Below, piece after piece: positions 1 through 64,000 of a stretch of DNA of 64,000 bases (its first letter is position 1; each line of letters opens with the position of its first letter). Source of the stretch: Hylemonella sp. (GTDB taxonomy: Bacteria > Pseudomonadota > Gammaproteobacteria > Burkholderiales > Burkholderiaceae_C); assembly GCF_027532185.1 (NCBI RefSeq), contig NZ_JAPZSV010000009.1:1-64000 (forward strand), read 5' to 3'. Below the pieces are notes generated by a model. The model was not told where the DNA came from. It made no database searches and saw nothing but the letters and a program-made list of their open reading frames with translations. The position numbers and the translations under genes were made by a program.

Positions 1-503
1 GCCCGGCGGCGCACCTACTTTTCTTGCGTCGCCAAGAAAAGTAGGCAAAAGAAGGCGACCCTGGTGTCTGTGACCCCGGCTTTGCCGGGGCAACCTGCGA
101 TGCTCGCGCCAGGCGGGAGCCGCGCAAACTCGCTGCGCTCAGACATGCGCGTCTCTTGATCCGCCTGCCGCTGCGCTTCTCGGCACAGACACAAGGGCGG
201 GGGATACCAACAACCGAGCAGCCGAACCCCACAAGGACGCGCCGTGGCGCTTCCTCGTTGAATTCGGTATTCGGTTCCCGGTTCCCCCCGCCGTAATGAG
301 GAGGCGAGTAGCGCAGGGCTGAGCGGAAAAAGGGGCGCGCATGTCTGAGCGCAGCGAGTTTGCGCGCACCCCGCTCAGACCGAGCAACGCAGCGTGCCCG
401 TAGCGCAGCGTAGGGCCGACGAATCCGGCTCGCCTTCTCTTTGCTTACTTTCTCTTGGCGAAGCAAGAGAAAGTGAGTCGCCCGCCGGGGCGAGACCCGG
501 CAA
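1..503. repeat. Structured foldback repeat, copy 1 (left end outside window)
   Basis: This gene-free stretch is a diverged copy of the element at 7485-8049. It has a perfect 13-bp hairpin at 14-26/33-45, a perfect 11-bp hairpin at 447-457/464-474, and a perfect 31-bp inverted pair at 121-151/336-366. The right end (483-503) matches the end of the terminal repeat of copy 2, but about 35 bp between the right hairpin and that end are missing here. The left terminal repeat would lie before base 1. Open frames crossing it look like products of the repeat and not like genes. It ends 33 bp from the stop codon of the kinase gene. Confidence 0.85.
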
Positions 504-535
504 AGCCACGCCTGCAAGCCCAAAAACGAAGAGGC

Positions 536-3025
536 TCACGACGACTGCCGAAACGCCATCACCGCCTGATTCCGCAGCGTCCGCAGCAAAGCGAGTTCCT
601 TCTCGCCCAATTGCAACTCCCCCGGCTCCCCCTTGTCCGCATAGATCAGCCCGAAGGGCGAGCCCTTGAGCATCAGGGGGAGCAGCAGGAAGGTCGGAGC
701 ATGCACGCTGTGGCGGTACCAGTCAGGCAGGCGGCCGGCCACGCGCTCTTCGCTGGCATCGGCAATCATGGTGTCCGAACCCTTGGCGCAGACGGCCGAG
801 AACAGATCCGTGTTTGCAGGATGCAGGGGGATGCGGAAGGTCTTGACGATACGTTCCACGCCGGCCCCCAGGCCGAAGCGGCCGGTCAGCGCGTCCAGCT
901 TGGGATCGCGCATGCAAAAGACGATCTGGCGGAACTGCATGGCGCGGAACATGGTCTCCAGGATCATGCGCAGGATGTCGGCCAGCTTGAAGTCCTCGAC
1001 CATGGCGTTGGTGATGTCCTGGATGCCCGCGGCCAGCATCTCGGCCACATGCTGCGACTGGCGCGCCAGCGCCGCCACCTGCTCGGGCGTCACGGGCTGG
1101 GTCGCATGCAGCTCGAAGGAGCCCACGGAATCGTGGAAGCCGTCGTCCGGGACCACCTCGTGCAGCGTCACAGCGCGCGGTCCTCCGGACAGCGGCGTGC
1201 TCTGCAGCAGCCGCGCTGCCGGCGACTCGGGCGCCACCTTGAAATCGATGGCGCGCGCCAGCTCGGCCAGCTTGTCACGCGCACGCTGGGTGGCCGCCTC
1301 CACGCCCTTGCTGTCCAGGCCGAGGCTGCGCGCGTAGCGCTGGCCGGTCTGCACGACCTTGGTCAGGGCCAGGTCGGCTTCGTGGTGCAGCAGCGCGTCG
1401 GCCATCTCGTTGGAGGCCAGGGCGATCCAGCGCAGACGCTCGCCGGCCTCCTTGGGTGGTGTGGCCGGCGGCGGCCCTTCGGGCTTGCGCATGCAATGGC
1501 GGATGCTGTCGGGCAGGTTCCAGGCCTTGCTGATCCCCACGCCCAGCTGCTCGTAGCTGATGCCCAGCACCGTGATGGTGGCGCTGATCTCGGGCAGCGG
1601 CTCCTTGCCGCCCATCAGCGCACGCACCGCGCGCGCTTCCTCGGGGAAGTAGTACTCGGTCAGCAGGCGCCCCAGGTTCTGGAACATGGCGCCGAGGAAG
1701 GCCTCCTCGCCCTCCTCGCTGCGCGGGGGGCTGAGTTCGGCCGCAATGGCGCCGGCCATGAGCGAGCGCAGGAATTCCTCTTTGAGCAGGTTGGCATGCG
1801 CCTTGTCCTGCATGTGCTCCAGCAGCACCAGGCTCAACGCCATGGTGCGGATGCCATTGAAGCCCACCAGGGTCACCGCCCGCGACACCGTGCTGATGGG
1901 TCCGCCGCGCGTGTACTGCGGCGTGTTGACCAGGCGCAGCAGCTTGTTGGTCAGCGCCACGTCCTTGAGGATCTCGTTGGTCAGGCTGGCCACGCTCTCG
2001 CGGTCCGAGCTGGAGATGCTCTGGATGCGCACGATGGAGCCCGACATGGCCGGGAAGTCGCTCTTGTGCCGCATGCGTCGCAGCAGGAAATCCACCGTGC
2101 CGCTGCGCGCCTCGTCGCCGGCCAGCGGCGTCGTGACCGGGCGCAGCCACTTGCGCAGCTCGTCGCGGAAGACCTGGGCCGAAGGATGGCGCTCGCGCGG
2201 GTCGCGCGCCAGCCCGCGCAGCAGGATGGCGCGCAGCGCGTCGTCCACCTCGCTGCCCAGACCGGCCGGCAGCGTCAGGTCTTCGAGCGCGACGCGCTGC
2301 ATGGCGCGCCAGGGGTCGCGCTCGTCGATCAGGCGGTGGCCGCAAAGGAGCTCGGTCAGCACGATGGCGGCCGAGAAGATGTCCATGGCCGCCGTCGGCG
2401 GCGCGCCGGTGGCCGCCTCGGGCGACATATAGCCGGGCGTGCCGCCGCTCGGTCCCGCGCCGGCCGCTGCCGCGCTGACGCCTTCGCTGTCCTGCACGCG
2501 CTCGGCGATGCCGAAATCCATCACGCGCGCGCGCCCGCCGGCGTCGACCAGCACATTGGAGGGCTTGAGATCGCGGTGCACGATGCCCGCCGCATGCGCC
2601 GCGGCCAGGGCCTCCAGCACATCGATCATCAGGCCCACGGCCTCCTGCGGCGCCAGCGCCCCGCGCAGCCGCAGGATCTCGGCCAGGGTCTGCCCAGGCA
2701 CGAACTCGAAGACCAGATAAGGCTGCCCCTCGTGCACATCCGCCTCGAAGACCGGGATCACATTGGGGTGGGTCAGGCGGCTGACGCTGCGCGCTTCGCG
2801 CAGCCAGTGGGCGACCTGGGCGGCGTCGGTGCCGGGTTCGGGGTGCAGCAGCTTGATGGCCACCTCGCGTTCCAGACGCGGGTCGAAGGCCAGCCAGACC
2901 GTGGCCTGCCCTCCCTGGCCCACCCGACGCCGCAACTGGAAGCGCCCGATGGTTTCGCCGACCTGGGGCTCGGGCAGGGCCGTACCGGGGCGCCTCGGGT
3001 TCTGGAAGGTGGGCAAGGGCAACAT
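536..3025 (-). CDS. Serine/threonine protein kinase with HDOD and GAF domains
   Basis: An 829-residue cytoplasmic signalling protein. The N-terminal Hanks-type kinase (about residues 28-292) has a glycine loop GQGGQATVW, the ATP lysine K58, HRDLKPSN with catalytic D152, and DFG at 170-172, so it should be active. An HDOD domain (about 310-530) follows; this is a degenerate HD fold typical of signalling scaffolds. The C-terminal GAF-like sensory domain runs from about 640 to 820. No transmembrane helix is evident, unlike many PknB-type kinases. It lies 112 bp downstream of the SIMPL-domain gene on the same strand. Substrate and ligand cannot be read from sequence. Confidence 0.9.
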   Translation of the reverse strand: MLPLPTFQNPRRPGTALPEPQVGETIGRFQLRRRVGQGGQATVWLAFDPRLEREVAIKLLHPEPGTDAAQVAHWLREARSVSRLTHPNVIPVFEADVHEGQPYLVFEFVPGQTLAEILRLRGALAPQEAVGLMIDVLEALAAAHAAGIVHRDLKPSNVLVDAGGRARVMDFGIAERVQDSEGVSAAAAGAGPSGGTPGYMSPEAATGAPPTAAMDIFSAAIVLTELLCGHRLIDERDPWRAMQRVALEDLTLPAGLGSEVDDALRAILLRGLARDPRERHPSAQVFRDELRKWLRPVTTPLAGDEARSGTVDFLLRRMRHKSDFPAMSGSIVRIQSISSSDRESVASLTNEILKDVALTNKLLRLVNTPQYTRGGPISTVSRAVTLVGFNGIRTMALSLVLLEHMQDKAHANLLKEEFLRSLMAGAIAAELSPPRSEEGEEAFLGAMFQNLGRLLTEYYFPEEARAVRALMGGKEPLPEISATITVLGISYEQLGVGISKAWNLPDSIRHCMRKPEGPPPATPPKEAGERLRWIALASNEMADALLHHEADLALTKVVQTGQRYARSLGLDSKGVEAATQRARDKLAELARAIDFKVAPESPAARLLQSTPLSGGPRAVTLHEVVPDDGFHDSVGSFELHATQPVTPEQVAALARQSQHVAEMLAAGIQDITNAMVEDFKLADILRMILETMFRAMQFRQIVFCMRDPKLDALTGRFGLGAGVERIVKTFRIPLHPANTDLFSAVCAKGSDTMIADASEERVAGRLPDWYRHSVHAPTFLLLPLMLKGSPFGLIYADKGEPGELQLGEKELALLRTLRNQAVMAFRQSS

Positions 3026-3137
3026 GATGCGGCCTGTCTTGGTTAAGTGATCTACAGACCTCCCCGCTCCCAGTGTAGGCCGGCCCAGGCGCCGCGCAAG
3101 CCCCGGACCTACCCTAGTTCGTTACTTGCTGATCTGC

Positions 3138-3860
3138 TTACTTGAGCTGGACCGAGCCACTCACCGTGACCTGCACCTGGGCCTGGCCGGCTTCGACAGG
3201 CAGCGGCGCGTCAGCCGACATGCTGGCCTTGGCCTCCATGGCCATGAAGCGCGGGCGGATCTGCGCGCCCTGGTCCTGGCTGTTGATGTGGATCTCGCGC
3301 AGGCTGTAGGTGTTGAAGCCGAAGCCGCGCGCGATCTCGCCGGCGCGGGCGCGGAAGCGCTCGATGGCCAGCGCCTGGGCCTGCTGCTCCAGCTTTTCGC
3401 GTTGCTCGCGACTCAGGCCGAAGGCCGTCTGCGCCACGGTCATACCCTGGATGCGGCCGGACAGGGCCGCAATGCGATCGAGCTCGGTGCCCGAGAGGAC
3501 GAGTTCGGCCGTGCCCTGCCAGGTGCTGATGCGCCCGTCGCGGTTGCTGCGCGGGTAGAGGCTGAAGGCCCCGCTGCGCACCTCCAGGCCGCCGGGCTGG
3601 GCCTGCGGCCGGGCTTCGGCCAGGGCCGCGTCGAGCACCGCCTTGAGCTGCTGCTGCACCACGGCCGGGTCGCTGCCCTCGCGTGTGACGCGCAGCGTCA
3701 CGCTGAGCTGGTCCTGGCGCGCCTCCAGCGTGGCCGTGGCCGAAAACTGCACCACGTCACGCGGGATCGGTCCGAGTTGCGCCCGGGCGGCAGGCAGGGC
3801 AGCCAGGCTCAGGCCAGCGGCCAGCAGCAGAGGGCGAAACACGGTGGAAATGACTTGCAT
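3138..3860 (-). CDS. SIMPL domain (DUF541) periplasmic protein
   Basis: A 240-residue secreted protein. The start at 3860 is preferred over the open extension to 3950 because it is preceded by AGGAG about 8 bases upstream and begins directly with a signal peptide (MQVISTVFRPLLLAAG... ending ALPAARA). The mature part has the alternating beta-strand/helix pattern of SIMPL/DUF541 proteins, including an ARQDQLSVTLRV strand and a QREKLEQQAQALAIERFRA helix. Family members are periplasmic or membrane-associated and have been linked to oxidative stress and signalling, but the biochemical role is unknown. It is divergent from ompR across a 161-bp gap. Confidence 0.88.
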   Translation of the reverse strand: MQVISTVFRPLLLAAGLSLAALPAARAQLGPIPRDVVQFSATATLEARQDQLSVTLRVTREGSDPAVVQQQLKAVLDAALAEARPQAQPGGLEVRSGAFSLYPRSNRDGRISTWQGTAELVLSGTELDRIAALSGRIQGMTVAQTAFGLSREQREKLEQQAQALAIERFRARAGEIARGFGFNTYSLREIHINSQDQGAQIRPRFMAMEAKASMSADAPLPVEAGQAQVQVTVSGSVQLK

Positions 3861-3923
3861 AGCGGGGACTCCTGAATCAAACGGGCATTCTTGCGACAGC
3901 GCACTTGCGGATTGCGTCGAGAT

Positions 3924-4001
3924 TTGTAACAGTATGTCAAAGTCAGCCATAGGCTAGGCGGATGGCCTGCGGCGCCCGGCAGAATCAGCAGGTTGTAACA
4001 G
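3924..4001. promoter_or_regulatory. Paired TTGTAACAG motifs, candidate OmpR sites
   Basis: The nonamer TTGTAACAG occurs twice in the divergent gap between the SIMPL gene and ompR, at 3924-3932 and 3993-4001. It resembles the right half of the enterobacterial OmpR consensus (TTGWAACAT). This suggests OmpR autoregulation or control of the SIMPL gene, but the match is short and inferred. Confidence 0.35.
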
Positions 4002-4021
4002 CCCCTGGCAGAGCACACACC

Positions 4022-4753
4022 ATGACGTCTCCCTCCAGCCGCGCAGACAAGATACTCATCGTTGACGACGACGCGCGCATCCGCGACCTGCTGCGCCGCT
4101 ATCTCACCCAGGAAGGCTTCGAGGTCTTCCAGGCCGAAGATGGCAAGTCCCTCACGCGCATCCTGCTGCGCGAGACGGTGGACCTCATCGTGCTCGACCT
4201 CATGATGCCCGGCGAGGACGGCCTGTCCATCTGCCGTCGCCTGCGCGCCGCCAACGACAAGACGCCCATCATCATGCTCACCGCCAAGGTCGAGGACGTG
4301 GACCGCATCGTCGGCCTCGAAGTCGGCGCCGACGACTACCTGGGCAAGCCCTTCAACCCGCGCGAGCTGCTGGCCCGCATCAACGCCGTGCTGCGCCGCC
4401 GCCCCGCCCCCGAGGCACCGGGTGCGCCGTCGAGCGACCAGGAAGTGGTGAGCTTCGGCCCCTACACCTTCGACATGGGGGCGCGCACCCTACGCAAGGA
4501 CGGTGAGGAGCTGCCCCTGACCACCGGTGAGTTCGCCATGCTCAAGGCCCTGGTACGCCATCCGCGCCAGCCCATGTCGCGCGAGAAGCTCGCGCAGCAG
4601 GCCCGCGGCCGCGAGTTCGAGCCCTTCGACCGCAGCCTGGACGTGCAGGTGTCGCGCCTGCGCAAGCTCATCGAGGTCGACCCCGCCGTGCCCCGCTACA
4701 TCCAGACGGTCTGGGGCGTGGGCTATGTCTTCGTTCCGGACGGTGCAGGTTGA
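4022..4753 (+). CDS. ompR: Two-component response regulator OmpR
   Basis: A 243-residue OmpR/PhoB-family DNA-binding regulator. The receiver domain (about 8-125) has the acidic pocket D15-D17, phospho-acceptor D59 in VLDLMMPGEDG, and K109 in GKPFNPREL. The winged-helix effector domain (about 140-240) contains LTTGEFAMLKALV and VWGVGYVF. The LMMPGEDGLSICRRLR and VDRIVGLEVGADDYLGKPFNPRELLARI stretches closely follow OmpR. The ATG at 4022 gives the usual family N-terminus; a frame open from 3962 is judged untranslated. It overlaps the next gene by 4 bases. Confidence 0.95.
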   Translation: MTSPSSRADKILIVDDDARIRDLLRRYLTQEGFEVFQAEDGKSLTRILLRETVDLIVLDLMMPGEDGLSICRRLRAANDKTPIIMLTAKVEDVDRIVGLEVGADDYLGKPFNPRELLARINAVLRRRPAPEAPGAPSSDQEVVSFGPYTFDMGARTLRKDGEELPLTTGEFAMLKALVRHPRQPMSREKLAQQARGREFEPFDRSLDVQVSRLRKLIEVDPAVPRYIQTVWGVGYVFVPDGAG

Positions 4754-6225
4754 TCTTTTCTTCCGCACGCCGCAAACCCAGCCCGCTGCCTGATCCCGCG
4801 CGCTGGCAGCCCAGGCTGACCGACAGCCAGCACGGCGGCAGCACCCGCGGCGGCGGGCCCATGGAAACCACGCCGGCCGACCTCGAAGGCGAACTTCAGG
4901 AACAACCTGGCCTCAGCCTCTTCTGGCGCACCTTCTTCCTGCTGGCCCTGCTGCTCTTCGGTAGCATCCTGGCCTGGCTGCAGACTCTGCGCGCACTCGA
5001 ATTCGAGCCGCGCGCCATCCAGACCGCGCAGCAGATCGCCTCGCTGGTCAACCTCAGCCGCGCCGCCCTGATGCACTCCGACGCCATCCAGCGCGTCTCG
5101 CTGATCAAGACCATGACGGAGAAGGAGGGCGTGCGCGTGCTGCCGCGCGAGCCCGGCGACCGCTTCGAGGCCTATGAAAACGACGGTCTGAGCCGGCGTG
5201 TGGTGCAGGAGCTCACGGCCCGCCTCGGCCCGGGCACGGTGGTGGCCAGCAGCGTCAACGGCAAGCCCGGCCTGTGGGTGGGCTTTCTGATCGAGCGTGA
5301 CCAGTTCTGGCTGCACACCGACCGCGCGCGCTTCAACCAGACCGCCAACAAGACCTGGCTCATCTGGCTCTCCACCGGCGTGCTGCTGTCGCTGACGGGT
5401 GCAGCCATCATCGCGCGCCTCATCAACCGTCCGCTCAAGCAGCTGTCCTTCGCCGCCAGCCGCATCCGCGAGGGCGATTTCGCCGCCAGCCGCCTCAACG
5501 AACGCGTGCCCACCACCGAAATCCGGCAGGTCAACATCGGCTTCAACCGCATGGCACAGCGACTGGCCAAGATCGAGCAGGACCGCGCCGTCATGCTGGC
5601 GGGCATCTCGCACGACCTGCGCACTCCGCTGGCACGCCTGCGCCTGGAGACCGAGATGAGCGTCGCCGACCCCGACGCCCAGGCGCACATGGTGGCCGAC
5701 CTGGAACAGCTCGACGCCATCATCGACAAGTTCATGGACTACGCGCGGCCCGACCACGTCAAGCTCACCCGCGTCAACCTCAATGAGGTCATCCGTGCCA
5801 GCCTGTTCGCCTTCAAGGACCGCGGCGACATGCAATTCAACCTGGAGCTGCAGGACAACGTCTGGGTCATGGCGGATGCGGTCGAGCTGGGCCGCATCAT
5901 CTCCAACCTCGTCGAGAACGCGCGCCGCTACGGCAAGACGCCCGAGACCGGCATCACCACGGTGGACATCAGCACCCGCGCGCGCGACCAGTGGGTCCAG
6001 ATCCGCGTGCGCGACCACGGCGCAGGCGTGGCACCCGAGCACCTGCCCAACCTGACCAAGCCCTTCTACCGCGGTGACGCCGCGCGCACCGCCGCCACGG
6101 GCGCCGGTCTGGGCCTGTCCATCGTCGACAAGACCGTGCGTCGCATGGGCGGAAAGTTCGGTATCGGCAATAGCAACACGGGCGGCTTCACCACGCGCAT
6201 CCAGCTGCAGCAGGCGCGCAGCTAG
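4750..6225 (+). CDS. envZ: EnvZ-like sensor histidine kinase
   Basis: Membrane sensor kinase partner of OmpR, 491 residues from the TTG at 4750, which overlaps the ompR stop as TTGA. The ATG at 4861 (454 residues) is an alternative start; I prefer 4750 because the intervening codons look coding and coupled overlaps are usual for such pairs. TM helices lie at about 60-80 and 203-223 and flank a roughly 120-residue periplasmic loop. HAMP follows, then the H-box AGISHDLRTPLARLRLE with phospho-acceptor H288, the N-box NLVENARRYG, and G-boxes DHGAGV and GAGLGLSIV. All catalytic boxes are intact. The gene converges on ispF with an 11-bp gap. Confidence 0.93.
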   Translation: MIFSSARRKPSPLPDPARWQPRLTDSQHGGSTRGGGPMETTPADLEGELQEQPGLSLFWRTFFLLALLLFGSILAWLQTLRALEFEPRAIQTAQQIASLVNLSRAALMHSDAIQRVSLIKTMTEKEGVRVLPREPGDRFEAYENDGLSRRVVQELTARLGPGTVVASSVNGKPGLWVGFLIERDQFWLHTDRARFNQTANKTWLIWLSTGVLLSLTGAAIIARLINRPLKQLSFAASRIREGDFAASRLNERVPTTEIRQVNIGFNRMAQRLAKIEQDRAVMLAGISHDLRTPLARLRLETEMSVADPDAQAHMVADLEQLDAIIDKFMDYARPDHVKLTRVNLNEVIRASLFAFKDRGDMQFNLELQDNVWVMADAVELGRIISNLVENARRYGKTPETGITTVDISTRARDQWVQIRVRDHGAGVAPEHLPNLTKPFYRGDAARTAATGAGLGLSIVDKTVRRMGGKFGIGNSNTGGFTTRIQLQQARS

Positions 6226-6236
6226 CTGGTTACCGT

Positions 6237-6713
6237 TCAGCGCTGCAGCAGCACGACGGCGCGCGCCTCGATGCTCAGGCCCTGGCCCACAGGCCCCAGC
6301 TTCTCAGCCGTCTTGGCCTTCACATTGACCGCGTCGGGAGCCAGGCCCAGCAGGGCCGCGATGCGCTCGCGCATGGCCGGGATGTGCGGCGCCATCTTGG
6401 GCGCCTGCGCGATGATGGTGCTGTCGACGTTGCCGATCTGCCAGCCCGCCGCACGCACGCGCGCCGCGGCCTCGGCCAGCAACACGCCGGAGTCGGCTCC
6501 CTTGAAGGTCGGATCGGTGTCGGGGAAATGGCGGCCAATGTCACCCAGGCCCGCGGCGCCGAAGAGTGCATCGGTGATGGCGTGCAGCAGCGCATCGGCA
6601 TCCGAGTGGCCGAGCAGGCCCTTCTCGTAGGGGATCGTGACCCCCCCCAGTATGAGCGGGCGCCCCTCGACCAGCTGGTGCACGTCCCAGCCCTCACCGA
6701 CGCGTATGTTCAT
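6237..6713 (-). CDS. ispF: 2-C-methyl-D-erythritol 2,4-cyclodiphosphate synthase IspF
   Basis: The 158-residue trimeric enzyme of the non-mevalonate (MEP) isoprenoid pathway converts CDP-ME 2-phosphate to ME-cPP with release of CMP. The N-terminus [14 protein letters not shown] carries the metal-binding DVH motif, [16 protein letters not shown] holds further metal/substrate residues, and [11 protein letters not shown] is the family signature. The ATG at 6713 shares its last base with the ispD stop; a GTG one codon earlier at 6716 is possible. Full length. Confidence 0.96.
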
Positions 6714-7420
6714 CACTTGCCACCTCTTGCTGTCAGGACCGCCTCGGCCAGGGCAAAGTCCTCGGGATAGGTCACCTTGAAATTCTGCGCGCTGCCCGCC
6801 ACCAGGCGCGGCGCCAGTCCCAGGGCCTCGATGGCCGAGGACTCGTCGGTCACGGCCTCACCGGCCTGCTGCAGCGCACGCTGCAAAAGCCCCAGGCGGA
6901 ACATCTGCGGCGTCTGCGCCAGCCACTTGTCGCTGCGTTCCAGCGTGGCCGTCACACGGTCCTGCTGCGCCTGCTTGAGCGTGTCGGGCAAGGGCAAGGC
7001 CAGCAGGCCGCCCACCGTGTCCTGCGCGCACGCCTCGATGAGCTGGGTGATCTGCGCCGGCGTCACGAGGCAGCGTGCCGCGTCGTGCACCAGCACCCAG
7101 TCGTCCTCGCCCGCACCCAGGCTGCGCAGCACGGCCAGGCCGTTGGACACGGTGCTGGCGCGCGTGGCGCCACCGGCATCGGCGACGACCCAGGCGTCAG
7201 CAGCACCGGGTTGCAGGAAGCGGTCACCCGGTGCCACCACCACGAGGGTGCGTGTGATGCGTGGCACAGCCGCGAAGGCCGCCAGCGTGTGCAGCACCAT
7301 GGGCTGCCCCGCCACGGGCTGGTATTGCTTGGGGCCGGCGGCACCGGAGCGCGTGCCCGTGCCGGCACAGGGGATCAGGGCCCAGCACAGGGGCGAGGGA
7401 TGCGGGGAGGTGTCGGTCAT
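6713..7420 (-). CDS. ispD: 2-C-methyl-D-erythritol 4-phosphate cytidylyltransferase IspD
   Basis: A 235-residue cytidylyltransferase that makes CDP-ME from MEP and CTP in isoprenoid synthesis. The CTP-binding motif [17 protein letters not shown] includes the conserved Lys that normally stabilises the transition state, and VHDAARCLV is the second signature. The start at 7420 (MTDTSPHPS) is preferred; the frame stays open to 7654 only because it reads into the foldback repeat. The Shine-Dalgarno is weak. Translationally coupled to ispF in the ordinary ispDF order. Confidence 0.95.
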
Positions 7421-7484
7421 GGAATGAGTGTTTATTCTAGAGGGAGGCTGAATCTGTTTCGGCTGACCGCACACCCGCGTAGCG

Positions 7485-8049
7485 TTGCCGGGTCTCGCCC
7501 CGGCGTCTTGGTGTGGCCGGGACGTGCGCCCGGCGGCGCACCTACTTTTCTTGCGTCGCCAAGAAAAGTAGGCAAAAGAAGGCGACCCTGGTGTCTGTGA
7601 CCCCGGCTTTGCCGGGGCAACCTGCGATGCTCGCGCCAGGCGGGAGCCGCGCAAACTCGGCTAGCGCCTCAAACATGCGCGTCTCTTGATCCGCCTGCCG
7701 CTGCGCTTCTCGGCACAGACACAAGGGCGGGGGAAATCAACAGCCGAACAGCCGGGGCCCACAAGGACGCGCCATGGCGCGTCCTTGTTGAATTGGTATT
7801 CGGTTCCCACCGCCGTCATGAGGAGGCGAGTAGCACAGGGCTGAGCGGAACAAGGGGCGCGCATGTTTGATCGCAGCGAGTTTGCGCGCACCCCGCTCAG
7901 ACCGAGCAACGCAGCGTGCCCGCGTAGCGGGCCGACGAATCCGGCTCGCCTTTCTTTTGGTTCCTTTTCTTTGGCGAGACAAAGAAAAGGAACTGCGCCG
8001 CCGGGCGCACATCCCGGCCAAACCCAGCCGCCGGGGCGAGACCCGGCAA
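7485..8049. repeat. Structured foldback repeat, copy 2 (complete)
   Basis: A 565-bp element fills most of the 7421-8179 gap. Its ends are 56-bp inverted repeats (7485-7540 and 7994-8049) that match at 52 of 56 positions by my count. Immediately inside each lies a perfect hairpin: 7541-7553/7560-7572 (13-bp stem) on the left and 7960-7973/7980-7993 (14-bp stem) on the right. Further inside, 7573-7590 pairs with 7941-7959, and a second inverted pair lies at about 7648-7681/7858-7888. No transposase is encoded. It is a diverged copy of 1-503. The flanks (7421-7484, 8050-8179) show nothing gene-like apart from the ribosome site of the next gene. Confidence 0.85.
7761..7788. repeat. 28-bp perfect palindrome inside foldback repeat
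   Basis: A perfect self-complementary run centred on CCATGG between 7774 and 7775 lies near the middle of copy 2. The equivalent position in copy 1 (231-258) is decayed: its right half carries substitutions. This suggests the palindrome is the ancestral state or has been regenerated in copy 2. Confidence 0.8.
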
Positions 8050-8179
8050 GCCACGTATGCCAATCTTTTGCATCAGAAGAGACAGTAGCCCAGACGACAA
8101 ACACCGAGGCAAACCCTAGGTCACAGAGCCCCATCCTCTCTCTAAACTGGGTCGATCAAGAACAGAGGAGACCCACACC

Positions 8180-9160
8180 ATGAACCGTCGTCATCTCATC
8201 GCTGTCGCCCTGCTGGCCTGTGCTCCGGTCGCCTGGTCGCAGGGAGCCTGGCCGAACCGGCCGGTCAAGATCGTCGTGCCCTTCGCGCCCGGCGGCACCA
8301 CCGACATCCTGGCGCGCGCGATCGCGCCTGAGCTGACCAAGGCCTTCGGTCAGCCCTTCGTGGTGGAGAACAAGGCCGGGGCCGGCGGCAACGTCGGCGC
8401 CGAGCAGGTGGCCAAGTCGCCGAGCGATGGCTACACGCTGTTCATGGGCACAGTGGGGACGCACGGCATCAACAAGGCGCTCTACGCCAAGCTGAATTAC
8501 GAGCCGCAGAAGGATTTCGCGGCCATCACGCTGGTGGCCGGCGTGCCCAATGTCATGGTGATGAACGCGGACAAGGCCAAGGCGCTGAACATCGAATCGG
8601 TGCCCGATTTCATTAAGTACGCCAAGGCCAACCCGGGCAAACTCAATATGGCGTCGAGCGGCAATGGCACCTCGATCCACCTCGCTGGCGAGCTGTTCAA
8701 GTCCATGACGGGCACCTTCATGACCCACATTCCCTACCGCGGCTCAGGCCCGGCCCTGCTGGACATGGTGGCAGGGAACATGGACGTGATGTTCGACAAC
8801 CTGCCCTCGGCCATGCCGCACATCAAGTCGGGCAAGCTCAAGGCCTTCGCCGTGACCAGTGCCCGGCGCTCGGATTCGCTGCCCGAGGTACCGACGGTGG
8901 AAGAGGCAGGTCAGCTCAAGGGCTTCGAAGCGAGCAGCTGGTTCGGCCTGCTGGCGCCGGCCGGTACCCCGGCGGACATCGTGAACCGCATCCAGCAGGA
9001 AACCGCCAAGTCCCTGGCCACACCGGCCATGCAGGAGCGGCTGCGCGGGCTGGGCGCCATCCCCAGCGGCAACACGCCGGAAGAGTTCACGCGCTTCATC
9101 GACGCCGAGCACAAGAAGTGGGCGGCTGTCGTGAAAGCCTCTGGCGCGAAGGTTGACTGA
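8180..9160 (+). CDS. Bug-family (TctC) periplasmic substrate-binding protein
   Basis: A 326-residue extracytoplasmic solute receptor of the tripartite tricarboxylate transporter family, hugely expanded in Burkholderiales. A cleavable signal peptide ([20 protein letters not shown]) is followed by the typical [23 protein letters not shown] start of the mature domain; GAGGNVGAE and [18 protein letters not shown] are ligand-cradle segments. The gene has a good ribosome site (AGGAG). No TctA/TctB membrane genes are adjacent, so it is an orphan receptor as is common in this family. Ligand unknown; carboxylates are usual. Confidence 0.93.
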
Positions 9161-9341
9161 CCCCAGGCTGCGCTCCCGACGTTCGGTAATCGCCGTGGGG
9201 CCTGATCCAGAGGCCCAGGCTCTTCGACTTGTCCACGCCTGCGCAGGCAGGCTTGGAGCCGCGGGTCTCAGCCCCCCTCGCAGAGGGCAAGCCCTGTGGC
9301 CCGGCGAAGCCGGTTTCACGGCGTTCCCCGCAAGGGGATCC

Positions 9342-9668
9342 TCAAACACCCCAGACGATTTCCTTGCCGGCGCTCTCGCAGCGGCGCAGCATCTCGATGA
9401 AGGGTGCGGCACGCTGGCGCAGGGACACACCTTCGGGCTCGGGCAGTTCCTCGCCCCGGGCGATGGCCTCGGCTTCGGCGGCGCGGCGTTCGGCCTCTTC
9501 CTGGGCAATGGCCGCTTCCAGCGCGGTGATGGCTGCGGGCATCTCGGCGGCCTGCAGGATCCCGCGCTGGTCTGCGCCGTATTTGCCCACGATTTGCAAC
9601 ACACGCCGGCCGTTGGGCTCGAGCATGATGAGGTCGGGCGTGACGCGGGATTGGAACTTGTAGAGCAT
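9342..9668 (-). CDS. DUF1840 domain-containing protein
   Basis: A 108-residue small cytoplasmic protein of a family common in Burkholderiales. It starts MLYKFQSRVTPDLIMLEPNGRRVLQIVGK and ends with a helix followed by CESAGKEIVWGV, with an Ala/Glu-rich helix (about residues 45-75) between. The ATG at 9668 is chosen over an open extension to 9743 because the family begins here. No catalytic motif is visible and the function is unknown. It is divergent from the CoA-transferase gene by 32 bp. The 181 bp downstream, to the TctC gene, holds only short GC-rich inverted repeats. Confidence 0.85.
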   Translation of the reverse strand: MLYKFQSRVTPDLIMLEPNGRRVLQIVGKYGADQRGILQAAEMPAAITALEAAIAQEEAERRAAEAEAIARGEELPEPEGVSLRQRAAPFIEMLRRCESAGKEIVWGV

Positions 9669-9700
9669 GGCGGTTCCAGTGGTGGTGCGTCGAGGGTAGC

Positions 9701-10951
9701 ATGCATGCCATGCAGACACAACATGATGCGCACCAGCGGCCACAAGGCCCTTTGATCGGCCTCAAGGTGCTGGAACTGGGCCAGCTCATCGCCGGGCCTT
9801 TTGCGGCCAAGACGCTGGCCGACTTTGGCGCCGACGTGATCAAGATCGAGCCGCCTGGTGCGGGCGACCCGCTGCGCAAGTGGCGCATGCTCAAAGACGG
9901 CACCTCGGTCTGGTGGCAGGTGCAGTCGCGCAACAAGCGCTCGCTGGCGCTGGACTTGAAAGCACCCGAGGCGCAGGACATCGTGCGCACGCTGGCGGCC
10001 GAGGCCGATGTGCTGATCGAGAACTTCCGCCCTGGCGCCATGGAAAGCTGGGGTCTCGGGCCCGAGACCCTGCAGTCGCTCAACCCCGGGCTCATCATGC
10101 TGCGCATCAGCGGCTACGGACAGACGGGGCCCTACCGCGACCGGCCGGGTTTCGGCGTGGTGGCCGAGGCCATGGGGGGCATGCGACACCTCACGGCCGA
10201 GCCCGGGCGGGTGCCAGTGCGCGTGGGGGTGTCGATCGGCGACACGCTGGCCTCACTGCACGGGGTGATCGGCATCCTGCTGGCGCTGCAGCACCGGCAT
10301 GCGACGGTCTCGCCCGAGGCCCCCAGAGGCCGCGGGCAGGTGATCGACGTGGCGCTCTACGAGGCGGTGTTCAACTGCATGGAAAGCCTGCTGCCCGAGT
10401 ACAGCGCCTTTGGCGTCGTGCGGGGTCCCGCGGGCAGCGCCATGCCGGGCATCGCTCCCACCAACGCTTACCGCTGCGCCGATGGAGGCTACGCGCTGAT
10501 CGCGGGCAATGGGGACAGCATCTTCAAGCGCCTGATGAGCTGCATCGGGCGTGAGGATCTGGGCAGGGATCCGACCCTTGCCGACAACGCGGGCCGGGTG
10601 GCGCGCGTGCAGGAGCTGGATGCGGCGATCGGCGCCTGGGCGGCGACGCGGCCCGTGAACGAGGTACTGGCCGCGCTCGATGCAGCCCAGGTGCCTGCGG
10701 GCAAGATCTACACCGTGGCCGATATCGCGGCCGACCCGCACTACGCGGCGCGCGGCATGCTGCAGACCGTGGCGATGGAGGATGGCAGCGCGCTCATGGT
10801 GCCGGGCGTGGTACCCAGGCTCTCGGTCACGCCGGGCGGGCAGTGGCGGCAAGCCCCCGCGCTCGGGCAGGACAGCGAGGCCGTGCTGCGCGAGGTGGGG
10901 CTGACGGAAGAACAGATCGCCGCGCTGCGTGCGCGCGGCGTGATTGCCTGA
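9701..10951 (+). CDS. CaiB/BaiF-family (class III) CoA-transferase
   Basis: A 416-residue cytoplasmic enzyme moving CoA between carboxylic acids. The N-terminal Rossmann part has GLKVLELGQLIAGPFAAKTLADFGADVIKIE; the aspartate expected as covalent CoA-ester site is in the ALYEAVFNCMESLLPEY neighbourhood, where other members have D or E after the VIDVALYE strand. LDLKAPEAQ, NFRPGAM and SGYGQTGPY are family signatures. Full length. Start could be ATG 9701 or ATG 9710. Substrate unknown; it may serve an acid imported by a nearby system, but this is inference. Confidence 0.9.
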   Translation: MHAMQTQHDAHQRPQGPLIGLKVLELGQLIAGPFAAKTLADFGADVIKIEPPGAGDPLRKWRMLKDGTSVWWQVQSRNKRSLALDLKAPEAQDIVRTLAAEADVLIENFRPGAMESWGLGPETLQSLNPGLIMLRISGYGQTGPYRDRPGFGVVAEAMGGMRHLTAEPGRVPVRVGVSIGDTLASLHGVIGILLALQHRHATVSPEAPRGRGQVIDVALYEAVFNCMESLLPEYSAFGVVRGPAGSAMPGIAPTNAYRCADGGYALIAGNGDSIFKRLMSCIGREDLGRDPTLADNAGRVARVQELDAAIGAWAATRPVNEVLAALDAAQVPAGKIYTVADIAADPHYAARGMLQTVAMEDGSALMVPGVVPRLSVTPGGQWRQAPALGQDSEAVLREVGLTEEQIAALRARGVIA

Positions 10952-10960
10952 GCGGCCTGA

Positions 10961-11215
10961 TCAGCTCAGCGAGTCGATCAGGTCGATGTAGGCCTGCATG
11001 GCCTCATCGGCGCTCTTGCCCTTGTGGGCGTTCCAGGCGTCCCACTTGGCGCGGGCGACCATATCAGTGAAGCTGGGGCGCGAGCCGGTGGCGTCGCCTT
11101 CGGTGGCCTGCTTGTAGAGCGAGTAGATCTTCAGCAGGGTGGCGTTGTCGGGGCGCTCGTCCAGTTCCTTGGAACGGGCAACGGCGGCTTCGAACTGGGA
11201 CTTGAGGTCACTCAT
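10961..11215 (-). CDS. Acyl-CoA-binding protein
   Basis: An 84-residue four-helix ACBP that binds medium- and long-chain acyl-CoA esters in the cytoplasm. Family signatures are visible: LLKIYSLYKQATEGDA, the KWDAWNAHKGKSADEAMQAYI segment with acyl-CoA-binding Tyr/Lys residues, and the standard length. Its ATG overlaps the end of the upstream TetR gene by 8 bases. It is the last gene of a phasin-TetR-ACBP operon, which points to a link with acyl-CoA or polyhydroxyalkanoate metabolism. Confidence 0.94.
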   Translation of the reverse strand: MSDLKSQFEAAVARSKELDERPDNATLLKIYSLYKQATEGDATGSRPSFTDMVARAKWDAWNAHKGKSADEAMQAYIDLIDSLS

Positions 11216-11897
11216 GGGGGACTCCGGGCTTTCCTGGGGGATGTTCAGTGAGGTAGGCGCGCAGCAGATGCCGCAGCAACTCCTGCTGCGCCGGGACCAG
11301 ATAGGGTAACAGCAAACCCAGGGCCTGCGCCGCGCCGCGCAGCACGGAAGACTGCAGTCCCTCGGGCTCCATCGCGTGCCGCGGGTCCAGCGCGTATTCG
11401 TAGCTCAGCCAGTAGCTCAGCAGCACCACCTGGCGCGTGGCCAGGGCGTCGGCCTCTTCGTCAGGCAAGACCAGGGCGCCCTTGCGTTGCAAGCTGGCCA
11501 GCAGCTGGCGCAAGGCAGCGGTCTGGGCCAGCAGCACGCGGCGCATGCCGGCTTCGAGGTGGCGGTTGCGGCTGAGCAGCAGGTTGAGATCCCGGTAGAG
11601 GAAGCGGTGGCCCCAGATGCGTTCGATCAGGCTGTGCACGAAAAACCAGGCGTCTTCCGCATCGCGCACGCTGGCGGCGGCCGGCAGCAGCTCGGCCAGC
11701 GCAGCGGTGTATTGATCGAAAAGCAGGTTGACCAGACCGTCCTTGGATGGGTGGTGGTAGTGCAGATTGCCGGGGCTGATGCCCGTCTCGGCCGCGATCT
11801 GGCCGGTGGAGACATTCGGCTCACCGTAGCGATTGAACAGCGCCAGCGCCGCCTCCTGGATGCGCTCGGCGGTGCGGCGTGGCGCCTTTTTCGTCAT
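11208..11897 (-). CDS. TetR/AcrR-family transcriptional regulator
   Basis: A 229-residue repressor-type regulator. The N-terminal HTH is clear (RIQEAALALFNRYG, then VSTGQIAAETGISPGNLHYHHPSKDGLVNLLF); the C-terminal helical domain would bind a ligand. It sits between the phasin-like gene (ATGA overlap at 11894-11897) and the ACBP gene (8-bp overlap). The three are certainly cotranscribed. An acyl-CoA or hydroxyacyl ligand is a reasonable guess from context; no operator was identified. Confidence 0.92.
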   Translation of the reverse strand: MTKKAPRRTAERIQEAALALFNRYGEPNVSTGQIAAETGISPGNLHYHHPSKDGLVNLLFDQYTAALAELLPAAASVRDAEDAWFFVHSLIERIWGHRFLYRDLNLLLSRNRHLEAGMRRVLLAQTAALRQLLASLQRKGALVLPDEEADALATRQVVLLSYWLSYEYALDPRHAMEPEGLQSSVLRGAAQALGLLLPYLVPAQQELLRHLLRAYLTEHPPGKPGVPHE

Positions 11898-12370
11898 CCG
11901 CGGGGGGTCTTGGCGGCGGACTTGCGCGCTGTCTTGCGCACCGGTGCGGCCTTCTTCGCCGCCGCTTTGGCGCGGGGTCTGGCGGCCCGGGCCTTGAGCT
12001 GCGCCTCAAGCTCAGCCACGCGGGCCTGGAGGGCCTGGACCTCCTCGGCCGAGGGGATGCCCAGGCGCTGCAGGGCGCGGGCCACACGCTCTTCGAACAG
12101 GCCTTCGAGCTGGTTCCACTGGCCGCTGGCTCGCTGGCTGAACTCCTGGGCCAGGTGGCTCACTTTCTGGCTGGCCTCGTTCAGCTTGGCTTCCGCCGTG
12201 CTCTGGGCCTTGCGCTGCATGGCCAAGCCTTCCTGCACCAGGGCATCGAAAACCTTGCTGCCTTCCTGCTGGGCCTTGGTGAAAGCCCCCAGGCCCGCCA
12301 GCCAGATCTGCTGGGCGGACTCGGCGCCGGGGATGGACGAGCTGTCGCGGGGACCGGATTTGCTGGACAT
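11894..12370 (-). CDS. Phasin-family polyhydroxyalkanoate granule-associated protein
   Basis: A 158-residue PhaF/PhaI-type protein. The N-terminal phasin helix is recognisable (SAQQIWLAGLGAFTKAQQEGSKVFDALVQEG), followed by amphipathic coiled-coil helices with a possible leucine-zipper (VQALQARVAELEAQLKA) and a short Ala/Lys/Arg-rich tail that resembles histone H1-like DNA-binding tails of PhaF. Such proteins coat PHA granules and can tether them to the nucleoid. First gene of the leftward operon, with a GGAGCC-type ribosome site before the ATG at 12370. Confidence 0.9.
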   Translation of the reverse strand: MSSKSGPRDSSSIPGAESAQQIWLAGLGAFTKAQQEGSKVFDALVQEGLAMQRKAQSTAEAKLNEASQKVSHLAQEFSQRASGQWNQLEGLFEERVARALQRLGIPSAEEVQALQARVAELEAQLKARAARPRAKAAAKKAAPVRKTARKSAAKTPRG

Positions 12371-12522
12371 GGGCGGCTCCTGGGTGGGGACGATGGCACT
12401 TTACGCCCTCTGTGGGCGCGACGCCAGAGGGGTGGAAGGCCTGGAGGCCGTGGGATAATTTGCCGCTTTACAAACCTCCGGGGGCCTCCTGACGCAGGCA
12501 CCATCGGCTGACAGGGGAATAC
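12371..12522. promoter_or_regulatory. Divergent intergenic region upstream of polysaccharide locus
   Basis: This 152-bp gap must hold the promoters for the phasin operon (leftward) and for the polysaccharide locus (rightward). A GATAAT hexamer at 12454-12459 could be a -10 element for rfbB, but the bases 17 bp upstream do not resemble a -35. AGGGGAA before the ATG at 12523 is the ribosome site of rfbB. I saw no JUMPstart/ops (GGCGGTAG) element. Confidence 0.4.
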
Positions 12523-13578
12523 ATGATTCTGGTCACGGGCGGCGCCGGTTTTATCGGCGCGAATTTCGTGCTGGACTGGCTGGCGCAGTCGGACGAGCCC
12601 GTGCTCAACCTGGACAAGCTGACCTACGCCGGCAATCTGGAGAACCTGGCCTCGCTGCAGGGCAATCCGCGCCATGTCTTCGTGCAGGGCGATATTGCCG
12701 ACAGCGCCCTGGTGGCGCGCCTGCTGGCAGAGCACCGTCCGCGTGCCGTGCTCAATTTCGCGGCTGAATCGCATGTGGACCGATCCATCCACGGCCCGGA
12801 GGACTTCATCCAGACCAATATCGTGGGCAGCTTCCGGCTGCTGGAGGCAGTGCGTGCCTACTGGGGCGGCCTGGGCGAGACCGAGAAGGCGGGCTTTCGC
12901 TTCCTGCACGTTTCCACCGACGAGGTCTATGGCTCCCTGGCCCCGAGCGATCCGGCCTTCACGGAAACCCATCGCTACGAGCCCAACAGCCCCTACAGCG
13001 CCAGCAAGGCCGCGAGCGACCATCTGGTGCGCGCCTATCACCACACCTACGGCCTGCCGGTGCTCACGACCAACTGCAGCAACAACTACGGCCCCTTCCA
13101 TTTTCCCGAGAAGCTGATCCCGCTGATGATCGTCAACGCCCTGGCGGGCAAGCCGCTGCCGGTCTATGGCGACGGCATGCAGATCCGCGACTGGCTCTAT
13201 GTGCGCGACCACTGCAGCGCCATCCGCCGCGTCTTGCAGGCAGGCAAGCTGGGCGAGGTCTACAACGTGGGGGGCTGGAACGAGAAGCCCAACATCGAAA
13301 TCGTCAACACCTTGTGCGCGCTGCTCGACGAACTGCGCCCGCGCGCCGACGGCAAGAGCTACCGCGAGCAGATCACCTATGTGAAGGACCGCCCGGGCCA
13401 CGACCGGCGCTATGCCATCGACGCGCGCAAGCTGGAAAAGGAGCTGGGCTGGAAACCGGCCGAGACCTTCGAGACCGGCATCCGCAAGACCGTGCAGTGG
13501 TACCTGGACCACGGGGACTGGGTGGCCCATGTGCAGTCCGGCGCCTACCGTGACTGGGTGCAGAAACAGTACGCATGA
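12523..13578 (+). CDS. rfbB: dTDP-glucose 4,6-dehydratase RmlB
   Basis: Second step of dTDP-L-rhamnose synthesis, converting dTDP-glucose to the 4-keto-6-deoxy sugar. A 351-residue extended-SDR enzyme: NAD motif GGAGFIG (6-12), catalytic T132-D133-E134 in STDEVYG, and Y158/K162 in [28 protein letters not shown] and [12 protein letters not shown] are RmlB signatures. Full length. It opens the polysaccharide locus and overlaps rfbD by ATGA. Confidence 0.97.
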
Positions 13579-14483
13579 AGATCCTGCTTCTCGGCAAGAA
13601 CGGACAGGTCGGCTGGGAGCTGCAACGCGCCCTGGCGGTGCTGGGCCAAGTGGTGGCGCTGGACCGCCACGGCGCGGAAGGCCTGTGCGGCGATCTGAGC
13701 GATCTGGCCGGCTTGGCCCGTACGGTGCGGACCGTCCGGCCGCAAGTCATCGTGAATGCCGCAGCGCACACGGCGGTGGACAAGGCCGAAAGCGAAGCCG
13801 AACTCGCCCGCACGCTCAATGCCCTGGCGCCCGGCGTACTGGCGCAGGAGGCCGCACGTCTGAATGCCTGGCTGATCCACTACAGCACGGACTATGTCTT
13901 CGACGGCAGCGGTAGCGCGCCATGGAAAGAGAGCGATGCGACGGCGCCGCTCAGCGTCTATGGCCGCACCAAGCTGGAGGGCGAGCAGGCGATTGCGGCC
14001 AGTGCTTGCCGGCATCTGATCTTCCGCACCAGCTGGGTCTATGGCGCGCGTGGCGGCAATTTTGCCAAGACCATGTTGCGCCTGGCCGCCGAACGCGAAC
14101 AGCTGAACGTGATCGACGACCAAGTCGGGGCGCCCACGGGGGCCGATCTGCTGGCGGACGTGACGGCGCATGCCCTCCGTCATGTGTTGCCGCCGATGCG
14201 GCGCAACGACCTTGCCCCTTCGGGCATCTACCACGTGGCGGCGGCTGGTGAGACCAGCTGGCATGGCTATGCCCGCTTCGTGCTGCAGCACGTGCAGGCG
14301 GCAGGCCGGGCGCTCAAGGTCGGCCCGGAGCAGGTGCTGGCCATCCCGAGCTCGGCCTATCCGACGCCGGCCAAACGGCCCCACAATTCGAGGCTGGACA
14401 CCCATAAGCTGCGCAACACCTTCGGCCTGCATCTGCCGCGCTGGCAGGAGGGCGTGGCGCGCATGCTGGCGGAAACATCCTGA
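13575..14483 (+). CDS. rfbD: dTDP-4-dehydrorhamnose reductase RmlD
   Basis: Last step of dTDP-L-rhamnose synthesis (NAD(P)H reduction at C4). A 302-residue SDR: nucleotide motif GKNGQVG (7-13), YSTDYVFDG, and catalytic Y129/K133 in [12 protein letters not shown]. The C-terminal [14 protein letters not shown] segment is the characteristic RmlD substrate region. Start overlaps rfbB by 4 bases; 12 bp separate it from rfbA. Confidence 0.96.
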
Positions 14484-14495
14484 AGCGACAACACC

Positions 14496-15383
14496 ATGAC
14501 TCAACGCAAGGGCATCATCCTGGCTGGCGGCTCCGGCACCCGCCTGCACCCGGCCACGCTGGCCATCAGCAAGCAGCTGCTGCCGGTGTACGACAAGCCC
14601 ATGGTCTATTACCCGCTGACCACGCTGATGCTGGCGGGCATGCGCGACATCCTGCTCATCAGCACCCCGCAGGACACCCCCCGCTTCACGCAACTGCTGG
14701 GCGACGGCAGCCAGTGGGGCCTGAACCTGCAGTACGCCGTGCAACCCAGCCCGGACGGGCTGGCGCAGGCCTTCATCATCGGGGAGCAGTTCGTGGGCAA
14801 TAACCCGAGCGCGCTGGTGCTGGGCGACAACATCTACTACGGCCACGATTTCCAGGGGCTGTTGGGTGCGGCGGATGCGAAAACCAGTGGTGCCACGGTC
14901 TTCGCCTACCACGTCAACGATCCCGAGCGCTATGGTGTGGTGGACTTCGATGCGCAAGGCAAGGCCCGCAGCGTCGAGGAAAAGCCCAAGGTGCCCAAGA
15001 GCAACTATGCGGTGACCGGCCTGTACTTCTACGACGATCAGGTGGTGGACATCGCCAAGGCCGTCAAACCCAGCGCGCGAGGCGAGCTGGAGATCACCAC
15101 GGTCAACCAGACCTACCTGGAGCGGGGCCAGCTCAGCGTGCAGATCATGCAGCGCGGCTATGCCTGGCTCGACACCGGCACGCATGACAGCCTGCTCGAG
15201 GCCAGCCAGTTCATCGCCACGTTGGAGCATCGCCAGGGCCTGAAGATCGCCTGCCCGGAGGAGATCGCCTGGCGCCAGGGGTGGATCGATGACGCGCAAC
15301 TGGACAGGCTGGCGCAGCCGCTGGCCAAGAACGGCTATGGGCAGTATCTGCTGCGTCTGCCGCAGGAAAAGCGCAGGATCTGA
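14496..15383 (+). CDS. rfbA: Glucose-1-phosphate thymidylyltransferase RmlA
   Basis: First step of dTDP-L-rhamnose synthesis: dTTP + glucose-1-phosphate to dTDP-glucose. At 295 residues it has the standard length. The nucleotidyltransferase signature [11 protein letters not shown] starts at residue 11; [24 protein letters not shown] (metal-binding Asp) and [20 protein letters not shown] follow the RmlA pattern. The gene is 2 bp from rfbC. Confidence 0.97.
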
Positions 15384-15385
15384 GC

Positions 15386-15934
15386 ATGCAAATCGTCCCC
15401 ACGGCCATCCCGGAGGTGCTGATCATCGAGCCCAAGGTGTTCGGGGATGCACGAGGCTTCTTCTTCGAGAGCTACAACGCGCGCGCCTTCGCCCAGGCCA
15501 CGGGCCTGGACCTGAACTTCGTGCAGGACAACCACAGCCGCAGCGCGCGGGGGGTGCTGCGTGGCCTGCACTACCAGCTCAAGCAGGCGCAGGGTAAGCT
15601 CGTGCGCGTGGTGCGCGGCAGCGTCTTCGACGTGGCCGTGGATGTACGCAGGTCTTCCCCGACTTTCGGTCGCTGGGTGGGCGTGGAGCTCAGCGAGAGC
15701 AACCATCGCCAGCTCTGGGTGCCGGCGGGTTTTGCGCACGGTTTCCTGGTCACGAGCGAATCGGCCGAATTCCTCTACAAGACCACCGACTACTACGCGC
15801 CCGAGCACGAGCGCTGCATCGCCTGGAACGACCCGGCCATCGGCATCGAATGGCCCCTGGATGGCGGCGCGCCCGCGCTGTCGGCCAAGGACCAGCAGGG
15901 CGTTCCGCTGGCGCAGGCCGAGGTGTTTGCATGA
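15386..15934 (+). CDS. rfbC: dTDP-4-dehydrorhamnose 3,5-epimerase RmlC
   Basis: Third enzyme of dTDP-L-rhamnose synthesis, epimerising C3 and C5. A 182-residue cupin-fold dimer with RGVLRGLHYQ (catalytic base H62) and K71 plus the DVAVDVRRSSPTFG strand; FAHGFLVTSESAEFLYKTTDYY holds the active-site Tyr. It overlaps the next gene as ATGA at 15931-15934, completing an rfbBDAC set within a single transcript. Confidence 0.97.
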   Translation: MQIVPTAIPEVLIIEPKVFGDARGFFFESYNARAFAQATGLDLNFVQDNHSRSARGVLRGLHYQLKQAQGKLVRVVRGSVFDVAVDVRRSSPTFGRWVGVELSESNHRQLWVPAGFAHGFLVTSESAEFLYKTTDYYAPEHERCIAWNDPAIGIEWPLDGGAPALSAKDQQGVPLAQAEVFA

Positions 15935-17379
15935 TCCATCCGGTCATCCTTTGCGGTGGCAGCGGCACGCGCCTGTGGCCGCTGTCGCGCAAGGCCTTCC
16001 CCAAGCAATTCATCCCCTTACTGGGCGACAAGTCGCTGCTGCAGCTCACGCTGGAGCGCGTGGCGCCGCTGGCCGCGGGTCAGGCTGAAGCCATCACCTG
16101 CGTGGCGGCCGAGGAGCACCGCTTTCTGGTCGCCGATGTCGCGGCGCAGGCGGGCCTACGTGTGCGCCAGATCCTGGAGCCGCAGGCGAAGAACACCGCC
16201 GCCGCCATGGCGCTGGCGGCGCTGGCGGCGCCGGCCGATGCCCTGCTGTTGTTCTGTCCGGCCGACCATCACATTCCTGACGCTGGTGCTTTCTGTGCCA
16301 TGGTTCAAGATACGGCGCCGGCGGCTCTGGCAGGGCGTCTGGTGACCTTCGGCGTGCAGCCCAGCTTTCCCAGCACGGCCTATGGCTACATCCAGAAGGG
16401 GCCTGCGTCCGGTACCGGTTTCGACGTGGCCCGTTTCGTCGAAAAGCCGGCCCAGGACAAGGCGCTCGAATTCCTGGCCAGCGGCCAGTACCTCTGGAAT
16501 GCGGGCATCTTTCTCATGCGCGCCGTCGATCTGCTGCAGGCCTTGCAGACCCATGCGACCGACATCCTCGACGTCTGCCGCCAGGCCATGCGCTCGCCGC
16601 AGCGCGATGGCCTTTTCCTGCGCCCGGATGCAGCGGTCTTTGCCGGCTGCCGCAGCCAGTCCATTGACTACGCCGTGATGGAGCGCGCGGGCAACGTCAG
16701 CGTCTATCCGTTTGCCGGTGTCTGGAGCGACGTGGGTAGCTGGAACGCCGTGGCGCAGCTGGCCGAGCCGGATGCGGACGGCAACCGCAGCGGAGGCGAC
16801 GTGCGGCATGCCCACCATCTGCGCGCCAAGGACACCTATATCCATGCGGGCGGCCAGCGCCCGGTGGTGGCCCTGGGCACCCAGGGTCTGCTGGTCATTG
16901 ACACGCCGGACGCCCTGCTCGTGGTGGATCCCGCCCATGCCGAGGCCGTCAAGGAGGTCGTGGCCAAGCTTGAGACGCTGGATGCATCCCAGGCCGTTCA
17001 GCATCGGCGCGTGGCGCGCCCCTGGGGCTGGTACGACAGCATCGACATGGGCGAGCGTTTCCAGGTCAAGCGCATCATGGTCAAACCCGGGGCCTCGCTG
17101 TCGCTGCAGATGCATCACCACCGCGCCGAGCACTGGGTGGTGGTCAGCGGTACGGCCGAGGTGACCAATGGCGAGCAGGTGATGGTGCTGGAGGAGAATC
17201 AGAGCACCTACATCCCCATTGGGCGGGTGCACCGGCTGGCCAACCGCGGCGAGGTGCCGCTGGAGATTATTGAGGTGCAGAGCGGCTCATACCTCGGCGA
17301 GGACGATATCGTGCGCTACGAGGATACCTATGGGCGCGTACGAGGTGAGCCTGGGGAAAACAAGGACAAGCATCAATGA
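15931..17379 (+). CDS. manC: Mannose-1-phosphate guanylyltransferase / mannose-6-phosphate isomerase
   Basis: A 482-residue bifunctional type II PMI/GMP enzyme supplying GDP-mannose. The N-terminal pyrophosphorylase has LCGGSGTRLWPLSRKAFPKQF (from residue 7) and FVEKPA; the C-terminal cupin PMI domain (about 350-475) has QMHHHRAEHWVVVSGTAEV with zinc-binding His residues. Start at 15931 overlaps rfbC; a longer in-frame opening from 15850 lies wholly inside rfbC and is rejected. No manB or gmd is present, so phosphomannomutase must be supplied elsewhere and mannose itself is the likely product. Confidence 0.94.
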   Translation: MIHPVILCGGSGTRLWPLSRKAFPKQFIPLLGDKSLLQLTLERVAPLAAGQAEAITCVAAEEHRFLVADVAAQAGLRVRQILEPQAKNTAAAMALAALAAPADALLLFCPADHHIPDAGAFCAMVQDTAPAALAGRLVTFGVQPSFPSTAYGYIQKGPASGTGFDVARFVEKPAQDKALEFLASGQYLWNAGIFLMRAVDLLQALQTHATDILDVCRQAMRSPQRDGLFLRPDAAVFAGCRSQSIDYAVMERAGNVSVYPFAGVWSDVGSWNAVAQLAEPDADGNRSGGDVRHAHHLRAKDTYIHAGGQRPVVALGTQGLLVIDTPDALLVVDPAHAEAVKEVVAKLETLDASQAVQHRRVARPWGWYDSIDMGERFQVKRIMVKPGASLSLQMHHHRAEHWVVVSGTAEVTNGEQVMVLEENQSTYIPIGRVHRLANRGEVPLEIIEVQSGSYLGEDDIVRYEDTYGRVRGEPGENKDKHQ

Positions 17380-18671
17380 ATCTGGACAAGCAGAAGATTG
17401 CCGTCATCGGGCTGGGCTATGTGGGCCTGCCACTGGCTGTGGAGTTCGGCAAGCGTCGGGAGGTGCTGGGCTTCGACATCAATGCAGGCCGTGTGGCGGA
17501 GCTGCAGTCGGGCAAAGACAGCACGCTGGAAGTGACGTCCGAAGAGCTGGCCCGCGCCAGCCATCTGCGCTACTCCACGAGTCTGGACGATCTGCGCACC
17601 TGCAAGGTCTTCATCGTCACCGTGCCCACGCCGGTGGACCAGGCCAACCGGCCCGACATGACGCCTCTGGTCAAGGCCAGCGAGACCGTGGGCAAGGTGC
17701 TGTCCAGGGGCGCGGTGGTGATCTACGAATCCACGGTCTATCCAGGTGCCACCGAAGAGGTCTGCGTGCCCGTGCTGGAAAAATTTTCCGGCCTGAAGTT
17801 CAACCAGGATTTCTACTGCGGCTACAGTCCCGAGCGCATCAACCCCGGCGACAAGGTCAACACGCTCACCAAGATCAAGAAGATCACCAGTGGCAGCACG
17901 CCCACGGCGGCCGACGCGGTGGACGCGCTGTACCGCAGCATCATCGCCGCCGGCACGCACAAGGCCAGCAGCATCAAGGTGGCCGAGGCTGCCAAGGTGA
18001 TCGAGAACACCCAGCGCGATCTCAACATTGCACTCATCAATGAGCTGTCGGTCATCTTCGCTCGCCTGGGCATCGATACCCTGGACGTGCTCGAGGCCGC
18101 GGGCAGCAAGTGGAACTTCCTGCCTTTCCGTCCGGGCCTAGTGGGCGGCCACTGCATCGGTGTGGACCCCTACTACCTGACGCACAAGGCCGAGGAGGTG
18201 GGCTACCACCCGCAGGTCATCCTGGCCGGCCGGCGCATCAACGACAACATGGCGCGCTACGTCGCGCGCAACACCATCAAGCTGATGCTGCAGAACGGCA
18301 TGGACGTGCCGCGCTGCCGTGTGGGGGTGCTCGGCATCACCTTCAAGGAAAACTGCCCGGACATCCGCAACAGCAAGGTGGTCGACATGGTGCGCGAGTT
18401 CGAGGGCTGGGGGGTGGAGGTTGTCGTGGCCGACGCATGGGCCAACGCCACGGAAGTGCAGCACGAGTACGGCCTGACGCTCGGCGTGATCGACGCGGCC
18501 CGCCCCGTGGATGCGCTGGTGGTGGCTGTCGGCCACAACGAGTACCGGCAAGCCAGGCTGCAGGACCTGCGCGCACTGTGCCGCGGCGACAAGCCCGTTC
18601 TGGCCGATGTGAAGAGCCTGTACGACCGCCACACCGCGGCAGCCGCCGGCTTTACCGTGTTCCGACTGTGA
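17376..18671 (+). CDS. tviB: UDP-N-acetylhexosamine 6-dehydrogenase (TviB/WbpO type)
   Basis: A 431-residue UDP-sugar dehydrogenase that oxidises C6 of UDP-GlcNAc or UDP-GalNAc to the uronic acid. NAD motif GLGYVG (12-17), VPTPVD at about 83-88, and catalytic C260 in LVGGHCIGVDPYYL. FGKRREVLGFDIN and GKDSTLEV near the N-terminus place it with TviB and WbpO, away from glucose-specific Ugd. The neighbouring wlbA-C genes argue for UDP-GlcNAc as substrate. ATGA overlap with manC. Confidence 0.9.
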   Translation: MNLDKQKIAVIGLGYVGLPLAVEFGKRREVLGFDINAGRVAELQSGKDSTLEVTSEELARASHLRYSTSLDDLRTCKVFIVTVPTPVDQANRPDMTPLVKASETVGKVLSRGAVVIYESTVYPGATEEVCVPVLEKFSGLKFNQDFYCGYSPERINPGDKVNTLTKIKKITSGSTPTAADAVDALYRSIIAAGTHKASSIKVAEAAKVIENTQRDLNIALINELSVIFARLGIDTLDVLEAAGSKWNFLPFRPGLVGGHCIGVDPYYLTHKAEEVGYHPQVILAGRRINDNMARYVARNTIKLMLQNGMDVPRCRVGVLGITFKENCPDIRNSKVVDMVREFEGWGVEVVVADAWANATEVQHEYGLTLGVIDAARPVDALVVAVGHNEYRQARLQDLRALCRGDKPVLADVKSLYDRHTAAAAGFTVFRL

Positions 18672-18679
18672 GTCCCGTC

Positions 18680-19738
18680 ATGAGCAACACCCCGATTACC
18701 GACCGCAAGATCCGTTTCGCCCTGGTGGGCTGCGGCCGCATTTCCAAGAACCATTTCGATTCCATCCGCCAGCATGCGGCCCACGCCGAGCTGGTGGACG
18801 TCTGTGATATCGACCCCGCCGCCTTGGAGCGCGCCGTCCAGGCCACGGGCGCCGTCGGGCATGCGAGTCTCACGGCCATGCTGCAGAAGACCACGGCCGA
18901 CTGCGTCATCCTGACCACGCCCAGCGGCATCCATCCCCAGCAGGCTATTGAGGTGGCCCGCACCGGGCGCCACGTGCTCAGCGAAAAGCCCATGGCCACC
19001 AAGTGGGAGGACGGCCTGCGCATGGTGCGCGCCTGCGAGGAAGCCAGTGTGCGCCTGTTCGTGGTCAAGCAGAACCGCAAGAACGCCACGTTGCAGCTGC
19101 TCAAGCAGGCCGTGAGCCAGAAGCGCTTCGGTCAGATCTATATGGTGACCCTCAACGTCTTCTGGCAGCGGCCCCAGGCGGGCTACTACGACCAGGCCAA
19201 GTGGCGCGGCACGTGGGAGCTTGATGGCGGCGCTTTCATGAACCAGGCCAGTCACTATGTGGACCTGCTGGAGTGGCTGATCGGCCCCATCGACTCCCTG
19301 CACGCCTATACGGCCACGCTGGCGCGCGACATCGAGGCCGAGGACAGCGGCGTGCTCAGCGTGCGCTGGCGCAGCGGCGCTCTGGGTTCGCTCAACTGCA
19401 CCATGCTGACCTATCCCAAGAACCTGGAAGGCTCCATCACCATCCTCGGTGAGAAGGGCACGGTGCGCGTGGGCGGTGTGGCGGTCAACGAGATCCAGGA
19501 ATGGCAGTTCGCCGACAGCCGCCCCGAGGACGAGCAGATCAAGGCGGCCAGCTACGAGACTACCAGTGTCTACGGCTTCGGCCACCCCCTGTACTACGAC
19601 AACGTGATCCAGACCCTGCGCGGCGAGGCCGAGGCCGACGTCGACGGCCGCGAGGGCCTGAAGTCGCTGGAGGTGCTGATCGCGGCCTACCGCTCAGCGC
19701 GCGACGGCGTGCGCGTGGGCCTGCCGCTGGAGCTGTGA
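18680..19738 (+). CDS. wlbA: UDP-GlcNAc-uronate 3-dehydrogenase (Gfo/Idh/MocA, WlbA/WbpB type)
   Basis: A 352-residue Gfo/Idh/MocA oxidoreductase. Rossmann motif [10 protein letters not shown] (16-25) and the family signature EKPMATK (E102-K103-P104). In the wlb/wbp pathway this enzyme oxidises C3 of UDP-GlcNAcA using NAD, with 2-oxoglutarate recycling in some members. The ATG at 18680 lies 8 bp after the previous stop; a longer frame from 18110 is a shadow of that gene. Its role is supported by the aminotransferase and acetyltransferase that follow. Confidence 0.9.
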
Positions 19739-20325
19739 TGGGCGCGAACACCACCGTCCATCCTTCCGCCATCGTCGACAAAGGCGCGCAGATCGGCGAG
19801 GGCTGCCGCATCTGGCACTGGGTGCACATCTGCGCGGGCGCGCGCATCGGTCGCGCCTGCTCCTTCGGCCAGAATGTCTTCGTCGGCAACGACGTGGTCA
19901 TCGGCAACAACGTCAAGGTCCAGAACAACGTCAGCGTCTATGACGCCGTCACGCTGGAGGACGACGTGTTCTGCGGCCCCAGCATGGTGTTCACCAATGT
20001 CTACAACCCGCGCAGCGCCGTCATCCGCAAGGACGAGTACCGGCGCACTCTGATCCGGCGCGGTGCGACGCTGGGCGCCAATTCCACCATCGTCTGCGGT
20101 GTGACGGTCGGCGAATACGCCTTCGTCGGCGCCGGCGCCGTGGTGAACCACGACGTACCCGATTACGCCCTCATGGTGGGCGTGCCCGCGCGCCAGATCG
20201 GCTGGATGAGCCGGCACGGCGAACGGCTGGATCTGCCCCTGCAGGGGAGTGCCGTGGCCGCCTGTCCTGTGACGGGCGAGCGCTATCAACTCAAGGAGGG
20301 CGTCTGCACACGCCTTGCATCATGA
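19738..20325 (+). CDS. wlbB: Hexapeptide N-acetyltransferase (WlbB/WbpD type)
   Basis: A 195-residue left-handed beta-helix acetyltransferase expected to acetylate the 3-amino group of UDP-GlcNAc3NA. Hexapeptide repeats run from about residue 8 to 145 ([52 protein letters not shown] and so on). ATG overlaps the wlbA stop by one base (TGATG), and the end overlaps the aminotransferase as ATGA, so order is dehydrogenase-acetyltransferase-aminotransferase as in Bordetella wlbABC. Confidence 0.9.
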
Positions 20326-21419
20326 TTCCCTTTTCCGATCTCAAGAGCCAGTACGCAGCGCTCAAGCCGCAAATCCAGGAGCGGATCAATCGCGTTCTCG
20401 ATCATGGCCAGTACATCATGGGGCCAGAAGTGGGTGAGCTGGAGCAGCAGCTGTCCGCATACACGGAGAGCAAGCACTGCATCACCGTGGCCAGTGGAAC
20501 AGAGGCACTGCTGATCAGCCTGATGGCGCTGAACCTGAAGCCCGGCGACGAGGTCATCACGACCCCTTTCACCTTCGCGGCGACAGCGGAGATGGTCGTT
20601 CTGGTGGGCGGTGTTCCGGTGTTTGTCGATATCGAGCCCGACACCTGCAATATCGACGCCAGCCTGATCGAGGCGGCAATCACCCCACGCACGAAAGCCA
20701 TCATACCGGTGAGCCTTTATGGCCAGTGCGCCGACATGGACGAGATCAACGCCATCGCCGCGCGGCATGGCAACATTCCTGTGATCGAGGACGCGGCGCA
20801 GAGTTTCGGGGCAACCTACAAGGGGCGCCGGAGCTGCAATCTGTCCACCATCGGCTGCACCAGTTTCTTTCCCAGTAAGCCGCTGGGCTGCTACGGCGAC
20901 GGTGGTGCGGTGTTCACGAACGACGATGCGCTGGCCCAGGCCTGCCGGGAGATCCGCGTGCACGGACAGAGCGCGCGTTATACGCACACACGGGTCGGCG
21001 TGGGCGGACGCATGGATACCTTGCAGTGCGCGATTGTGCTCGCCAAACTGGAGCGCTTTGCCTGGGAGATCGAGCAGCGCGAGCGTATCGGCGCGCGCTA
21101 CCGCGAATGGATACGTGAGGCGGGGGCGCCTGCCGAGCTGCTGACGGTGCGCCCCGATCGGAGTTGCGTCTGGGGGCAATTCACCGTCATGGTGTCCGAC
21201 CGGGACGGTGTGCAGAAGCGCCTGCAGGCCAGGGGCATTCCGACGGCTGTGCACTATCCCAGGCCGTTGCATCAGCAGCCCGCTTATGCGGTCTACGCTG
21301 GCTCGCGAGGCCTGCCCCGCAGTGAAACCGCAGCCGGGCGTGTCATGAGCCTGCCGATGAGCGCGGATCTGACGCCCGAGCAACAACGAGCCGTCGTCGA
21401 CGCGCTCCTGACGGCGTGA
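20322..21419 (+). CDS. wlbC: DegT/DnrJ/EryC1 sugar 3-aminotransferase (WlbC/WbpE type)
   Basis: A 365-residue PLP-dependent aminotransferase. PLP lysine K186 lies in [15 protein letters not shown], and D157 of EDAAQ contacts the pyridine nitrogen. [22 protein letters not shown] follows WbpE. Predicted reaction: glutamate-dependent amination of UDP-3-keto-GlcNAcA. Together with the three previous genes it would give UDP-2,3-diacetamido-2,3-dideoxy-glucuronic acid. I do not see the matching 2-epimerase (WlbD/WbpI) nearby. Confidence 0.92.
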
Positions 21420-21447
21420 TGGACGGATGCTTGATGAGGAGGGTGGG

Positions 21448-22302
21448 ATGAAGGTGCTCGTGCTGGGTGCAAGCGGCATGCTTGGAAATGCGGTGATGCG
21501 CGTTCTGAGCGAGAACAAGGGCTGGCAGGTCTTCGGGACGGTGCGATCGAGTGCCGCGGCGAGGTTCTTTCCGCCGGACATCGCCGCCTCGCTTGTTGCC
21601 GGTGTGGACGTTGAGGATCAGGATGCGCTCGTCCGGGTGTTTGCGAGCGTGCGGCCTGACGTGGTAATCAACTGCATCGGTTTGATCAAGCAGTTGGCCG
21701 ATGGCGACGATCCGCTGCTGGCCTTGCCGATCAATGCCATGCTGCCGCATCGCCTGGCTCGTCTTTGCGAGCTGGCGGGCAGCCGCCTGGTTCATGTCAG
21801 TACGGACTGCGTCTTTTCCGGGAGTCGGGGCGCTTACGTCGAGGAGGATGTGTCCGATGCGCTGGACCTCTATGGAAAATCCAAGTTTCTGGGGGAGGTC
21901 CATGATGCGCATGCGATCACCTTGCGCACATCGATCATCGGTCATGAACTGCAGAGCGCGCACGGCCTGGTTGAATGGTTCCTTTCGCAGCAAGAACGTT
22001 GCAAGGGGTATCGGCGTGCCGTCTTCTCCGGCCTGCCGACGGTCGTGCTTGCGAAGATCATCCGGGATGTGGTGATTCCCCGCCCGGAATTGAGCGGCCT
22101 GTACCATCTGGCCGCGGCGCCCATCAGCAAGTTCGACCTGCTGACGCTGGTGGCCCGCCAATACAATAAAAACATAGAGATCGTGCCTGATGACACGGTC
22201 GTGATCGATCGGTCCCTGCGGGCGGATCGTTTCCAGCAGGCGTCGGGGTATGTGGCGGACGGATGGCCCGAGCTGATCAAGCAGATGCACGCGTACAAAT
22301 AG
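21448..22302 (+). CDS. fnlB: FnlB-type UDP-sugar reductase/epimerase for L-FucNAc
   Basis: A 284-residue SDR of the RmlD-like group; FnlB/WbjC/CapF reduces C4 during UDP-N-acetyl-L-fucosamine synthesis. NAD(P) motif GASGMLG (7-13), HVSTDCVFSGSRGAYVEEDVSDALDLYGKSK with the YxxxK pair, and LRTSIIGHE are visible. ATG 21448 is chosen because GAGGAGGG lies just upstream; an ATG at 21427 is possible. CapF carries an extra cupin domain that this protein lacks, so FnlB/WbjC is the better name. First of an fnlB-A-C set. Confidence 0.85.
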   Translation: MKVLVLGASGMLGNAVMRVLSENKGWQVFGTVRSSAAARFFPPDIAASLVAGVDVEDQDALVRVFASVRPDVVINCIGLIKQLADGDDPLLALPINAMLPHRLARLCELAGSRLVHVSTDCVFSGSRGAYVEEDVSDALDLYGKSKFLGEVHDAHAITLRTSIIGHELQSAHGLVEWFLSQQERCKGYRRAVFSGLPTVVLAKIIRDVVIPRPELSGLYHLAAAPISKFDLLTLVARQYNKNIEIVPDDTVVIDRSLRADRFQQASGYVADGWPELIKQMHAYK

Positions 22303-22316
22303 ACCTGGATGACGAT

Positions 22317-23324
22317 ATGTTCGAAGACAAAGTGCTGATGATCACCGGTGGTACGGGCTCGTTCGGCAATGCGGTGCTGAAGCGTTTCCTGTCGACAGAC
22401 CTGCGGGAGATCAGGATCTTCAGCCGCGACGAGAAGAAGCAGGAGGAGATGCGTCTCGCGCTCAACAACGACAAGCTCAAGTTCTACCTGGGCGATGTGC
22501 GTGAGTACGGCAGCATCCACCAGGCGCTCAAGGGCGTGGACTATGTCTTTCACGCGGCTGCGCTCAAGCAGGTGCCTTCGTGCGAGTTCTATCCCATGGA
22601 GGCGGTCAGGACCAATGTCCTCGGAACAGAGAACCTGATGACTGCGGCGATTGCCAATCAGGTCAAGCGCGTCGTTCTGCTCAGTACGGACAAGGCGGTC
22701 TATCCGATCAACGCCATGGGCATCTCCAAGGCCATGATGGAAAAGCTCATGGTGGCCAAGGCGCGCATGCAGACCGAAAACGAAACCCTGTTCTGCGCCA
22801 CCCGTTATGGCAACGTCATGGCATCTCGCGGATCGGTGATCCCCCTCTTCATTCAGCAGCTGAAGGAAGGCAAGCCGCTGACCGTGACGGATCCGGCCAT
22901 GACCCGCTTCCTGATGTCCCTGGAAGAGTCGGTGGACCTGGTCCTGTTCGCCTTTCAGCATGCCCGGCAAGGTGACATCTTCGTGCAGAAGGCCCCGGCC
23001 TCCACCGTCGCGGATCTGGCCCAGGCACTGAAGGAGCTCTTCTCGCCGAAAGCGGAGGTGCGCATCATCGGGACGCGCCATGGCGAGAAGCTGTACGAAT
23101 CCCTGTTGTCCCGCGAGGAGATGGCGCATGCGGACGATATGGGCGGTTATTACAGGATCCCGGCGGACAACCGTGATCTCAACTACAACAAGTTCTTCAG
23201 CGATGGCGAGACGAAGATATCGCGCTTCGAGGATTACACCTCGCACAACGCCGAGCGCCTGAACGTGGAGCAGGTCAAGAGCTTGCTGCTCAAGCTCGAC
23301 TACATCCAGGAAAGACTCGCATGA
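22317..23324 (+). CDS. fnlA: UDP-GlcNAc 4,6-dehydratase/5-epimerase (FnlA/WbjB/CapE)
   Basis: A 335-residue SDR starting the L-FucNAc pathway from UDP-GlcNAc. NAD motif GGTGSFG (11-17); catalytic STDK at 123-126; and M134/K138 in INAMGISKAM, where Met replaces the usual SDR Tyr, as is characteristic of this C5-inverting family. KQVPSCEFYPMEAVRTN is another signature. The start at 22317 is favoured over the open frame from 22263, which overlaps fnlB. Ends in a 4-bp overlap with fnlC. Confidence 0.93.
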   Translation: MFEDKVLMITGGTGSFGNAVLKRFLSTDLREIRIFSRDEKKQEEMRLALNNDKLKFYLGDVREYGSIHQALKGVDYVFHAAALKQVPSCEFYPMEAVRTNVLGTENLMTAAIANQVKRVVLLSTDKAVYPINAMGISKAMMEKLMVAKARMQTENETLFCATRYGNVMASRGSVIPLFIQQLKEGKPLTVTDPAMTRFLMSLEESVDLVLFAFQHARQGDIFVQKAPASTVADLAQALKELFSPKAEVRIIGTRHGEKLYESLLSREEMAHADDMGGYYRIPADNRDLNYNKFFSDGETKISRFEDYTSHNAERLNVEQVKSLLLKLDYIQERLA

Positions 23325-24445
23325 TGAAGGTCATGACGATCGTGGGCACCCGCCCCGAACTGATCAAGATGAGTCGTGTCATCGCCGAGTTTGACCGGCA
23401 TACCAGACATGTCCTGGTCCACACCGGACAGAACTACGACTACGAGCTCAACCAGATCTTTTTCGACGATCTGGGCATTCGAAAACCCGACTACTTTCTG
23501 GAGGCTGTCGGGGAGAATGCCGCCCAGACCATCGGACAGGTCATCATCAAGGCCGATGAAGTGCTCAGGAAGGAGCAGCCCGACGCGGTTCTTCTGTACG
23601 GTGACACCAATTCATGCATGGCGGTCATTGCCGCCAAGCGGCTGAAGATCCCGGTCTTCCATATGGAGGCGGGCAACCGCTGTTTTGACCAGCGGGTGCC
23701 CGAGGAGCTGAACCGCAAGGTGCTCGATCACCTCAGCGACATCAACCTCGTGCTGACAGAGCACGCGCGGCGTTATCTCCTGGCGGAAGGCGTGCGGCCC
23801 GAAACCATCATCAAGACCGGTTCGCACATGGAGGAGGTGCTGGATTTCTACAAACCGGGAATCGAGGCATCCAATGTGCTGCAACGCCTCGGGCTGGAGG
23901 CGGGCAAGTATTTCATCGTGAGCGCGCATCGCGAGGAAAATGTCGATACACCCGCCAACCTGAAGGACCTGCTCGATACGCTGAACGCGCTTGCCGAGGT
24001 TCATGGCGTGCCGGTCATCGTTTCCACGCACCCACGCACCCGCAAACGCCTGGATGACCTGGGGGTGGGGGCATTGAACTCCCGCGTGCAGTTCTCCAAG
24101 CCTTTCGGTTTCTTTGATTTCATCAAGCTGCAGATGAACGCCCTGTGTGTGGTGTCCGATAGTGGAACCATCACGGAGGAGGCATCGCTGCTGGATCTGC
24201 CGGCGATCACCATCCGTAACGCTCACGAGAGGCCCGAGGGCATGGACGTAGGCACCTTGATCATGACGGGGCTGGGAAGGGAGCGTGTGCTGGACGCTGT
24301 GAGGGTGGTGATGGAACAGCGCAAGTCCCCGCGTCTGCTGGCACCCGTCGAGGACTACCAGGGCGGCGCAGTCTCTGCCAAGGTGTTGCGCATCGTCCTG
24401 AGCTATTCGGACTATGTGAAAAGAACAGTCTGGTCGGAGGCATGA
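23321..24445 (+). CDS. fnlC: UDP-N-acetyl sugar 2-epimerase (FnlC/WbjD/CapG)
   Basis: A 374-residue GT-B-fold non-hydrolysing epimerase. VGTRPELIKMSR at the N-terminus, HTGQNYDYELNQIFFDDLGIRKPDYFL, and MEAGNRCFDQRVPEELNRKV are characteristic of FnlC; they differ from the WbpI/WlbD class. SAHREENVD, SDSGTITEEASLL and RNAHERPEG form the active site. It completes UDP-L-FucNAc synthesis with fnlA and fnlB. Confidence 0.93.
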   Translation: MMKVMTIVGTRPELIKMSRVIAEFDRHTRHVLVHTGQNYDYELNQIFFDDLGIRKPDYFLEAVGENAAQTIGQVIIKADEVLRKEQPDAVLLYGDTNSCMAVIAAKRLKIPVFHMEAGNRCFDQRVPEELNRKVLDHLSDINLVLTEHARRYLLAEGVRPETIIKTGSHMEEVLDFYKPGIEASNVLQRLGLEAGKYFIVSAHREENVDTPANLKDLLDTLNALAEVHGVPVIVSTHPRTRKRLDDLGVGALNSRVQFSKPFGFFDFIKLQMNALCVVSDSGTITEEASLLDLPAITIRNAHERPEGMDVGTLIMTGLGRERVLDAVRVVMEQRKSPRLLAPVEDYQGGAVSAKVLRIVLSYSDYVKRTVWSEA

Positions 24446-24500
24446 TCCATGTGGCTGTGGTGCTTCGGTCAGACTTGGGGTGAGGGGGCGGGATAACGGT

Positions 24501-25463
24501 ATGGGTCCTAAAGTTTCGATTGTGATTCCCGTCTACAACGGATCCAACTATCTGGCCGAGGCGATCGAGAGTGCGCTGGCCCAGACGTACAAGAATCTGG
24601 AGGTGATCGTTGTCAACGACGGTTCCTCCGACGATGGGGCCACCCGGCGCGTGGCGGAGCGCTATGCAGGGCGCCTGTGTTATTTTGAGAAACCGAACGG
24701 CGGCGTGGCGTCGGCACTGAACTTCGGCATTGCCCAGATGACGGGTGAGTATTTCTCGTGGCTGAGCCACGACGATCTCTACCTCCCGGAGAAGGTCGAG
24801 GCGCAGCTGAACTTGCTGACGAACTCGGAACAGGGGCGCGGTGTCGTCGTGTATGGGAACTGCGCGATTTTCACGCGTGACCCTGCAAAGGCTAAAGTGG
24901 TGGAGGTTGCGGACGCGGGGCGGAAGTATTTCAGGTACCTGCTGGCCACGAGCAGCGCAGTCCATGGCTGTACGCTGCTTATTCCCAGACAGGCGTTTCG
25001 CGACCAGCGTTTTGATGAGGCCAGGCCGACAACCCAGGACTACGACATGTGGTTCCGGTTGGCGGACACATTCGATTTTGTCAAGATGGACCGGCCGCTC
25101 GTTCTGGCGCGGCAGCACCCGGAGCAGGACAGCGTGAAAAAACGCAGGAAGGTCCGCGCGGAGAAAAACGCGATCTACTGCGGCTTTCTGGCGCAGATGG
25201 GGCCGGGGGATGTCAATCCTGCCGGCAAGCGGACGCCGGCGCGAGCCTATATGAGAATGGCGGCGGACTATGCGAAATATGGCCTCGTTGGTGCCGCCCT
25301 GGCTGCGGCGCGAAAGGCGGTCGCCTGCGTAGATTCCCGCAAAGTATCGGACTTGCTGCTGACTTACCCGGGCGTGGCCCTGATCTGTACCCTGGGGATC
25401 CCGTTGGGGTTGGCGAGAGCGCGAGTCGCCGATGCTGTGAGAGGCGCGAAAGTGCCGTCGTGA
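24501..25463 (+). CDS. Glycosyltransferase family 2
   Basis: A 320-residue GT-A-fold transferase. Signatures: VSIVIPVYNGSNYLAEAIESAL, EVIVVNDGSSDDG and the metal-binding FSWLSHDDLYLPEKVE (DD in place of DxD). C-terminal residues about 270-310 contain a hydrophobic segment (LLLTYPGVALICTLGIPL) that may associate with the membrane. Likely adds one sugar of the repeat unit on the cytoplasmic face. ATG at 24501 follows GGGGGCGGG; a GTG at 24480 is the alternative. Donor and acceptor unknown. Confidence 0.9.
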   Translation: MGPKVSIVIPVYNGSNYLAEAIESALAQTYKNLEVIVVNDGSSDDGATRRVAERYAGRLCYFEKPNGGVASALNFGIAQMTGEYFSWLSHDDLYLPEKVEAQLNLLTNSEQGRGVVVYGNCAIFTRDPAKAKVVEVADAGRKYFRYLLATSSAVHGCTLLIPRQAFRDQRFDEARPTTQDYDMWFRLADTFDFVKMDRPLVLARQHPEQDSVKKRRKVRAEKNAIYCGFLAQMGPGDVNPAGKRTPARAYMRMAADYAKYGLVGAALAAARKAVACVDSRKVSDLLLTYPGVALICTLGIPLGLARARVADAVRGAKVPS

Positions 25464-25525
25464 GCCAGCGGCCGATGAGCGCTGAGGCGTTCTGCAGCTG
25501 CGTGTAGTTTCAGATATTTCAGACC

Positions 25526-26233
25526 ATGAGCAAGATCAATCACTACAAAGCCGTCATCGCGCGTATCCCGGTCCTGGGCACTTTCGCCAGAGTCATCTGG
25601 TCGGTGCTTCGTCCGCGCCGCCATTTCCCTGGCTCCAGCGCCTATTGGGAAAGCCGGTACGCTGCCGGCGGTACATCGGGTTCGGGTTCATACGATCAAC
25701 TTGCCGTCTTCAAGGCGAACGTCATCAACGGCTTTGTCGAAAAACATGGCGTCATCAGCGTCATGGAGTTCGGTTGCGGGGATGGCAACCAGCTGAAGCT
25801 AGCTCGCTATCGCGACTATCTTGGGCTGGATGTTTCGAATGCGGCCATCGCGCGGTGCAAGACACTTTTCTCCGGCGACGCATCAAAGAGGTTCAAGAAC
25901 GTCGCCGACTATGCGGGCGAGAAGGCGGATCTGTCCATGTCGCTAGATGTGATCTATCACCTGGTCGAGGATGCGGTCTTTGATGCTTATATGCGCAGGC
26001 TCTTCGACTCCGCCGGGAGGTATGTGATCGTCTACTCGTCCAACGATGAGGGGTTGAATGCCCGCTACGGCGGATATCACGTGAAACACAGGAAATTCAC
26101 CGATTGGGTGGCAACAAATGCCCCGGCTTGGACACTGCTCGAGACATTGCCTAACCAATACCCTTTTGATGAGCTGAATCCTGACCGGACCTCCCTGGCG
26201 GACTTCTATTTCTACGCAAGCAAGCCTCGGTAG
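25526..26233 (+). CDS. Class I SAM-dependent methyltransferase
   Basis: A 235-residue methyltransferase. Motif I is EFGCGDGNQLKLA at about residue 76, followed by YLGLDVSNAAIARCK. An N-terminal basic hydrophobic segment (VLGTFARVIWSVLRPRR) may touch the membrane. Its position after the glycosyltransferase suggests O-methylation of the glycan or of a nucleotide sugar, but acceptor and position cannot be inferred. Codon use and GC drop from about here, marking entry into the unusual sugar block. Confidence 0.85.
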   Translation: MSKINHYKAVIARIPVLGTFARVIWSVLRPRRHFPGSSAYWESRYAAGGTSGSGSYDQLAVFKANVINGFVEKHGVISVMEFGCGDGNQLKLARYRDYLGLDVSNAAIARCKTLFSGDASKRFKNVADYAGEKADLSMSLDVIYHLVEDAVFDAYMRRLFDSAGRYVIVYSSNDEGLNARYGGYHVKHRKFTDWVATNAPAWTLLETLPNQYPFDELNPDRTSLADFYFYASKPR

Positions 26234-26373
26234 AATGTGAGCTTCATCGGTGGCCGGGCGTCTTGACGGCGTTCTGGCTGCCGCAGGGGGACGGCCCATC
26301 CGAGCGGAGTCAATCCGGTAAGTGAGTGTGGCCTTCCGGGCGGGCCGGAGAAGGCTTTATTGGCGAACGATCC

Positions 26374-26940
26374 ATGATGCAACAGCATATCGAGGCTTAT
26401 ACAAAGAACCTGATCCAGGCATTGAGCCTGGAGGGCATGCGCCAGGTGCCTGTGCTCGGAGCGGCCATGCGCGAGGCCTGGCAGAAAGGAAACGGCATCT
26501 ACATCTGCGGCAATGGCGGCAGCGCAGGCAATGCCGTCCACCTGGCGAATGATTTTCTGTACGGTGTCGGGCGCAAAAAAGGCATAGGCATGCGCGTCGA
26601 GGCGTTGAGCGCCAACCCGGCGGTGCTGACCTGCCTGGCCAACGATATCGGGTACGACCTGGTCTATGCCGAACAGCTTCGAGTGAAAGCGAACCCCGGG
26701 GATGTCCTGATCGTCTTCTCCGGCAGCGGGAACTCCCCCAACGTCGTCAAGGCGATCGAGATGGGCAACACGCTGGGCATGAAGACGTTTGCTGTGCTCG
26801 GCTATTCGGGGGGCAAATGCAAGGAGGTTGCGCAGCACCCCATCCATTTCGCCGTTGATGACATGCAGATTGCTGAGGATCTTCAACTCATTGTTGGCCA
26901 TATGTGCATGCAATGGCTCTGCGCGAATCCGGACGACTGA
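26374..26940 (+). CDS. SIS-domain phosphoheptose isomerase-like protein (GmhA family)
   Basis: A 188-residue SIS-domain isomerase. The phosphate-binding loop ICGNGGSAGNAVHLANDF and SGSGNSPNVVKAIE are clear; the C-terminal AEDLQLIVGHMCMQWL has the Glu/His pair used for zinc in GmhA. GmhA makes D-glycero-D-manno-heptose 7-phosphate from sedoheptulose 7-phosphate. Here the loop reads AGN in place of the common AAD, so the natural substrate may differ. First gene of the sporadic sugar block. The 140-bp gap upstream has no gene. ATG 26374 or 26377. Confidence 0.88.
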   Translation: MMQQHIEAYTKNLIQALSLEGMRQVPVLGAAMREAWQKGNGIYICGNGGSAGNAVHLANDFLYGVGRKKGIGMRVEALSANPAVLTCLANDIGYDLVYAEQLRVKANPGDVLIVFSGSGNSPNVVKAIEMGNTLGMKTFAVLGYSGGKCKEVAQHPIHFAVDDMQIAEDLQLIVGHMCMQWLCANPDD

Positions 26941-27012
26941 CCAACGACGATGCCTTCCTTCTGTTCGTCGGTGCGGGGGTGTCCGCCCTGACCGATGAGC
27001 GAAACAAGTCTT

Positions 27013-28005
27013 ATGAGCAAACGATTTCTCGTCATCGGAAGCAACTCGTTCTCGGGTGCGTGTTTTGTCGACCACCTGCTGGGGCGCGACTGCGAGGTGC
27101 TGGGTGCAAGCCGATCTGCCGAACCTCACGACGTCTTTCTTCCGTACAAGTGGGGTGCCAAGCGGGGTCATTTCTCTTTCCGCCAGATTGACATCAACCA
27201 CCAGCTTGACGAGCTGCTGGGCTGGGTCGAGGAGCTAAAGCCTGAATACGTGGTGAATTTCGCTGCGCAGGGCATGGTTGCCCAAAGCTGGTTGACGCCC
27301 GAGCACTGGTACCAGACCAATGTCGTCGGCCAGGTCAAGCTGCACGATCGGCTGCGCAAGCTGCCTTTCCTCAAGCGCTACGTTCACGTCACCACGCCCG
27401 AGGCCTATGGCAGCACCGAGGGCTGGATCAAGGAGAGCTTCCACTTCGCTCCGAGCACTCCCTATGCCGTGTCCCGCGCAGCGTGCGATCTGCACCTGAT
27501 GAGTTTTTTCAAGGCATACAAGTTTCCGGTCTGCTTCACCCGTGCGGCCAACGTCTACGGCCCGGGTCAGCAGCTGTACCGGGTCATCCCTCGTGCCATG
27601 CTTTACGCCCGCCTGGGCAAGAAGATGCAGCTGCATGGGGGTGGGCATTCCATTCGATCCTTCATCCACATGGACGATGTGGCCGACGCGACCTACCGGA
27701 TTGCCATCGATGGCGTCGCCGGCGACAGCTACCACATTTCGACGCGTGACACGGTGTCGATTCGGGCGCTGGTCGAGAAGATCGCCGATTTGACGCAAAC
27801 GCCGTTCAAGGATCTCGCCGAAGTTTCCGAGGATCGCCTCGGCAAGGACCAGGCCTATCTGCTCGAAAGCAGCAAGATTCGCCAGGATCTCGGCTGGTCG
27901 GATCGGGTGAGCCTGGACGACGGCCTCAAGGAGACGCTGGCGTGGGTGGACGCGAACCTCGAAGTCCTGAAGACACTGCCTGCTGACTACATTCACAAAC
28001 CCTGA
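27013..28005 (+). CDS. NAD-dependent epimerase/dehydratase with altered catalytic Lys
   Basis: A 330-residue extended SDR. NAD motif VIGSNSFSG at about 9-15, VTTPEAYGSTEG, and YAVSRAACDLH, where the usual YxxxK reads YxxxR. The rest (FTRAANVYGPGQQLYRVIPRAM, HGGGHSIRSFIHMDDVAD) is normal for a dTDP/GDP-sugar dehydratase-like enzyme. Start 27013 gives MSKRFLVIGS; an ATG at 26995 is possible and neither has a strong ribosome site. It acts on a nucleotide sugar in the sporadic pathway; the exact step is unknown. Confidence 0.85.
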   Translation: MSKRFLVIGSNSFSGACFVDHLLGRDCEVLGASRSAEPHDVFLPYKWGAKRGHFSFRQIDINHQLDELLGWVEELKPEYVVNFAAQGMVAQSWLTPEHWYQTNVVGQVKLHDRLRKLPFLKRYVHVTTPEAYGSTEGWIKESFHFAPSTPYAVSRAACDLHLMSFFKAYKFPVCFTRAANVYGPGQQLYRVIPRAMLYARLGKKMQLHGGGHSIRSFIHMDDVADATYRIAIDGVAGDSYHISTRDTVSIRALVEKIADLTQTPFKDLAEVSEDRLGKDQAYLLESSKIRQDLGWSDRVSLDDGLKETLAWVDANLEVLKTLPADYIHKP

Positions 28006-28013
28006 GACATCCC

Positions 28014-28958
28014 ATGAATATCCTCATTACTGGCGGTTGCGGCTTCGTCGGCACCGTACTCACGGCGCAACTCCTGCAGGACGGCCACCAGATCACGGTG
28101 GTCGATACGCAGTGGTTCGGCAATCACCTGAAGCCGCATCCCCGTCTGACGGTGCTGAAGCAGGATACGCGCGACGTCAACAGCATCCCGCTCAAGGGCG
28201 TCGACACCATCATCCATCTGGCGAACATTGCCAACGACCCTGGCGTGGAGATGAACCCCACGCTGTCGTGGGAGGTCAATGTGCTGGCCACCCAGCAGCT
28301 GGCCGACCGTGCCGTGCGGGCGGGCGTCAAGCAGTTCATCTTTGCGAGTTCCGGCAGCGTGTATGGCGTCAAGGACGACCCGCAGGTCACCGAGGACCTA
28401 GAGTTGGTGCCCATCAGCGCCTACAACAAGACCAAGATGGTCGCCGAGCGCGTTCTCTTGAGCTACACGGACGCCATGCAGATTCATTGCATCCGGCCGG
28501 CAACAGTGTGCGGGTACTCGCCGCGCATGCGCCTGGACGTCAGCGTCAACATGCTCACCATGCAGGCTCTCAAGAATGGCAAGATGACGGTGTTCGGCGG
28601 CGATCAGACCCGGCCCAACATCCACATCAACGACATGGTCGGTGTGTACCGCCATTTCCTGGCCAAACCTGAACTGGCTTCCGGTTGCTACAACGCCGGT
28701 TTCGAGAATATCTCCATCCTCGATATCGCCAAGAAAGTGGCGTCCAAGGTGTCCGCTGAGATCGTTGTTTCCGTCTCCAACGACCCCCGCTCCTACCGGC
28801 AGAATTCCGACAAGCTGCTGGCCACGGGTTTCGTGCAGACCGCCACGGTCTCGGACGCCATCGACGACGTGATCGCGAAGTTCAAGTCCGGTGAACTGGT
28901 GGAAAACGACCAGTGCTACACCGTACGCTGGATGAAACACCTGAACCTGCAGGCTTGA
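28014..28958 (+). CDS. NAD-dependent epimerase/dehydratase
   Basis: A 314-residue extended SDR. NAD motif GGCGFVG at about 7-13, FASSGSVYG, and the catalytic pair in ISAYNKTKMVAE (YxxxK intact). GGDQTRPNIHINDMV is the usual substrate-domain signature. The C-terminal tail (LVENDQCYTVRWMKHLNLQA) is longer than in GalE. Follows the previous SDR by 8 bp. Likely a 4- or 5-epimerase or 4,6-dehydratase acting on a nucleotide sugar. Confidence 0.87.
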   Translation: MNILITGGCGFVGTVLTAQLLQDGHQITVVDTQWFGNHLKPHPRLTVLKQDTRDVNSIPLKGVDTIIHLANIANDPGVEMNPTLSWEVNVLATQQLADRAVRAGVKQFIFASSGSVYGVKDDPQVTEDLELVPISAYNKTKMVAERVLLSYTDAMQIHCIRPATVCGYSPRMRLDVSVNMLTMQALKNGKMTVFGGDQTRPNIHINDMVGVYRHFLAKPELASGCYNAGFENISILDIAKKVASKVSAEIVVSVSNDPRSYRQNSDKLLATGFVQTATVSDAIDDVIAKFKSGELVENDQCYTVRWMKHLNLQA

Positions 28959-28971
28959 TGACGGCTGAGCC

Positions 28972-29778
28972 ATGACCACTTCTGTACAACTGGCTGCGCA
29001 ATTCCGTGCCAAGGCGGTGGAGATGTCCCATGCCGCCGAAGCGGCGCACCTGGCCTCTGCGCTCTCGTGCATCGACATCGTCGCGGCTCTGTATCACTCC
29101 GTGCTTCGACTGGACTCGAAACGGCCCAAGTGGGAAGACCGCGACCGTTTCATCCTCAGCAAGGGGCATGCTGCCACCGCGCTGTATGCGGCCCTGGCGT
29201 ACAAGGGTTTCATCAGCGAGGCTGACCTGAAGACGTACGGGAAGGTGGGCTCCCTGCTCGAAGAGCATCCCACCCCAAGGCTGCCCGGCGTCGAAGCCGC
29301 GACGGGATCGTTGGGGCACGGCCTGCCCTGCGGTTGTGGCATGGCGCTGGCCAGCCGGATCAAGGGGCAGGACTATCGCAGCTTCGTACTGATGAGTGAC
29401 GGCGAATGCAACGAGGGTTCCGTCTGGGAAGCGGCATTGTTTGCTGCGGCCAACCGGCTGGGCAGCCTCTGCGCCTTCGTCGACTTCAACAAGTGGCAGG
29501 CCACGGGCCGAAGCAGGGAGGTGCTGGCCCTGGACCCGCTGGTCGAGAAGTTCAGAAGCTTTGGCTGGCAGGTGCACGAGATCGACGGCCACGATCACCA
29601 GCAAATCCTCGCCGCGGTTCAGGGTGTCTCGGGCGCCAACGAGAAGCCGACCATGGTGGTCGCGCATACGGTCAAGGGCAAGGGGGTTTCCTTCATGGAG
29701 GACGACAACAACTGGCACTACCGGATTCCCACGGCAGACGAAGTGAAGAAGGCTAAGTTGGAGCTCGGCGTGTCATGA
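28972..29778 (+). CDS. Transketolase, N-terminal subunit (split transketolase)
   Basis: A 268-residue ThDP-pyrophosphate-binding half of a two-chain transketolase. The ThDP/metal motif is seen in LMSDGECNEGSVWEAALFAAANRLG...VDFNKWQATG. SKGHAATALYAALAYKGF and GSLGHGLPCGCGMALASR are further signatures. It overlaps the C-terminal subunit by ATGA, so the two are coupled. Housekeeping transketolase is a single ~660-residue chain; split pairs inside glycan loci probably transfer a two-carbon ketol unit to a specialised sugar. Confidence 0.93.
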   Translation: MTTSVQLAAQFRAKAVEMSHAAEAAHLASALSCIDIVAALYHSVLRLDSKRPKWEDRDRFILSKGHAATALYAALAYKGFISEADLKTYGKVGSLLEEHPTPRLPGVEAATGSLGHGLPCGCGMALASRIKGQDYRSFVLMSDGECNEGSVWEAALFAAANRLGSLCAFVDFNKWQATGRSREVLALDPLVEKFRSFGWQVHEIDGHDHQQILAAVQGVSGANEKPTMVVAHTVKGKGVSFMEDDNNWHYRIPTADEVKKAKLELGVS

Positions 29779-30695
29779 GAAACGCATTCGCAAAGGCGGT
29801 CACCGAACTGGGGGACCAGTACCCGGACCTGGTCATGATGGCCGGGGATATCGGGAACCGTCTCTTTGACAAGTTCAAGGAAAAACATCCGACGCGCTTC
29901 TACAACTGCGGTGTGGCCGAGGCCAATATGACGGGCGTCGCCTCCGGTCTGGCGGCTTCGGGCCTGCGGCCCATCACCTACACCATCACCCCATTCAATA
30001 CCGTGCGTTGTCTGGAGCAGATCCGGCTGGATGTCTGCTATCCGGATCTGCCGGTCATCGTGGTGGGCACGGGGGCCGGGCTCTCGTACGCAGGCCTGGG
30101 GGCCACGCATCACTCGATGGAAGACATTGCGATCCTCCGCACTCTGCCCAATATGCACGTGGTCTGCCCTGCCGACTCGGTGGAGGTGCGCCTGGCGGTG
30201 AAGGATGCGCTGCGGTTGGGGCGTCCCACCTACATCCGGCTCGGGAAGAAAGGTGAACCGATCGTCCACCAGTCCGATCCCGTGTTCGAGATCGGGCGCG
30301 GTATCGTGATGCGCGAGGGCTCCGATGTGGCGATCCTCAGCGTTGGAACGATGCTGGACCCCGCCCTGAAAAGTGCCGACCGGTTGCAGCAGGCAGGTGT
30401 GTCGACCAAGGTCATCAGCCTGCACACGGTCAAACCCCTGGACGATCAACTGCTCGGCGCTCTCTTCGCCGAGCAGAAGCTGGTCGTCGTCTTGGAGGAG
30501 CACGGACTCACTGGCGGCGCGGGTAGTGCTGTTCTAGAGTGGGGCAACGCCAGACGCATGCCCCTGGACAAGCTGCTGTGCATCGGCGCCCCGGACCGCT
30601 TCCTCTCGGCCTGCGGCGATCAGGACCAGGCACGCGCCCTGTACGGCCTGGTGCCGGAGAAGATTTGCGAGCGCATTCTCGACCGCCTGAAGTGA
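29775..30695 (+). CDS. Transketolase, C-terminal subunit (split transketolase)
   Basis: A 306-residue pyrimidine-binding half. The catalytic Glu that activates ThDP lies in FYNCGVAEANMTGVASGLAASG. GLSYAGLGATHHSMEDIAILR and the C-terminal domain (about 185-306, ILSVGTMLDPALK and EEHGLTGGAGSAV) are as in transketolase/DXS family proteins. It pairs with the previous subunit to form an alpha2-beta2 enzyme. Donor and acceptor sugars are unknown; it could also supply sedoheptulose 7-phosphate to the GmhA-like enzyme. Confidence 0.93.
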   Translation: MRNAFAKAVTELGDQYPDLVMMAGDIGNRLFDKFKEKHPTRFYNCGVAEANMTGVASGLAASGLRPITYTITPFNTVRCLEQIRLDVCYPDLPVIVVGTGAGLSYAGLGATHHSMEDIAILRTLPNMHVVCPADSVEVRLAVKDALRLGRPTYIRLGKKGEPIVHQSDPVFEIGRGIVMREGSDVAILSVGTMLDPALKSADRLQQAGVSTKVISLHTVKPLDDQLLGALFAEQKLVVVLEEHGLTGGAGSAVLEWGNARRMPLDKLLCIGAPDRFLSACGDQDQARALYGLVPEKICERILDRLK

Positions 30696-30699
30696 GCTT

Positions 30700-31299
30700 A
30701 TGCGCCTGGGGTTCGACTTCGACAACACACTGATCAGCTACGACCGGCTGTTTCGTCGCGTCGCCCTGGACAAGGCGCTGATTCCCGAGACGACCCCGCC
30801 TCAGAAGAATGCCGTGCGCGACTACCTGCGGCAGCAGGGCATCGAGGATGAGTGGACGCGCATGCAGGGTGAGGTCTATGGCGGCCGAATCCTCGAGGCG
30901 GAGCCGTATCCCGGGATGCAGGCCACCTTGCAGGCGCTGAAGGCCAAGCAGATCCCCATGTGCATCGTGAGCCACAAGACGCGTACCCCCTATCTGGGTG
31001 AGCCCTGGGACCTCCATGCCGCGGCCCGGGGCTGGCTTAGGCAGCAGGGCTTCTTCGATGCGCACGGGCTGGGCTGGTCGGAGGACCAGATCTTCTTTGA
31101 GCTGACCAAGGAGGCCAAGGTCGCGCGCATCCTCGCGCTGGGCTGCACTCATTACGTGGACGATCTCCCGGAGATCCTGGAGATGCTCCCTGACAGCGTA
31201 GAAAAGATACTGTTCGATCCAGGTCAAGCCCATGGCGCAGCCACCTCCTGGAAGCGGCTGACCGCCTGGGGCGATCTGCCCGCTCTTCTGGCGTTGTGA
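30700..31299 (+). CDS. HAD-superfamily phosphatase
   Basis: A 199-residue haloacid dehalogenase-like hydrolase. The nucleophile motif FDFDNT gives D6 and D8; IVSHKT supplies the motif II Ser/Thr and a following basic residue; HYVDDLPEIL near residue 150 has the acidic metal pair. In heptose pathways GmhB removes the 7-phosphate; this protein may fill that role for the sporadic sugar, but sequence similarity to GmhB itself is not evident. The stop shares its A with the ATG of the next gene. Confidence 0.85.
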   Translation: MRLGFDFDNTLISYDRLFRRVALDKALIPETTPPQKNAVRDYLRQQGIEDEWTRMQGEVYGGRILEAEPYPGMQATLQALKAKQIPMCIVSHKTRTPYLGEPWDLHAAARGWLRQQGFFDAHGLGWSEDQIFFELTKEAKVARILALGCTHYVDDLPEILEMLPDSVEKILFDPGQAHGAATSWKRLTAWGDLPALLAL

Positions 31300-32300
31300 T
31301 GGCAACCCCCGCGGTCGAGCCGCTGGAGCTGTTCTGCCGCCGCCATGGCGTCACGGGTCCTTTCGAGCTGCAGCCCATCCGGGCTGGCCGCAACAGCCAG
31401 GTGTCCCTGCTGCACAACCGGGATGGCCGCTGGGTCCTGAAACACTACTACCAGCCGCCCGGCGGTGACCGGCGCGACCGCCTGGGCGTGGAGTACGGCT
31501 TTCTCGAGTTCCTGAAACAGGCCGGTGTGACGGGTGTTCCGGTGCCCCTGGGCATGGACCGGGCATCCAACCTGGCTTTGTACTCGTACCTGCCGGGTCG
31601 GCGGCCCGAGGTGATCCATTCCTGGCACATCAGCCAGGCCGCGGGCTTCATCCTCCAGATCAACCGCAGCCGTGCTACGCCGCAGGCTGCGCTGTTGCCG
31701 CCGGCATCCGACGCATGTCTGGGGTGGCAGGCGCATCTGGATCTTACCGAGTCGCGCATTGCACGTTTGCTTTCGGTGGATCCGGGCACCGGTGTGGCGC
31801 GTGAGGCGCATGACTTCGTAACTTCCCGGCTGAGTCCGCTATGGCAGAAAGTCCAAATAGAATTGGCGGCCAGGCCAGGAAGGGCCCCGCTGCAGCCCGA
31901 GGACCGGATTCTTTCGCCGTCAGATTTCGGGTTTCACAATACGCTGGAGCATGAGGCGCGCCTGTCATTCGTCGATTTTGAGTATGCAGGCTGGGACGAT
32001 CCGGCAAAGCTGATCTGCGACTTCATGTGCCAGCCAGAGCTTCCCATCACAGGAGCGCAGGGGGCGCAGTTCATGAGGGAGCTGTTGCAGGGGCTGCCGG
32101 GATCTGAAGAGGTGGAGCAGCGAGTCCAGGCGCTCCTGCCGGTACACCGCCTGAAATGGTGCTGCATCCTGTTGAATGAATTCAGGATGGAGGACAGGAA
32201 AAGGCGTGAACATGCCGGGCTGGCCTCGGACGGCTTGCTGGCCACTCAGCTTGGCAAGGCAAAATGGTATTTCGACAAGCATCTCGCCGCTTGGAGTTAG
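31299..32300 (+). CDS. Aminoglycoside phosphotransferase-fold kinase
   Basis: A 333-residue small-molecule kinase of the APH/choline-kinase fold. The Brenner-type motif appears as LSPSDFGFHNTL (Asp and Asn retained, first His replaced by Ser), and the metal-binding motif as FVDFEYAGWDDPAKL. ATP site: VSLLHNRDGRWVLKHYY. In this context a sugar or alcohol kinase for the sporadic pathway is more likely than antibiotic resistance. The ATG at 31299 overlaps the HAD stop. Confidence 0.8.
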   Translation: MATPAVEPLELFCRRHGVTGPFELQPIRAGRNSQVSLLHNRDGRWVLKHYYQPPGGDRRDRLGVEYGFLEFLKQAGVTGVPVPLGMDRASNLALYSYLPGRRPEVIHSWHISQAAGFILQINRSRATPQAALLPPASDACLGWQAHLDLTESRIARLLSVDPGTGVAREAHDFVTSRLSPLWQKVQIELAARPGRAPLQPEDRILSPSDFGFHNTLEHEARLSFVDFEYAGWDDPAKLICDFMCQPELPITGAQGAQFMRELLQGLPGSEEVEQRVQALLPVHRLKWCCILLNEFRMEDRKRREHAGLASDGLLATQLGKAKWYFDKHLAAWS

Positions 32301-32307
32301 GGAAACA

Positions 32308-32979
32308 ATGGCTTACATCGACTTTCTTTCGGCAATCCACAAGAGCACGCAGCGCGACTACCTGGCGCGCGTCAACGACCCCGAGTTCCCTAAAGCCAAG
32401 GCGGCCGCGCTGGCTAAACAGTGGGGTTACGACTACTGGGACGGCGACCGGCGCATCAACTACGGGGGCTATCGCTACATGCCTGGACGATGGGCTCCGG
32501 TGGGCAAGGCCATGATCGAGCACTATGGCATCAAGCCTGGCGACAAGATCCTGGACGTCGGTTGCGGCAAGGGCTTCCAGCTCTACGAGTTGACCCAGCT
32601 CCGCCCGGGTGTGGAGGTGTACGGCATCGACGTTTCGGCCTATGCGATTGATAACGCCAAGGAAGAGGTCAAGGGACGGCTTCAGGTCGGCAGTGCGACG
32701 TCGCTGCCCTATGCTGACAACGAGTTCGATTTCGTCTTCTCGATCAATACCCTGCACAACCTCCATTGCTACGATCTGGACAAGGCGTTGCGGGAGATCG
32801 AGCGGGTCGGCAAGAAGAACAAGTACATCTGCGTCGAGTCCTATCGCACCGAAACGGAGAAGGCCAACCTCCTGTACTGGCAGGTGACCTGCGAGGCCTT
32901 CAATACGCCCGAGGAATGGGCCTGGTGGTTCAAGCAGACCGGTTACACCGGCGACCATTCCTTCATCTACTTCGAATAA
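32308..32979 (+). CDS. Class I SAM-dependent methyltransferase
   Basis: A 223-residue methyltransferase. Motif I is ILDVGCGKGFQLYE (about 73-86), followed by YGIDVSAYAI and FVFSINTLHNLHCYDLDKALREIERV. The ATG at 32308 follows AGGGA, and a longer open frame overlaps the kinase gene. Probably methylates the sugar at the nucleotide stage or the growing glycan. Eight bp separate it from the dehydrogenase. Acceptor unknown. Confidence 0.88.
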   Translation: MAYIDFLSAIHKSTQRDYLARVNDPEFPKAKAAALAKQWGYDYWDGDRRINYGGYRYMPGRWAPVGKAMIEHYGIKPGDKILDVGCGKGFQLYELTQLRPGVEVYGIDVSAYAIDNAKEEVKGRLQVGSATSLPYADNEFDFVFSINTLHNLHCYDLDKALREIERVGKKNKYICVESYRTETEKANLLYWQVTCEAFNTPEEWAWWFKQTGYTGDHSFIYFE

Positions 32980-32987
32980 GAGCTGCC

Positions 32988-34058
32988 ATGTCCAAAATGC
33001 CAAAAACCATGCGGGCGGCGGTCCTGACCGAACTCAAGGCGCCTTTGCGCATTGTCGAACTCACCATGCCCGAGTCCCTCGGCGTCGGGCAGGTGCTGGT
33101 GAAGGTCCATTTCAGCGGCATCTGCGGCTCGCAGCTGGGCGAGATCGATGGAGCCAAGGGGGAGGACAAATACTTGCCGCACCTGCTGGGTCATGAGGCT
33201 TCGGGGACCGTCCTTGAGGTCGGCCCCGGCGTGCGTCACGTCAAGGTCGGTGACAAGGTCGTCCTGCACTGGCGCAAGAGCGTCGGCATCGAGTCGCCCA
33301 CCCCAGTCTACCGCTGGGGCGATCGCCAGGTCAACGCCGGCTGGGTCACCACCTTCAACGAATACGCCATCGTTTCCGAGAACCGCCTGACGACAATTCC
33401 TGCCGACAGCGACCTGGAAGTGGCCGCCCTGTTCGGTTGCGCGGTGACCACGGGATTCGGTGTGGTGGAGAACAACGCCAAGGTTCGCATCGGCGAATCG
33501 GTCGTGGTCTTCGGCGCGGGTGGTATCGGCCTGAACATCGTGCAGGCGGCCGCCCTGGTCTCGGCCTATCCCATCGTTGCCGTGGATTTGCATGATGGAC
33601 GCCTCGCGCTGGCCAGGCAGATGGGTGCGACGCACCTCATCAACAGCAGCAAGGTCGACGCACGTCAGGCTATCCTGGAGATCGTCGGGCGTGAAGGGGT
33701 GGACGCCTTCATCGACAACACAGGGCGTCCGCCCATCATCGAGATGGGATACCAGATCACCAAGCCCCAGGGCCGGGTCACCCTGGTCGGGGTGCCGCGT
33801 CAGGGCAGCACCATCAATATCTATTCCCTCCCCCTGCATTTCGGCAAGGGACTCAGCGGATCGCACGGCGGCGAGGCTGTGCCACAGACCGACATCCCCC
33901 GTTATCAGAAGCTGTATGGATCGGGCCGTATCAAGCTGCGCGAACTGATCACCAACCGCTACACGCTGGATCAGGTTAATGAGGCCATCGCGGGCATGCG
34001 CGATGGATCGACGGCAGGCCGTTGTCTGATCAATCTGGACGCGATGACGTCTTCCTGA
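32988..34058 (+). CDS. Zinc-binding dehydrogenase (medium-chain alcohol dehydrogenase family)
   Basis: A 356-residue MDR enzyme. Catalytic zinc ligands are seen as Cys in SGICGSQ (about residue 39), His-Glu in GHEASG, and Cys in LFGCAVTTG; the four-Cys structural zinc lobe is absent. The nucleotide-binding motif VFGAGGIGLNIVQAAAL is intact. Substrates of related enzymes are sugar alcohols or threonine. Within this cluster it probably oxidises or reduces a sugar intermediate. Start ATG 32988. Confidence 0.88.
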   Translation: MSKMPKTMRAAVLTELKAPLRIVELTMPESLGVGQVLVKVHFSGICGSQLGEIDGAKGEDKYLPHLLGHEASGTVLEVGPGVRHVKVGDKVVLHWRKSVGIESPTPVYRWGDRQVNAGWVTTFNEYAIVSENRLTTIPADSDLEVAALFGCAVTTGFGVVENNAKVRIGESVVVFGAGGIGLNIVQAAALVSAYPIVAVDLHDGRLALARQMGATHLINSSKVDARQAILEIVGREGVDAFIDNTGRPPIIEMGYQITKPQGRVTLVGVPRQGSTINIYSLPLHFGKGLSGSHGGEAVPQTDIPRYQKLYGSGRIKLRELITNRYTLDQVNEAIAGMRDGSTAGRCLINLDAMTSS

Positions 34059-34071
34059 GGGAGCGACAACC

Positions 34072-35298
34072 ATGGCCCTCATCCAAAACAGGACTTCCTT
34101 GCGCTGCATCAGCTGTGACGCCGATACCGTCAAAACGGTGCTGGATTTCGGAGCCCAGCCTCCGAGCAACCGGTTCTTTCGCGCGGGAGAGCCCCAGAAC
34201 CAGAACCATGCGCTGGCATTGGGCCAGTGCGTGAAGTGCGGCCTGGTCCAGCTGGTTGACCCGATGCCTGCGGAGATGGTCCGTTCGCGCTACGAGTGGA
34301 TCACCTACAACGAGCCCGAGGGACACCTTGACCAGATGGTCGAGGATCTGATCGCGACTACCGGTCTGGGGACGGATGCCCGTGTCGTCGGCCTGAGTTA
34401 CAAGGACGATACGACGCTGGCGCGCTTCAGCCGCAAGGGCTACGCGAACACCTACCGGTACAGCATCGATCAGGACCTGGACGTGGCCGAGCCTCTGGCG
34501 GGGCTGGAGACGATACAGAGCGCCATGACGCTGGAACGGGCGGAACTGTTGGCCCGCCAGCACGGGCGGGCCGATCTGCTGCTGGTGCGCCATGTTCTGG
34601 AGCACGCGCATGCACCCAAGGATTTTCTGGCGGCGCTGGCACGTCTGGTGAAGCCGACCGGATGCATGGTGTTCGAAATGCCCGAGAGCACCAAATTTCT
34701 TGCGGCTTCCGACTACAGCTTCGTCTGGGAAGAGCACATCGCCTATTTCACGGCGCAGACCGTGAGCCGGTTGATCCACAACGCCCGCCTCGACCCGTGG
34801 GTGCTGAAGAGTTATGTGTACCCACTGGAGGACTCGCTGGTGGCGCTGGTCCGTCCCGTTCCCGCCGCGGCGCCAGCGGACGTGCCTACGGCCCAGGAGT
34901 TGGGCCTGGGTCTGGGCTACGGCCAGCATTTTGACGAGATCCGCAAGCGCATCCGCAGCGATCTGCTGCGGCTCAAGAGCGAGGGCAAGAAGGTCGCAGT
35001 GTTTGGCGCGGGACACCTGGCGGCGAAGTTCCTGAATCTGTTCGAGCTGAAGGACTTGGTCTGCTGCGTCATCGACGACAACGCGAACAAGCTCGGCATG
35101 CTGATGCCGGGGTCGGGTGTGCCGGTACGGCCGTCGTCCGTCCTCATCGATGAGAAGATCGATCTCTGTCTTCTTTCGCTCAGCCCGGAAAGCGAGAAGA
35201 AGGTCGTCGCTGCCAAGAAAGCGTACACGGATCAGGGTGGACGCTTTCTTTCGATCTTTGCCTTGAGTCCGATAGCCTATCTGGCCGAGGCAAGATGA
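34072..35298 (+). CDS. C-methyltransferase-like protein with degenerate SAM motif
   Basis: A 408-residue protein with the three-domain plan of sugar C-methyltransferases: an N-terminal Cys4 zinc domain (RCISCDAD and LGQCVKCGLVQ), a central methyltransferase-like region, and a C-terminal Rossmann domain (KVAVFGAGHLAAKFLN). In the central region, motif I is VVGLSYKDDTTLARF, where intact relatives (see the gene at 36604) have EIGSNDGSLL; the glycine signature is lost. It may be an inactive partner or a different enzyme. Ends in ATGA overlap with wbuC-like gene. Confidence 0.82.
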   Translation: MALIQNRTSLRCISCDADTVKTVLDFGAQPPSNRFFRAGEPQNQNHALALGQCVKCGLVQLVDPMPAEMVRSRYEWITYNEPEGHLDQMVEDLIATTGLGTDARVVGLSYKDDTTLARFSRKGYANTYRYSIDQDLDVAEPLAGLETIQSAMTLERAELLARQHGRADLLLVRHVLEHAHAPKDFLAALARLVKPTGCMVFEMPESTKFLAASDYSFVWEEHIAYFTAQTVSRLIHNARLDPWVLKSYVYPLEDSLVALVRPVPAAAPADVPTAQELGLGLGYGQHFDEIRKRIRSDLLRLKSEGKKVAVFGAGHLAAKFLNLFELKDLVCCVIDDNANKLGMLMPGSGVPVRPSSVLIDEKIDLCLLSLSPESEKKVVAAKKAYTDQGGRFLSIFALSPIAYLAEAR

Positions 35299-35834
35299 TG
35301 GATGCTTTCCGGAAAGTCAGCGATGAGGTGTTCGTTGCGGACACATCCATTGTGCAGCTCGGTACGGAGCACATTGCCTTTCTGAAGACGCAGGCTCGGA
35401 CCAGCAGCCGCAAGCGTTCCCGGATCTGCGCCCACCGCTCCAGCGAAGATGCCCTGCACGAGATGCTGATCGCTATTTCGGCCGACAGCTACATCCACCC
35501 GCACAAGCACACCCGCAAAGTCGAGTCCTTTCACATCGTTGAGGGGATGGTGGATGTGGTGGTTTTTGACGATGCCGGGACGATTGTTGACGTCGTCGAA
35601 TTGGGCGATATCACGACGGGGCGCAATTTCTACTACCGGCTCTCCGACAGCATGTTCCACACGCTGCTCATCTACAACGATTTTCTTGTCGTCCATGAAG
35701 TGACCAACGGTCCGTTCATGGCGAACGAAACGATACTTGCCCCGTTTGCGCCGCCTGAAAGCCAGGCCGGCGACGCGCGCGCATACATCGCCAGTATCCG
35801 CCGTGCCGTCGAGGCGCGCGGTCGTCACAACTAG
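35295..35834 (+). CDS. WbuC-family cupin metalloprotein
   Basis: A 179-residue cupin of the WbuC family, recurrent in O-antigen loci with FucNAc but of unknown biochemical function. HPHKHTRKVESFHIVEGMVDVVVFDD supplies the metal-binding His/Glu cluster of the beta-barrel. RICAHRSSEDALHEMLIAI and DSMFHTLLIYND are family segments. It lies here inside the sporadic block and not beside the fnl genes, so its usual association with FucNAc is relaxed. ATG at 35295 or 35298. Confidence 0.88.
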   Translation: MMDAFRKVSDEVFVADTSIVQLGTEHIAFLKTQARTSSRKRSRICAHRSSEDALHEMLIAISADSYIHPHKHTRKVESFHIVEGMVDVVVFDDAGTIVDVVELGDITTGRNFYYRLSDSMFHTLLIYNDFLVVHEVTNGPFMANETILAPFAPPESQAGDARAYIASIRRAVEARGRHN

Positions 35835-35847
35835 GAGAGAAATACAC

Positions 35848-36585
35848 ATGACGCATTCCATCGTTTTCGGCGGCAGCAAGGGCCTTGGACGGGTGCTGGC
35901 GAGGCAGTTGGCAGGACGCGGGGACGCCGTGTCGGTCGTGAGCCGCAGCGAGCCGCCGCAGGCCGAGCGAGCCGAAGGCGCTAGCTACTTTCAGGCTGAT
36001 ATCGCCGATGCACAGGCTACCCGCGCTGCGCTGGATGCTGCCATCCAGAAGAACGGCGCTCCCAGCTATCTGATCTTCTGTCAGCGCTATCGCGGCAAGG
36101 AAGATGCATGGGCCGGTGAGATTGATGTCAGTCTGACCGCATCCAAGCGGGTGGTGGAATACCTGCAGGACAAGTTCGCCGTGGACGGCGATTGCGGCAT
36201 CGCCTTCGTGAGCTCGGTGTTCGGTGACCGGATCGGCGAAGGGCAGGACATTAGCTACCATATTGGTAAGGCAGGCATGGGTCACATGGCGCGTTTCTAC
36301 GCGGTGAACCTGGGGCGCAAGGGCATCCGGGCGAATACGGTTACGCCTTTCACCTTCCTGAAGGAGGAGTCGAAAAGCTTCTACCTCAACAACAAGGAAT
36401 TGTTGGGCCTGTATGAGGAGATCATCCCTCTGGGCCGGATGGCGACATCCGAAGACAGCGCGAACGTGGTCGCCTTCCTGTGCAGTCCGGCTGCTGCATT
36501 CGTGAACGGCCAGAATATCTATGTGGATGGCGGGCTGTCTCTTGTATGGCCGGAAACGCTGGCCCGCAAGCTGAAATCAATCTAA
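35848..36585 (+). CDS. Short-chain dehydrogenase/reductase
   Basis: A 245-residue classical SDR. NAD(P) motif FGGSKGLGRV (5-14), a Ser in FVSSVFGDRIG, and catalytic YxxxK in ISYHIGKAGM. The loop normally carrying NNAG reads LIFCQRYRG, which is unusual. C-terminal NGQNIYVDGGLSLVW is normal. Start 35848 follows AGGAG. Probably a keto-sugar reductase of the pathway. Confidence 0.88.
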   Translation: MTHSIVFGGSKGLGRVLARQLAGRGDAVSVVSRSEPPQAERAEGASYFQADIADAQATRAALDAAIQKNGAPSYLIFCQRYRGKEDAWAGEIDVSLTASKRVVEYLQDKFAVDGDCGIAFVSSVFGDRIGEGQDISYHIGKAGMGHMARFYAVNLGRKGIRANTVTPFTFLKEESKSFYLNNKELLGLYEEIIPLGRMATSEDSANVVAFLCSPAAAFVNGQNIYVDGGLSLVWPETLARKLKSI

Positions 36586-36603
36586 CAATATCGACTGGAC
36601 CGA

Positions 36604-37851
36604 ATGAACTCCTCCCTGACGCGTCGCGACAGCTGCCGCCTGTGCGGCAGCAAGCATCTTGAACTCGCTCTGCCGATCGCCGCATCGCCCATTGCCGATG
36701 CCTATGTGCCGCGCGAACGCCTGAACGAAGAACAGGATCTCTACCCCCTGGATCTCTATCTGTGCACCGAGTGCGGGCACGTGCAGAACATCGATGTGGT
36801 GAACCCGGAGATCCTGTTCCGCGACTACATCTACGTGACCTCCAGCTCGATGGGACTGGTCGAGCACTATCGGCGCTATGCGGACGACGTGGTATCGCAG
36901 TTCAGCGTCGAGCCTGGCGCATTGGCCCTGGAGATCGGCAGCAACGATGGTTCACTGCTGAACTTCTTCAAGACCAAGGGTCTCAAGGTCCTCGGGGTCG
37001 ATCCAGCACGCCGCATTGCCGAGGAGGCCACAGCCCGGGGCGTACCGACGCTGCCGGAGTTCTTCGGCTCCAAGCTGGCCGAGAGTCTGCGCAAGGAGCA
37101 CGGGCCTGCGACGATTGTCGCTGCCAACAACGTCTTCGCGCACGCGGACAACCTGGCCGACATAGTGCAAGGCATCCATACCATGCTGGCTGATGACGGG
37201 GTGTTCATTTTCGAGGTCTCCTATCTGCCGGACATAGTCGACCGCTTCCTGTTCGACACGGTTTATCACGAACACGTCTCGTACCACTCCATCATTCCCT
37301 TGGCGAAATTCTTCGAGAAGCTGGGCATGCAGCTTTTCGATGTGCAGCGCATCAGCTCCAAAGGGGGGTCCATCCGCGGGTTCGCGCAACGCGCCGCGCA
37401 GGGTCGGCACCCCGTTACCTCCAGGGTGACAGAGCTGATTGCCGAGGAAAATCGCCGTGGCTTCAACCAGTCCGCGATCTATCGTGCCTACGATGCCGCG
37501 ATTTCGGCGCGCAAGGCGGCTGTTGCGAAAGTAGTGGACGAGGCACGGGCCCGGGGCAAGACTGTGGCCGGCTACGGCGCCTCAACGACCGTCACCACCT
37601 TGATGTGGCACTTTGATCTGGCTCAAAAGCTCGATTTTCTGGTCGATGACAATCCGCTCAAGCACGGCCTCTTCGCTCCCAAGTGCCATCTCCCGGTCCT
37701 TCCGTCCGAAGAGCTGTATACGCGGCGGCCCGACTATGTGCTTATCCTCGCGTGGAACTTTGCCGAGCCGATCATGAAACGGCATCAGCGCTACATCGCG
37801 GAGGGCGGCACCTTCGTGATTCCCCTACCGGAACTCAAGGTCGTTTCATGA
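36604..37851 (+). CDS. Sugar C-methyltransferase (SAM-dependent, three-domain type)
   Basis: A 415-residue C-methyltransferase resembling enzymes that place branch methyls on dTDP-keto-sugars in antibiotic deoxysugar pathways. Zinc domain CRLCGSKH and LCTECGHVQ; SAM motif I ALEIGSNDGSLLNFF is intact; VYHEHVSYHSI is the usual active-site His-Glu-His stretch; and the C-terminal domain starts GKTVAGYGAST. Compare with the gene at 34072, which has the same plan but a degenerate motif I. Branch methylation of a keto-sugar is the likely reaction. Confidence 0.88.
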   Translation: MNSSLTRRDSCRLCGSKHLELALPIAASPIADAYVPRERLNEEQDLYPLDLYLCTECGHVQNIDVVNPEILFRDYIYVTSSSMGLVEHYRRYADDVVSQFSVEPGALALEIGSNDGSLLNFFKTKGLKVLGVDPARRIAEEATARGVPTLPEFFGSKLAESLRKEHGPATIVAANNVFAHADNLADIVQGIHTMLADDGVFIFEVSYLPDIVDRFLFDTVYHEHVSYHSIIPLAKFFEKLGMQLFDVQRISSKGGSIRGFAQRAAQGRHPVTSRVTELIAEENRRGFNQSAIYRAYDAAISARKAAVAKVVDEARARGKTVAGYGASTTVTTLMWHFDLAQKLDFLVDDNPLKHGLFAPKCHLPVLPSEELYTRRPDYVLILAWNFAEPIMKRHQRYIAEGGTFVIPLPELKVVS

Positions 37852-37898
37852 AGCCGGCATGCGCGATGCATGGCGTTTAATCCAAGTGTGAACTGAAA

Positions 37899-39350
37899 AT
37901 GTTTTCGGCCAAAACGGTACTTGTCACAGGAAACTTCAATGTCTTGCATGCGGGGCATCTGCGCCTGTTCAAGTATGCAAAGGAGTGCGGCGGCCGGTTT
38001 CTCGTCGGGGTGAATTCCGATCGACTTGCGGGCGAGGGCTCGTACGTGCACGAAAGTCTGCGGCTGGAATGCGTGCAAAACAGCAACTGGGTCGACGAAG
38101 CTTTTCTCGTCGATGAGCCGATCGAATCGGTGATTGCCCGGCTGCGTCCGGACATCGTCGTCAAAGGCAAGGAGCACGAGACCCGTTTCAATCCCGAGCT
38201 GGCGGCGCTCGGCCAGTACGGCGGCAAGTTGCTCTTCAGTTCCGGTGAGACTGTGTTCTCGTCCGTTGATCTGATCCGCAAAAGCTTCTATGAGCCCGCA
38301 ATTCGCGGCATCGAGCTGCCTCACGAGTATTTGGCCCGGCATCACATCTCGCCTGGCAGGCTTGCCGAGATCGTCGGCCGCTTTCAGGAGCTGAAGATTT
38401 GCGTTGTGGGTGATCTCATCGTCGACGAGTACATCACGTGTCAGCCTCTGGGCATGTCCCAGGAGGACCCGACCATCGTGGTGACTCCCATCGATTCGAC
38501 CAGCTTCCTGGGCGGAGCAGCCATTGTGGCTGCGCACGCAGCCGGGTTGGGGGCTCATGTGGACTTCGTCTCAGTGGCCGGTGTCGATGCCAGTCGCGAG
38601 TTCGCGGCAAACCATCTGGCCAAGGCCGGGGTGAACGCGCATCTGCTGCCCGACGACAGCCGTCCGACCACGTTGAAGCAGCGGTATCGTAGCCAGGGCA
38701 AGACCTTGCTGCGGGTCAGTCATCTTCACCAAGGCGCCATCAGCCTGGGCCTGCAGGAGCAGATGCTGGCGCTGATCGAGGCCTCGCTCAAGACCGCGAA
38801 CGTACTGGTGTTCTCGGACTTCAACTACGGGTGCCTTCCGCAGGCGATGGTGGAGAAGGTCATCGCTCTGGCCAAGGAGCGTGGAGTCATGCTGGCGGCG
38901 GACAGCCAATCGTCCTCGCAGATGGGTGACATCAGCCGTTTCCAGGCGATGGACCTGATTTGCCCTACGGAGCGGGAGGCGCGGATCGCTACACGCAACC
39001 GTGAGGATGGGCTGGTCGTCCTGACGGAGCAACTGCGCGCGCAGGCGAAGGCGAAGAACATCCTCCTGAAACTCGGCGAAGAAGGACTGCTGATCCATAC
39101 CGGGAGCAGCGGCGCCGGCAATTGGCTCACCGATCGCGTCGGAGCGCTGAATTCATCTCCCAAGGACGTGGCCGGTGCCGGCGATTCACTGCTGATCGCC
39201 AGCGCGCTGGCCCTGGCCAGCGGCGCTTCGATCTGGGAGGCGTCCGCACTCGGTTCCATTGCGGCGGCCGTGCAGGTGGGGCGCGTGGGAAACACGCCTC
39301 TGCTTTCAAAGGAACTTCTGAAAGAACTGGATGGATCTGGGGATCAATGA
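37899..39350 (+). CDS. Nucleotidyltransferase-PfkB kinase fusion (HldE-like, reversed domain order)
   Basis: A 483-residue bifunctional protein. Residues about 1-135 are a cytidylyltransferase/adenylyltransferase domain with GNFNVLHAGHLRLF (H17 and H20 of HxGH) and VVKGKEHE. Residues about 160-480 are a PfkB/ribokinase-like kinase with GGAAIVAAHAAGLG, and DVAGAGDS at 423-430 (catalytic D429). HldE (ADP-heptose synthesis) has kinase first and nucleotidyltransferase second; here the order is opposite. Likely phosphorylates and activates a heptose-like sugar. The last 20 bases overlap the next gene. The 47-bp gap before it holds no gene. Confidence 0.88.
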   Translation: MFSAKTVLVTGNFNVLHAGHLRLFKYAKECGGRFLVGVNSDRLAGEGSYVHESLRLECVQNSNWVDEAFLVDEPIESVIARLRPDIVVKGKEHETRFNPELAALGQYGGKLLFSSGETVFSSVDLIRKSFYEPAIRGIELPHEYLARHHISPGRLAEIVGRFQELKICVVGDLIVDEYITCQPLGMSQEDPTIVVTPIDSTSFLGGAAIVAAHAAGLGAHVDFVSVAGVDASREFAANHLAKAGVNAHLLPDDSRPTTLKQRYRSQGKTLLRVSHLHQGAISLGLQEQMLALIEASLKTANVLVFSDFNYGCLPQAMVEKVIALAKERGVMLAADSQSSSQMGDISRFQAMDLICPTEREARIATRNREDGLVVLTEQLRAQAKAKNILLKLGEEGLLIHTGSSGAGNWLTDRVGALNSSPKDVAGAGDSLLIASALALASGASIWEASALGSIAAAVQVGRVGNTPLLSKELLKELDGSGDQ

Positions 39351-40089
39351 CCGTGTCGCCCTGGTCACTGGGGCGAGCAAGAACATCGGGCGCGCCATCG
39401 CCAAGGCGCTTGCCAGGGAAGGGGCTCGTCTCATACTGGTCAGCAGGTCCCTGGAAAACCTTAGAGATGTGGTCACCGAAATCGGCGATGCGCCCGGCCG
39501 GCATCTTTGCGTGAACCTGGACTTGCAGCAGCCTGAGAGCGTACAGCGCCTGAAGGAGCGGCTGAGCGGTGATTTTGCTGTGCCCGACATCATTGTGCAC
39601 AACCTCGGCGGATCCCTGGGTGTGACCGACGCCTTTGCCAGCTCCGAGGACTGGGCCCGTGTCTGGCACTTCAACGTGGGTATCGCGCACGAACTCAACC
39701 GGGTGTTCATTCCCGGCATGGTGTCCCGAAAGTGGGGGCGCATCGTGCACCTTTCGACCTTGTCGACGCAGACGTATGATGGATATGCGCCGTATGTATC
39801 GGCGAAGTGCGCCCTGGACGGTTACGTGAAGGGGATGAGCCGTCTGCTGTCCCGGGACAACGTCATCATGAATGCGGTGGCTCCTGGCCTGATCGGTCTC
39901 GAAGGGCGGTATTTCAAGCGTCTGGAGAAGGAGAATCCGGCCCAGCTTGAGCAGTACTACGACAACCATCTGCCGATCCGGCGGATGGGTGCGGCAGATG
40001 AAATGGCGGTGATCGCCGCCTTCTTGTGTTCCGAGCACGCGGCCTTCATGCCTGGTGCCATCGTGCGTGCGGACGGCGGTGGCCACTGA
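39331..40089 (+). CDS. Short-chain dehydrogenase/reductase
   Basis: A 252-residue classical SDR. NAD(P) motif TGASKNIGRAI (about 13-23), VHNLGG in place of NNAG, Ser in VHLSTLSTQTYDG, and YxxxK in APYVSAKCALDG. MNAVAPGLIGLEGRY and PGAIVRADGGGH are standard C-terminal signatures. Its start lies 20 bases inside the previous gene. Likely another keto-group reductase for the sporadic sugar. Confidence 0.9.
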   Translation: MDLGINDRVALVTGASKNIGRAIAKALAREGARLILVSRSLENLRDVVTEIGDAPGRHLCVNLDLQQPESVQRLKERLSGDFAVPDIIVHNLGGSLGVTDAFASSEDWARVWHFNVGIAHELNRVFIPGMVSRKWGRIVHLSTLSTQTYDGYAPYVSAKCALDGYVKGMSRLLSRDNVIMNAVAPGLIGLEGRYFKRLEKENPAQLEQYYDNHLPIRRMGAADEMAVIAAFLCSEHAAFMPGAIVRADGGGH

Positions 40090-40159
40090 TGAAACTGCCC
40101 GAACGTGGCCGTTGAAGTTCCTTGACTCCGGGCAAAAGATCTAACCAGCTGACAACATC

Positions 40160-40930
40160 ATGAGCAACTTGATTTCTCTCGAAAAAGGCTTCGCTGTCGT
40201 GGATGCGGACGAGCGGAGCTATCTTGAAAACCTGCGCAAAGAAATATTCGGCCTGACCCGTGACATCTTCAAGCTCCCGGACTCCGAGCCGGAGGCAGGC
40301 CTGAACAACTTCCATCAGACGACCCAGGGCATGTCGCTGGGGGAGCTGAACAAGCTGCGGATCGAGCTCATCCAGCGCATCACCGCAGAATGCAACGTCC
40401 GGGAAGTGGTCTTCAAGGCGTTTGAGAAGAACCTACGCCATCTTTTGGGGCCGGATATCCTGGCGCAGAAAGGTACGAATCTGGTCTTGCAGCCTCCGGG
40501 AGACCCCAATCCGTCCGAACTGCATCGTGATGCGCCTGCCAATTCGCCGTACGAACTGGTGGTGTGGGTGCCCATGGTGAACTGCTACGGCACCAAGGCC
40601 ATGTACATACTGGATGTCGACAACACCGAGAAAGCCTTTGCCCACCTGGACGCCAACCCCAGCGATTGGGACGGCTTCGAGAAGTTCGCGAAGTCGCTGT
40701 CCGTGACGCCCCCAGTTACCTTCGGTCAGGCGCTGATCTTCTACACGGGCTGCTTGCACGGATCCGAGATCAACGGCGAAAACGAAACGCGGGTGAGCCT
40801 GAACATTCGGTACAAGAACCTGTTCTCGCCGTCCGGCCTCAAGAATCAGCTGCAGTTTTTCAGTCCCCTGCGGATTTCGGATGTGGCGCGCCTGGGCAGC
40901 TTGCTGGAGGCGCGGGAGCTGCAGCGATGA
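40160..40930 (+). CDS. Sporadic carbohydrate cluster 2OG-Fe(II) oxygenase
   Basis: A 256-residue non-haem iron dioxygenase. Iron-binding HxD is H122-R-D124 in SELHRDAPANS; the distal His is H200 in YTGCLHGSE; and R211 or R217 (TRVSLNIR) would bind 2-oxoglutarate. I recall this family being named as part of sporadic carbohydrate clusters, usually beside the LIC12192-like protein encoded next door (ATGA overlap). Expected to hydroxylate or desaturate a sugar or its conjugate. Substrate unknown. Confidence 0.85.
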   Translation: MSNLISLEKGFAVVDADERSYLENLRKEIFGLTRDIFKLPDSEPEAGLNNFHQTTQGMSLGELNKLRIELIQRITAECNVREVVFKAFEKNLRHLLGPDILAQKGTNLVLQPPGDPNPSELHRDAPANSPYELVVWVPMVNCYGTKAMYILDVDNTEKAFAHLDANPSDWDGFEKFAKSLSVTPPVTFGQALIFYTGCLHGSEINGENETRVSLNIRYKNLFSPSGLKNQLQFFSPLRISDVARLGSLLEARELQR

Positions 40931-41343
40931 AACAGTTCTATTCCTGCATCGACGCCCTGCTGCCGGCGCCGCAGCCCGAGCAGCACGAGGTCTCCAAGAA
41001 AAAGGCGACCAAGGAGGGCGGCCAGATCGTCTTCTACGGCGCAGAGGAATACCGGGTCGTTGACCGACAGCCCTTCATCCTGCCCAAGCTCAAGCGCACG
41101 CCCGGCATCGACGGGGTGGTTTTTTTCTCCATTGACCAGTTCTGCTACGGCGACACGTTCAACCTGAAGTTGCTGGAGGAGATCCTCGCCCTGGGCCTGA
41201 GCGTCCACTTCGCACGCGAAGACATATCGTTCACGAATTTCGGCGAGGTCGCAGCGAACTTCATCACGCTCTCGGCGTATTTCCATGCCTTCAAGCGTAG
41301 CCGGCGTGTGAGCGCGGCAGAGATATTGAGCGTGCTCGCCTGA
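40927..41343 (+). CDS. Sporadic carbohydrate cluster protein, LIC12192-like
   Basis: A 138-residue protein that I recognise as resembling the LIC12192 family (named after a Leptospira interrogans protein) in sporadic carbohydrate clusters; its function is undescribed. The sequence shows an alpha/beta pattern with YSCIDALLPAP at the N-terminus, VFYGAEEYRVV, GVVFFSIDQFCYGD, and LSVHFAREDISFTN. No catalytic motif is obvious. It overlaps the oxygenase stop by ATGA and shares one base with the next start, so the three are translated together. A longer frame back to 40564 is a shadow. Confidence 0.8.
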   Translation: MKQFYSCIDALLPAPQPEQHEVSKKKATKEGGQIVFYGAEEYRVVDRQPFILPKLKRTPGIDGVVFFSIDQFCYGDTFNLKLLEEILALGLSVHFAREDISFTNFGEVAANFITLSAYFHAFKRSRRVSAAEILSVLA

Positions 41344-42074
41344 TGCGTGCCTTGCTGCTTGCCGCCGGTCTGGGTACGCGTCTGCGTCCCATCACGGACC
41401 GGATTCCCAAGTGCCTGGTCGAGATCAACGGGCGGCCCCTGCTGGATTACTGGCTCGAACTGCTGAGCGCCGCTGGGATCGGGCAGGTGCTCGTCAATCT
41501 GCACTATCTGCCGGAAGCGGTCGAGCGCTTTCTTGCGCAATCCCGATACCCGATTGAGATCTCGACGGTCCACGAAGCCTCTCTGCTGGGCACGGCCGGG
41601 ACGGTACTGAAGAACCGTGCGTATTTCCGCCAGGAGCCACTGATGCTGATCCACGCGGACAACCTTTCGTGGTTTGACGTCCGGGCCTTCATGGGCCGGT
41701 ATGAGCAGAGGGCCGCAGGCGTTGAAATCACGATGATGACCTTCCATACGGATGCGCCAGAAACCTGTGGCATCGTGGAGCTTGACGATTCGGGTGTGGT
41801 GCGTGCCTTCCATGAAAAGGTCAAGAATCCGCCCGGTAATCTGGCCAATGGCGCCGTCTACATCCTGTCGCCCCAGGTGGTCGACTTCATCGCCAGCTTG
41901 AACAAGGATGTGGTGGATTTCAGTCTGGACGTTCTTCCGCGTTACATGGGAAGAATCAATACCTACCTCAATAACGTGTACCACCGCGATATCGGGACGG
42001 TACAGAGTTTGACGGCAGCGCAGGCGGAATACCCCTTGGCTCTGGCACGGAGGACGTCCGATGCCCTGCGTTGA
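41343..42074 (+). CDS. Sugar-1-phosphate nucleotidyltransferase (HddC-like)
   Basis: A 243-residue NTP-transferase-fold enzyme. The signature LAAGLGTRLRPITDRIPKCLVEI (motif from residue 6, Lys23) and HADNLSWFDV (metal-binding Asp) are clear. Size and spacing are like HddC and MurU-type guanylyl/uridylyltransferases. In GDP-heptose pathways HddC makes GDP-D-glycero-alpha-D-manno-heptose; here it could form the activated donor of the sporadic sugar. It is the last sugar-enzyme gene before the flippase, 9 bp away. Confidence 0.88.
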   Translation: MRALLLAAGLGTRLRPITDRIPKCLVEINGRPLLDYWLELLSAAGIGQVLVNLHYLPEAVERFLAQSRYPIEISTVHEASLLGTAGTVLKNRAYFRQEPLMLIHADNLSWFDVRAFMGRYEQRAAGVEITMMTFHTDAPETCGIVELDDSGVVRAFHEKVKNPPGNLANGAVYILSPQVVDFIASLNKDVVDFSLDVLPRYMGRINTYLNNVYHRDIGTVQSLTAAQAEYPLALARRTSDALR

Positions 42075-42083
42075 GCCTCTTGG

Positions 42084-43436
42084 ATGGCCATCCCGGTGCT
42101 GCTGACCAAATTGCGGGGTTTCCTCGCGGCCGACCAGGCCGTACGTTACTCGATCGCCGGAAAAGTCTGGCTGCTGGCGAGCGGCCTGCTTACCACGCTG
42201 CTGATCGCCCAGTACTTCACGTCCGAGCTGCAGGGGTATTACTACACCTTTAACGCGATCCTTATCGTGCAGGTTTTTGCTGAGCTGGGGCTGTCCTCTG
42301 TGCTCGTCAGTTTTGCGAGCCACGAGTGGTCCAAGCTCCGCCTTGATGAGCAGGGGCGTGTCGCCGGAGACCCTCATGCCATGTCCCGTCTGGTCAGTCT
42401 GGCGAGGTTCTCGTTACAGTGGTACTGGGCCGCCGGGGGGCTGGTCGCACTGGGTCTTGCGATTCTCGGGCTGATTTTCTTCGGTGGCACCTCAGGGCAG
42501 CCGGTTAACTGGACTTGGCCGTGGCTGCTGCTCTGCCTGTCGGCGGGGCTGACCCTGCTGTTCATGCCTTTCGGGGCCTTGCTCGAGGGTTGTAATCAGG
42601 TCGCCAGCGTCTACAAGTTCAGGTTCGCGCAATATGTCACCACGGGCGTGGTGGCGTGGCTCGTCATCGGTTTGGGCGGAGGGCTGTGGGCGGCGCCCTT
42701 GTCCGGCCTGTTCGGGTTGATGGTCATGGCTGCACTCACATGGAGGAAGTACAGAAGGTTCCTCCAGGACATCTTTCGAAGCACCCCGCAGGGCGAACAT
42801 CTGCGATGGAAGACAGACATCCTCCCGATGCAATGGCGCATTGCCTTGAGCTGGGTCGGGGGGTATTTCAGTTTCGCCCTGTTCACGCCCGTGCTTTTTC
42901 ACTATCACGGCGCAGTGGTGGCCGGGCAGATGGGGATGACCTGGGCGCTCGTTTCAGCGCTGTCGACCGTCGCGGCGAGCTGGGTCGCGCCCAAGGCGCC
43001 AATGTTCGGCATGCTGATCGCTCAGGAGAAGTATGTCGAGTTGGACAGATCATTCTGGCGGCTGGAGGCGGCAGTGGTTGCAGTGGTCGTGGCCGGAGCG
43101 ATCATCCTGCTGGGCGGGGTCAGCGTGCTGAACTGGATCGGGCATCCCTATGCCGGGCGCCTCCTGTCACCGGTGGCAACGGCCTGCCTGCTGCTGGGTG
43201 TCATCGTGCAGGCGGTTTCCCTGCCCATGGCGGCATACTTGCGAGCGCACAAGAAAGAGCCGTTGCTTGCGATCTCCGTCGTCGGCGGTCTGTTGGTCGG
43301 GGTTCTGACGCTTCTTTTCGGGAGAACGTATTCGGCTGAAGGTGTGGCGGCAGGCTATCTGGCGGTGGCCGTGATCTCGACGCCATGTGTTGCATGGGTC
43401 TGGAGTCATTGCCGTAGCGCGTGGCATCGTCATTAG
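42084..43436 (+). CDS. Wzx-like polysaccharide/oligosaccharide flippase
   Basis: A 450-residue polytopic inner-membrane protein, about 12 predicted helices, beginning with the cytoplasmic segment MAIPVLLTKLRGFLAADQ and YSIAGKVWLLASGLLTTLLIAQYFT. The helix layout and conserved Gly/Pro pattern suit the MOP-superfamily Wzx group that moves undecaprenyl-linked repeat units across the membrane. No ABC transporter (Wzm/Wzt) is present, which supports the Wzx route. Polymerase Wzy is not seen nearby. Confidence 0.85.
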   Translation: MAIPVLLTKLRGFLAADQAVRYSIAGKVWLLASGLLTTLLIAQYFTSELQGYYYTFNAILIVQVFAELGLSSVLVSFASHEWSKLRLDEQGRVAGDPHAMSRLVSLARFSLQWYWAAGGLVALGLAILGLIFFGGTSGQPVNWTWPWLLLCLSAGLTLLFMPFGALLEGCNQVASVYKFRFAQYVTTGVVAWLVIGLGGGLWAAPLSGLFGLMVMAALTWRKYRRFLQDIFRSTPQGEHLRWKTDILPMQWRIALSWVGGYFSFALFTPVLFHYHGAVVAGQMGMTWALVSALSTVAASWVAPKAPMFGMLIAQEKYVELDRSFWRLEAAVVAVVVAGAIILLGGVSVLNWIGHPYAGRLLSPVATACLLLGVIVQAVSLPMAAYLRAHKKEPLLAISVVGGLLVGVLTLLFGRTYSAEGVAAGYLAVAVISTPCVAWVWSHCRSAWHRH

Positions 43437-43482
43437 AGGCGGTGGCCAGAGTGGAGTTTTTTCAGTTCGGATTGATCGACAA

Positions 43483-44670
43483 ATGATGAGCAAATTGAAG
43501 GGAATGGTCAGGGCGCTGGGGCGGCTGCTGCCGCTGCCGCTGCGAATTGGGATCCGGAGACTGCTCTGGTTTTTCATGTGGGTGACCCCCCGCATCGGAG
43601 GCATCGTCGTCCCGAACACGGCAACCCGTCAGCGCATATTGCTCGTCTACGATACCTCGACACAACCGTTCAGTGTCGGGGATATTCTGATCTGCCAGGA
43701 GGCTGCGCTGGTGCTTTGCGAGAAGCATCAAGTCAATACGGTGGACTTCGCGATTCTCTACGACCCGGTGTCTCCAGGAGCGTCGAACCCCGTGTTCGCA
43801 AAGGCAATCACCCAGGGAAGCGTGATGTATCACCTGGCCTCTCTCCTGCCCCTGGTCCAGGTCAATCAGAATCTTGGTTCATTTTTTGTATTCAACTCGC
43901 GTGAGCAACTGATCCGGTTGATTGCAGACAATGCCGATCAGTATGTGGTGTGGCCTGAAGGGTGGCGCGTGGCCATCCACGAATACCTCAACCCTCTTGT
44001 CTTCAATAAGTTGCTGGTCGAGCATTACGATCAACATGGATCCATACCTCACCTTTCTTGCAGTCCGCTGCTGATGGGTTGGGCTGCCCAGTTCTACCGG
44101 CGCCATGTGAGCCCGCAGGTAGCTGTTACTGTCAATCTGAGAAACAATCCAGCATGGGACACGCACAGAAATTCCCAGATGGATAGCTGGCTGGCGCTGT
44201 TCAAATATTGCGAACAGCGATATCCAGTGAAGTTTGTCATCCTGTGTGCCCGAGCGGAAATTGATGACCGGCTTCGCAAATGCAGCAATGTGCTTCTCGC
44301 CAAAGACCATGATTCAACGATCGAGCAGGATCTGGCCTTGCTCCAGATGTCCGCGATGCACATGGGGGCCGGCTCAGGGCCGGTGTCAATGGCGTGGTTT
44401 GGAGCCAAGCCCTATCTCATGATCGACAATGCCGCCATCATGGATGGTGAGTTCTACCGGCATGACCACATGGTGGTACGCGTTGACGATCGAATCCGCC
44501 GTTTCTGGTTCGCATCGGACGAGCAGCGCATACATGTCGGTCTTGAGACGGACGAACTTCTCATCACGGAGTTTGACCGGATGTACCGCGCACTGGATGT
44601 GTCCGCATGGCAGGACTCGATCAACACGGCTCCCCAGCTGGATGGGCAGCTGAATAGCTGGCTGCGTTGA
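43483..44670 (+). CDS. Unrecognised polysaccharide-locus protein (possible glycosyltransferase)
   Basis: A 395-residue soluble-looking protein that I cannot assign. An N-terminal basic/hydrophobic segment (LRIGIRRLLWFFMWV) may anchor it to the membrane. RILLVYDTSTQPFSVGDILI and the C-terminal half with FVILCARAEIDDRL and MGAGSGPVSMAWFGAKPYLMI recall the GT-B/pyruvyl-transferase layout, where such a loop binds the donor. It has notably lower GC than its neighbours. ATG 43483 or 43486. It could be a glycosyltransferase or a modifying transferase; role unknown. Confidence 0.7.
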   Translation: MMSKLKGMVRALGRLLPLPLRIGIRRLLWFFMWVTPRIGGIVVPNTATRQRILLVYDTSTQPFSVGDILICQEAALVLCEKHQVNTVDFAILYDPVSPGASNPVFAKAITQGSVMYHLASLLPLVQVNQNLGSFFVFNSREQLIRLIADNADQYVVWPEGWRVAIHEYLNPLVFNKLLVEHYDQHGSIPHLSCSPLLMGWAAQFYRRHVSPQVAVTVNLRNNPAWDTHRNSQMDSWLALFKYCEQRYPVKFVILCARAEIDDRLRKCSNVLLAKDHDSTIEQDLALLQMSAMHMGAGSGPVSMAWFGAKPYLMIDNAAIMDGEFYRHDHMVVRVDDRIRRFWFASDEQRIHVGLETDELLITEFDRMYRALDVSAWQDSINTAPQLDGQLNSWLR

Positions 44671-44749
44671 ACTGCGGAAAAGGCCTGCCCATGGTTCTGC
44701 TGGTCATCGCGACGGCTGGGGTGAGCAAGCCCACTTGTCAGGTTTGTGC

Positions 44750-45817
44750 ATGAGAGTCCTGCTGCTGGCTGGCGCCAATTCCATTCACACAGCCCGCTGG
44801 GCGAATGGCCTGGTTTCGCGTGGGCATCAGGTTCATGTGGCGTCAGCTCACCCGGCAACGCATCCGCTTGACGAGCGAGTTCACCTGCACTTGCTGCGTT
44901 ATGAAGCACCCTGGGCGTATGTGCTGGGTGCAAGCGAAGTACGCGCGATTGCGCGCCGGGTCGCGCCGGATATCGTCAATGCGCACTACGCCACAGGCTA
45001 CGGCTTGCTGGCGCGCCTCGCGGCGGTAAAGCCCACATTGCTATCGGTCTGGGGCAGCGATGTCTATACCTTTCCGGAGAAATCACTCATCCACCGACTG
45101 GTCGTCCGCGGCAACCTGAAGGCGTCTGCGGCCGTTGCTTCAACGAGTCTTTGCATGGCTCGCAAGGTTGCGGCGATATATCGGCACCCCCATGTCTTTG
45201 TCACCCCGTTCGGGGTGGATACCGATGTGTTCAAGCCAGCCCCGAAGCCGACGCGGCCGCCCGATCAGATTGTGATTGGCACGGTCAAATCGTTGTCCCT
45301 GGGGTACGGCATCGATGTGCTGATTCGTGCCTTTGCCTGGGCGTGGGACAGCCTGGGGCGGCCGGATGGCCTTCGTTTGGAGATTTTCGGTGAGGGGGCG
45401 CAGAGGGCTGAGCTGGAAGCCCTGGCCGAGGCTACGGGTGTGGGGCGGCAAGTGACTTTCTTCGGGGCAGTCGCCCATGCGCAAGTCCCAACCATGCTGC
45501 ACCGGCTGGACATCTTCGTGGCTTTGAGCCGATTCGAGAGCTTTGGCGTGGCTGTGCTGGAGGCTGCGGCCTGTCAACTGCCTGTTGTGGTTTCGGATGC
45601 AGAGGGGCTGGCCGAGGTGACCATGGACGGTGTCAATGGCTACGTCGTTCCCAGGGAAGACGCCCGGGCGGCTGGTGAAGCACTGCTGAAGTTGATCCGG
45701 GATCCGGCGCTCAGGCAGGGCTTCGGGGAAGCCGGGAGGCGACATGTGGTCAATCACTACTCCTGGGACAAATCGTTGGACGCCATGCTGGTCGCTTACG
45801 AGCGCACCATGGCATAG
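44750..45817 (+). CDS. Glycosyltransferase family 4
   Basis: A 355-residue GT-B retaining glycosyltransferase. Acceptor-domain start RVLLLAGANSIHTARWANGLVSRGHQV, VTPFGVDTDVFKP linker, IGTVKSLSLGYGIDVLIRAF, and the donor-site motif SRFESFGVAVLEAAACQLPVVVSDAEGLAEV with the E-x7-E pair. ATG at 44750 is preferred over TTG at 44735. It lies 79 bp after the unassigned gene and 154 bp before the amidotransferase. Sugar specificity unknown. Confidence 0.92.
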   Translation: MRVLLLAGANSIHTARWANGLVSRGHQVHVASAHPATHPLDERVHLHLLRYEAPWAYVLGASEVRAIARRVAPDIVNAHYATGYGLLARLAAVKPTLLSVWGSDVYTFPEKSLIHRLVVRGNLKASAAVASTSLCMARKVAAIYRHPHVFVTPFGVDTDVFKPAPKPTRPPDQIVIGTVKSLSLGYGIDVLIRAFAWAWDSLGRPDGLRLEIFGEGAQRAELEALAEATGVGRQVTFFGAVAHAQVPTMLHRLDIFVALSRFESFGVAVLEAAACQLPVVVSDAEGLAEVTMDGVNGYVVPREDARAAGEALLKLIRDPALRQGFGEAGRRHVVNHYSWDKSLDAMLVAYERTMA

Positions 45818-45922
45818 GCGACCTGCTGAGCGCCCGGGGTCGATTGAAAACAGGGCAGAATGGCTGCGCCTGATGTGCGGCGCGTGACGCACAAAGCGTC
45901 CATGGAAAGGGTGGTCTTATGA

Positions 45923-45971
45923 TTGACCTTTTACCGTCAAATGGTTGACCTTAACTTGCTGGTTTTTTGAC
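45923..45971 (+). promoter_or_regulatory. Three TTGAC repeats spaced exactly 22 bp
   Basis: In the AT-rich 154-bp gap before the amidotransferase, TTGAC occurs at 45923, 45945 and 45967, each 22 bp from the next; the first two extend to TTGACCTT. A reverse-complement GTCAA lies at 45936-45940. Two-helical-turn spacing fits tandem binding of a regulator. The last copy ends right at the start codon. A 9-codon frame at 45919-45948 could be a leader peptide, but this is weak. Confidence 0.35.
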
Positions 45972-47789
45972 ATGTGCGGCATATTTGGAATCGTTTCAGC
46001 CAGTTCGGTGATAGAGAGTGAGTTGGGTGTCCTGGTCAAGCATGCCCAGCAGCGCGGCCGGGATTCCAGCGGGCTGGTGACCTTTGTCAACGGCAGCTAT
46101 CAGGTCTATCGTGCCGACTACCCTATCACCCGCCTGCTCAAGGAAGTCCGGCCGCAGGCCAGTCATCTTGTGTTGGGACACAGCCGGCTGATCACCAATG
46201 GCCTGGGTGACAACCAGCCCGTCGTGCGCGACGGTGTGGCCGTTCTGCACAACGGCATCGTGGTGAATGACGAGGCCATCTGGGACGAGATCGGCAAGGA
46301 ACGGACCTTGCAGATCGACACCGAGATCATCGCGGGCATTGCCGCCGCGCACCTGGAATCTGGCGGCGTGCTGGAGCAGTTGCCGGCGCGCATCCTGGGC
46401 CTGTGCCGCGGTGTGGTGGCCTGCGCGCTCATCCTGCCCCGCCTGGGCAAGCTCTGCCTGTTCTCGAACAACGGCAGCCTGTACGTCGGTCGCAAGGGCG
46501 ATGCGACCTTCTTCGCATCGGAGCGTTATCCACTGACCGTCATCGGCTGCGCCGAGATTGATCAGGTTCGCGAGGCGGTGTTTGTCGATATCCCCGCTTC
46601 TCAGGCAGCGCTGGAGATCTCCGATCGCAAGGAGCGCAAGACCGATCTGATTCCGGCGCTCTCCCTGTCGGGGGCGGCAGAAGAGGAGAAACTGCTCGGC
46701 TATCGCAAGTATGAAGGCCGTCGCTGCACCAAATGCCTGCTGACCGAGACTATGCCCTTCATCAGTTTCGACGCCGACGGCGTCTGCAACTACTGCCGGC
46801 ATTACAAGCCGCGCAACAAGCCGCGGCCGAAGGAGGAGCTGTTCAAGCTGGTCGAATCCTATCGCCGCGCGAACGGCGACGATTGCCTGGTTCCGTTTTC
46901 GGGCGGTCGAGACAGTTGCTTCGGTCTGCACCTGATCGTCAAGGAGCTGCAGATGAAGCCCATCACCTATACCTACGACTGGGGCATGGTGACGGATCTG
47001 GGGCGGCGCAACATCAGCCGCATGAGCGCCGAGCTCGGCGTCGAGAACATCATCGTTGCGGACGATATCACCAAGAAGCGCGAGTACATCGCCAAGAACC
47101 TGCGGGCCTGGCTCAAATCCCCGCACCTAGGCATGATCAGCATCCTGACGGCGGGCGACAAGCATTTCTTCCGGCATATCGAGACCATCAAGAAGCAGAC
47201 CGGCATCAGTCTGAACCTGTGGGGCATCAACCCGCTGGAGGTCACGCACTTCAAGGCCGGTTTCCTGGGCGTGCCGCCCGACTTCGAGGAAAAGCGCGTC
47301 TACTCGCACGGCGTGATGAAGCAGCTGCGCTACCAGGGCCTGCGCCTGGGCGCCATGCTGCAGAGTCCCGGCTACTTCAACAGCTCCCTGTGGGACACGC
47401 TGTCAGGTGAGTACTACCGCAGTTTCACGAAGAAGACGGATTACTACCACATCTTCGATTACTGGCGCTGGGACGAGAAGCAGATCGACGACACGCTGGC
47501 CACTTACGACTGGGAGCGAGCGCCCGACACCAAGACCACCTGGCGCATCGGCGACGGTACGGCGGCCTTCTACAACTACGTCTACTACACGGTCGCCGGC
47601 TTCACCGAGCACGACACTTTCCGCAGCAACCAGATTCGCGAGGGAGACCTGACGCGCGCCGAAGCCCTGGAGATGGTCGAAGAGGAGAACTCGCCGCGTT
47701 ATCCCAACATCAAGTGGTATCTCGATGCCGTGGGCGTGGACTTCAAGGAAGCGATCCGGGTCGTGAACGCCATCCCGAAGCTGTACTGA
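45972..47789 (+). CDS. Fused class II glutaminase / N-acetyl-sugar amidotransferase (WbpG-like)
   Basis: A 605-residue protein. Residues about 2-215 are an Ntn-type class II glutamine amidotransferase with N-terminal Cys2 after Met (MCGIFGIVS), QRGRDSSG, and LVLGHSRL...NGLGDNQP. From about 245 it is a WbpG/PseA-like ATP-pyrophosphatase: Cys4 site C252, C255, C272, C275 and PP-loop SGGRDS (310-315). WbpG converts an acetamido to an acetamidino group using ammonia. P. aeruginosa supplies ammonia through separate HisH2/HisF2 proteins; here the glutaminase appears to be fused on. Likely target: the 2,3-diacetamido uronic acid made by wlbA-C. Confidence 0.85.
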   Translation: MCGIFGIVSASSVIESELGVLVKHAQQRGRDSSGLVTFVNGSYQVYRADYPITRLLKEVRPQASHLVLGHSRLITNGLGDNQPVVRDGVAVLHNGIVVNDEAIWDEIGKERTLQIDTEIIAGIAAAHLESGGVLEQLPARILGLCRGVVACALILPRLGKLCLFSNNGSLYVGRKGDATFFASERYPLTVIGCAEIDQVREAVFVDIPASQAALEISDRKERKTDLIPALSLSGAAEEEKLLGYRKYEGRRCTKCLLTETMPFISFDADGVCNYCRHYKPRNKPRPKEELFKLVESYRRANGDDCLVPFSGGRDSCFGLHLIVKELQMKPITYTYDWGMVTDLGRRNISRMSAELGVENIIVADDITKKREYIAKNLRAWLKSPHLGMISILTAGDKHFFRHIETIKKQTGISLNLWGINPLEVTHFKAGFLGVPPDFEEKRVYSHGVMKQLRYQGLRLGAMLQSPGYFNSSLWDTLSGEYYRSFTKKTDYYHIFDYWRWDEKQIDDTLATYDWERAPDTKTTWRIGDGTAAFYNYVYYTVAGFTEHDTFRSNQIREGDLTRAEALEMVEEENSPRYPNIKWYLDAVGVDFKEAIRVVNAIPKLY

Positions 47790-47796
47790 GTCGTCC

Positions 47797-49038
47797 GTGA
47801 AGCCCTGCATCTGGTACGTTTCCAAGTACGTGGCGCCACCGGCCAAGGTCGGTGCGGGCGGACGCGGCTATCTCCTCATGCGTGAGTTTGCGCGCATGGG
47901 CTATCAGAGCGTGGTCATCACCTCGGATTCCAACCAGCTCACCGAGGTGCCCGTGCTGGAGGAGCCTTACCTCTTCCAGGAGGTCGACGGCATGCGGCTG
48001 TGCTGGGTGCGGACCCTGAAGTACACGGTGGCCAAGTCCTTGCGACGGATCCTGAGCTGGCTGGACTTCGAATGGCGGCTCTGGCGTCTGCCCAAGGACC
48101 GGCTGCCCGCGCCCGACGTGGTCATCGTCTCCAGTCTGTCCTTGCTCACCATCCTCAACGGTTTCCTGCTGCGTCGCCGCTACAAGTGCCGCCTGGTACT
48201 CGAGATCCGCGACATCTGGCCGCTGACCATCACGGAAGAGGGCGGCTTCAGCAGCTGGAATCCGCTGGTGCTGGGTCTGGGCTTCATCGAGAAGCTGGGC
48301 TACCGTCACGCGGATGCCATCGTGGGCACCATGCCCAATCTCGGCGAGCACGTGGCCAGTGTGCTGGGCCGGCCCAAGACCACCCATTGCATTCCCATGG
48401 CCGTTGACGAAGCGGCCCTGGGCCCGGGGGAGGCGCTGCCGACCGACTACGTCGAGACGTACATCCCCAAGGGCAAGTTCATCGTGGCGCATGCCGGCAC
48501 CATAGGCATCACCAACGCGCTGGACACCATGCTCAACTGCGCCGAGGCCATGAAGGACGACCCCCGGGTCCACTTCCTCGTCGTCGGCGAGGGCGACCTG
48601 CGCGTGCACTACCAGCGTAAGTACGCGCACCTGAGCAACCTCACCTTCGCGCCGCGCGTTCCCAAGCAGATGGTGCAGACCGTGCTCTCTCACTGCGACC
48701 TGCTTTACTTTTCTGTGCACGTCTCCACGGTCTGGAAATACGGCCAGTCCCTGAACAAGGTGATCGACTACATGCTGGCCGGCAAGCCTGTGGTGGCTTC
48801 TTACACCGGCTTCCCTTCGATGATCAATGAGGCCGACTGCGGCACCTATGTGCCGGCCGGTGACATCGACGCGCTGCGCCAGGAGGTCCAGCGTTATGCC
48901 GCCATGGACGCCGCACAGCGCGAGGCCATCGGCCGACGTGGCCGCGAATGGATCCTGGCGCATCGCCGCTACGAGACGCTGGCCAAGAACTACCTGGCCA
49001 TCCTGTTCGGTCCGGCGGAAGCGGGGGCGGTGCGATGA
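47797..49038 (+). CDS. wbuB: Glycosyltransferase family 4 (WbuB-like L-fucosaminyltransferase)
   Basis: A 413-residue GT-B transferase. The N-terminus IWYVSKYVAPPAKVGAGGRGYLLMREFARMG resembles WbuB, the L-FucNAc transferase of several O-antigen loci. Donor site: VHVSTVWKYGQSLNKVIDYMLAGKPVVAS. The FnlABC donor pathway in this locus fits. The start is GTG at 47797, seven bases after the amidotransferase stop; no better ATG is near. ATGA overlap with pglC. Confidence 0.82.
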   Translation: MKPCIWYVSKYVAPPAKVGAGGRGYLLMREFARMGYQSVVITSDSNQLTEVPVLEEPYLFQEVDGMRLCWVRTLKYTVAKSLRRILSWLDFEWRLWRLPKDRLPAPDVVIVSSLSLLTILNGFLLRRRYKCRLVLEIRDIWPLTITEEGGFSSWNPLVLGLGFIEKLGYRHADAIVGTMPNLGEHVASVLGRPKTTHCIPMAVDEAALGPGEALPTDYVETYIPKGKFIVAHAGTIGITNALDTMLNCAEAMKDDPRVHFLVVGEGDLRVHYQRKYAHLSNLTFAPRVPKQMVQTVLSHCDLLYFSVHVSTVWKYGQSLNKVIDYMLAGKPVVASYTGFPSMINEADCGTYVPAGDIDALRQEVQRYAAMDAAQREAIGRRGREWILAHRRYETLAKNYLAILFGPAEAGAVR

Positions 49039-49628
49039 AGCGCCTGTTCGACCTGTTGCTGTCCATCGGGCTTCTGCTGGTTCTGGCCCTGCCCCTGCTA
49101 TTGCTGTGGGCTCTGGTGCGTCGCAAGCTCGGCAGCCCGGTACTGTTCCGCCAGGTCCGCCCTGGCCTGCACGGGCGGCCTTTCATGATGGTCAAGTTCC
49201 GCACCATGACAGATGAACGCGGCGCGGACGGCGAGCTGTTGCCGGATGCCCGCCGCCTGACGTCCTTCGGCCGCTTCCTGCGTGCCACCAGCCTCGACGA
49301 ACTGCCCGAACTCTGGAATGTGCTGCGCGGCGAGATGAGCCTGGTGGGCCCGCGGCCCCTGCTGATGGAGTATCTGCCGCTGTACTCTCCCGAGCAGGCG
49401 CGCCGCCATGAGGTGCGCCCGGGCATCACCGGCTGGGCCCAGGTGAACGGGCGCAACGCCCTCAGCTGGGAGGAGCGCTTCAAACTCGACGTCTGGTATG
49501 TCGACCACCGTTCGCTCTGGCTGGATCTGCGCATCCTCTGGCTCACGGTGCGCAAGGTCATCGTGCGCGAGGGCATCAGTGCGCAAGGCGAGGCCACCAT
49601 GACCCGCTTCACGGGGAACAAGCCATGA
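49035..49628 (+). CDS. pglC: Phosphoglycosyl transferase PglC (initiating sugar transferase)
   Basis: A 197-residue monotopic phosphoglycosyl transferase that loads a sugar-1-phosphate onto undecaprenyl phosphate. N-terminal reentrant hydrophobic helix (about 5-28), KFRTMTDERG, the catalytic D88-E89 dyad in SLDELPELWNVLRGEMSLVGPRPLL, and RPGITGWAQVNGRN. Small size, without the extra TM helices of WbaP/WcaJ, matches PglC. The neighbouring pglD, E and F genes point to UDP-diNAc-bacillosamine as donor, so bacillosamine is probably the first sugar. Confidence 0.93.
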   Translation: MKRLFDLLLSIGLLLVLALPLLLLWALVRRKLGSPVLFRQVRPGLHGRPFMMVKFRTMTDERGADGELLPDARRLTSFGRFLRATSLDELPELWNVLRGEMSLVGPRPLLMEYLPLYSPEQARRHEVRPGITGWAQVNGRNALSWEERFKLDVWYVDHRSLWLDLRILWLTVRKVIVREGISAQGEATMTRFTGNKP

Positions 49629-50257
49629 AGCGCCTGGCCCTGCTCGGCGCCAGCGGTCACGGCAAGGTGGTTGCAGATGCAGCGCTGGCTGGCGGCTGGG
49701 GTGCCGTGGAGTTCTTTGACGACGCTTGGCCGCAGCGTCAGAGCAACGGCCCCTGGCCCGTGACGGGTGACAGCGCCGCGCTGCTGACGCGGCTTCAGGA
49801 ATTCCAGGGGGTGATCGTTTCCATCGGCGATTGCGCTGTGCGCTGGGCCAAGCACCAAACCCTGGAGACTGCGGGCGCACCGCTGGTGACCGTGGTGCAC
49901 CCGGCCGCCGTGGTGAGTCCGCATGCCTTGCTGGGCGCAGGCACCGTGTTGATGGCCGGCGCGGTGGTGAACATCGACGCCGTCGTGGGCCAGGCCGGCA
50001 TCATCAACACCGGCGCCACCGTGGACCATGACTGCCGCCTGGGAGACGCCGTGCATATCTGTCCGGGCGCGCATCTCTCGGGCCATGTCCAGGTTGGACA
50101 CGGCAGCTGGGTGGGCGTGGGCGCCGCCGTGAAGCAGGGCATGACCATCGGCCAGCGTGTCATGGTCGGTGCGGGCGCCGTAGTGGTGCAGGCCGTGCCC
50201 GACGGTCTCACGGTCATCGGCAATCCCGCCGTGCCCATGGGCACGCGGGAAACATGA
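49625..50257 (+). CDS. pglD: UDP-4-amino-sugar N-acetyltransferase PglD
   Basis: A 210-residue NeuD/PglD-type acetyltransferase. N-terminal Rossmann-like part LALLGASGHGKVVADAAL (about 4-21) binds the UDP-sugar; hexapeptide repeats from about 90; catalytic His in TGATVDHDCRLGD (H135). It would acetylate the 4-amino group of UDP-4-amino-4,6-dideoxy-GlcNAc to give UDP-diNAc-bacillosamine. ATGA overlap with pglC. Confidence 0.9.
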   Translation: MKRLALLGASGHGKVVADAALAGGWGAVEFFDDAWPQRQSNGPWPVTGDSAALLTRLQEFQGVIVSIGDCAVRWAKHQTLETAGAPLVTVVHPAAVVSPHALLGAGTVLMAGAVVNIDAVVGQAGIINTGATVDHDCRLGDAVHICPGAHLSGHVQVGHGSWVGVGAAVKQGMTIGQRVMVGAGAVVVQAVPDGLTVIGNPAVPMGTRET

Positions 50258-50276
50258 GCGCAGAATCATCAACATC

Positions 50277-51452
50277 ATGCTGAACACGCCTTTCTCCCCC
50301 TGGCCCAGCTACACCGACGAAGAGGCGCAGGCCGTACAACGGGTGCTGCTGTCCAACAAGGTCAACTACTGGACCGGCAACGAATGCCGCGAGTTCGAGC
50401 GTGAGTTCGCCGCCTGGTGCGGCACGCGCTATGCCATCGCCTTGTCCAACGGTACCCTGGCGCTGGACCTGGCGCTCAAGGGCTTGGGAATCGGTCCCGG
50501 CGACGAGGTGGTGGTCACGCCGCGCACCTTCATCGCCAGTGTGTCCTGCGTGGTCAATGCGGGGGCAACCCCGGTGTTCGCCGATGTCGAAGCCGACGGC
50601 GGCAATCTGTCCGCGCACACCATCGCGCAGGTGCTCACGCCGCGCACCAAGGCCGTGATCTGCGTGCACCTGGCAGGCTGGCCCTGCGATATGGATCCCA
50701 TCATGGCGCTGGCCGCGCAGCACGGCTTCAAGGTGATCGAGGACTGCGCCCAGGCCCATGGCGCCCTCTACAAGGGGCGCAATGTGGGCAGCATCGGCCA
50801 CGTCGGAGCCTGGAGTTTCTGCCAGGACAAGATCGTGACCACCGGCGGCGAAGGCGGCATGGTCACGGTGAACGATGAACAGCTATGGCGGGACATGTGG
50901 GCCTACAAGGACCACGGCAAGAGCTATGCCGCCGTGTACGAGCGCCAGCACCCACCGGGGTTCCGCTGGCTGCACGAGAGCTTCGGCACCAACTGGCGCA
51001 TGCTGGAGATGCAGGCCGTGATCGGTCGCATCCAGCTCAAGCGCCTCGCTGGCTGGACGCGGCAGCGCACGGCCTACGCGCGGACTGTTCTTGAGGCCTG
51101 CCGTGGCCTGGCCGCCGTGCGCGTGCCGGAACCCCCGGCGGGCAGCGTGCACGCCTATTACAAGTGCTACGTGTACGTGCAGCCTCAGAACCTGGCGCCA
51201 GGCTGGAGCCGCGATCGCATCTTGGAGGCGATCAACGCACGCGGTGTGCCGGCCTACCAGGGCTCCTGCTCCGAGGTCTACCGCGAGAAAGCCTTCGATG
51301 GCACCCCCTGGCGTCCGGCGCAACGCCTGCCCGTGGCGCAGGCCCTGGGCGAGGACAGCCTGATGTTCCTGGTCCACCCCACGCTCACGCCGGCCGAGAT
51401 TCAGAAGACCTGCGAGGTCGTGCGCGCGGTGCTGGCCGAGGCCGGGGCCTGA
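50277..51452 (+). CDS. pglE: UDP-4-keto-sugar aminotransferase PglE
   Basis: A 391-residue DegT/DnrJ aminotransferase. PLP lysine K185 in SFCQDKIVTTGGEGG, EDCAQAHGALYKGR, and FSPWPSYTDEEAQAVQRVLLSNKVNYWTGNE at the N-terminus as in PglE and WeeJ. It would aminate C4 of the 4-keto sugar made by PglF. The 19-bp gap after pglD is short. It is a second, distinct aminotransferase from WlbC; the residues around the PLP lysine differ. Confidence 0.92.
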   Translation: MLNTPFSPWPSYTDEEAQAVQRVLLSNKVNYWTGNECREFEREFAAWCGTRYAIALSNGTLALDLALKGLGIGPGDEVVVTPRTFIASVSCVVNAGATPVFADVEADGGNLSAHTIAQVLTPRTKAVICVHLAGWPCDMDPIMALAAQHGFKVIEDCAQAHGALYKGRNVGSIGHVGAWSFCQDKIVTTGGEGGMVTVNDEQLWRDMWAYKDHGKSYAAVYERQHPPGFRWLHESFGTNWRMLEMQAVIGRIQLKRLAGWTRQRTAYARTVLEACRGLAAVRVPEPPAGSVHAYYKCYVYVQPQNLAPGWSRDRILEAINARGVPAYQGSCSEVYREKAFDGTPWRPAQRLPVAQALGEDSLMFLVHPTLTPAEIQKTCEVVRAVLAEAGA

Positions 51453-51496
51453 CACCGCATCCATCGTCCAACACCGCATTCATCAAGGAGCCAAGC

Positions 51497-51880
51497 ATGG
51501 GTAACCTGATCGAGATCCAGAGCCAGATCGAGAAGCTGCAGAAGCAGGCGGCCGAGATCAAGTCGCGCGAGTTCGACAAGACGGTGAAGCAGATTCTGGT
51601 GATGATGGACGCTTACGGCATCACGCTGCGTGACCTGCAACAGGCTGGCGGAAAGGTGCCGCGCAAGACGGCGACCCAGAAGGGCAAGCCGGGCCGTCCT
51701 GCCGCGAAGAAAGCGGCCGTCAAGAAGACAGCGCGCAAGTCCTCCGTGCCCAAGGGCGCCAAGCTGGCGCCCAAGTACCGTGGCCCCAAGGGCGAGACCT
51801 GGAGCGGCCGCGGCTCCATGCCGCGCTGGATGGCCGAGCTCGTGGCCGCGGGCAAGTCGCGCGAGAGCTTCGCAGTCTGA
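51497..51880 (+). CDS. H-NS-family nucleoid protein
   Basis: A 127-residue H-NS/BpH3-type xenogeneic silencer. N-terminal coiled-coil oligomerisation region (IEIQSQIEKLQKQAAEIKSREF), a basic Ala/Lys/Pro linker (about 55-95), and the C-terminal DNA-binding motif KYRGPKGETWSGRGSMPRWM, the usual (TW)SGRGRxPxW form. AAGGAG ribosome site before ATG 51497. It sits inside the polysaccharide locus between pglE and pglF. Such proteins bind AT-rich foreign DNA, so local silencing of the lower-GC sugar genes is possible. Confidence 0.92.
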   Translation: MGNLIEIQSQIEKLQKQAAEIKSREFDKTVKQILVMMDAYGITLRDLQQAGGKVPRKTATQKGKPGRPAAKKAAVKKTARKSSVPKGAKLAPKYRGPKGETWSGRGSMPRWMAELVAAGKSRESFAV

Positions 51881-51906
51881 GCCGCGTGCGGGAGTTCGGG
51901 GGAGGC

Positions 51907-53772
51907 ATGCAGCACACGATCCTGGCCTGGCCGCGCGCGGTCAAACGCCTGGTGGTCCTGGCCATGGATGTGGCCTTGTCGCTGCTGGCGACTTGGCTGG
52001 CTTTCTCGCTGCGCCTGGACACCTTGCACTGGCCCGAGGGGCTGCAGTGGCGGGTCTATGCGCTGGCCCCGCTGCTGGCCATTCCCGTCTTCATCCGTCT
52101 GGGCTTGTACCGGGCCATCTTCCGTTACACCGGCCAGGCCGCGCTGATGACCACGGCCAAGGCCGTGCTGATCTACGGGGGGCTGTTGCTGGGTGTGCTG
52201 CTCTGGGTGCGTTGGGAGAATGTGCCGCGCAGCCTGGGCGTGCTGCAGCCGCTGATCTTCCTTCTGCTGGTGGGCGGCAGCCGTGCGCTGGCGCGCTTCT
52301 GGCTCGCGGGCCTGGGGCGGGCAGCGGCCGGGCCGGAACGTTTCCTGATCTACGGCGCCGGCATGGCGGGGGCGCAGACTGCGGCAGCGCTGGGCATGGG
52401 CGGTCAGTACGCCCTGCTGGCCTTCGCCGACGACGATGCGGCCAAGATCGGTCGCAGCATCAACGGTGTGCAGGTGCATGCCGGTTCCGACGTGCCGGAA
52501 CTGGTACGCAAGCTCGGCGTCACCGACATCCTGCTGGCGCTGCCCAGCATCACGCGCGAGCGACGCAACCGCATCATCGAGAACCTGCGGCACCTGCCGG
52601 TACACATTCGCACGCTGCCCGGCATGGCCGACTTGGCCAGCGGCCGGGTGACGGTGCAGGATTTCCGCGAACTGGATATTGAAGATCTGCTCGGGCGAGA
52701 CCCTGTGCCGCCGGATGCCGAGCTGCTGGCTCGGGACTTGGCGCACAAGACCGTGCTGGTAACCGGCGCCGGTGGCAGCATCGGCAGCGAGCTGTGCCGC
52801 CAGATTCTGCGCCAGCAGCCCGCCCGCCTGCTGCTGCTCGACCACAGTGAGTATGCGCTCTACAGCATTCATCAGGAGCTGGAGCAGCTGTGCCGCCATG
52901 AGGGCATGGCTGTCGATGTGACGCCTTTGCTCGGCAGCGTCAACCACGAGGCGCGCCTGCGCGAGATTTGTGAACTGCACCGGCCACATACCGTCTACCA
53001 CGCGGCGGCTTACAAGCACGTGCCCATGGTGGAGTCGAACCCGGCCGAGGGCGCGCGCAACAACGTCTTTGGTACGCTGTACATGGCGCGTGTGGCGCGC
53101 GCCAGTGGGGTTGCTCGCTTCGTCCTGGTATCGACCGACAAGGCGGTCCGTCCTACCAACATCATGGGCGCGAGCAAGCGCATGGCCGAGCTAGTTTTGC
53201 AGGCCATGGCGGCCGAGGGCGGTTCGACCTGCTTCAGCATGGTTCGCTTCGGCAATGTGCTGGGGTCCAGCGGCAGCGTGGTGCCTTTGTTCCGACGCCA
53301 GCTGGAGGCCGGCGGCCCGCTCACGGTGACGCACGCAGAGGTGACGCGCTACTTCATGACCATCCCCGAGGCGGCCCAGCTGGTGCTGCAGGCCGGCGCC
53401 ATGGCGCAGGGGGGGGAGGTCTTCGTGCTCGACATGGGCGAGCCCGTGCGCATCCTGGATCTGGCGCATCGCATGGTCGAGCTTTCGGGCTTGAGCGTAC
53501 GCGACGCAGCGAACCCCCAGGGGGATATCGAAATCGCCATCACCGGACTGCGCCCGGGCGAGAAGCTCTACGAGGAGCTGCTGATCGGTGACAACCCCAC
53601 GCCTACCGGTCACCCGCGCATCATGAAGGCGCACGAGGACTGTCTGCCGTGGCCTGAGTTGCAGCAGAAGCTCGAGCGTTTGCTGCGCGCCGCCGAGGCA
53701 GGGGACGAGATGGGTATCCGTGCGGTTCTGCAAGCCTGCGTGCACGGTTTCCAGCCGGGTACGGCACAGTGA
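51907..53772 (+). CDS. pglF: UDP-GlcNAc 4,6-dehydratase PglF/WbpM/CapD type
   Basis: A 621-residue inner-membrane nucleotide-sugar dehydratase. Four or so N-terminal helices (about 14-34, 47-64, 85-101, 112-130), a CoA-binding-like Rossmann domain (about 145-260), then the catalytic SDR with GAGGSIG (287-293), TDK at 410-412, and M420/K424 where SDRs have Tyr and Lys. The catalytic Thr-Asp-Lys is as described for PglF. It starts the bacillosamine branch. ATG at 51907 follows GGGAGGC; GTG at 51886 is possible. Last gene of the locus. Confidence 0.93.
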
Positions 53773-53812
53773 TCGGGCACAATCAGGTCACCGATTTCCG
53801 CGCGACCCGAAC

Positions 53813-54703
53813 ATGAGCACCCCCACAGCCTCCGCCCCCCACGCCAAGGCCGAGATCCTGGCCCAAGCCCTGCCTTACATCCGCAAGTTCCATGGCAAGA
53901 CCATGGTCATCAAGTACGGTGGCAATGCCATGACTGATCCGGCCCTGCAGGCTGCCTTTGCCGAAGACGTGGTGCTGCTCAAGCTGGTGGGCATCAATCC
54001 CGTGGTGGTGCATGGCGGTGGCCCGCAGATTGAGACGGCGCTCAAGCGCCTGGGCAAGAAGGGCGAGTTCATCCAGGGCATGCGGGTCACCGATGCCGAG
54101 ACCATGGAGGTGGTCGAGTGGGTGCTGGCGGGCGAAGTGCAGCAGGACATCGTGGGTCTGATCAACCAGGCGGGCGGCAAGGCTGTGGGCCTGACGGGCC
54201 GTGACGGCGGCCTGATCCGTGCCAAGAAGCTGCGCATGCTGGACCAGCAGGACCCGAGCAAGGAGCACGATGTCGGCCAGGTGGGCGACATCGTGGGCAT
54301 CGACCCGAGCGTGGTCAAGGCCCTGCAGGACGACCAGTTCATTCCCGTGGTCAGCCCGATCGGCTTCGGCGAACACAATGAGAGCTACAACATCAACGCC
54401 GACGTCGTGGCCGCCAAGCTGGCCACGGTCTTGCAGGCCGAGAAGCTGCTCATGCTGACCAACATCCCGGGGGTGCTGGACAAGCAGGGCGCTTTGCTGC
54501 CTGAGCTGACCATGAAGCGCATCGACGAGCTCGTGGCTGATGGCACCATTTCGGGCGGCATGCTGCCCAAGATTGCCGGTGCCCTGGATGCCGCGAAGAG
54601 CGGGGTCAACGCCGTGCACATCATCGACGGCCGCGTGCCCCACGCCATGCTGCTGGAAATCCTGACGGACCAGGCCTACGGGACGATGATCCGCTCGCAC
54701 TGA
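53813..54703 (+). CDS. argB: Acetylglutamate kinase ArgB
   Basis: A 296-residue amino-acid kinase that phosphorylates N-acetyl-L-glutamate in arginine biosynthesis. [10 protein letters not shown] and [31 protein letters not shown] bind the phosphate and the substrate; [19 protein letters not shown] and [13 protein letters not shown] bind ATP. The start at 53813 fits family length; the open frame from 53720 overlaps pglF. Housekeeping gene marking the end of the polysaccharide island. Confidence 0.97.
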
Positions 54704-54828
54704 GTGGATGTGGCACGATCTCTGCATCCTGCAACAGGCCTGCACCGAGGTTGCGGAGTGGGCGGCCACTGAGGAGTAACCCCTAGCCGGCACTGTGCGA
54801 GAATCAAAAAAAGGGATTTCCGAACACC

Positions 54829-55482
54829 ATGTCTGACGCCGATCTCAACCCCGCTGCCGAGCCGACCGAATCTGCCGCCACCCCGGCCCGCAAGCGCCCC
54901 AAGCCAGGCGAGCGCCGCATCCAGATCCTGCAGGCCCTGGCCAGCATGCTGGAGCAGCCGGGTGCCGAACGCATCACCACGGCCGCGCTGGCGGCCAAGC
55001 TGGAAGTAAGTGAGGCCGCGCTTTACCGGCACTTCGCCAGCAAGGCCCAGATGTTCGAAGGCCTGATCGAGTTCATCGAGCAGGCCGTCTTCACCCTGGT
55101 GAACCAGATTGCCGAGCGCGAAGCCGGTGCCACGGATCCATCCGCCGGTTCCCGCCATGCAGGCAAGGTCGTCACCATGCTGCTGCAGTTTGCCGAGAAG
55201 AACCCCGGCATGGTGCGCGTGATGGTCGGCGATGCCCTGGTCTACGAGAACGAGCGCCTGCAGCAGCGCATGAACCAGTTCTTCGACAAGATCGAATCCA
55301 CGCTCAAGCAGTGCCTGCGGGAAGGCGCCGCCGGGTCGGCCACGCCCACGGCTGACGCCCAGGTCCAGGCCTCGGTGCTGACGGCCTTTGTGGTGGGCCG
55401 TCTGCAGCGCTTCGCGCGCTCGGGCTTCCGCCGTGCACCCACCGAGCATCTGGACGCCAGCCTAGGCCAGATGCTGCGCTGA
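54829..55482 (+). CDS. slmA: Nucleoid occlusion factor SlmA
   Basis: A 217-residue TetR-fold protein that in other proteobacteria binds DNA sites away from the terminus and blocks FtsZ ring assembly over the nucleoid. HTH: ITTAALAAKLEVSEAALYRHFASKAQMFEGLIEFIE. AEKNPGMVRVMVGDALVYENERLQQRM and LRQCLREG-like segments in the C-terminal half follow SlmA. The argB-slmA neighbourhood is usual in Comamonadaceae as I recall. The 125-bp gap upstream holds no gene. Confidence 0.93.
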   Translation: MSDADLNPAAEPTESAATPARKRPKPGERRIQILQALASMLEQPGAERITTAALAAKLEVSEAALYRHFASKAQMFEGLIEFIEQAVFTLVNQIAEREAGATDPSAGSRHAGKVVTMLLQFAEKNPGMVRVMVGDALVYENERLQQRMNQFFDKIESTLKQCLREGAAGSATPTADAQVQASVLTAFVVGRLQRFARSGFRRAPTEHLDASLGQMLR

Positions 55483-55542
55483 GCCGCCGGCCCCACGGCG
55501 GGTGCCCGGGTCGCACCGTTATAAGAACCGACAGGAGACCGC

Positions 55543-56406
55543 ATGAAACTCGTGCGCTATGGCAAGCCGGGCAAGGAAAAACCGGGCCTGATCGATGCCG
55601 CCGGGCAGCTGCGTGACCTCAGCGCCGTGCTGCCCGACATCGGCCCGGCCCAGCTGTCCGACGCAGCGCTGGGCAAGCTGCGCAAGCTCAAGACTGATCA
55701 GTTGCCTCTGGTGCGCGGCAAACCGCAGCAAACGGTGCGTCTGGGCTGCCCCGTGGCCGGTATCGGCAAGTTCATCGCCATCGGCCTGAACTACAGCGAC
55801 CATGCCAAGGAAGCTGGCATGCCCATCCCCAAGGAACCCATCGTCTTCACCAAGGCCATCAGCTGCATCCAGGGCCCGGACGACGACGTTATGCTGCCCA
55901 AGGGCTCGGTCAAGGGCGATTGGGAGGTGGAGCTGGGGGTGGTCATTGGCCGAGAAGCGCGACACGTCACGCAGAAGGCGGCGCTGGACCATGTGGCGGG
56001 CTACTGCCTGTCCAACGACGTCAGCGAACGCGAATTTCAGCTCGAGCGCGGTGGCCAGTGGGACAAGGGCAAGGGCTGCGACACCTTCGGACCGCTCGGG
56101 CCCTGGCTGGTCACGAAAGACGAGATCCCCAACCCCCATAAGCTGGCCATGTGGTTGGACATCAACGGCCAGCGCATGCAGACCGGCAACACCCGCACCA
56201 TGATCTTCAGCGTGGCCAAGATCGTCAGCCACCTGAGCGAGTACATGACCCTGATGCCGGGCGATGTCATCATCACTGGCACCCCGCCCGGCGTGGGGCT
56301 GGGCATGAAGCCCCAGCGTTTCCTCAAGGCTGGAGACGTCATCACCCTGGGCATCGAGGGTCTGGGTACCCAGACCCAGCGCGTGGTGCCTTTCCGCAAG
56401 CCCTGA
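55543..56406 (+). CDS. Fumarylacetoacetate hydrolase-family protein
   Basis: A 287-residue FAH-superfamily enzyme. Metal-binding acidic residues lie in WEVELGVVIGREA and YCLSNDVSEREFQ; GPWLVTKDEIP, TGTPPGVGLGMKP are family signatures. Members include ureidoglycolate lyases, 2,4-diketo-3-deoxy-L-fuconate hydrolases and oxaloacetate decarboxylases, and the exact reaction cannot be inferred. A good intrinsic terminator follows at 56440-56470. Confidence 0.9.
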   Translation: MKLVRYGKPGKEKPGLIDAAGQLRDLSAVLPDIGPAQLSDAALGKLRKLKTDQLPLVRGKPQQTVRLGCPVAGIGKFIAIGLNYSDHAKEAGMPIPKEPIVFTKAISCIQGPDDDVMLPKGSVKGDWEVELGVVIGREARHVTQKAALDHVAGYCLSNDVSEREFQLERGGQWDKGKGCDTFGPLGPWLVTKDEIPNPHKLAMWLDINGQRMQTGNTRTMIFSVAKIVSHLSEYMTLMPGDVIITGTPPGVGLGMKPQRFLKAGDVITLGIEGLGTQTQRVVPFRKP

Positions 56407-56439
56407 AGCGGCCGTCCCGGCCGCGGGATAGTCCCCATG

Positions 56440-56470
56440 ACGCCAGCCACGCGCTGGCGTATTCTTTTTA
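56440..56470 (+). terminator. Rho-independent terminator after FAH-family gene
   Basis: An 8-bp perfect stem (56440-56447/56453-56460) with a 5-base loop is followed by ATTCTTTTTA. It lies 34 bases after the stop codon and ends the argB-slmA-FAH side before the next promoter. Confidence 0.8.
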
Positions 56471-56481
56471 GAACGTCTGGG

Positions 56482-56530
56482 TTGACGACCGGGATTTTTG
56501 GTGCAAAATAGCACGACCGTTCGTTTTATT
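56482..56530 (+). promoter_or_regulatory. Promoter with TetR-type operator for beta-oxidation operon
   Basis: TTGACG at 56482-56487 and CAAAAT at 56504-56509 (16-bp spacing) make a plausible sigma-70 promoter. An imperfect palindrome (ACGA-CCGT-TCGT, 56513-56524) within GCACGACCGTTCGTTTTATT lies over the expected start site. Such a motif is consistent with an operator for a FadP-like TetR regulator of fatty-acid degradation, which is the gene that follows. The assignment to that regulator is inferred. Confidence 0.55.
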
Positions 56531-56538
56531 TTCAACCC

Positions 56539-57294
56539 ATGCCTGTCGTCCCTCTGGCTACCAAGACCCCGCGCTCCGGCGCCCGCGCTGCGGCGCGCGA
56601 TGGGCGCGCCCTGCACAAGGGCCAGCAGACCAAGCTCGCCATCATCGATGCGGCCCTGGGCCTGGCGGCCCAGATCGGCCTCGAAGGCCTGAGCATCGGC
56701 GTGCTGGCCGAAGTCACGGGCATGAGCAAGTCCGGTGTTTTCGCCCACTTCGGTTCGCGTGAGGAGCTGCAGATCTCGGTGATCCGCGAGTACTTCGCGC
56801 GTTTCGAGCAGGAGATCTTCTACCCCGCGCTCGAAGAGAAGCGGGGGCTGCCGCGCCTGCGCGCCCTGTTCTCCAACTGGATGAAGCGTGTGACCGTGGA
56901 AATCCAGTCCGGCTGCATCTTCATCAGCGGTGCCGTGGATTTTGACGACCGCCCCGGCCCCGTGCGTGATGCCCTGGCCAGCTCGGTCAAGATCTGGCTC
57001 GCCGCCGTGCAGCGCGCCGTGGTCCAGGCCAAGGAGGAGGGCCAGCTTGCGGCGGACGCCGATGAGCAGCAGGTCGGTTTCGAGATCCACTGCCTGATCC
57101 TGGGCGTGCACTACGAAGCCCGTTTCCTCAAGGCCCCCGGCTCGATCGCCCGCGCAAACAAGGCTTTCGAGCAGATCCTGGCGCGCTACAGCGCCGACGC
57201 CAAGGCCGTCAAGACCGTGACATCCAAGGCGGCCACTGTGAAGGCTGCCCGCAAACCCGCATCCAAAACCCTCATCACATCCAAACAGGAGTAA
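56539..57294 (+). CDS. TetR/AcrR-family regulator of beta-oxidation operon (FadP-like)
   Basis: A 251-residue TetR protein. HTH: IGVLAEVTGMSKSGVFAHFGSREELQISVIREYF. The C-terminal ligand domain is followed by an Ala/Lys-rich tail. It is 3 bp upstream of the acyl-CoA dehydrogenase gene and is cotranscribed with the beta-oxidation genes. FadP was described in betaproteobacteria as a TetR repressor of fatty-acid degradation relieved by acyl-CoA; identity here is inferred from context. Confidence 0.88.
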   Translation: MPVVPLATKTPRSGARAAARDGRALHKGQQTKLAIIDAALGLAAQIGLEGLSIGVLAEVTGMSKSGVFAHFGSREELQISVIREYFARFEQEIFYPALEEKRGLPRLRALFSNWMKRVTVEIQSGCIFISGAVDFDDRPGPVRDALASSVKIWLAAVQRAVVQAKEEGQLAADADEQQVGFEIHCLILGVHYEARFLKAPGSIARANKAFEQILARYSADAKAVKTVTSKAATVKAARKPASKTLITSKQE

Positions 57295-57297
57295 GCC

Positions 57298-59094
57298 ATG
57301 CCCAGCTACAACCCGCCCCTGCGCGACATGCAGTTCGTGATGCACGAAGTGCTCAAGGTCAGCGACGCGCTGAAGGAAATTCCGCGCCACGCCGACACCG
57401 ATGCCGACACCATCAACGCGGTGCTCGAAGAAGGCGGTAAGTTCGCCGCCGAGGTGATCTTCCCGCTCAACATCAGCGGTGACGCCGAAGGCTGCAAGCT
57501 GGACAAGACCACGCACGAGGTGACCGCACCCAAGGGCTTCAAGGAGGCCTATGCGCAGTACATCGAAGGCGGCTGGGCCGCACTCTCCTGCGATCCCGAA
57601 TACGGCGGCCAGGGCCTGCCCTTCGTGATCAACCAGTGCTTCTACGAGATGATGAACTCGGCCAACCAGGCCTGGACCATGTACCCCGGCCTGTCGCATG
57701 GCGCCTACGAGTGCCTGCACGCCCATGGTACCGACGAGCAGAAGAAGCTCTTCCTGCCCAAGCTGGTCAGCGGCGAGTGGACCGGCACCATGTGCCTGAC
57801 CGAACCCCATTGCGGTACCGATCTGGGCATGCTGCGCACCAAGGCCGAGCCCCAGGCTGACGGCAGCTACAAGCTCAACGGCGCCAAGATCTTCATCAGC
57901 GCGGGTGAACACGATCTGGCCGAGAACATCGTGCACCTGGTGCTGGCCCGCCTGCCCGACGCGCCCAAAGGCAGCAAGGGCATCAGCCTCTTCCTCGTGC
58001 CCAAGTTCAAGGTCAAGGCCGACGGCTCGCTGGGCGAGCGCAACGGTATCTACTGCGGCGGCCTAGAGCACAAGATGGGCATCCATGGCAACGCCACGGC
58101 CCAGATGATCCTGGACAACGCCGTCGGCACCCTGGTGGGCCAGCCCAACAAGGGCCTGCAGGCCATGTTCGTGATGATGAACGCCGCGCGCCTGGGCGTG
58201 GGCAACCAGTCCCTGGGCCTGACCGAGGTGGCTTACCAGAACGCCCTGGCCTACGCGAAGGACCGCATCCAGATGCGCAGCCTCTCGGGTACCAAGGCCA
58301 AGGACAAGGAAGCCGATCCCATCATCGTGCACCCCGACGTGCGCAAGATGTTGCTGACCGCCAAGGCCTACGCCGAGGGCGGCCGCGTGCTGGCCTGCTA
58401 CTGCGCCCTGCTGCTGGACCAGCACCTCTACCACCCCGACGAGAAGGTGCGCAAGGACAGCGACGAGATGCTGGCCCTGCTGACCCCCATCATCAAGGCC
58501 TTCCTGACCGACAACGGCTTCGAGGCCACCGTGATGTGCCAGCAGGTCTTCGGCGGCCACGGCTACATCAAGGAGTGGGGCATGGAGCAGTTCGTGCGCG
58601 ATGCCCGCATCAACATGATCTACGAGGGCACGAACACCGTGCAGTCGCTGGACCTGCTGGGCCGAAAGATCCTGGGCAACAACGGCGCCACGCTCAAGAA
58701 GTTCGGCAAGCTGGTCGGCCAGCTGGTGGAAGAAGAGGGCGTGAACGAGAAGATGGCCGAGTTCATCAACCCGCTGGCCGTTCTGGGTGACCAGATGACC
58801 AAGTTCACCATGGAAATCGGCTTCAAGGGCCTGCAGAACCCGGACGAGGTGGGCGCCGCCGCGGTGGACTACCTGCGTGTGGCTGGCCATCTGGTGTTCG
58901 GCTACTTCTTCGCGCGCATGGCTTCCGTGGCGTTGAAGGAAATCGCCGCCGGCAATACGGATCCCTTCTATCAGGCCAAGCTGCAGACCGCACGCTTCTA
59001 CTTCGCCAAGCTCTTCCCCGAGACCGCGACGCTGATGCGCACCGCCCGTGCCGGCTCCAAGGTCCTGATGGACACCGACCTGGCTCTGGCCTGA
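57298..59094 (+). CDS. Acyl-CoA dehydrogenase
   Basis: A 598-residue FAD-dependent dehydrogenase of the large bacterial class with a C-terminal extension (as in DmdC and FadE-like enzymes). FAD/substrate segments: MCLTEPHCGTDLGML, KIFISAGEHD, and the catalytic-Glu region WGMEQFVRDARINMIYEGTNTVQSLDLLG. First oxidation of beta-oxidation of fatty acyl-CoA. It is followed by DUF2147, FadN-type and thiolase genes on the same strand. Confidence 0.93.
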   Translation: MPSYNPPLRDMQFVMHEVLKVSDALKEIPRHADTDADTINAVLEEGGKFAAEVIFPLNISGDAEGCKLDKTTHEVTAPKGFKEAYAQYIEGGWAALSCDPEYGGQGLPFVINQCFYEMMNSANQAWTMYPGLSHGAYECLHAHGTDEQKKLFLPKLVSGEWTGTMCLTEPHCGTDLGMLRTKAEPQADGSYKLNGAKIFISAGEHDLAENIVHLVLARLPDAPKGSKGISLFLVPKFKVKADGSLGERNGIYCGGLEHKMGIHGNATAQMILDNAVGTLVGQPNKGLQAMFVMMNAARLGVGNQSLGLTEVAYQNALAYAKDRIQMRSLSGTKAKDKEADPIIVHPDVRKMLLTAKAYAEGGRVLACYCALLLDQHLYHPDEKVRKDSDEMLALLTPIIKAFLTDNGFEATVMCQQVFGGHGYIKEWGMEQFVRDARINMIYEGTNTVQSLDLLGRKILGNNGATLKKFGKLVGQLVEEEGVNEKMAEFINPLAVLGDQMTKFTMEIGFKGLQNPDEVGAAAVDYLRVAGHLVFGYFFARMASVALKEIAAGNTDPFYQAKLQTARFYFAKLFPETATLMRTARAGSKVLMDTDLALA

Positions 59095-59110
59095 TCACGT
59101 TAGCCTCCGC

Positions 59111-59566
59111 ATGTTTCCGGTGAAGCTCCTGAAATCCGGTCTGGTCGCCACCAGCTTCGTGCTGGTGGCGCTGGGCGTCCAGGCCCAGCCCACGCCCGCG
59201 GGCCTGTGGAAGACCATCGACGATGCGAGCCAGAAGGAGAAATCCCTGGTGCGCATCCGCGAGGTGGGCGGCGTCTACTCGGGCACGATCGAGAAATTCC
59301 TCGACCCCGAGACCAAGGCCGACGCGGTCTGCGAGAAGTGCACGGATGAGCGCAAGAACCAGCCCGTGCTGGGCATGACCATCTTGCGCAGCCTGCAACA
59401 AAGCGCCGACAACAAGGAGGTCTGGGAGGGCGGCAACGTCCTGGACCCGAACAACGGCAAGGTCTACCGCGCCCGTCTCAAGCCCATCGAGGGCGGCAAG
59501 AAGCTGGAAATGCGGGGCTACATCGGCCCCTTCTACCGCACCCAGGTCTGGGTCCGGGTGGAATAA
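59111..59566 (+). CDS. DUF2147 domain-containing secreted protein
   Basis: A 151-residue protein with a signal peptide (MFPVKLLKSGLVATSFVLVALGVQA) and the small beta-barrel DUF2147 domain: GLWKTIDDASQKEKSLVRI, YSGTIEKFLD and MRGYIGPFYRTQVWVR. It recurs in fatty-acid operons of Burkholderiales, but its function is unknown; lipid or fatty-acid handling in the periplasm is a guess. Cysteines at about 75 and 78 could form a disulfide. Confidence 0.87.
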   Translation: MFPVKLLKSGLVATSFVLVALGVQAQPTPAGLWKTIDDASQKEKSLVRIREVGGVYSGTIEKFLDPETKADAVCEKCTDERKNQPVLGMTILRSLQQSADNKEVWEGGNVLDPNNGKVYRARLKPIEGGKKLEMRGYIGPFYRTQVWVRVE

Positions 59567-59585
59567 ATCCCTAGGAAAGAAAACC

Positions 59586-62006
59586 ATGTCACGATTCCAA
59601 GTCCGCAAAGTCGCCGTGCTCGGCGCCGGCGTGATGGGCGCGCAGATTGCCGCCCACCTGGTCAACGTCAAGGTGCCGGTCGTGCTGTTCGATCTGCCGG
59701 CCAAGGAAGGCCCCAAGAACGGCATCGTCACCAAGGCCATCGAGAACCTCAAGAAGCTCAAGCCCGCACCGCTGGGCGTGGCCGATGACGCCGCACTGAT
59801 CCAGGCCGCCAACTACGAAGAGAATCTCAGCCTGCTGGGCGAGTGCGACCTCATCATCGAGGCCATCGCCGAGCGCATGGACTGGAAGCTCGATCTCTAC
59901 AAGAAGATCGCACCTCACGTGGCCAAGCATGCCATCGTGGCCTCCAACACCTCCGGCTTGTCCATCACCAAGCTGTCCGAGGCGCTGCCCGAAGCCATCA
60001 AGCCGCGCTTCTGCGGTATCCACTTCTTCAACCCGCCGCGCTACATGTACCTGGTGGAGCTGATCGCCACGCCCACCACCCAGCCGGCCATCCTGGACCA
60101 GCTCGAGACCTTCGTCACCAGCGGCCTGGGCAAGGGTGTGGTGCGCGCCAAGGACACGCCCAACTTCATCGCCAACCGCGTCGGCATCGCCGGCATGCTG
60201 GCCACGATGAAGGAAGTCGAGAACTTCGGCCTGAGCTACGACGTGGTCGACGATCTCACAGGCAAGAAGCTCGGCCGTGCCAGTTCCGGCACCTTCCGCA
60301 CCGCCGACGTGGTGGGCCTGGACACCATGGCGCACGTCATCAAGACGCTGCAGGACAACCTGGACGAGAAGAGCGACCCCTTCTACGCCAGCTTCGGCAC
60401 GCCCGCCGTGCTCAAGACCCTGATCGAGATGGGTCACCTGGGCCAGAAGAGCAAGGCCGGTTTCTACAAGAAGGTCGGCCGCGACATCCTGCGCTTCGAC
60501 CTGGAGGCCAAAGAGTATGTGCCCGGCGGCCAGAAGTCCGATGCGGTCTACGAGCGCATGCTCAAGAAGCCGGCCGGTGAGCGCCTCAAGCTCTTGCGCA
60601 ATGCCGAGGGTGCGCAAGGCCGTTTCCTCTGGGCCATCCTGCGCAACAGCTTCCACTATGCGGCCGTGCACCTGGCGACCATCGCCGAGACCGCAGCCGA
60701 TGTGGACCTGGCCATGCGCTGGGGCTTCGGCATGAAGCAGGGCCCCTTCGAGCTCTGGCAGGAAGCCGGCTGGCTGGAAGTGGCCAAGATGATCCAGGAG
60801 GACATCGACGCCGGCAAGGCGCTCTCCAAGGCGCCGCTGCCCAAGTGGGTGTTCGAGGGCCCGGTGGCCAAGGCCGGCGGCGTGCACACGCCCGAAGGCT
60901 CCTTCAATCCGACAACCGGCAAGTTCCAGCCGCGCAGCCAGCTGCCGGTCTATGGCATCCAGTACTTCCGCGAAAGTCTGCGTGGCGACGGCTCGGCCGA
61001 CTACAAGACGGCGGGCAAGACCCTGCACGAGGACGAGGCCATCCGCATCTGGACCCTGGACGAGAACCGCGAGGCCGTCACCGGCAGCGTGCTGATCGCC
61101 AGCATCAAGAGCAAGATGCACGCGATCGGCCCTGGCGTGGTCGAAGGCCTGGTGCGCGCCGTCGAGCTGGCCGAGGCCGATTACCAGGGCCTGGTGATCT
61201 GGTCCGGCGACGAGCCCTTCAGCGTGGGCGCCGATCTGCAAGCCACCCTGCCGGCCTTCATGGTCGCAGGCGTGGGCGCCATCGAGGGCGCCGAGCAGGA
61301 GATGCAGCAGATGATGCTGCGCCTGCGCTACGCCGGCGTGCCCGTGATTTCAGCCGTCCGCGGCATGGCCCTGGGCGGCGGCTGCGAGCTGGCGGTCTAC
61401 TCGGCGCGCCGTGTGGTGGCGATGGAAAGCTATATCGGCCTGGTCGAGGTTGGCGTGGGCCTGGTGCCGGGCGCCGGCGGTCTGACCTATATCGCGCGCC
61501 GTGCGGCCGAGAACATGGCCACCTCCACCGGCAAGGACCTCCTGCCCTTCCTGACCGAAGGCTTCACTGCCGCGGCCATGGCCAAGGTGGGCACCAGCGC
61601 GCTGGAGTCGCGCAAGCTGGGCTATCTGCTGGACAGCGACATCATCGTGCCCAACAAGGACGAACTGCTCTACACCGCGCTCAATGAGGCGCGTGCCATG
61701 TACCAGGGCGGCTGGCGCGCGCCGCACCGTCGCCCCTTCCCGGTGGCGGGCCGCAACGGTCTGGCAACCATCCGTGCACAGCTTGTCAACATGCGCGACG
61801 GTGGCTTCATCAGCGCGCACGACTTCCATATTGCCACCCTGATCGCCGAAGTGGTCTGTGGCGGTGACGTCGACGCCGGCTCGCTGGTGACCGAGGAGTA
61901 CCTGATGGCCCTGGAGCGCAAGGCCTTCTGCTCGCTCATCGTCCATCCGAAGACGCAAGAGCGGATCATGGGGATGCTCAACACCGGCAAGCCGGTCCGC
62001 AACTGA
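59586..62006 (+). CDS. 3-hydroxyacyl-CoA dehydrogenase/enoyl-CoA hydratase (FadN type)
   Basis: An 806-residue bifunctional beta-oxidation enzyme. N-terminal NAD domain VAVLGAGVMGAQIAAHLVNV (about 8-27) and IHFFNPPRYMYLVELI; the C-terminal crotonase part has SVGADL and GMALGGGCELAVYSARRV oxyanion loops. This dehydrogenase-first order is as in FadN; E. coli FadB has the opposite order. It hydrates trans-2-enoyl-CoA and oxidises the hydroxyacyl-CoA. AGGAAAG precedes the ATG. Confidence 0.95.
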   Translation: MSRFQVRKVAVLGAGVMGAQIAAHLVNVKVPVVLFDLPAKEGPKNGIVTKAIENLKKLKPAPLGVADDAALIQAANYEENLSLLGECDLIIEAIAERMDWKLDLYKKIAPHVAKHAIVASNTSGLSITKLSEALPEAIKPRFCGIHFFNPPRYMYLVELIATPTTQPAILDQLETFVTSGLGKGVVRAKDTPNFIANRVGIAGMLATMKEVENFGLSYDVVDDLTGKKLGRASSGTFRTADVVGLDTMAHVIKTLQDNLDEKSDPFYASFGTPAVLKTLIEMGHLGQKSKAGFYKKVGRDILRFDLEAKEYVPGGQKSDAVYERMLKKPAGERLKLLRNAEGAQGRFLWAILRNSFHYAAVHLATIAETAADVDLAMRWGFGMKQGPFELWQEAGWLEVAKMIQEDIDAGKALSKAPLPKWVFEGPVAKAGGVHTPEGSFNPTTGKFQPRSQLPVYGIQYFRESLRGDGSADYKTAGKTLHEDEAIRIWTLDENREAVTGSVLIASIKSKMHAIGPGVVEGLVRAVELAEADYQGLVIWSGDEPFSVGADLQATLPAFMVAGVGAIEGAEQEMQQMMLRLRYAGVPVISAVRGMALGGGCELAVYSARRVVAMESYIGLVEVGVGLVPGAGGLTYIARRAAENMATSTGKDLLPFLTEGFTAAAMAKVGTSALESRKLGYLLDSDIIVPNKDELLYTALNEARAMYQGGWRAPHRRPFPVAGRNGLATIRAQLVNMRDGGFISAHDFHIATLIAEVVCGGDVDAGSLVTEEYLMALERKAFCSLIVHPKTQERIMGMLNTGKPVRN

Positions 62007-62026
62007 TTGGCCGCAAAGGAATCATC

Positions 62027-63220
62027 ATGAAACAAGTTCAAGACGCCTACATCGTTGCCGCCACGCGCACGCCCATCGGCCGCTCGGGCCGTGGCTACTT
62101 CCGCAACACCCGCCCCGACGACCTGCTGGTGGCCGCCATCAAGAGCGCCATGACCCAGGTGCCCACGCTGGACCCCAAGGCGATCGAGGACGCCATCATC
62201 GGCTGTTCCTTCCCCGAGGCTGAGCAGGGCATGAACATGGCGCGTATCGCCGTGGGCCTGGCCTTCAACCACCCGGTGGGCGGTGTGACCGTCAACCGTT
62301 TCTGCGCCTCGGGTGTCACGGCCATCCAGATGGCGGCCGACCGCATCCGCGTGGGCGAGGCCGACGTGCTGATCGCCGGCGGTGCCGAGTCCATGAGCCT
62401 GGTGCCCATGGGCGGCGTCAAGCCCTCTTTCAACCCCGAGGTCTTCGCGCGCGACGAGAACGTCGGCATTGCCTACGGCATGGGCCTGACGGCCGAGAAG
62501 GTGGCGCAGCAGTGGAAAGTCACGCGCGAGATGCAGGACGCGTTTGCGCTGGAGTCGCACATGCGTGCCGTCAAGGCGCAGAAGGCCGGCGAGTTCACCG
62601 ACGAGATCACGCCGATCGACGTGGTCGAGCGCACGCCCGATCTGGCCAGCGGTGAGGTCCTCACGAAGAAGCGCACCGTCAACCTCGACGAAGGCGCGCG
62701 CCCCGACACCACGCTGGAGGCGCTGGCCAAGCTGCGCCCCGTGTTCTCGGCCCGCGGCAGCGTGACGGCCGGCAACAGCTCGCAGACCAGCGACGGCGCG
62801 GGCGCGCTGATCCTGGCCAGCGAGAAGGCGGTCAAGCAGTTCGGCCTCAAGCCGCTGGCGCGTTTTGTCAGCTTCGCCGCGCGCGGCGTGCCGCCCGAGA
62901 TCATGGGCATCGGCCCCATTGAGGCCATTCCCGCTGCGCTGCGCTACGCCGGCCTCAAGCACGAGGACATTGGCTGGTTCGAGCTCAACGAAGCCTTCGC
63001 GGCCCAGTCGCTCGCCGTGATCAACAGCCTGGGCCTGGACCCGTCCAAGGTCAACCCCATGGGCGGCGCGATTGCCCTGGGCCACCCGCTGGGCGCCACG
63101 GGCGCCATCCGCGCGGCCACGGTCGTGCACGCGCTGCGTCGCCACAACCTGAAGTACGGCATGGTGACCATGTGTGTCGGTACGGGCCAGGGGGCTGCGG
63201 GTATTTTCGAGCGCGTGTAA
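62027..63220 (+). CDS. Acetyl-CoA C-acyltransferase (thiolase)
   Basis: A 397-residue thiolase for the last step of beta-oxidation. Nucleophile C93 in VNRFCASGVTAIQMA, NEAFAAQS (residue ~320), GGAIALGHPLGATG with the His, and CVGTGQGAAGIFE with the second Cys are all present. Follows the FadN-type gene by 20 bp. No FadE/FadD is adjacent, so acyl-CoA ligase must be elsewhere. Confidence 0.96.
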   Translation: MKQVQDAYIVAATRTPIGRSGRGYFRNTRPDDLLVAAIKSAMTQVPTLDPKAIEDAIIGCSFPEAEQGMNMARIAVGLAFNHPVGGVTVNRFCASGVTAIQMAADRIRVGEADVLIAGGAESMSLVPMGGVKPSFNPEVFARDENVGIAYGMGLTAEKVAQQWKVTREMQDAFALESHMRAVKAQKAGEFTDEITPIDVVERTPDLASGEVLTKKRTVNLDEGARPDTTLEALAKLRPVFSARGSVTAGNSSQTSDGAGALILASEKAVKQFGLKPLARFVSFAARGVPPEIMGIGPIEAIPAALRYAGLKHEDIGWFELNEAFAAQSLAVINSLGLDPSKVNPMGGAIALGHPLGATGAIRAATVVHALRRHNLKYGMVTMCVGTGQGAAGIFERV

Positions 63221-63228
63221 GAGGACAA

Positions 63229-63253
63229 GAGCGGACGCCTCCGGTGTCCGCTC
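63229..63253 (+). terminator. GC-rich hairpin after thiolase gene
   Basis: An 11-bp stem with one G-T wobble and a TCC loop lies 8 bases after the thiolase stop. There is no U-tract, so it may be an attenuating or mRNA-stabilising hairpin more than a full terminator. Confidence 0.45.
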
Positions 63254-63299
63254 GTCCCGACCCGGCGTCTAGACCGGGCGGGCACCAGAGGGGAACACC

Positions 63300-64000
63300 A
63301 TGGAAGCAGAACGTCGGGATCTGACAGCGGAAGACGGGGGCGTGATCGCGCTGCGCGTCTACGAGCCGGCCACGGCGGCGCGTGCCACCGTGGTCGTCGG
63401 CGGTGCCATGGGCGTACCGCAGGGCTACTACGCGCCCTACGCGCAATGGCTCGCACAGCAGGGCTACCGTGTCTGGACCTTCGACTACCGGGGCCACGGT
63501 GATTCCCTGGCGCATCTGCCCCGTCGTTCCCTGCGTGGCTTCCAGGCCGATCTCTTCGACTGGGCGCGCGATTACGAGACCGTGGTGCTGACGGCGCGAC
63601 GCGAGCGCCCCGCGCAGTCGCTCTATCTGATCGGACACAGCCTCGGCGCGCAGCTGCCGGGCCTGTTCCGCCATCCAGACCAGGTCGACGGCCTCTTCAG
63701 CGTGGCCGCCGGCAGTGGCTACTGGCGAGAGAACGCGCCCCAGCTCAAGCGCAAGGTGCTGTTCTTCTGGCACGTCATGGTGCCGCTGGCCACGCGCGTC
63801 TGCGGCTACTTCCCGGGCAAGCGCCTGGGCATGGTGGGCAATCTCCCGGCCGGCGTCATCCATCAGTGGCGGCGCTGGTGCATGCATCCGCGCTACAGCG
63901 TCGGCGCCGAAGGCGCCGAGGTGGCGCAGCGCTATGCGCGCGCGCGCTTCCCCGTGCAGGCCTGGTCTTTCAGCGATGACGAGCTCATGACCCTGCGCGG
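63300..64000 (+). CDS. Alpha/beta hydrolase (3' end outside window)
   Basis: At least 233 residues are present and the frame remains open at the window end. ATG at 63300 follows AGAGGGGA. N-terminal TVVVGGAMGVPQGYYAPYAQWLAQQGYRVWTFDYRGHGDS is the oxyanion part, and IGHSLGAQLPG carries the nucleophile Ser. The catalytic Asp and His would lie at or past the edge. Family members are esterases and lipases; this one may serve lipid breakdown with the adjacent beta-oxidation operon. Confidence 0.87.
   Translation, partial: MEAERRDLTAEDGGVIALRVYEPATAARATVVVGGAMGVPQGYYAPYAQWLAQQGYRVWTFDYRGHGDSLAHLPRRSLRGFQADLFDWARDYETVVLTARRERPAQSLYLIGHSLGAQLPGLFRHPDQVDGLFSVAAGSGYWRENAPQLKRKVLFFWHVMVPLATRVCGYFPGKRLGMVGNLPAGVIHQWRRWCMHPRYSVGAEGAEVAQRYARARFPVQAWSFSDDELMTLR

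Follow-up and report, generated by a model that had tools for sequence, protein, structure and literature searches.

The window (the whole stretch of DNA analysed here, 64,000 nucleotides of a Hylemonella sp. contig) has a surface-polysaccharide locus which, from its gene content, probably encodes a bradyrhizose-type pathway with extra tailoring. It holds counterparts of every gene of the operon assumed to make bradyrhizose in Bradyrhizobium together with seven more genes, and the identity of the operon is well supported. The original prediction was of a sporadic cluster that builds an activated sugar, either heptose-like or two-carbon-branched. The direction was right: the pathway appears to be for an activated sugar that is both higher-carbon and two-carbon-branched, and its families recur together. 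The original prediction also considered the structure impossible to infer. It can be inferred to a class, since 11 of the 18 genes correspond to the assumed bradyrhizose cluster.

Bradyrhizose has been described as unique to photosynthetic bradyrhizobia, and its polymer does not trigger plant immunity. The genes so far proposed for it are those of an assumed operon. Very different bacteria may make variants of this sugar, which has been known from a few plant symbionts. With somewhat less than even confidence, we suggest that bradyrhizose was the first to be found of a large class of surface sugars, so far unrecognised, which are inositol-fused and two-carbon-branched and occur across many bacterial phyla (Prochlorococcus, Planctomycetota, Verrucomicrobiota, Chlamydiota, and others). 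These would be made through a split transketolase whose evolution has led it to transfer hydroxyacetyl onto a ketone. A Zn-dependent dehydrogenase (ZnDH) would provide the aldehyde needed to close the ring; in a second branch, a 2OG oxygenase with a LIC12192 protein would do so. The form in the window organism would be additionally C-methylated and oxidised. If the assignment of the core genes to bradyrhizose is true, eleven enzymes with many orthologues can be tested as its pathway, two NCBI 'sporadic' families are placed near a bradyrhizose-type pathway, and dozens of clusters outside Streptomyces provide candidates for natural ketone-accepting transketolases.

Genes of the locus

The locus consists of 18 successive genes on the + strand (26374-42074), mostly abutting or overlapping. 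The ORF listing confirms them as the single rightward run that was predicted, and family scans back all the gene classes named, of which only the LIC12192-like name is weak (see below). Motif reading covered 10 families, leaving out GmhA, HddC, WbuC, SDR1, and SDR2. Motifs are intact in the window copies of these 10 except CMT1, whose SAM motif is degenerate.

Eleven genes form the core (percentages are identities to the ORS285-like operon copies described below). The first encodes a GmhA-like sugar-phosphate isomerase (26374..26940; 57%, and 74% to that of locus L047), whose ATG at 26374 is inside ORF 26326-26940. Two extended SDRs follow. The RmlB-like SDRe1 (26995..28005) is the counterpart of gdh: it is 54% identical to the gdh protein, and the gdh primers translate to SDRe1 motifs. 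P and E of its T/S-P-E motif are present in 54/54 sequences; RmlB carries T-D-E at this position. SDRe2 (28014..28958; 61%) is GalE/HldD-like, with YxxxK in 62/62. The split transketolase has an N subunit (TktN, 28972..29778; PF00456; 62%) and a C subunit with an altered acceptor site (TktC, 29775..30695; PF02779/PF02780; 55%), whose nearest solved structures are the split transketolase 6YAK and 6YAJ, respectively. Next are a HAD phosphatase (30700..31299; PF00702; 47%; D-x-D-N-T in 66/66), an APH-fold kinase (31296..32300; PF01636; 41%; catalytic D and N in 69/69), a SAM methyltransferase (MT, 32308..32979; PF13847; 60%), and the Zn-dependent alcohol dehydrogenase (32988..34058; PF08240/PF00107; 44%), which has its start codon and keeps the zinc-site C and H-E in 57/57. 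These nine core genes are contiguous. The other two, a HldE-like nucleotidyltransferase-kinase fusion with reversed domain order (37899..39350; PF01467 and PF00294, CTP_transf and PfkB; 49%) and a HddC-like sugar-1-phosphate nucleotidylyltransferase (41343..42074; PF00483, NTP_transferase; 53%), are split off from them by inserted genes.

Seven extra genes lie within the core span. Four make up module B: the C-methyltransferase-like CMT1 (34072..35298; PF08421/PF08484; motif read in 19 members), a WbuC-family cupin (35295..35834; TIGR04366 132.7 bits, cut-off 42), the classical SDR SDR1 (35848..36585; PF13561), which is associated with CMT2, and the C-methyltransferase CMT2 with an intact SAM motif (36604..37851; PF08484 167.6 bits; G-S-N-D-G in 18/18). 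By gene order, the other three are a block inserted relative to L047. It starts with the classical SDR SDR2 (39331..40089; PF13561), present too in loci L059, L095, and L113, and continues with a 2OG-Fe(II) oxygenase of a sporadic carbohydrate cluster family (40160..40930; H-x-D, H, and R in 18/18) and a divergent LIC12192-like small protein (40927..41343). A gene for a Wzx-like O-unit flippase (42084..43436, + strand; NF041503 50.1 bits, below the cut-off of 300) adjoins the cluster.

The Bradyrhizobium operon

Busset et al. 2016 (PMC4743980) assume that bradyrhizose, a bicyclic sugar of ten carbons, is the product of a cluster of eleven genes in photosynthetic Bradyrhizobium ORS285. It is reported there that the cluster occurs in ORS285, ORS278, BTAi1, and other photosynthetic Bradyrhizobium, that the O-antigen is made up of bradyrhizose, and that insertions in gdh of this cluster abolish the O-antigen. 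The O-antigen of one strain has been described as a bradyrhizose homopolysaccharide. Since the operon is needed for an O-antigen built of bradyrhizose, this sugar would most simply be its product. The link is an assumption of the authors of PMC4743980, because the gdh insertions are, by their own account, possibly polar; the mutants also lose a methylated monosaccharide. Both observations would fit an operon that makes an adaptor or core sugar, with some other sugar as the product of the window. We regard this as quite improbable, as a ten-carbon sugar would fit eleven genes better than an adaptor does, and the cluster is conserved in 6/6 photosynthetic strains compared in PMC4743980.

The cluster was located in an ORS285-like genome with the primers printed in PMC4743980. 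Both gdh primers match with 0 mismatches and span 381 bp end to end (300-400 bp fragments in that paper), and the rfaL forward primer has an exact match 45.8 kb off (about 44 kb in that paper). The operon has eleven genes, the number given in PMC4743980, separated by no more than about 110 bp; the next ORFs are past gaps of >500 bp. The genes encode the nucleotidyltransferase-kinase, HddC-like protein, SDR, GmhA-like protein, gdh, split transketolase (two genes), Zn-dehydrogenase, HAD, APH kinase, and methyltransferase. All eleven families (11/11) are found in the window, one for one, with 41-62% identity, on one strand and within 15.7 kb. The window differs from the cluster of PMC4743980 in gene order and in its seven extra genes (two C-methyltransferase-like genes, WbuC, two SDRs, the 2OG oxygenase, and the weak LIC12192 relative). 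Its organism belongs to another class.

Six ORFs flank the ORS285-like operon: a TylF-like methyltransferase, GSCFA, MBOAT, and three without Pfam match. The TylF-like methyltransferase gene, at a distance of 685 bp from the operon, could be one more gene of the pathway. As a point against the bradyrhizose-type reading, pufM is absent in 5/13 genomes with a Bradyrhizobium operon-type methyltransferase, and this methyltransferase is absent in 16/24 pufM genomes.

Proposed pathway

Ring closures of bradyrhizose run through O4, O5, and O9. By our deduction, C4 then bears C3, C5, C9, and an oxygen, which implies a C1-C7 chain with a tertiary alcohol at C4 and a C8-C9 unit attached there. From the genes we infer the product and the order of steps as follows. 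The GmhA-like isomerase with the nucleotidyltransferase-kinase fusion, HddC-like protein, and HAD would produce an NDP-heptose (C7), and the extended SDRs (the gdh counterpart and SDRe2) would set a ketone at C4. To this ketone, rather than to an aldehyde sugar phosphate, the split transketolase would add a two-carbon hydroxyacetyl unit, producing the tertiary alcohol. ZnDH would then oxidise the C7 primary alcohol to the aldehyde, a step that relatives would leave to the 2OG oxygenase and the LIC12192 protein. C7 and the new C8 would next undergo an aldol reaction, which would close the six-carbon inositol ring. The SAM methyltransferase would supply C10, which we infer to be a C-methyl both in nature and in position; the carbon count is 7+2+1 = 10. 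The APH/HAD pair may phosphorylate and then dephosphorylate some pathway intermediate. In this organism, CMT1-WbuC-SDR1-CMT2, SDR2, and 2OG-LIC would further modify the product, and a Wzx-type system would export it within the surface polysaccharide.

Acceptor site of the split transketolase

Transketolase residues were mapped by alignment of 73 sequences (E. coli numbering). Catalytic E411 and H473 are kept in 73/73, as is R520; R358 is kept in 71/73. Acceptor-site H461 is replaced by G in 73/73. D469 is also replaced in 73/73, by L in 69, including the window, and by N in 4. The window copy, with G/L at these positions, does not have a canonical transketolase acceptor site, while the genome's own transketolase keeps H461 and D469 and its two DXS keep the D. 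H461 has been linked to phosphate binding, and changes at D469 shift the preference towards non-hydroxylated or non-polar acceptors. Because the phosphate-site residues R358 and R520 are kept, the enzyme may still bind a phosphate.

Transfer of hydroxyacetyl to keto sugars by split transketolases has already been proposed (PMC12247030), and a 2025 review regards the natural ketone-accepting transketolase as still in need of experimental evidence. The miharamycin and amipurimycin transketolases are split as well (PMC12247030). Compared by description, the 13 ketone-acceptor candidates in PMC12247030 are all streptomycete, whereas the window type is found in polysaccharide-type loci of many phyla. 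The best solved relative of both subunits, from Carboxydothermus hydrogenoformans (6YAK/6YAJ; PMC7661550), differs from the window's in having both acceptor-site residues, His and Asp, in place. YerE of yersiniose and erwiniose resembles the proposed enzyme as a ThDP enzyme adding a carbon unit to a surface-polysaccharide keto sugar but belongs to the decarboxylase superfamily (PMC12247030). A YerE-like lyase was rejected for the window, as the ThDP pair matches transketolase models instead; family scans found no other ThDP family among the 18 genes.

Relatives and modularity

Relatives were gathered with MT as the marker, and 80 loci were kept (57-82% identity). Transketolase, HAD, and APH are also found in 53/80, with 14 phylum labels. 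The same gene set appears again in many genomes, beyond chance. TktC is unseen in 6/54 well-flanked loci (those flanked by 7 kb or more on each side), and one plasmid locus has, of the core, only HAD-APH-TktN-TktC-MT. Because of such loci, the methyltransferase may serve other sugars.

ZnDH, SDRe1, HddC, and DegT content varies among relatives, so their products probably differ. This variation, and a core in which family scans reveal no obvious cyclase, would agree with a core whose product is just a heptose with a two-carbon branch and no cyclisation. In Bradyrhizobium, closing the ring to bradyrhizose would then be a separate event, and most clusters, the window's included, would make open branched sugars. 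Such an outcome is unlikely, given that 11/11 Bradyrhizobium genes are in the window and that no obvious cyclase is seen among the six flanking ORFs of the ORS285-like operon either, three of which have no Pfam match.

The 18 genes, described originally as a self-contained set, are not one fixed unit: the eleven-gene core, CMT1-WbuC-SDR1-CMT2, and SDR2-2OG-LIC are separable in relatives. CMT1 is present in 18/88 and CMT2 in 17/88 loci, the ORS285-like operon has neither, and parts of the module lie on the opposite strand in some loci. Two or more unrelated sugars might thus be served, the core sugar and a separate C-methylated sugar from CMT1-WbuC-SDR1-CMT2. We consider this somewhat unlikely, as the interleaved gene order is almost identical in the window, L047, and L059, where the module sits between ZnDH and the nucleotidyltransferase-kinase, and this suggests one product.

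Heptose-type enzymes

The first steps of the ADP- and GDP-heptose pathways use the same enzyme families (GmhA, HldE, HddC). The window enzymes all score below the equivalog cut-offs: GmhA-like 110.7 vs 209.45 bits (TIGR00441), HldE-like 193.3 vs 345 and 54.7 vs 181.5 bits, and HddC-like 75.9 vs 300 bits. The domains of the nucleotidyltransferase-kinase are reversed, and a separate HldE-type kinase domain over its cut-off is encoded elsewhere in the genome.

The low GmhA-like and HldE-like scores look as if the substrate were other than ordinary sedoheptulose 7-phosphate. A conventional transketolase acting on an aldehyde could lengthen a chain to the phosphate of an octulose or nonulose. The GmhA-like isomerase and kinase would then convert this into a linear higher aldose, for which the set of GmhA-like protein, kinase, HAD, and nucleotidyltransferase is well suited. 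The lincosamide octose pathway is a parallel for this route. It is nevertheless highly improbable here. Many transketolase clusters have no GmhA in view (GmhA in 24/54 well-flanked loci at a lax threshold, TktC in 48/54), the loss of H461 and D469 in 73/73 speaks against an ordinary hydroxyaldehyde phosphate acceptor, and the tertiary alcohol is left unexplained.

Sporadic carbohydrate cluster families

Recurrence of the sporadic carbohydrate cluster families in the window holds for the oxygenase, which clears the curated cut-off of TIGR04324 (184.2 bits vs 150), and is weak for the LIC12192-like protein, which matches TIGR04323 below its cut-off (19.0 bits vs 55, E 0.001). The LIC12192 name is supported by the position of this gene directly after the oxygenase, which makes the pair resemble NCBIfam TIGR04323/TIGR04324 clusters. 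Eleven of 12 aligned proteins, all but that of the window, match TIGR04323 at 0.001, and the window protein lacks the RGYI...RP...PQHVQN stretch that the relatives have. The window oxygenase is also divergent (30-33% to three relatives compared). The two families are not part of the core. They occur in examined relatives where no ZnDH is seen (17/17 relatives having both TIGR04323 and TIGR04324 proteins), whereas the window has the oxygenase, the LIC12192-like protein, and ZnDH together.

Gene cluster and its surroundings

The ORF listing has eighteen genes at 26374-42074, all of them rightward and with little intergenic space. Family scans found in the cluster every enzyme class named in the original prediction, and only the name LIC12192-like lacks strong backing, at 19.0 bits where the cut-off is 55. 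The G+C content of the cluster is 59-64%, inside a lower stretch at about 22-48 kb, beyond which it is about 63-70%. The neighbours include rmlB-, rmlD-, and rmlA-like genes, a ManC-type protein, DegT aminotransferases, CapD- and RmlD-like genes, and a WecB-like epimerase (assigned from ORF reading alone). After these come a Wzx-like protein, glycosyltransferases, a bacterial sugar transferase, and a 628-amino-acid CapD-like protein. The surroundings are those of a surface-polysaccharide locus, which is probably Wzx-type. An ordinary heptose pathway is rejected as the whole story, since the GmhA-, HldE-, and HddC-like proteins score under their equivalog cut-offs and a separate HldE-type kinase of the genome exceeds its own.

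Correspondence with the assumed bradyrhizose operon

Bradyrhizose is a ten-carbon bicyclic sugar. In PMC4743980, its production by the gdh cluster of photosynthetic Bradyrhizobium ORS285 is an assumption of the authors, who do not exclude polar effects. The gdh primers of that paper translate to DAFLPYKW and DMSLRTYF; aligned with them, the window gene at 26995-28005, an extended SDR (SDRe1), reads DVFLPYKW and DLHLMSFF. The primers were searched in 242 genomes of one genus, that of genome G134, judged to be Bradyrhizobium partly on the strength of the primer matches themselves. The gdh forward primer matches exactly in genome G642, with ten more matches at 1-3 mismatches among the 242 genomes; one of these ten, in G503, is a chance match lying in a cytochrome-like gene. 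In G642 the gdh reverse primer has no mismatches, and the rfaL forward primer matches exactly, 45.8 kb off.

The G642 operon has eleven genes separated by gaps of at most about 110 bp, in the order NTase-kinase, HddC-like, SDRe2, GmhA-like, gdh, TktN, TktC, ZnDH (Zn-dehydrogenase), HAD, APH, and MT (SAM methyltransferase). This order is identical in five further genomes checked. The nearest same-strand ORFs are an ORF without a Pfam match at a distance of 527 bp and, on the opposite side at 685 bp, a gene for a TylF-like methyltransferase, which is possibly part of the pathway. All eleven genes have counterparts in the window, with identities of 57% (GmhA), 54% (SDRe1), 61% (SDRe2), 62% (TktN), 55% (TktC), 47% (HAD), 41% (APH), 60% (MT), 44% (ZnDH), 49% (NTase-kinase), and 53% (HddC). 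The assignment of the window core to the assumed bradyrhizose operon is strong, and a product of the bradyrhizose type is likely.

The literature searched misses most subscription journals; in it, no report was found of genes of this cluster outside Bradyrhizobium, and no papers for "sporadic carbohydrate cluster", "LIC12192", or transketolase together with heptose polysaccharide clusters. Judged by that literature, what is new here is equating this cluster with the assumed bradyrhizose operon, its occurrence in many phyla, and both the carbon scheme and the signature of the transketolase.

Split transketolase and proposed carbon scheme

TktN and TktC, the two subunits of the split transketolase, both have the split Carboxydothermus enzyme as their closest solved relative. 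The 73 TktC sequences compared are non-independent, one genus supplying five of them. All keep the catalytic residues; R520 (E. coli numbering) is retained in all and R358 in 71. At the H461 position all 73 have Gly, and at the D469 position 69 have Leu and 4 have Asn. Of the genome's four other Transket_pyr proteins, the transketolase (THDSIGLGEDGPTH) keeps both His and Asp, two DXS-like ones keep the Asp, and the fourth failed to align. The changes in the TktC acceptor site would fit a ketone or other unusual acceptor, a reading tempered by the retained R358 and R520.

On our reading of the atom numbering of bradyrhizose, C4 bears a hydroxyl and has C3, C5, and C9 as its carbon neighbours, and the carbocycle consists of C4 to C9. 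A C1-C7 chain carrying a C8-C9 branch on C4 and closed between C7 and C8 would give exactly the bradyrhizose form. Seven carbons would come from a heptose, two from the transketolase, and one from the SAM methyl, with MT as the putative source of C10. ZnDH would be suitable for the oxidation of C7, and the 2OG oxygenase equally so. The order of steps in such a pathway is hypothetical.

Oxygenase block and other additional genes

The gene order in the window is that of Pseudoduganella ginsengisoli with an SDR2-2OG-LIC block placed between the NTase-kinase and HddC genes. Here 2OG is the TIGR04324 oxygenase and LIC the LIC12192-like protein, and the two are always found together (17 of 17 loci). 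No locus but the window was seen to combine 2OG with ZnDH. In the raw table of relatives, ZnDH is present in 58 of 71 loci without 2OG versus 0 of 17 with it, six of the 17 (L026-L031, five of one genus) having come via a TIGR04324 search; among the 81 MT-fetched loci only, the counts are 58 of 70 versus 0 of 11. On a 71-row tree the independent contrast between ZnDH and 2OG falls short of significance (4 pairs, sign test median p 1). The firm claim that 2OG-LIC strictly replaces ZnDH is thus rejected, due to the sampling bias and the non-significant contrast, and such replacement in relatives is a suggestion. The clearest case is a pair of Oscillatoriales loci (L087 and L088) nested in a ZnDH-bearing part of the tree. 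Profile searches with LIC gave nothing below E 0.9 among solved structures and nothing below E 0.3 in Pfam, and a sequence search at E 1 found no solved structure related to the window 2OG oxygenase.

Another set of genes, CMT1, WbuC, SDR1, and CMT2, tends to travel together. CMT1 is found in 18 of 88 loci, CMT2 in 17, and both in 12; WbuC is in 17 of the 18 CMT1 loci. In CMT1 (34072-35298) and its family (19 read), which resemble C-methyltransferases, a GLSYKDDT-like stretch mostly replaces the GSNDG SAM motif, L041 being an exception, and the zinc CxxC and W-E-E/D-H motifs are kept. Because a usable SAM motif is mostly missing, CMT1 may not be a methyltransferase and possibly belongs to a non-methylating enzyme family.

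Distribution across phyla

The genome_contigs collection was scanned with an MT alignment, and the best 80 of at least 372 relatives were kept (57-82% identity). These loci carry 18 phylum labels, with three unlabelled; the labels come from record titles, and the bins may include foreign contigs. Six whole-genome stretches, one IMG/VR contig, and one plasmid bring the set to 88 loci, which were mapped with profiles from the set itself. All eleven core families are present in 14 of the 88 and at least nine in 37. Cultured bacteria with the full set include Pseudoduganella ginsengisoli KCTC 42409 (L047) and Herbaspirillum (such as L038-L041). TktN, TktC, HAD, APH, and MT occur together in 53 of the best 80, under 14 phylum labels plus one unlabelled. 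TktN, TktC, HAD, and APH are all unseen in 13 of the 81 MT-fetched loci, absences that weigh little because many contigs are short or cut. Where at least 7 kb is available on both sides of MT (54 loci), TktC is found in 48, TktN in 47, APH in 45, HAD in 44, SDRe2 in 41, NTase-kinase in 40, ZnDH in 36, SDRe1 in 35, GmhA in 24, and HddC in 14.

In the 71-row tree, built from TktN, TktC, and MT, the window pairs with Pseudoduganella ginsengisoli as its sister (78% identity, support 99), and a SAR202 locus is next after this pair. Phyla are mixed, with 24 label changes against a minimum possible of 15. Horizontal transfer would be the simplest reading of this mixing, to which paralogy and wrongly binned contigs may contribute. 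Of the eleven core genes, 10 are on one contig titled Prochlorococcus (L081) and 11 on another (L085). All eleven are also in a MAG with the title Bordetella parapertussis, a species label that may be wrong.

Rarity among relatives and mobile elements

Among 100 relatives searched, one has a TIGR04324 oxygenase over the family cut-off, and this is the genome of the window itself; in the phylum 7 of 398 genomes do, again counting that genome. At E 1e-40, MT is found in three of the 100 relatives, namely the window's genome and, at 43%, two others from its order. It is absent from the 25 further genomes of the genus and the 34 of the family in this sample. The cluster looks imported.

An origin from a plasmid or phage was considered and rejected. 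Searching the plasmid collection with the 2OG oxygenase gave no match, and neither did a megablast-level comparison of the cluster with E. coli genomes. MT has one near-full-length plasmid match (46.6%, Solidesulfovibrio) and 7 partial matches in phage records, all below 60% identity. One IMG/VR contig has a relative. This contig, classed as viral, holds a Bradyrhizobium-like 2OG-LIC cluster and may be a chromosomal piece wrongly assigned. The Solidesulfovibrio carbinolicus plasmid holds a minimal cassette, HAD-APH-TktN-TktC-MT, at 12467-16651, and these five genes may be a transferable unit. The cassette adjoins pseB, pseC, and a gene of the N-acetylneuraminate synthase family, with a second transketolase pair upstream.

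Operon and photosynthesis in the Bradyrhizobium-type genus

Operon-type MT (at least 80%; at most 12 candidates scored per genome) is found in 13 of the 242 genomes of the Bradyrhizobium-type genus, and the photosynthesis gene pufM in 24. Eight genomes have both, a strong association (Fisher p 2.7e-6, kinship uncorrected). The exceptions are 16 pufM genomes without operon-type MT and five carriers without pufM. More distant MT relatives (42-61%) occur in another 65 of the 242 genomes. The five loci read from these (L026-L030) represent a second type of cluster, in which two DegT aminotransferases accompany 2OG-LIC; this hints at an amino form of the sugar. A further MT relative at about 51-54% is seen in many genomes of this genus.
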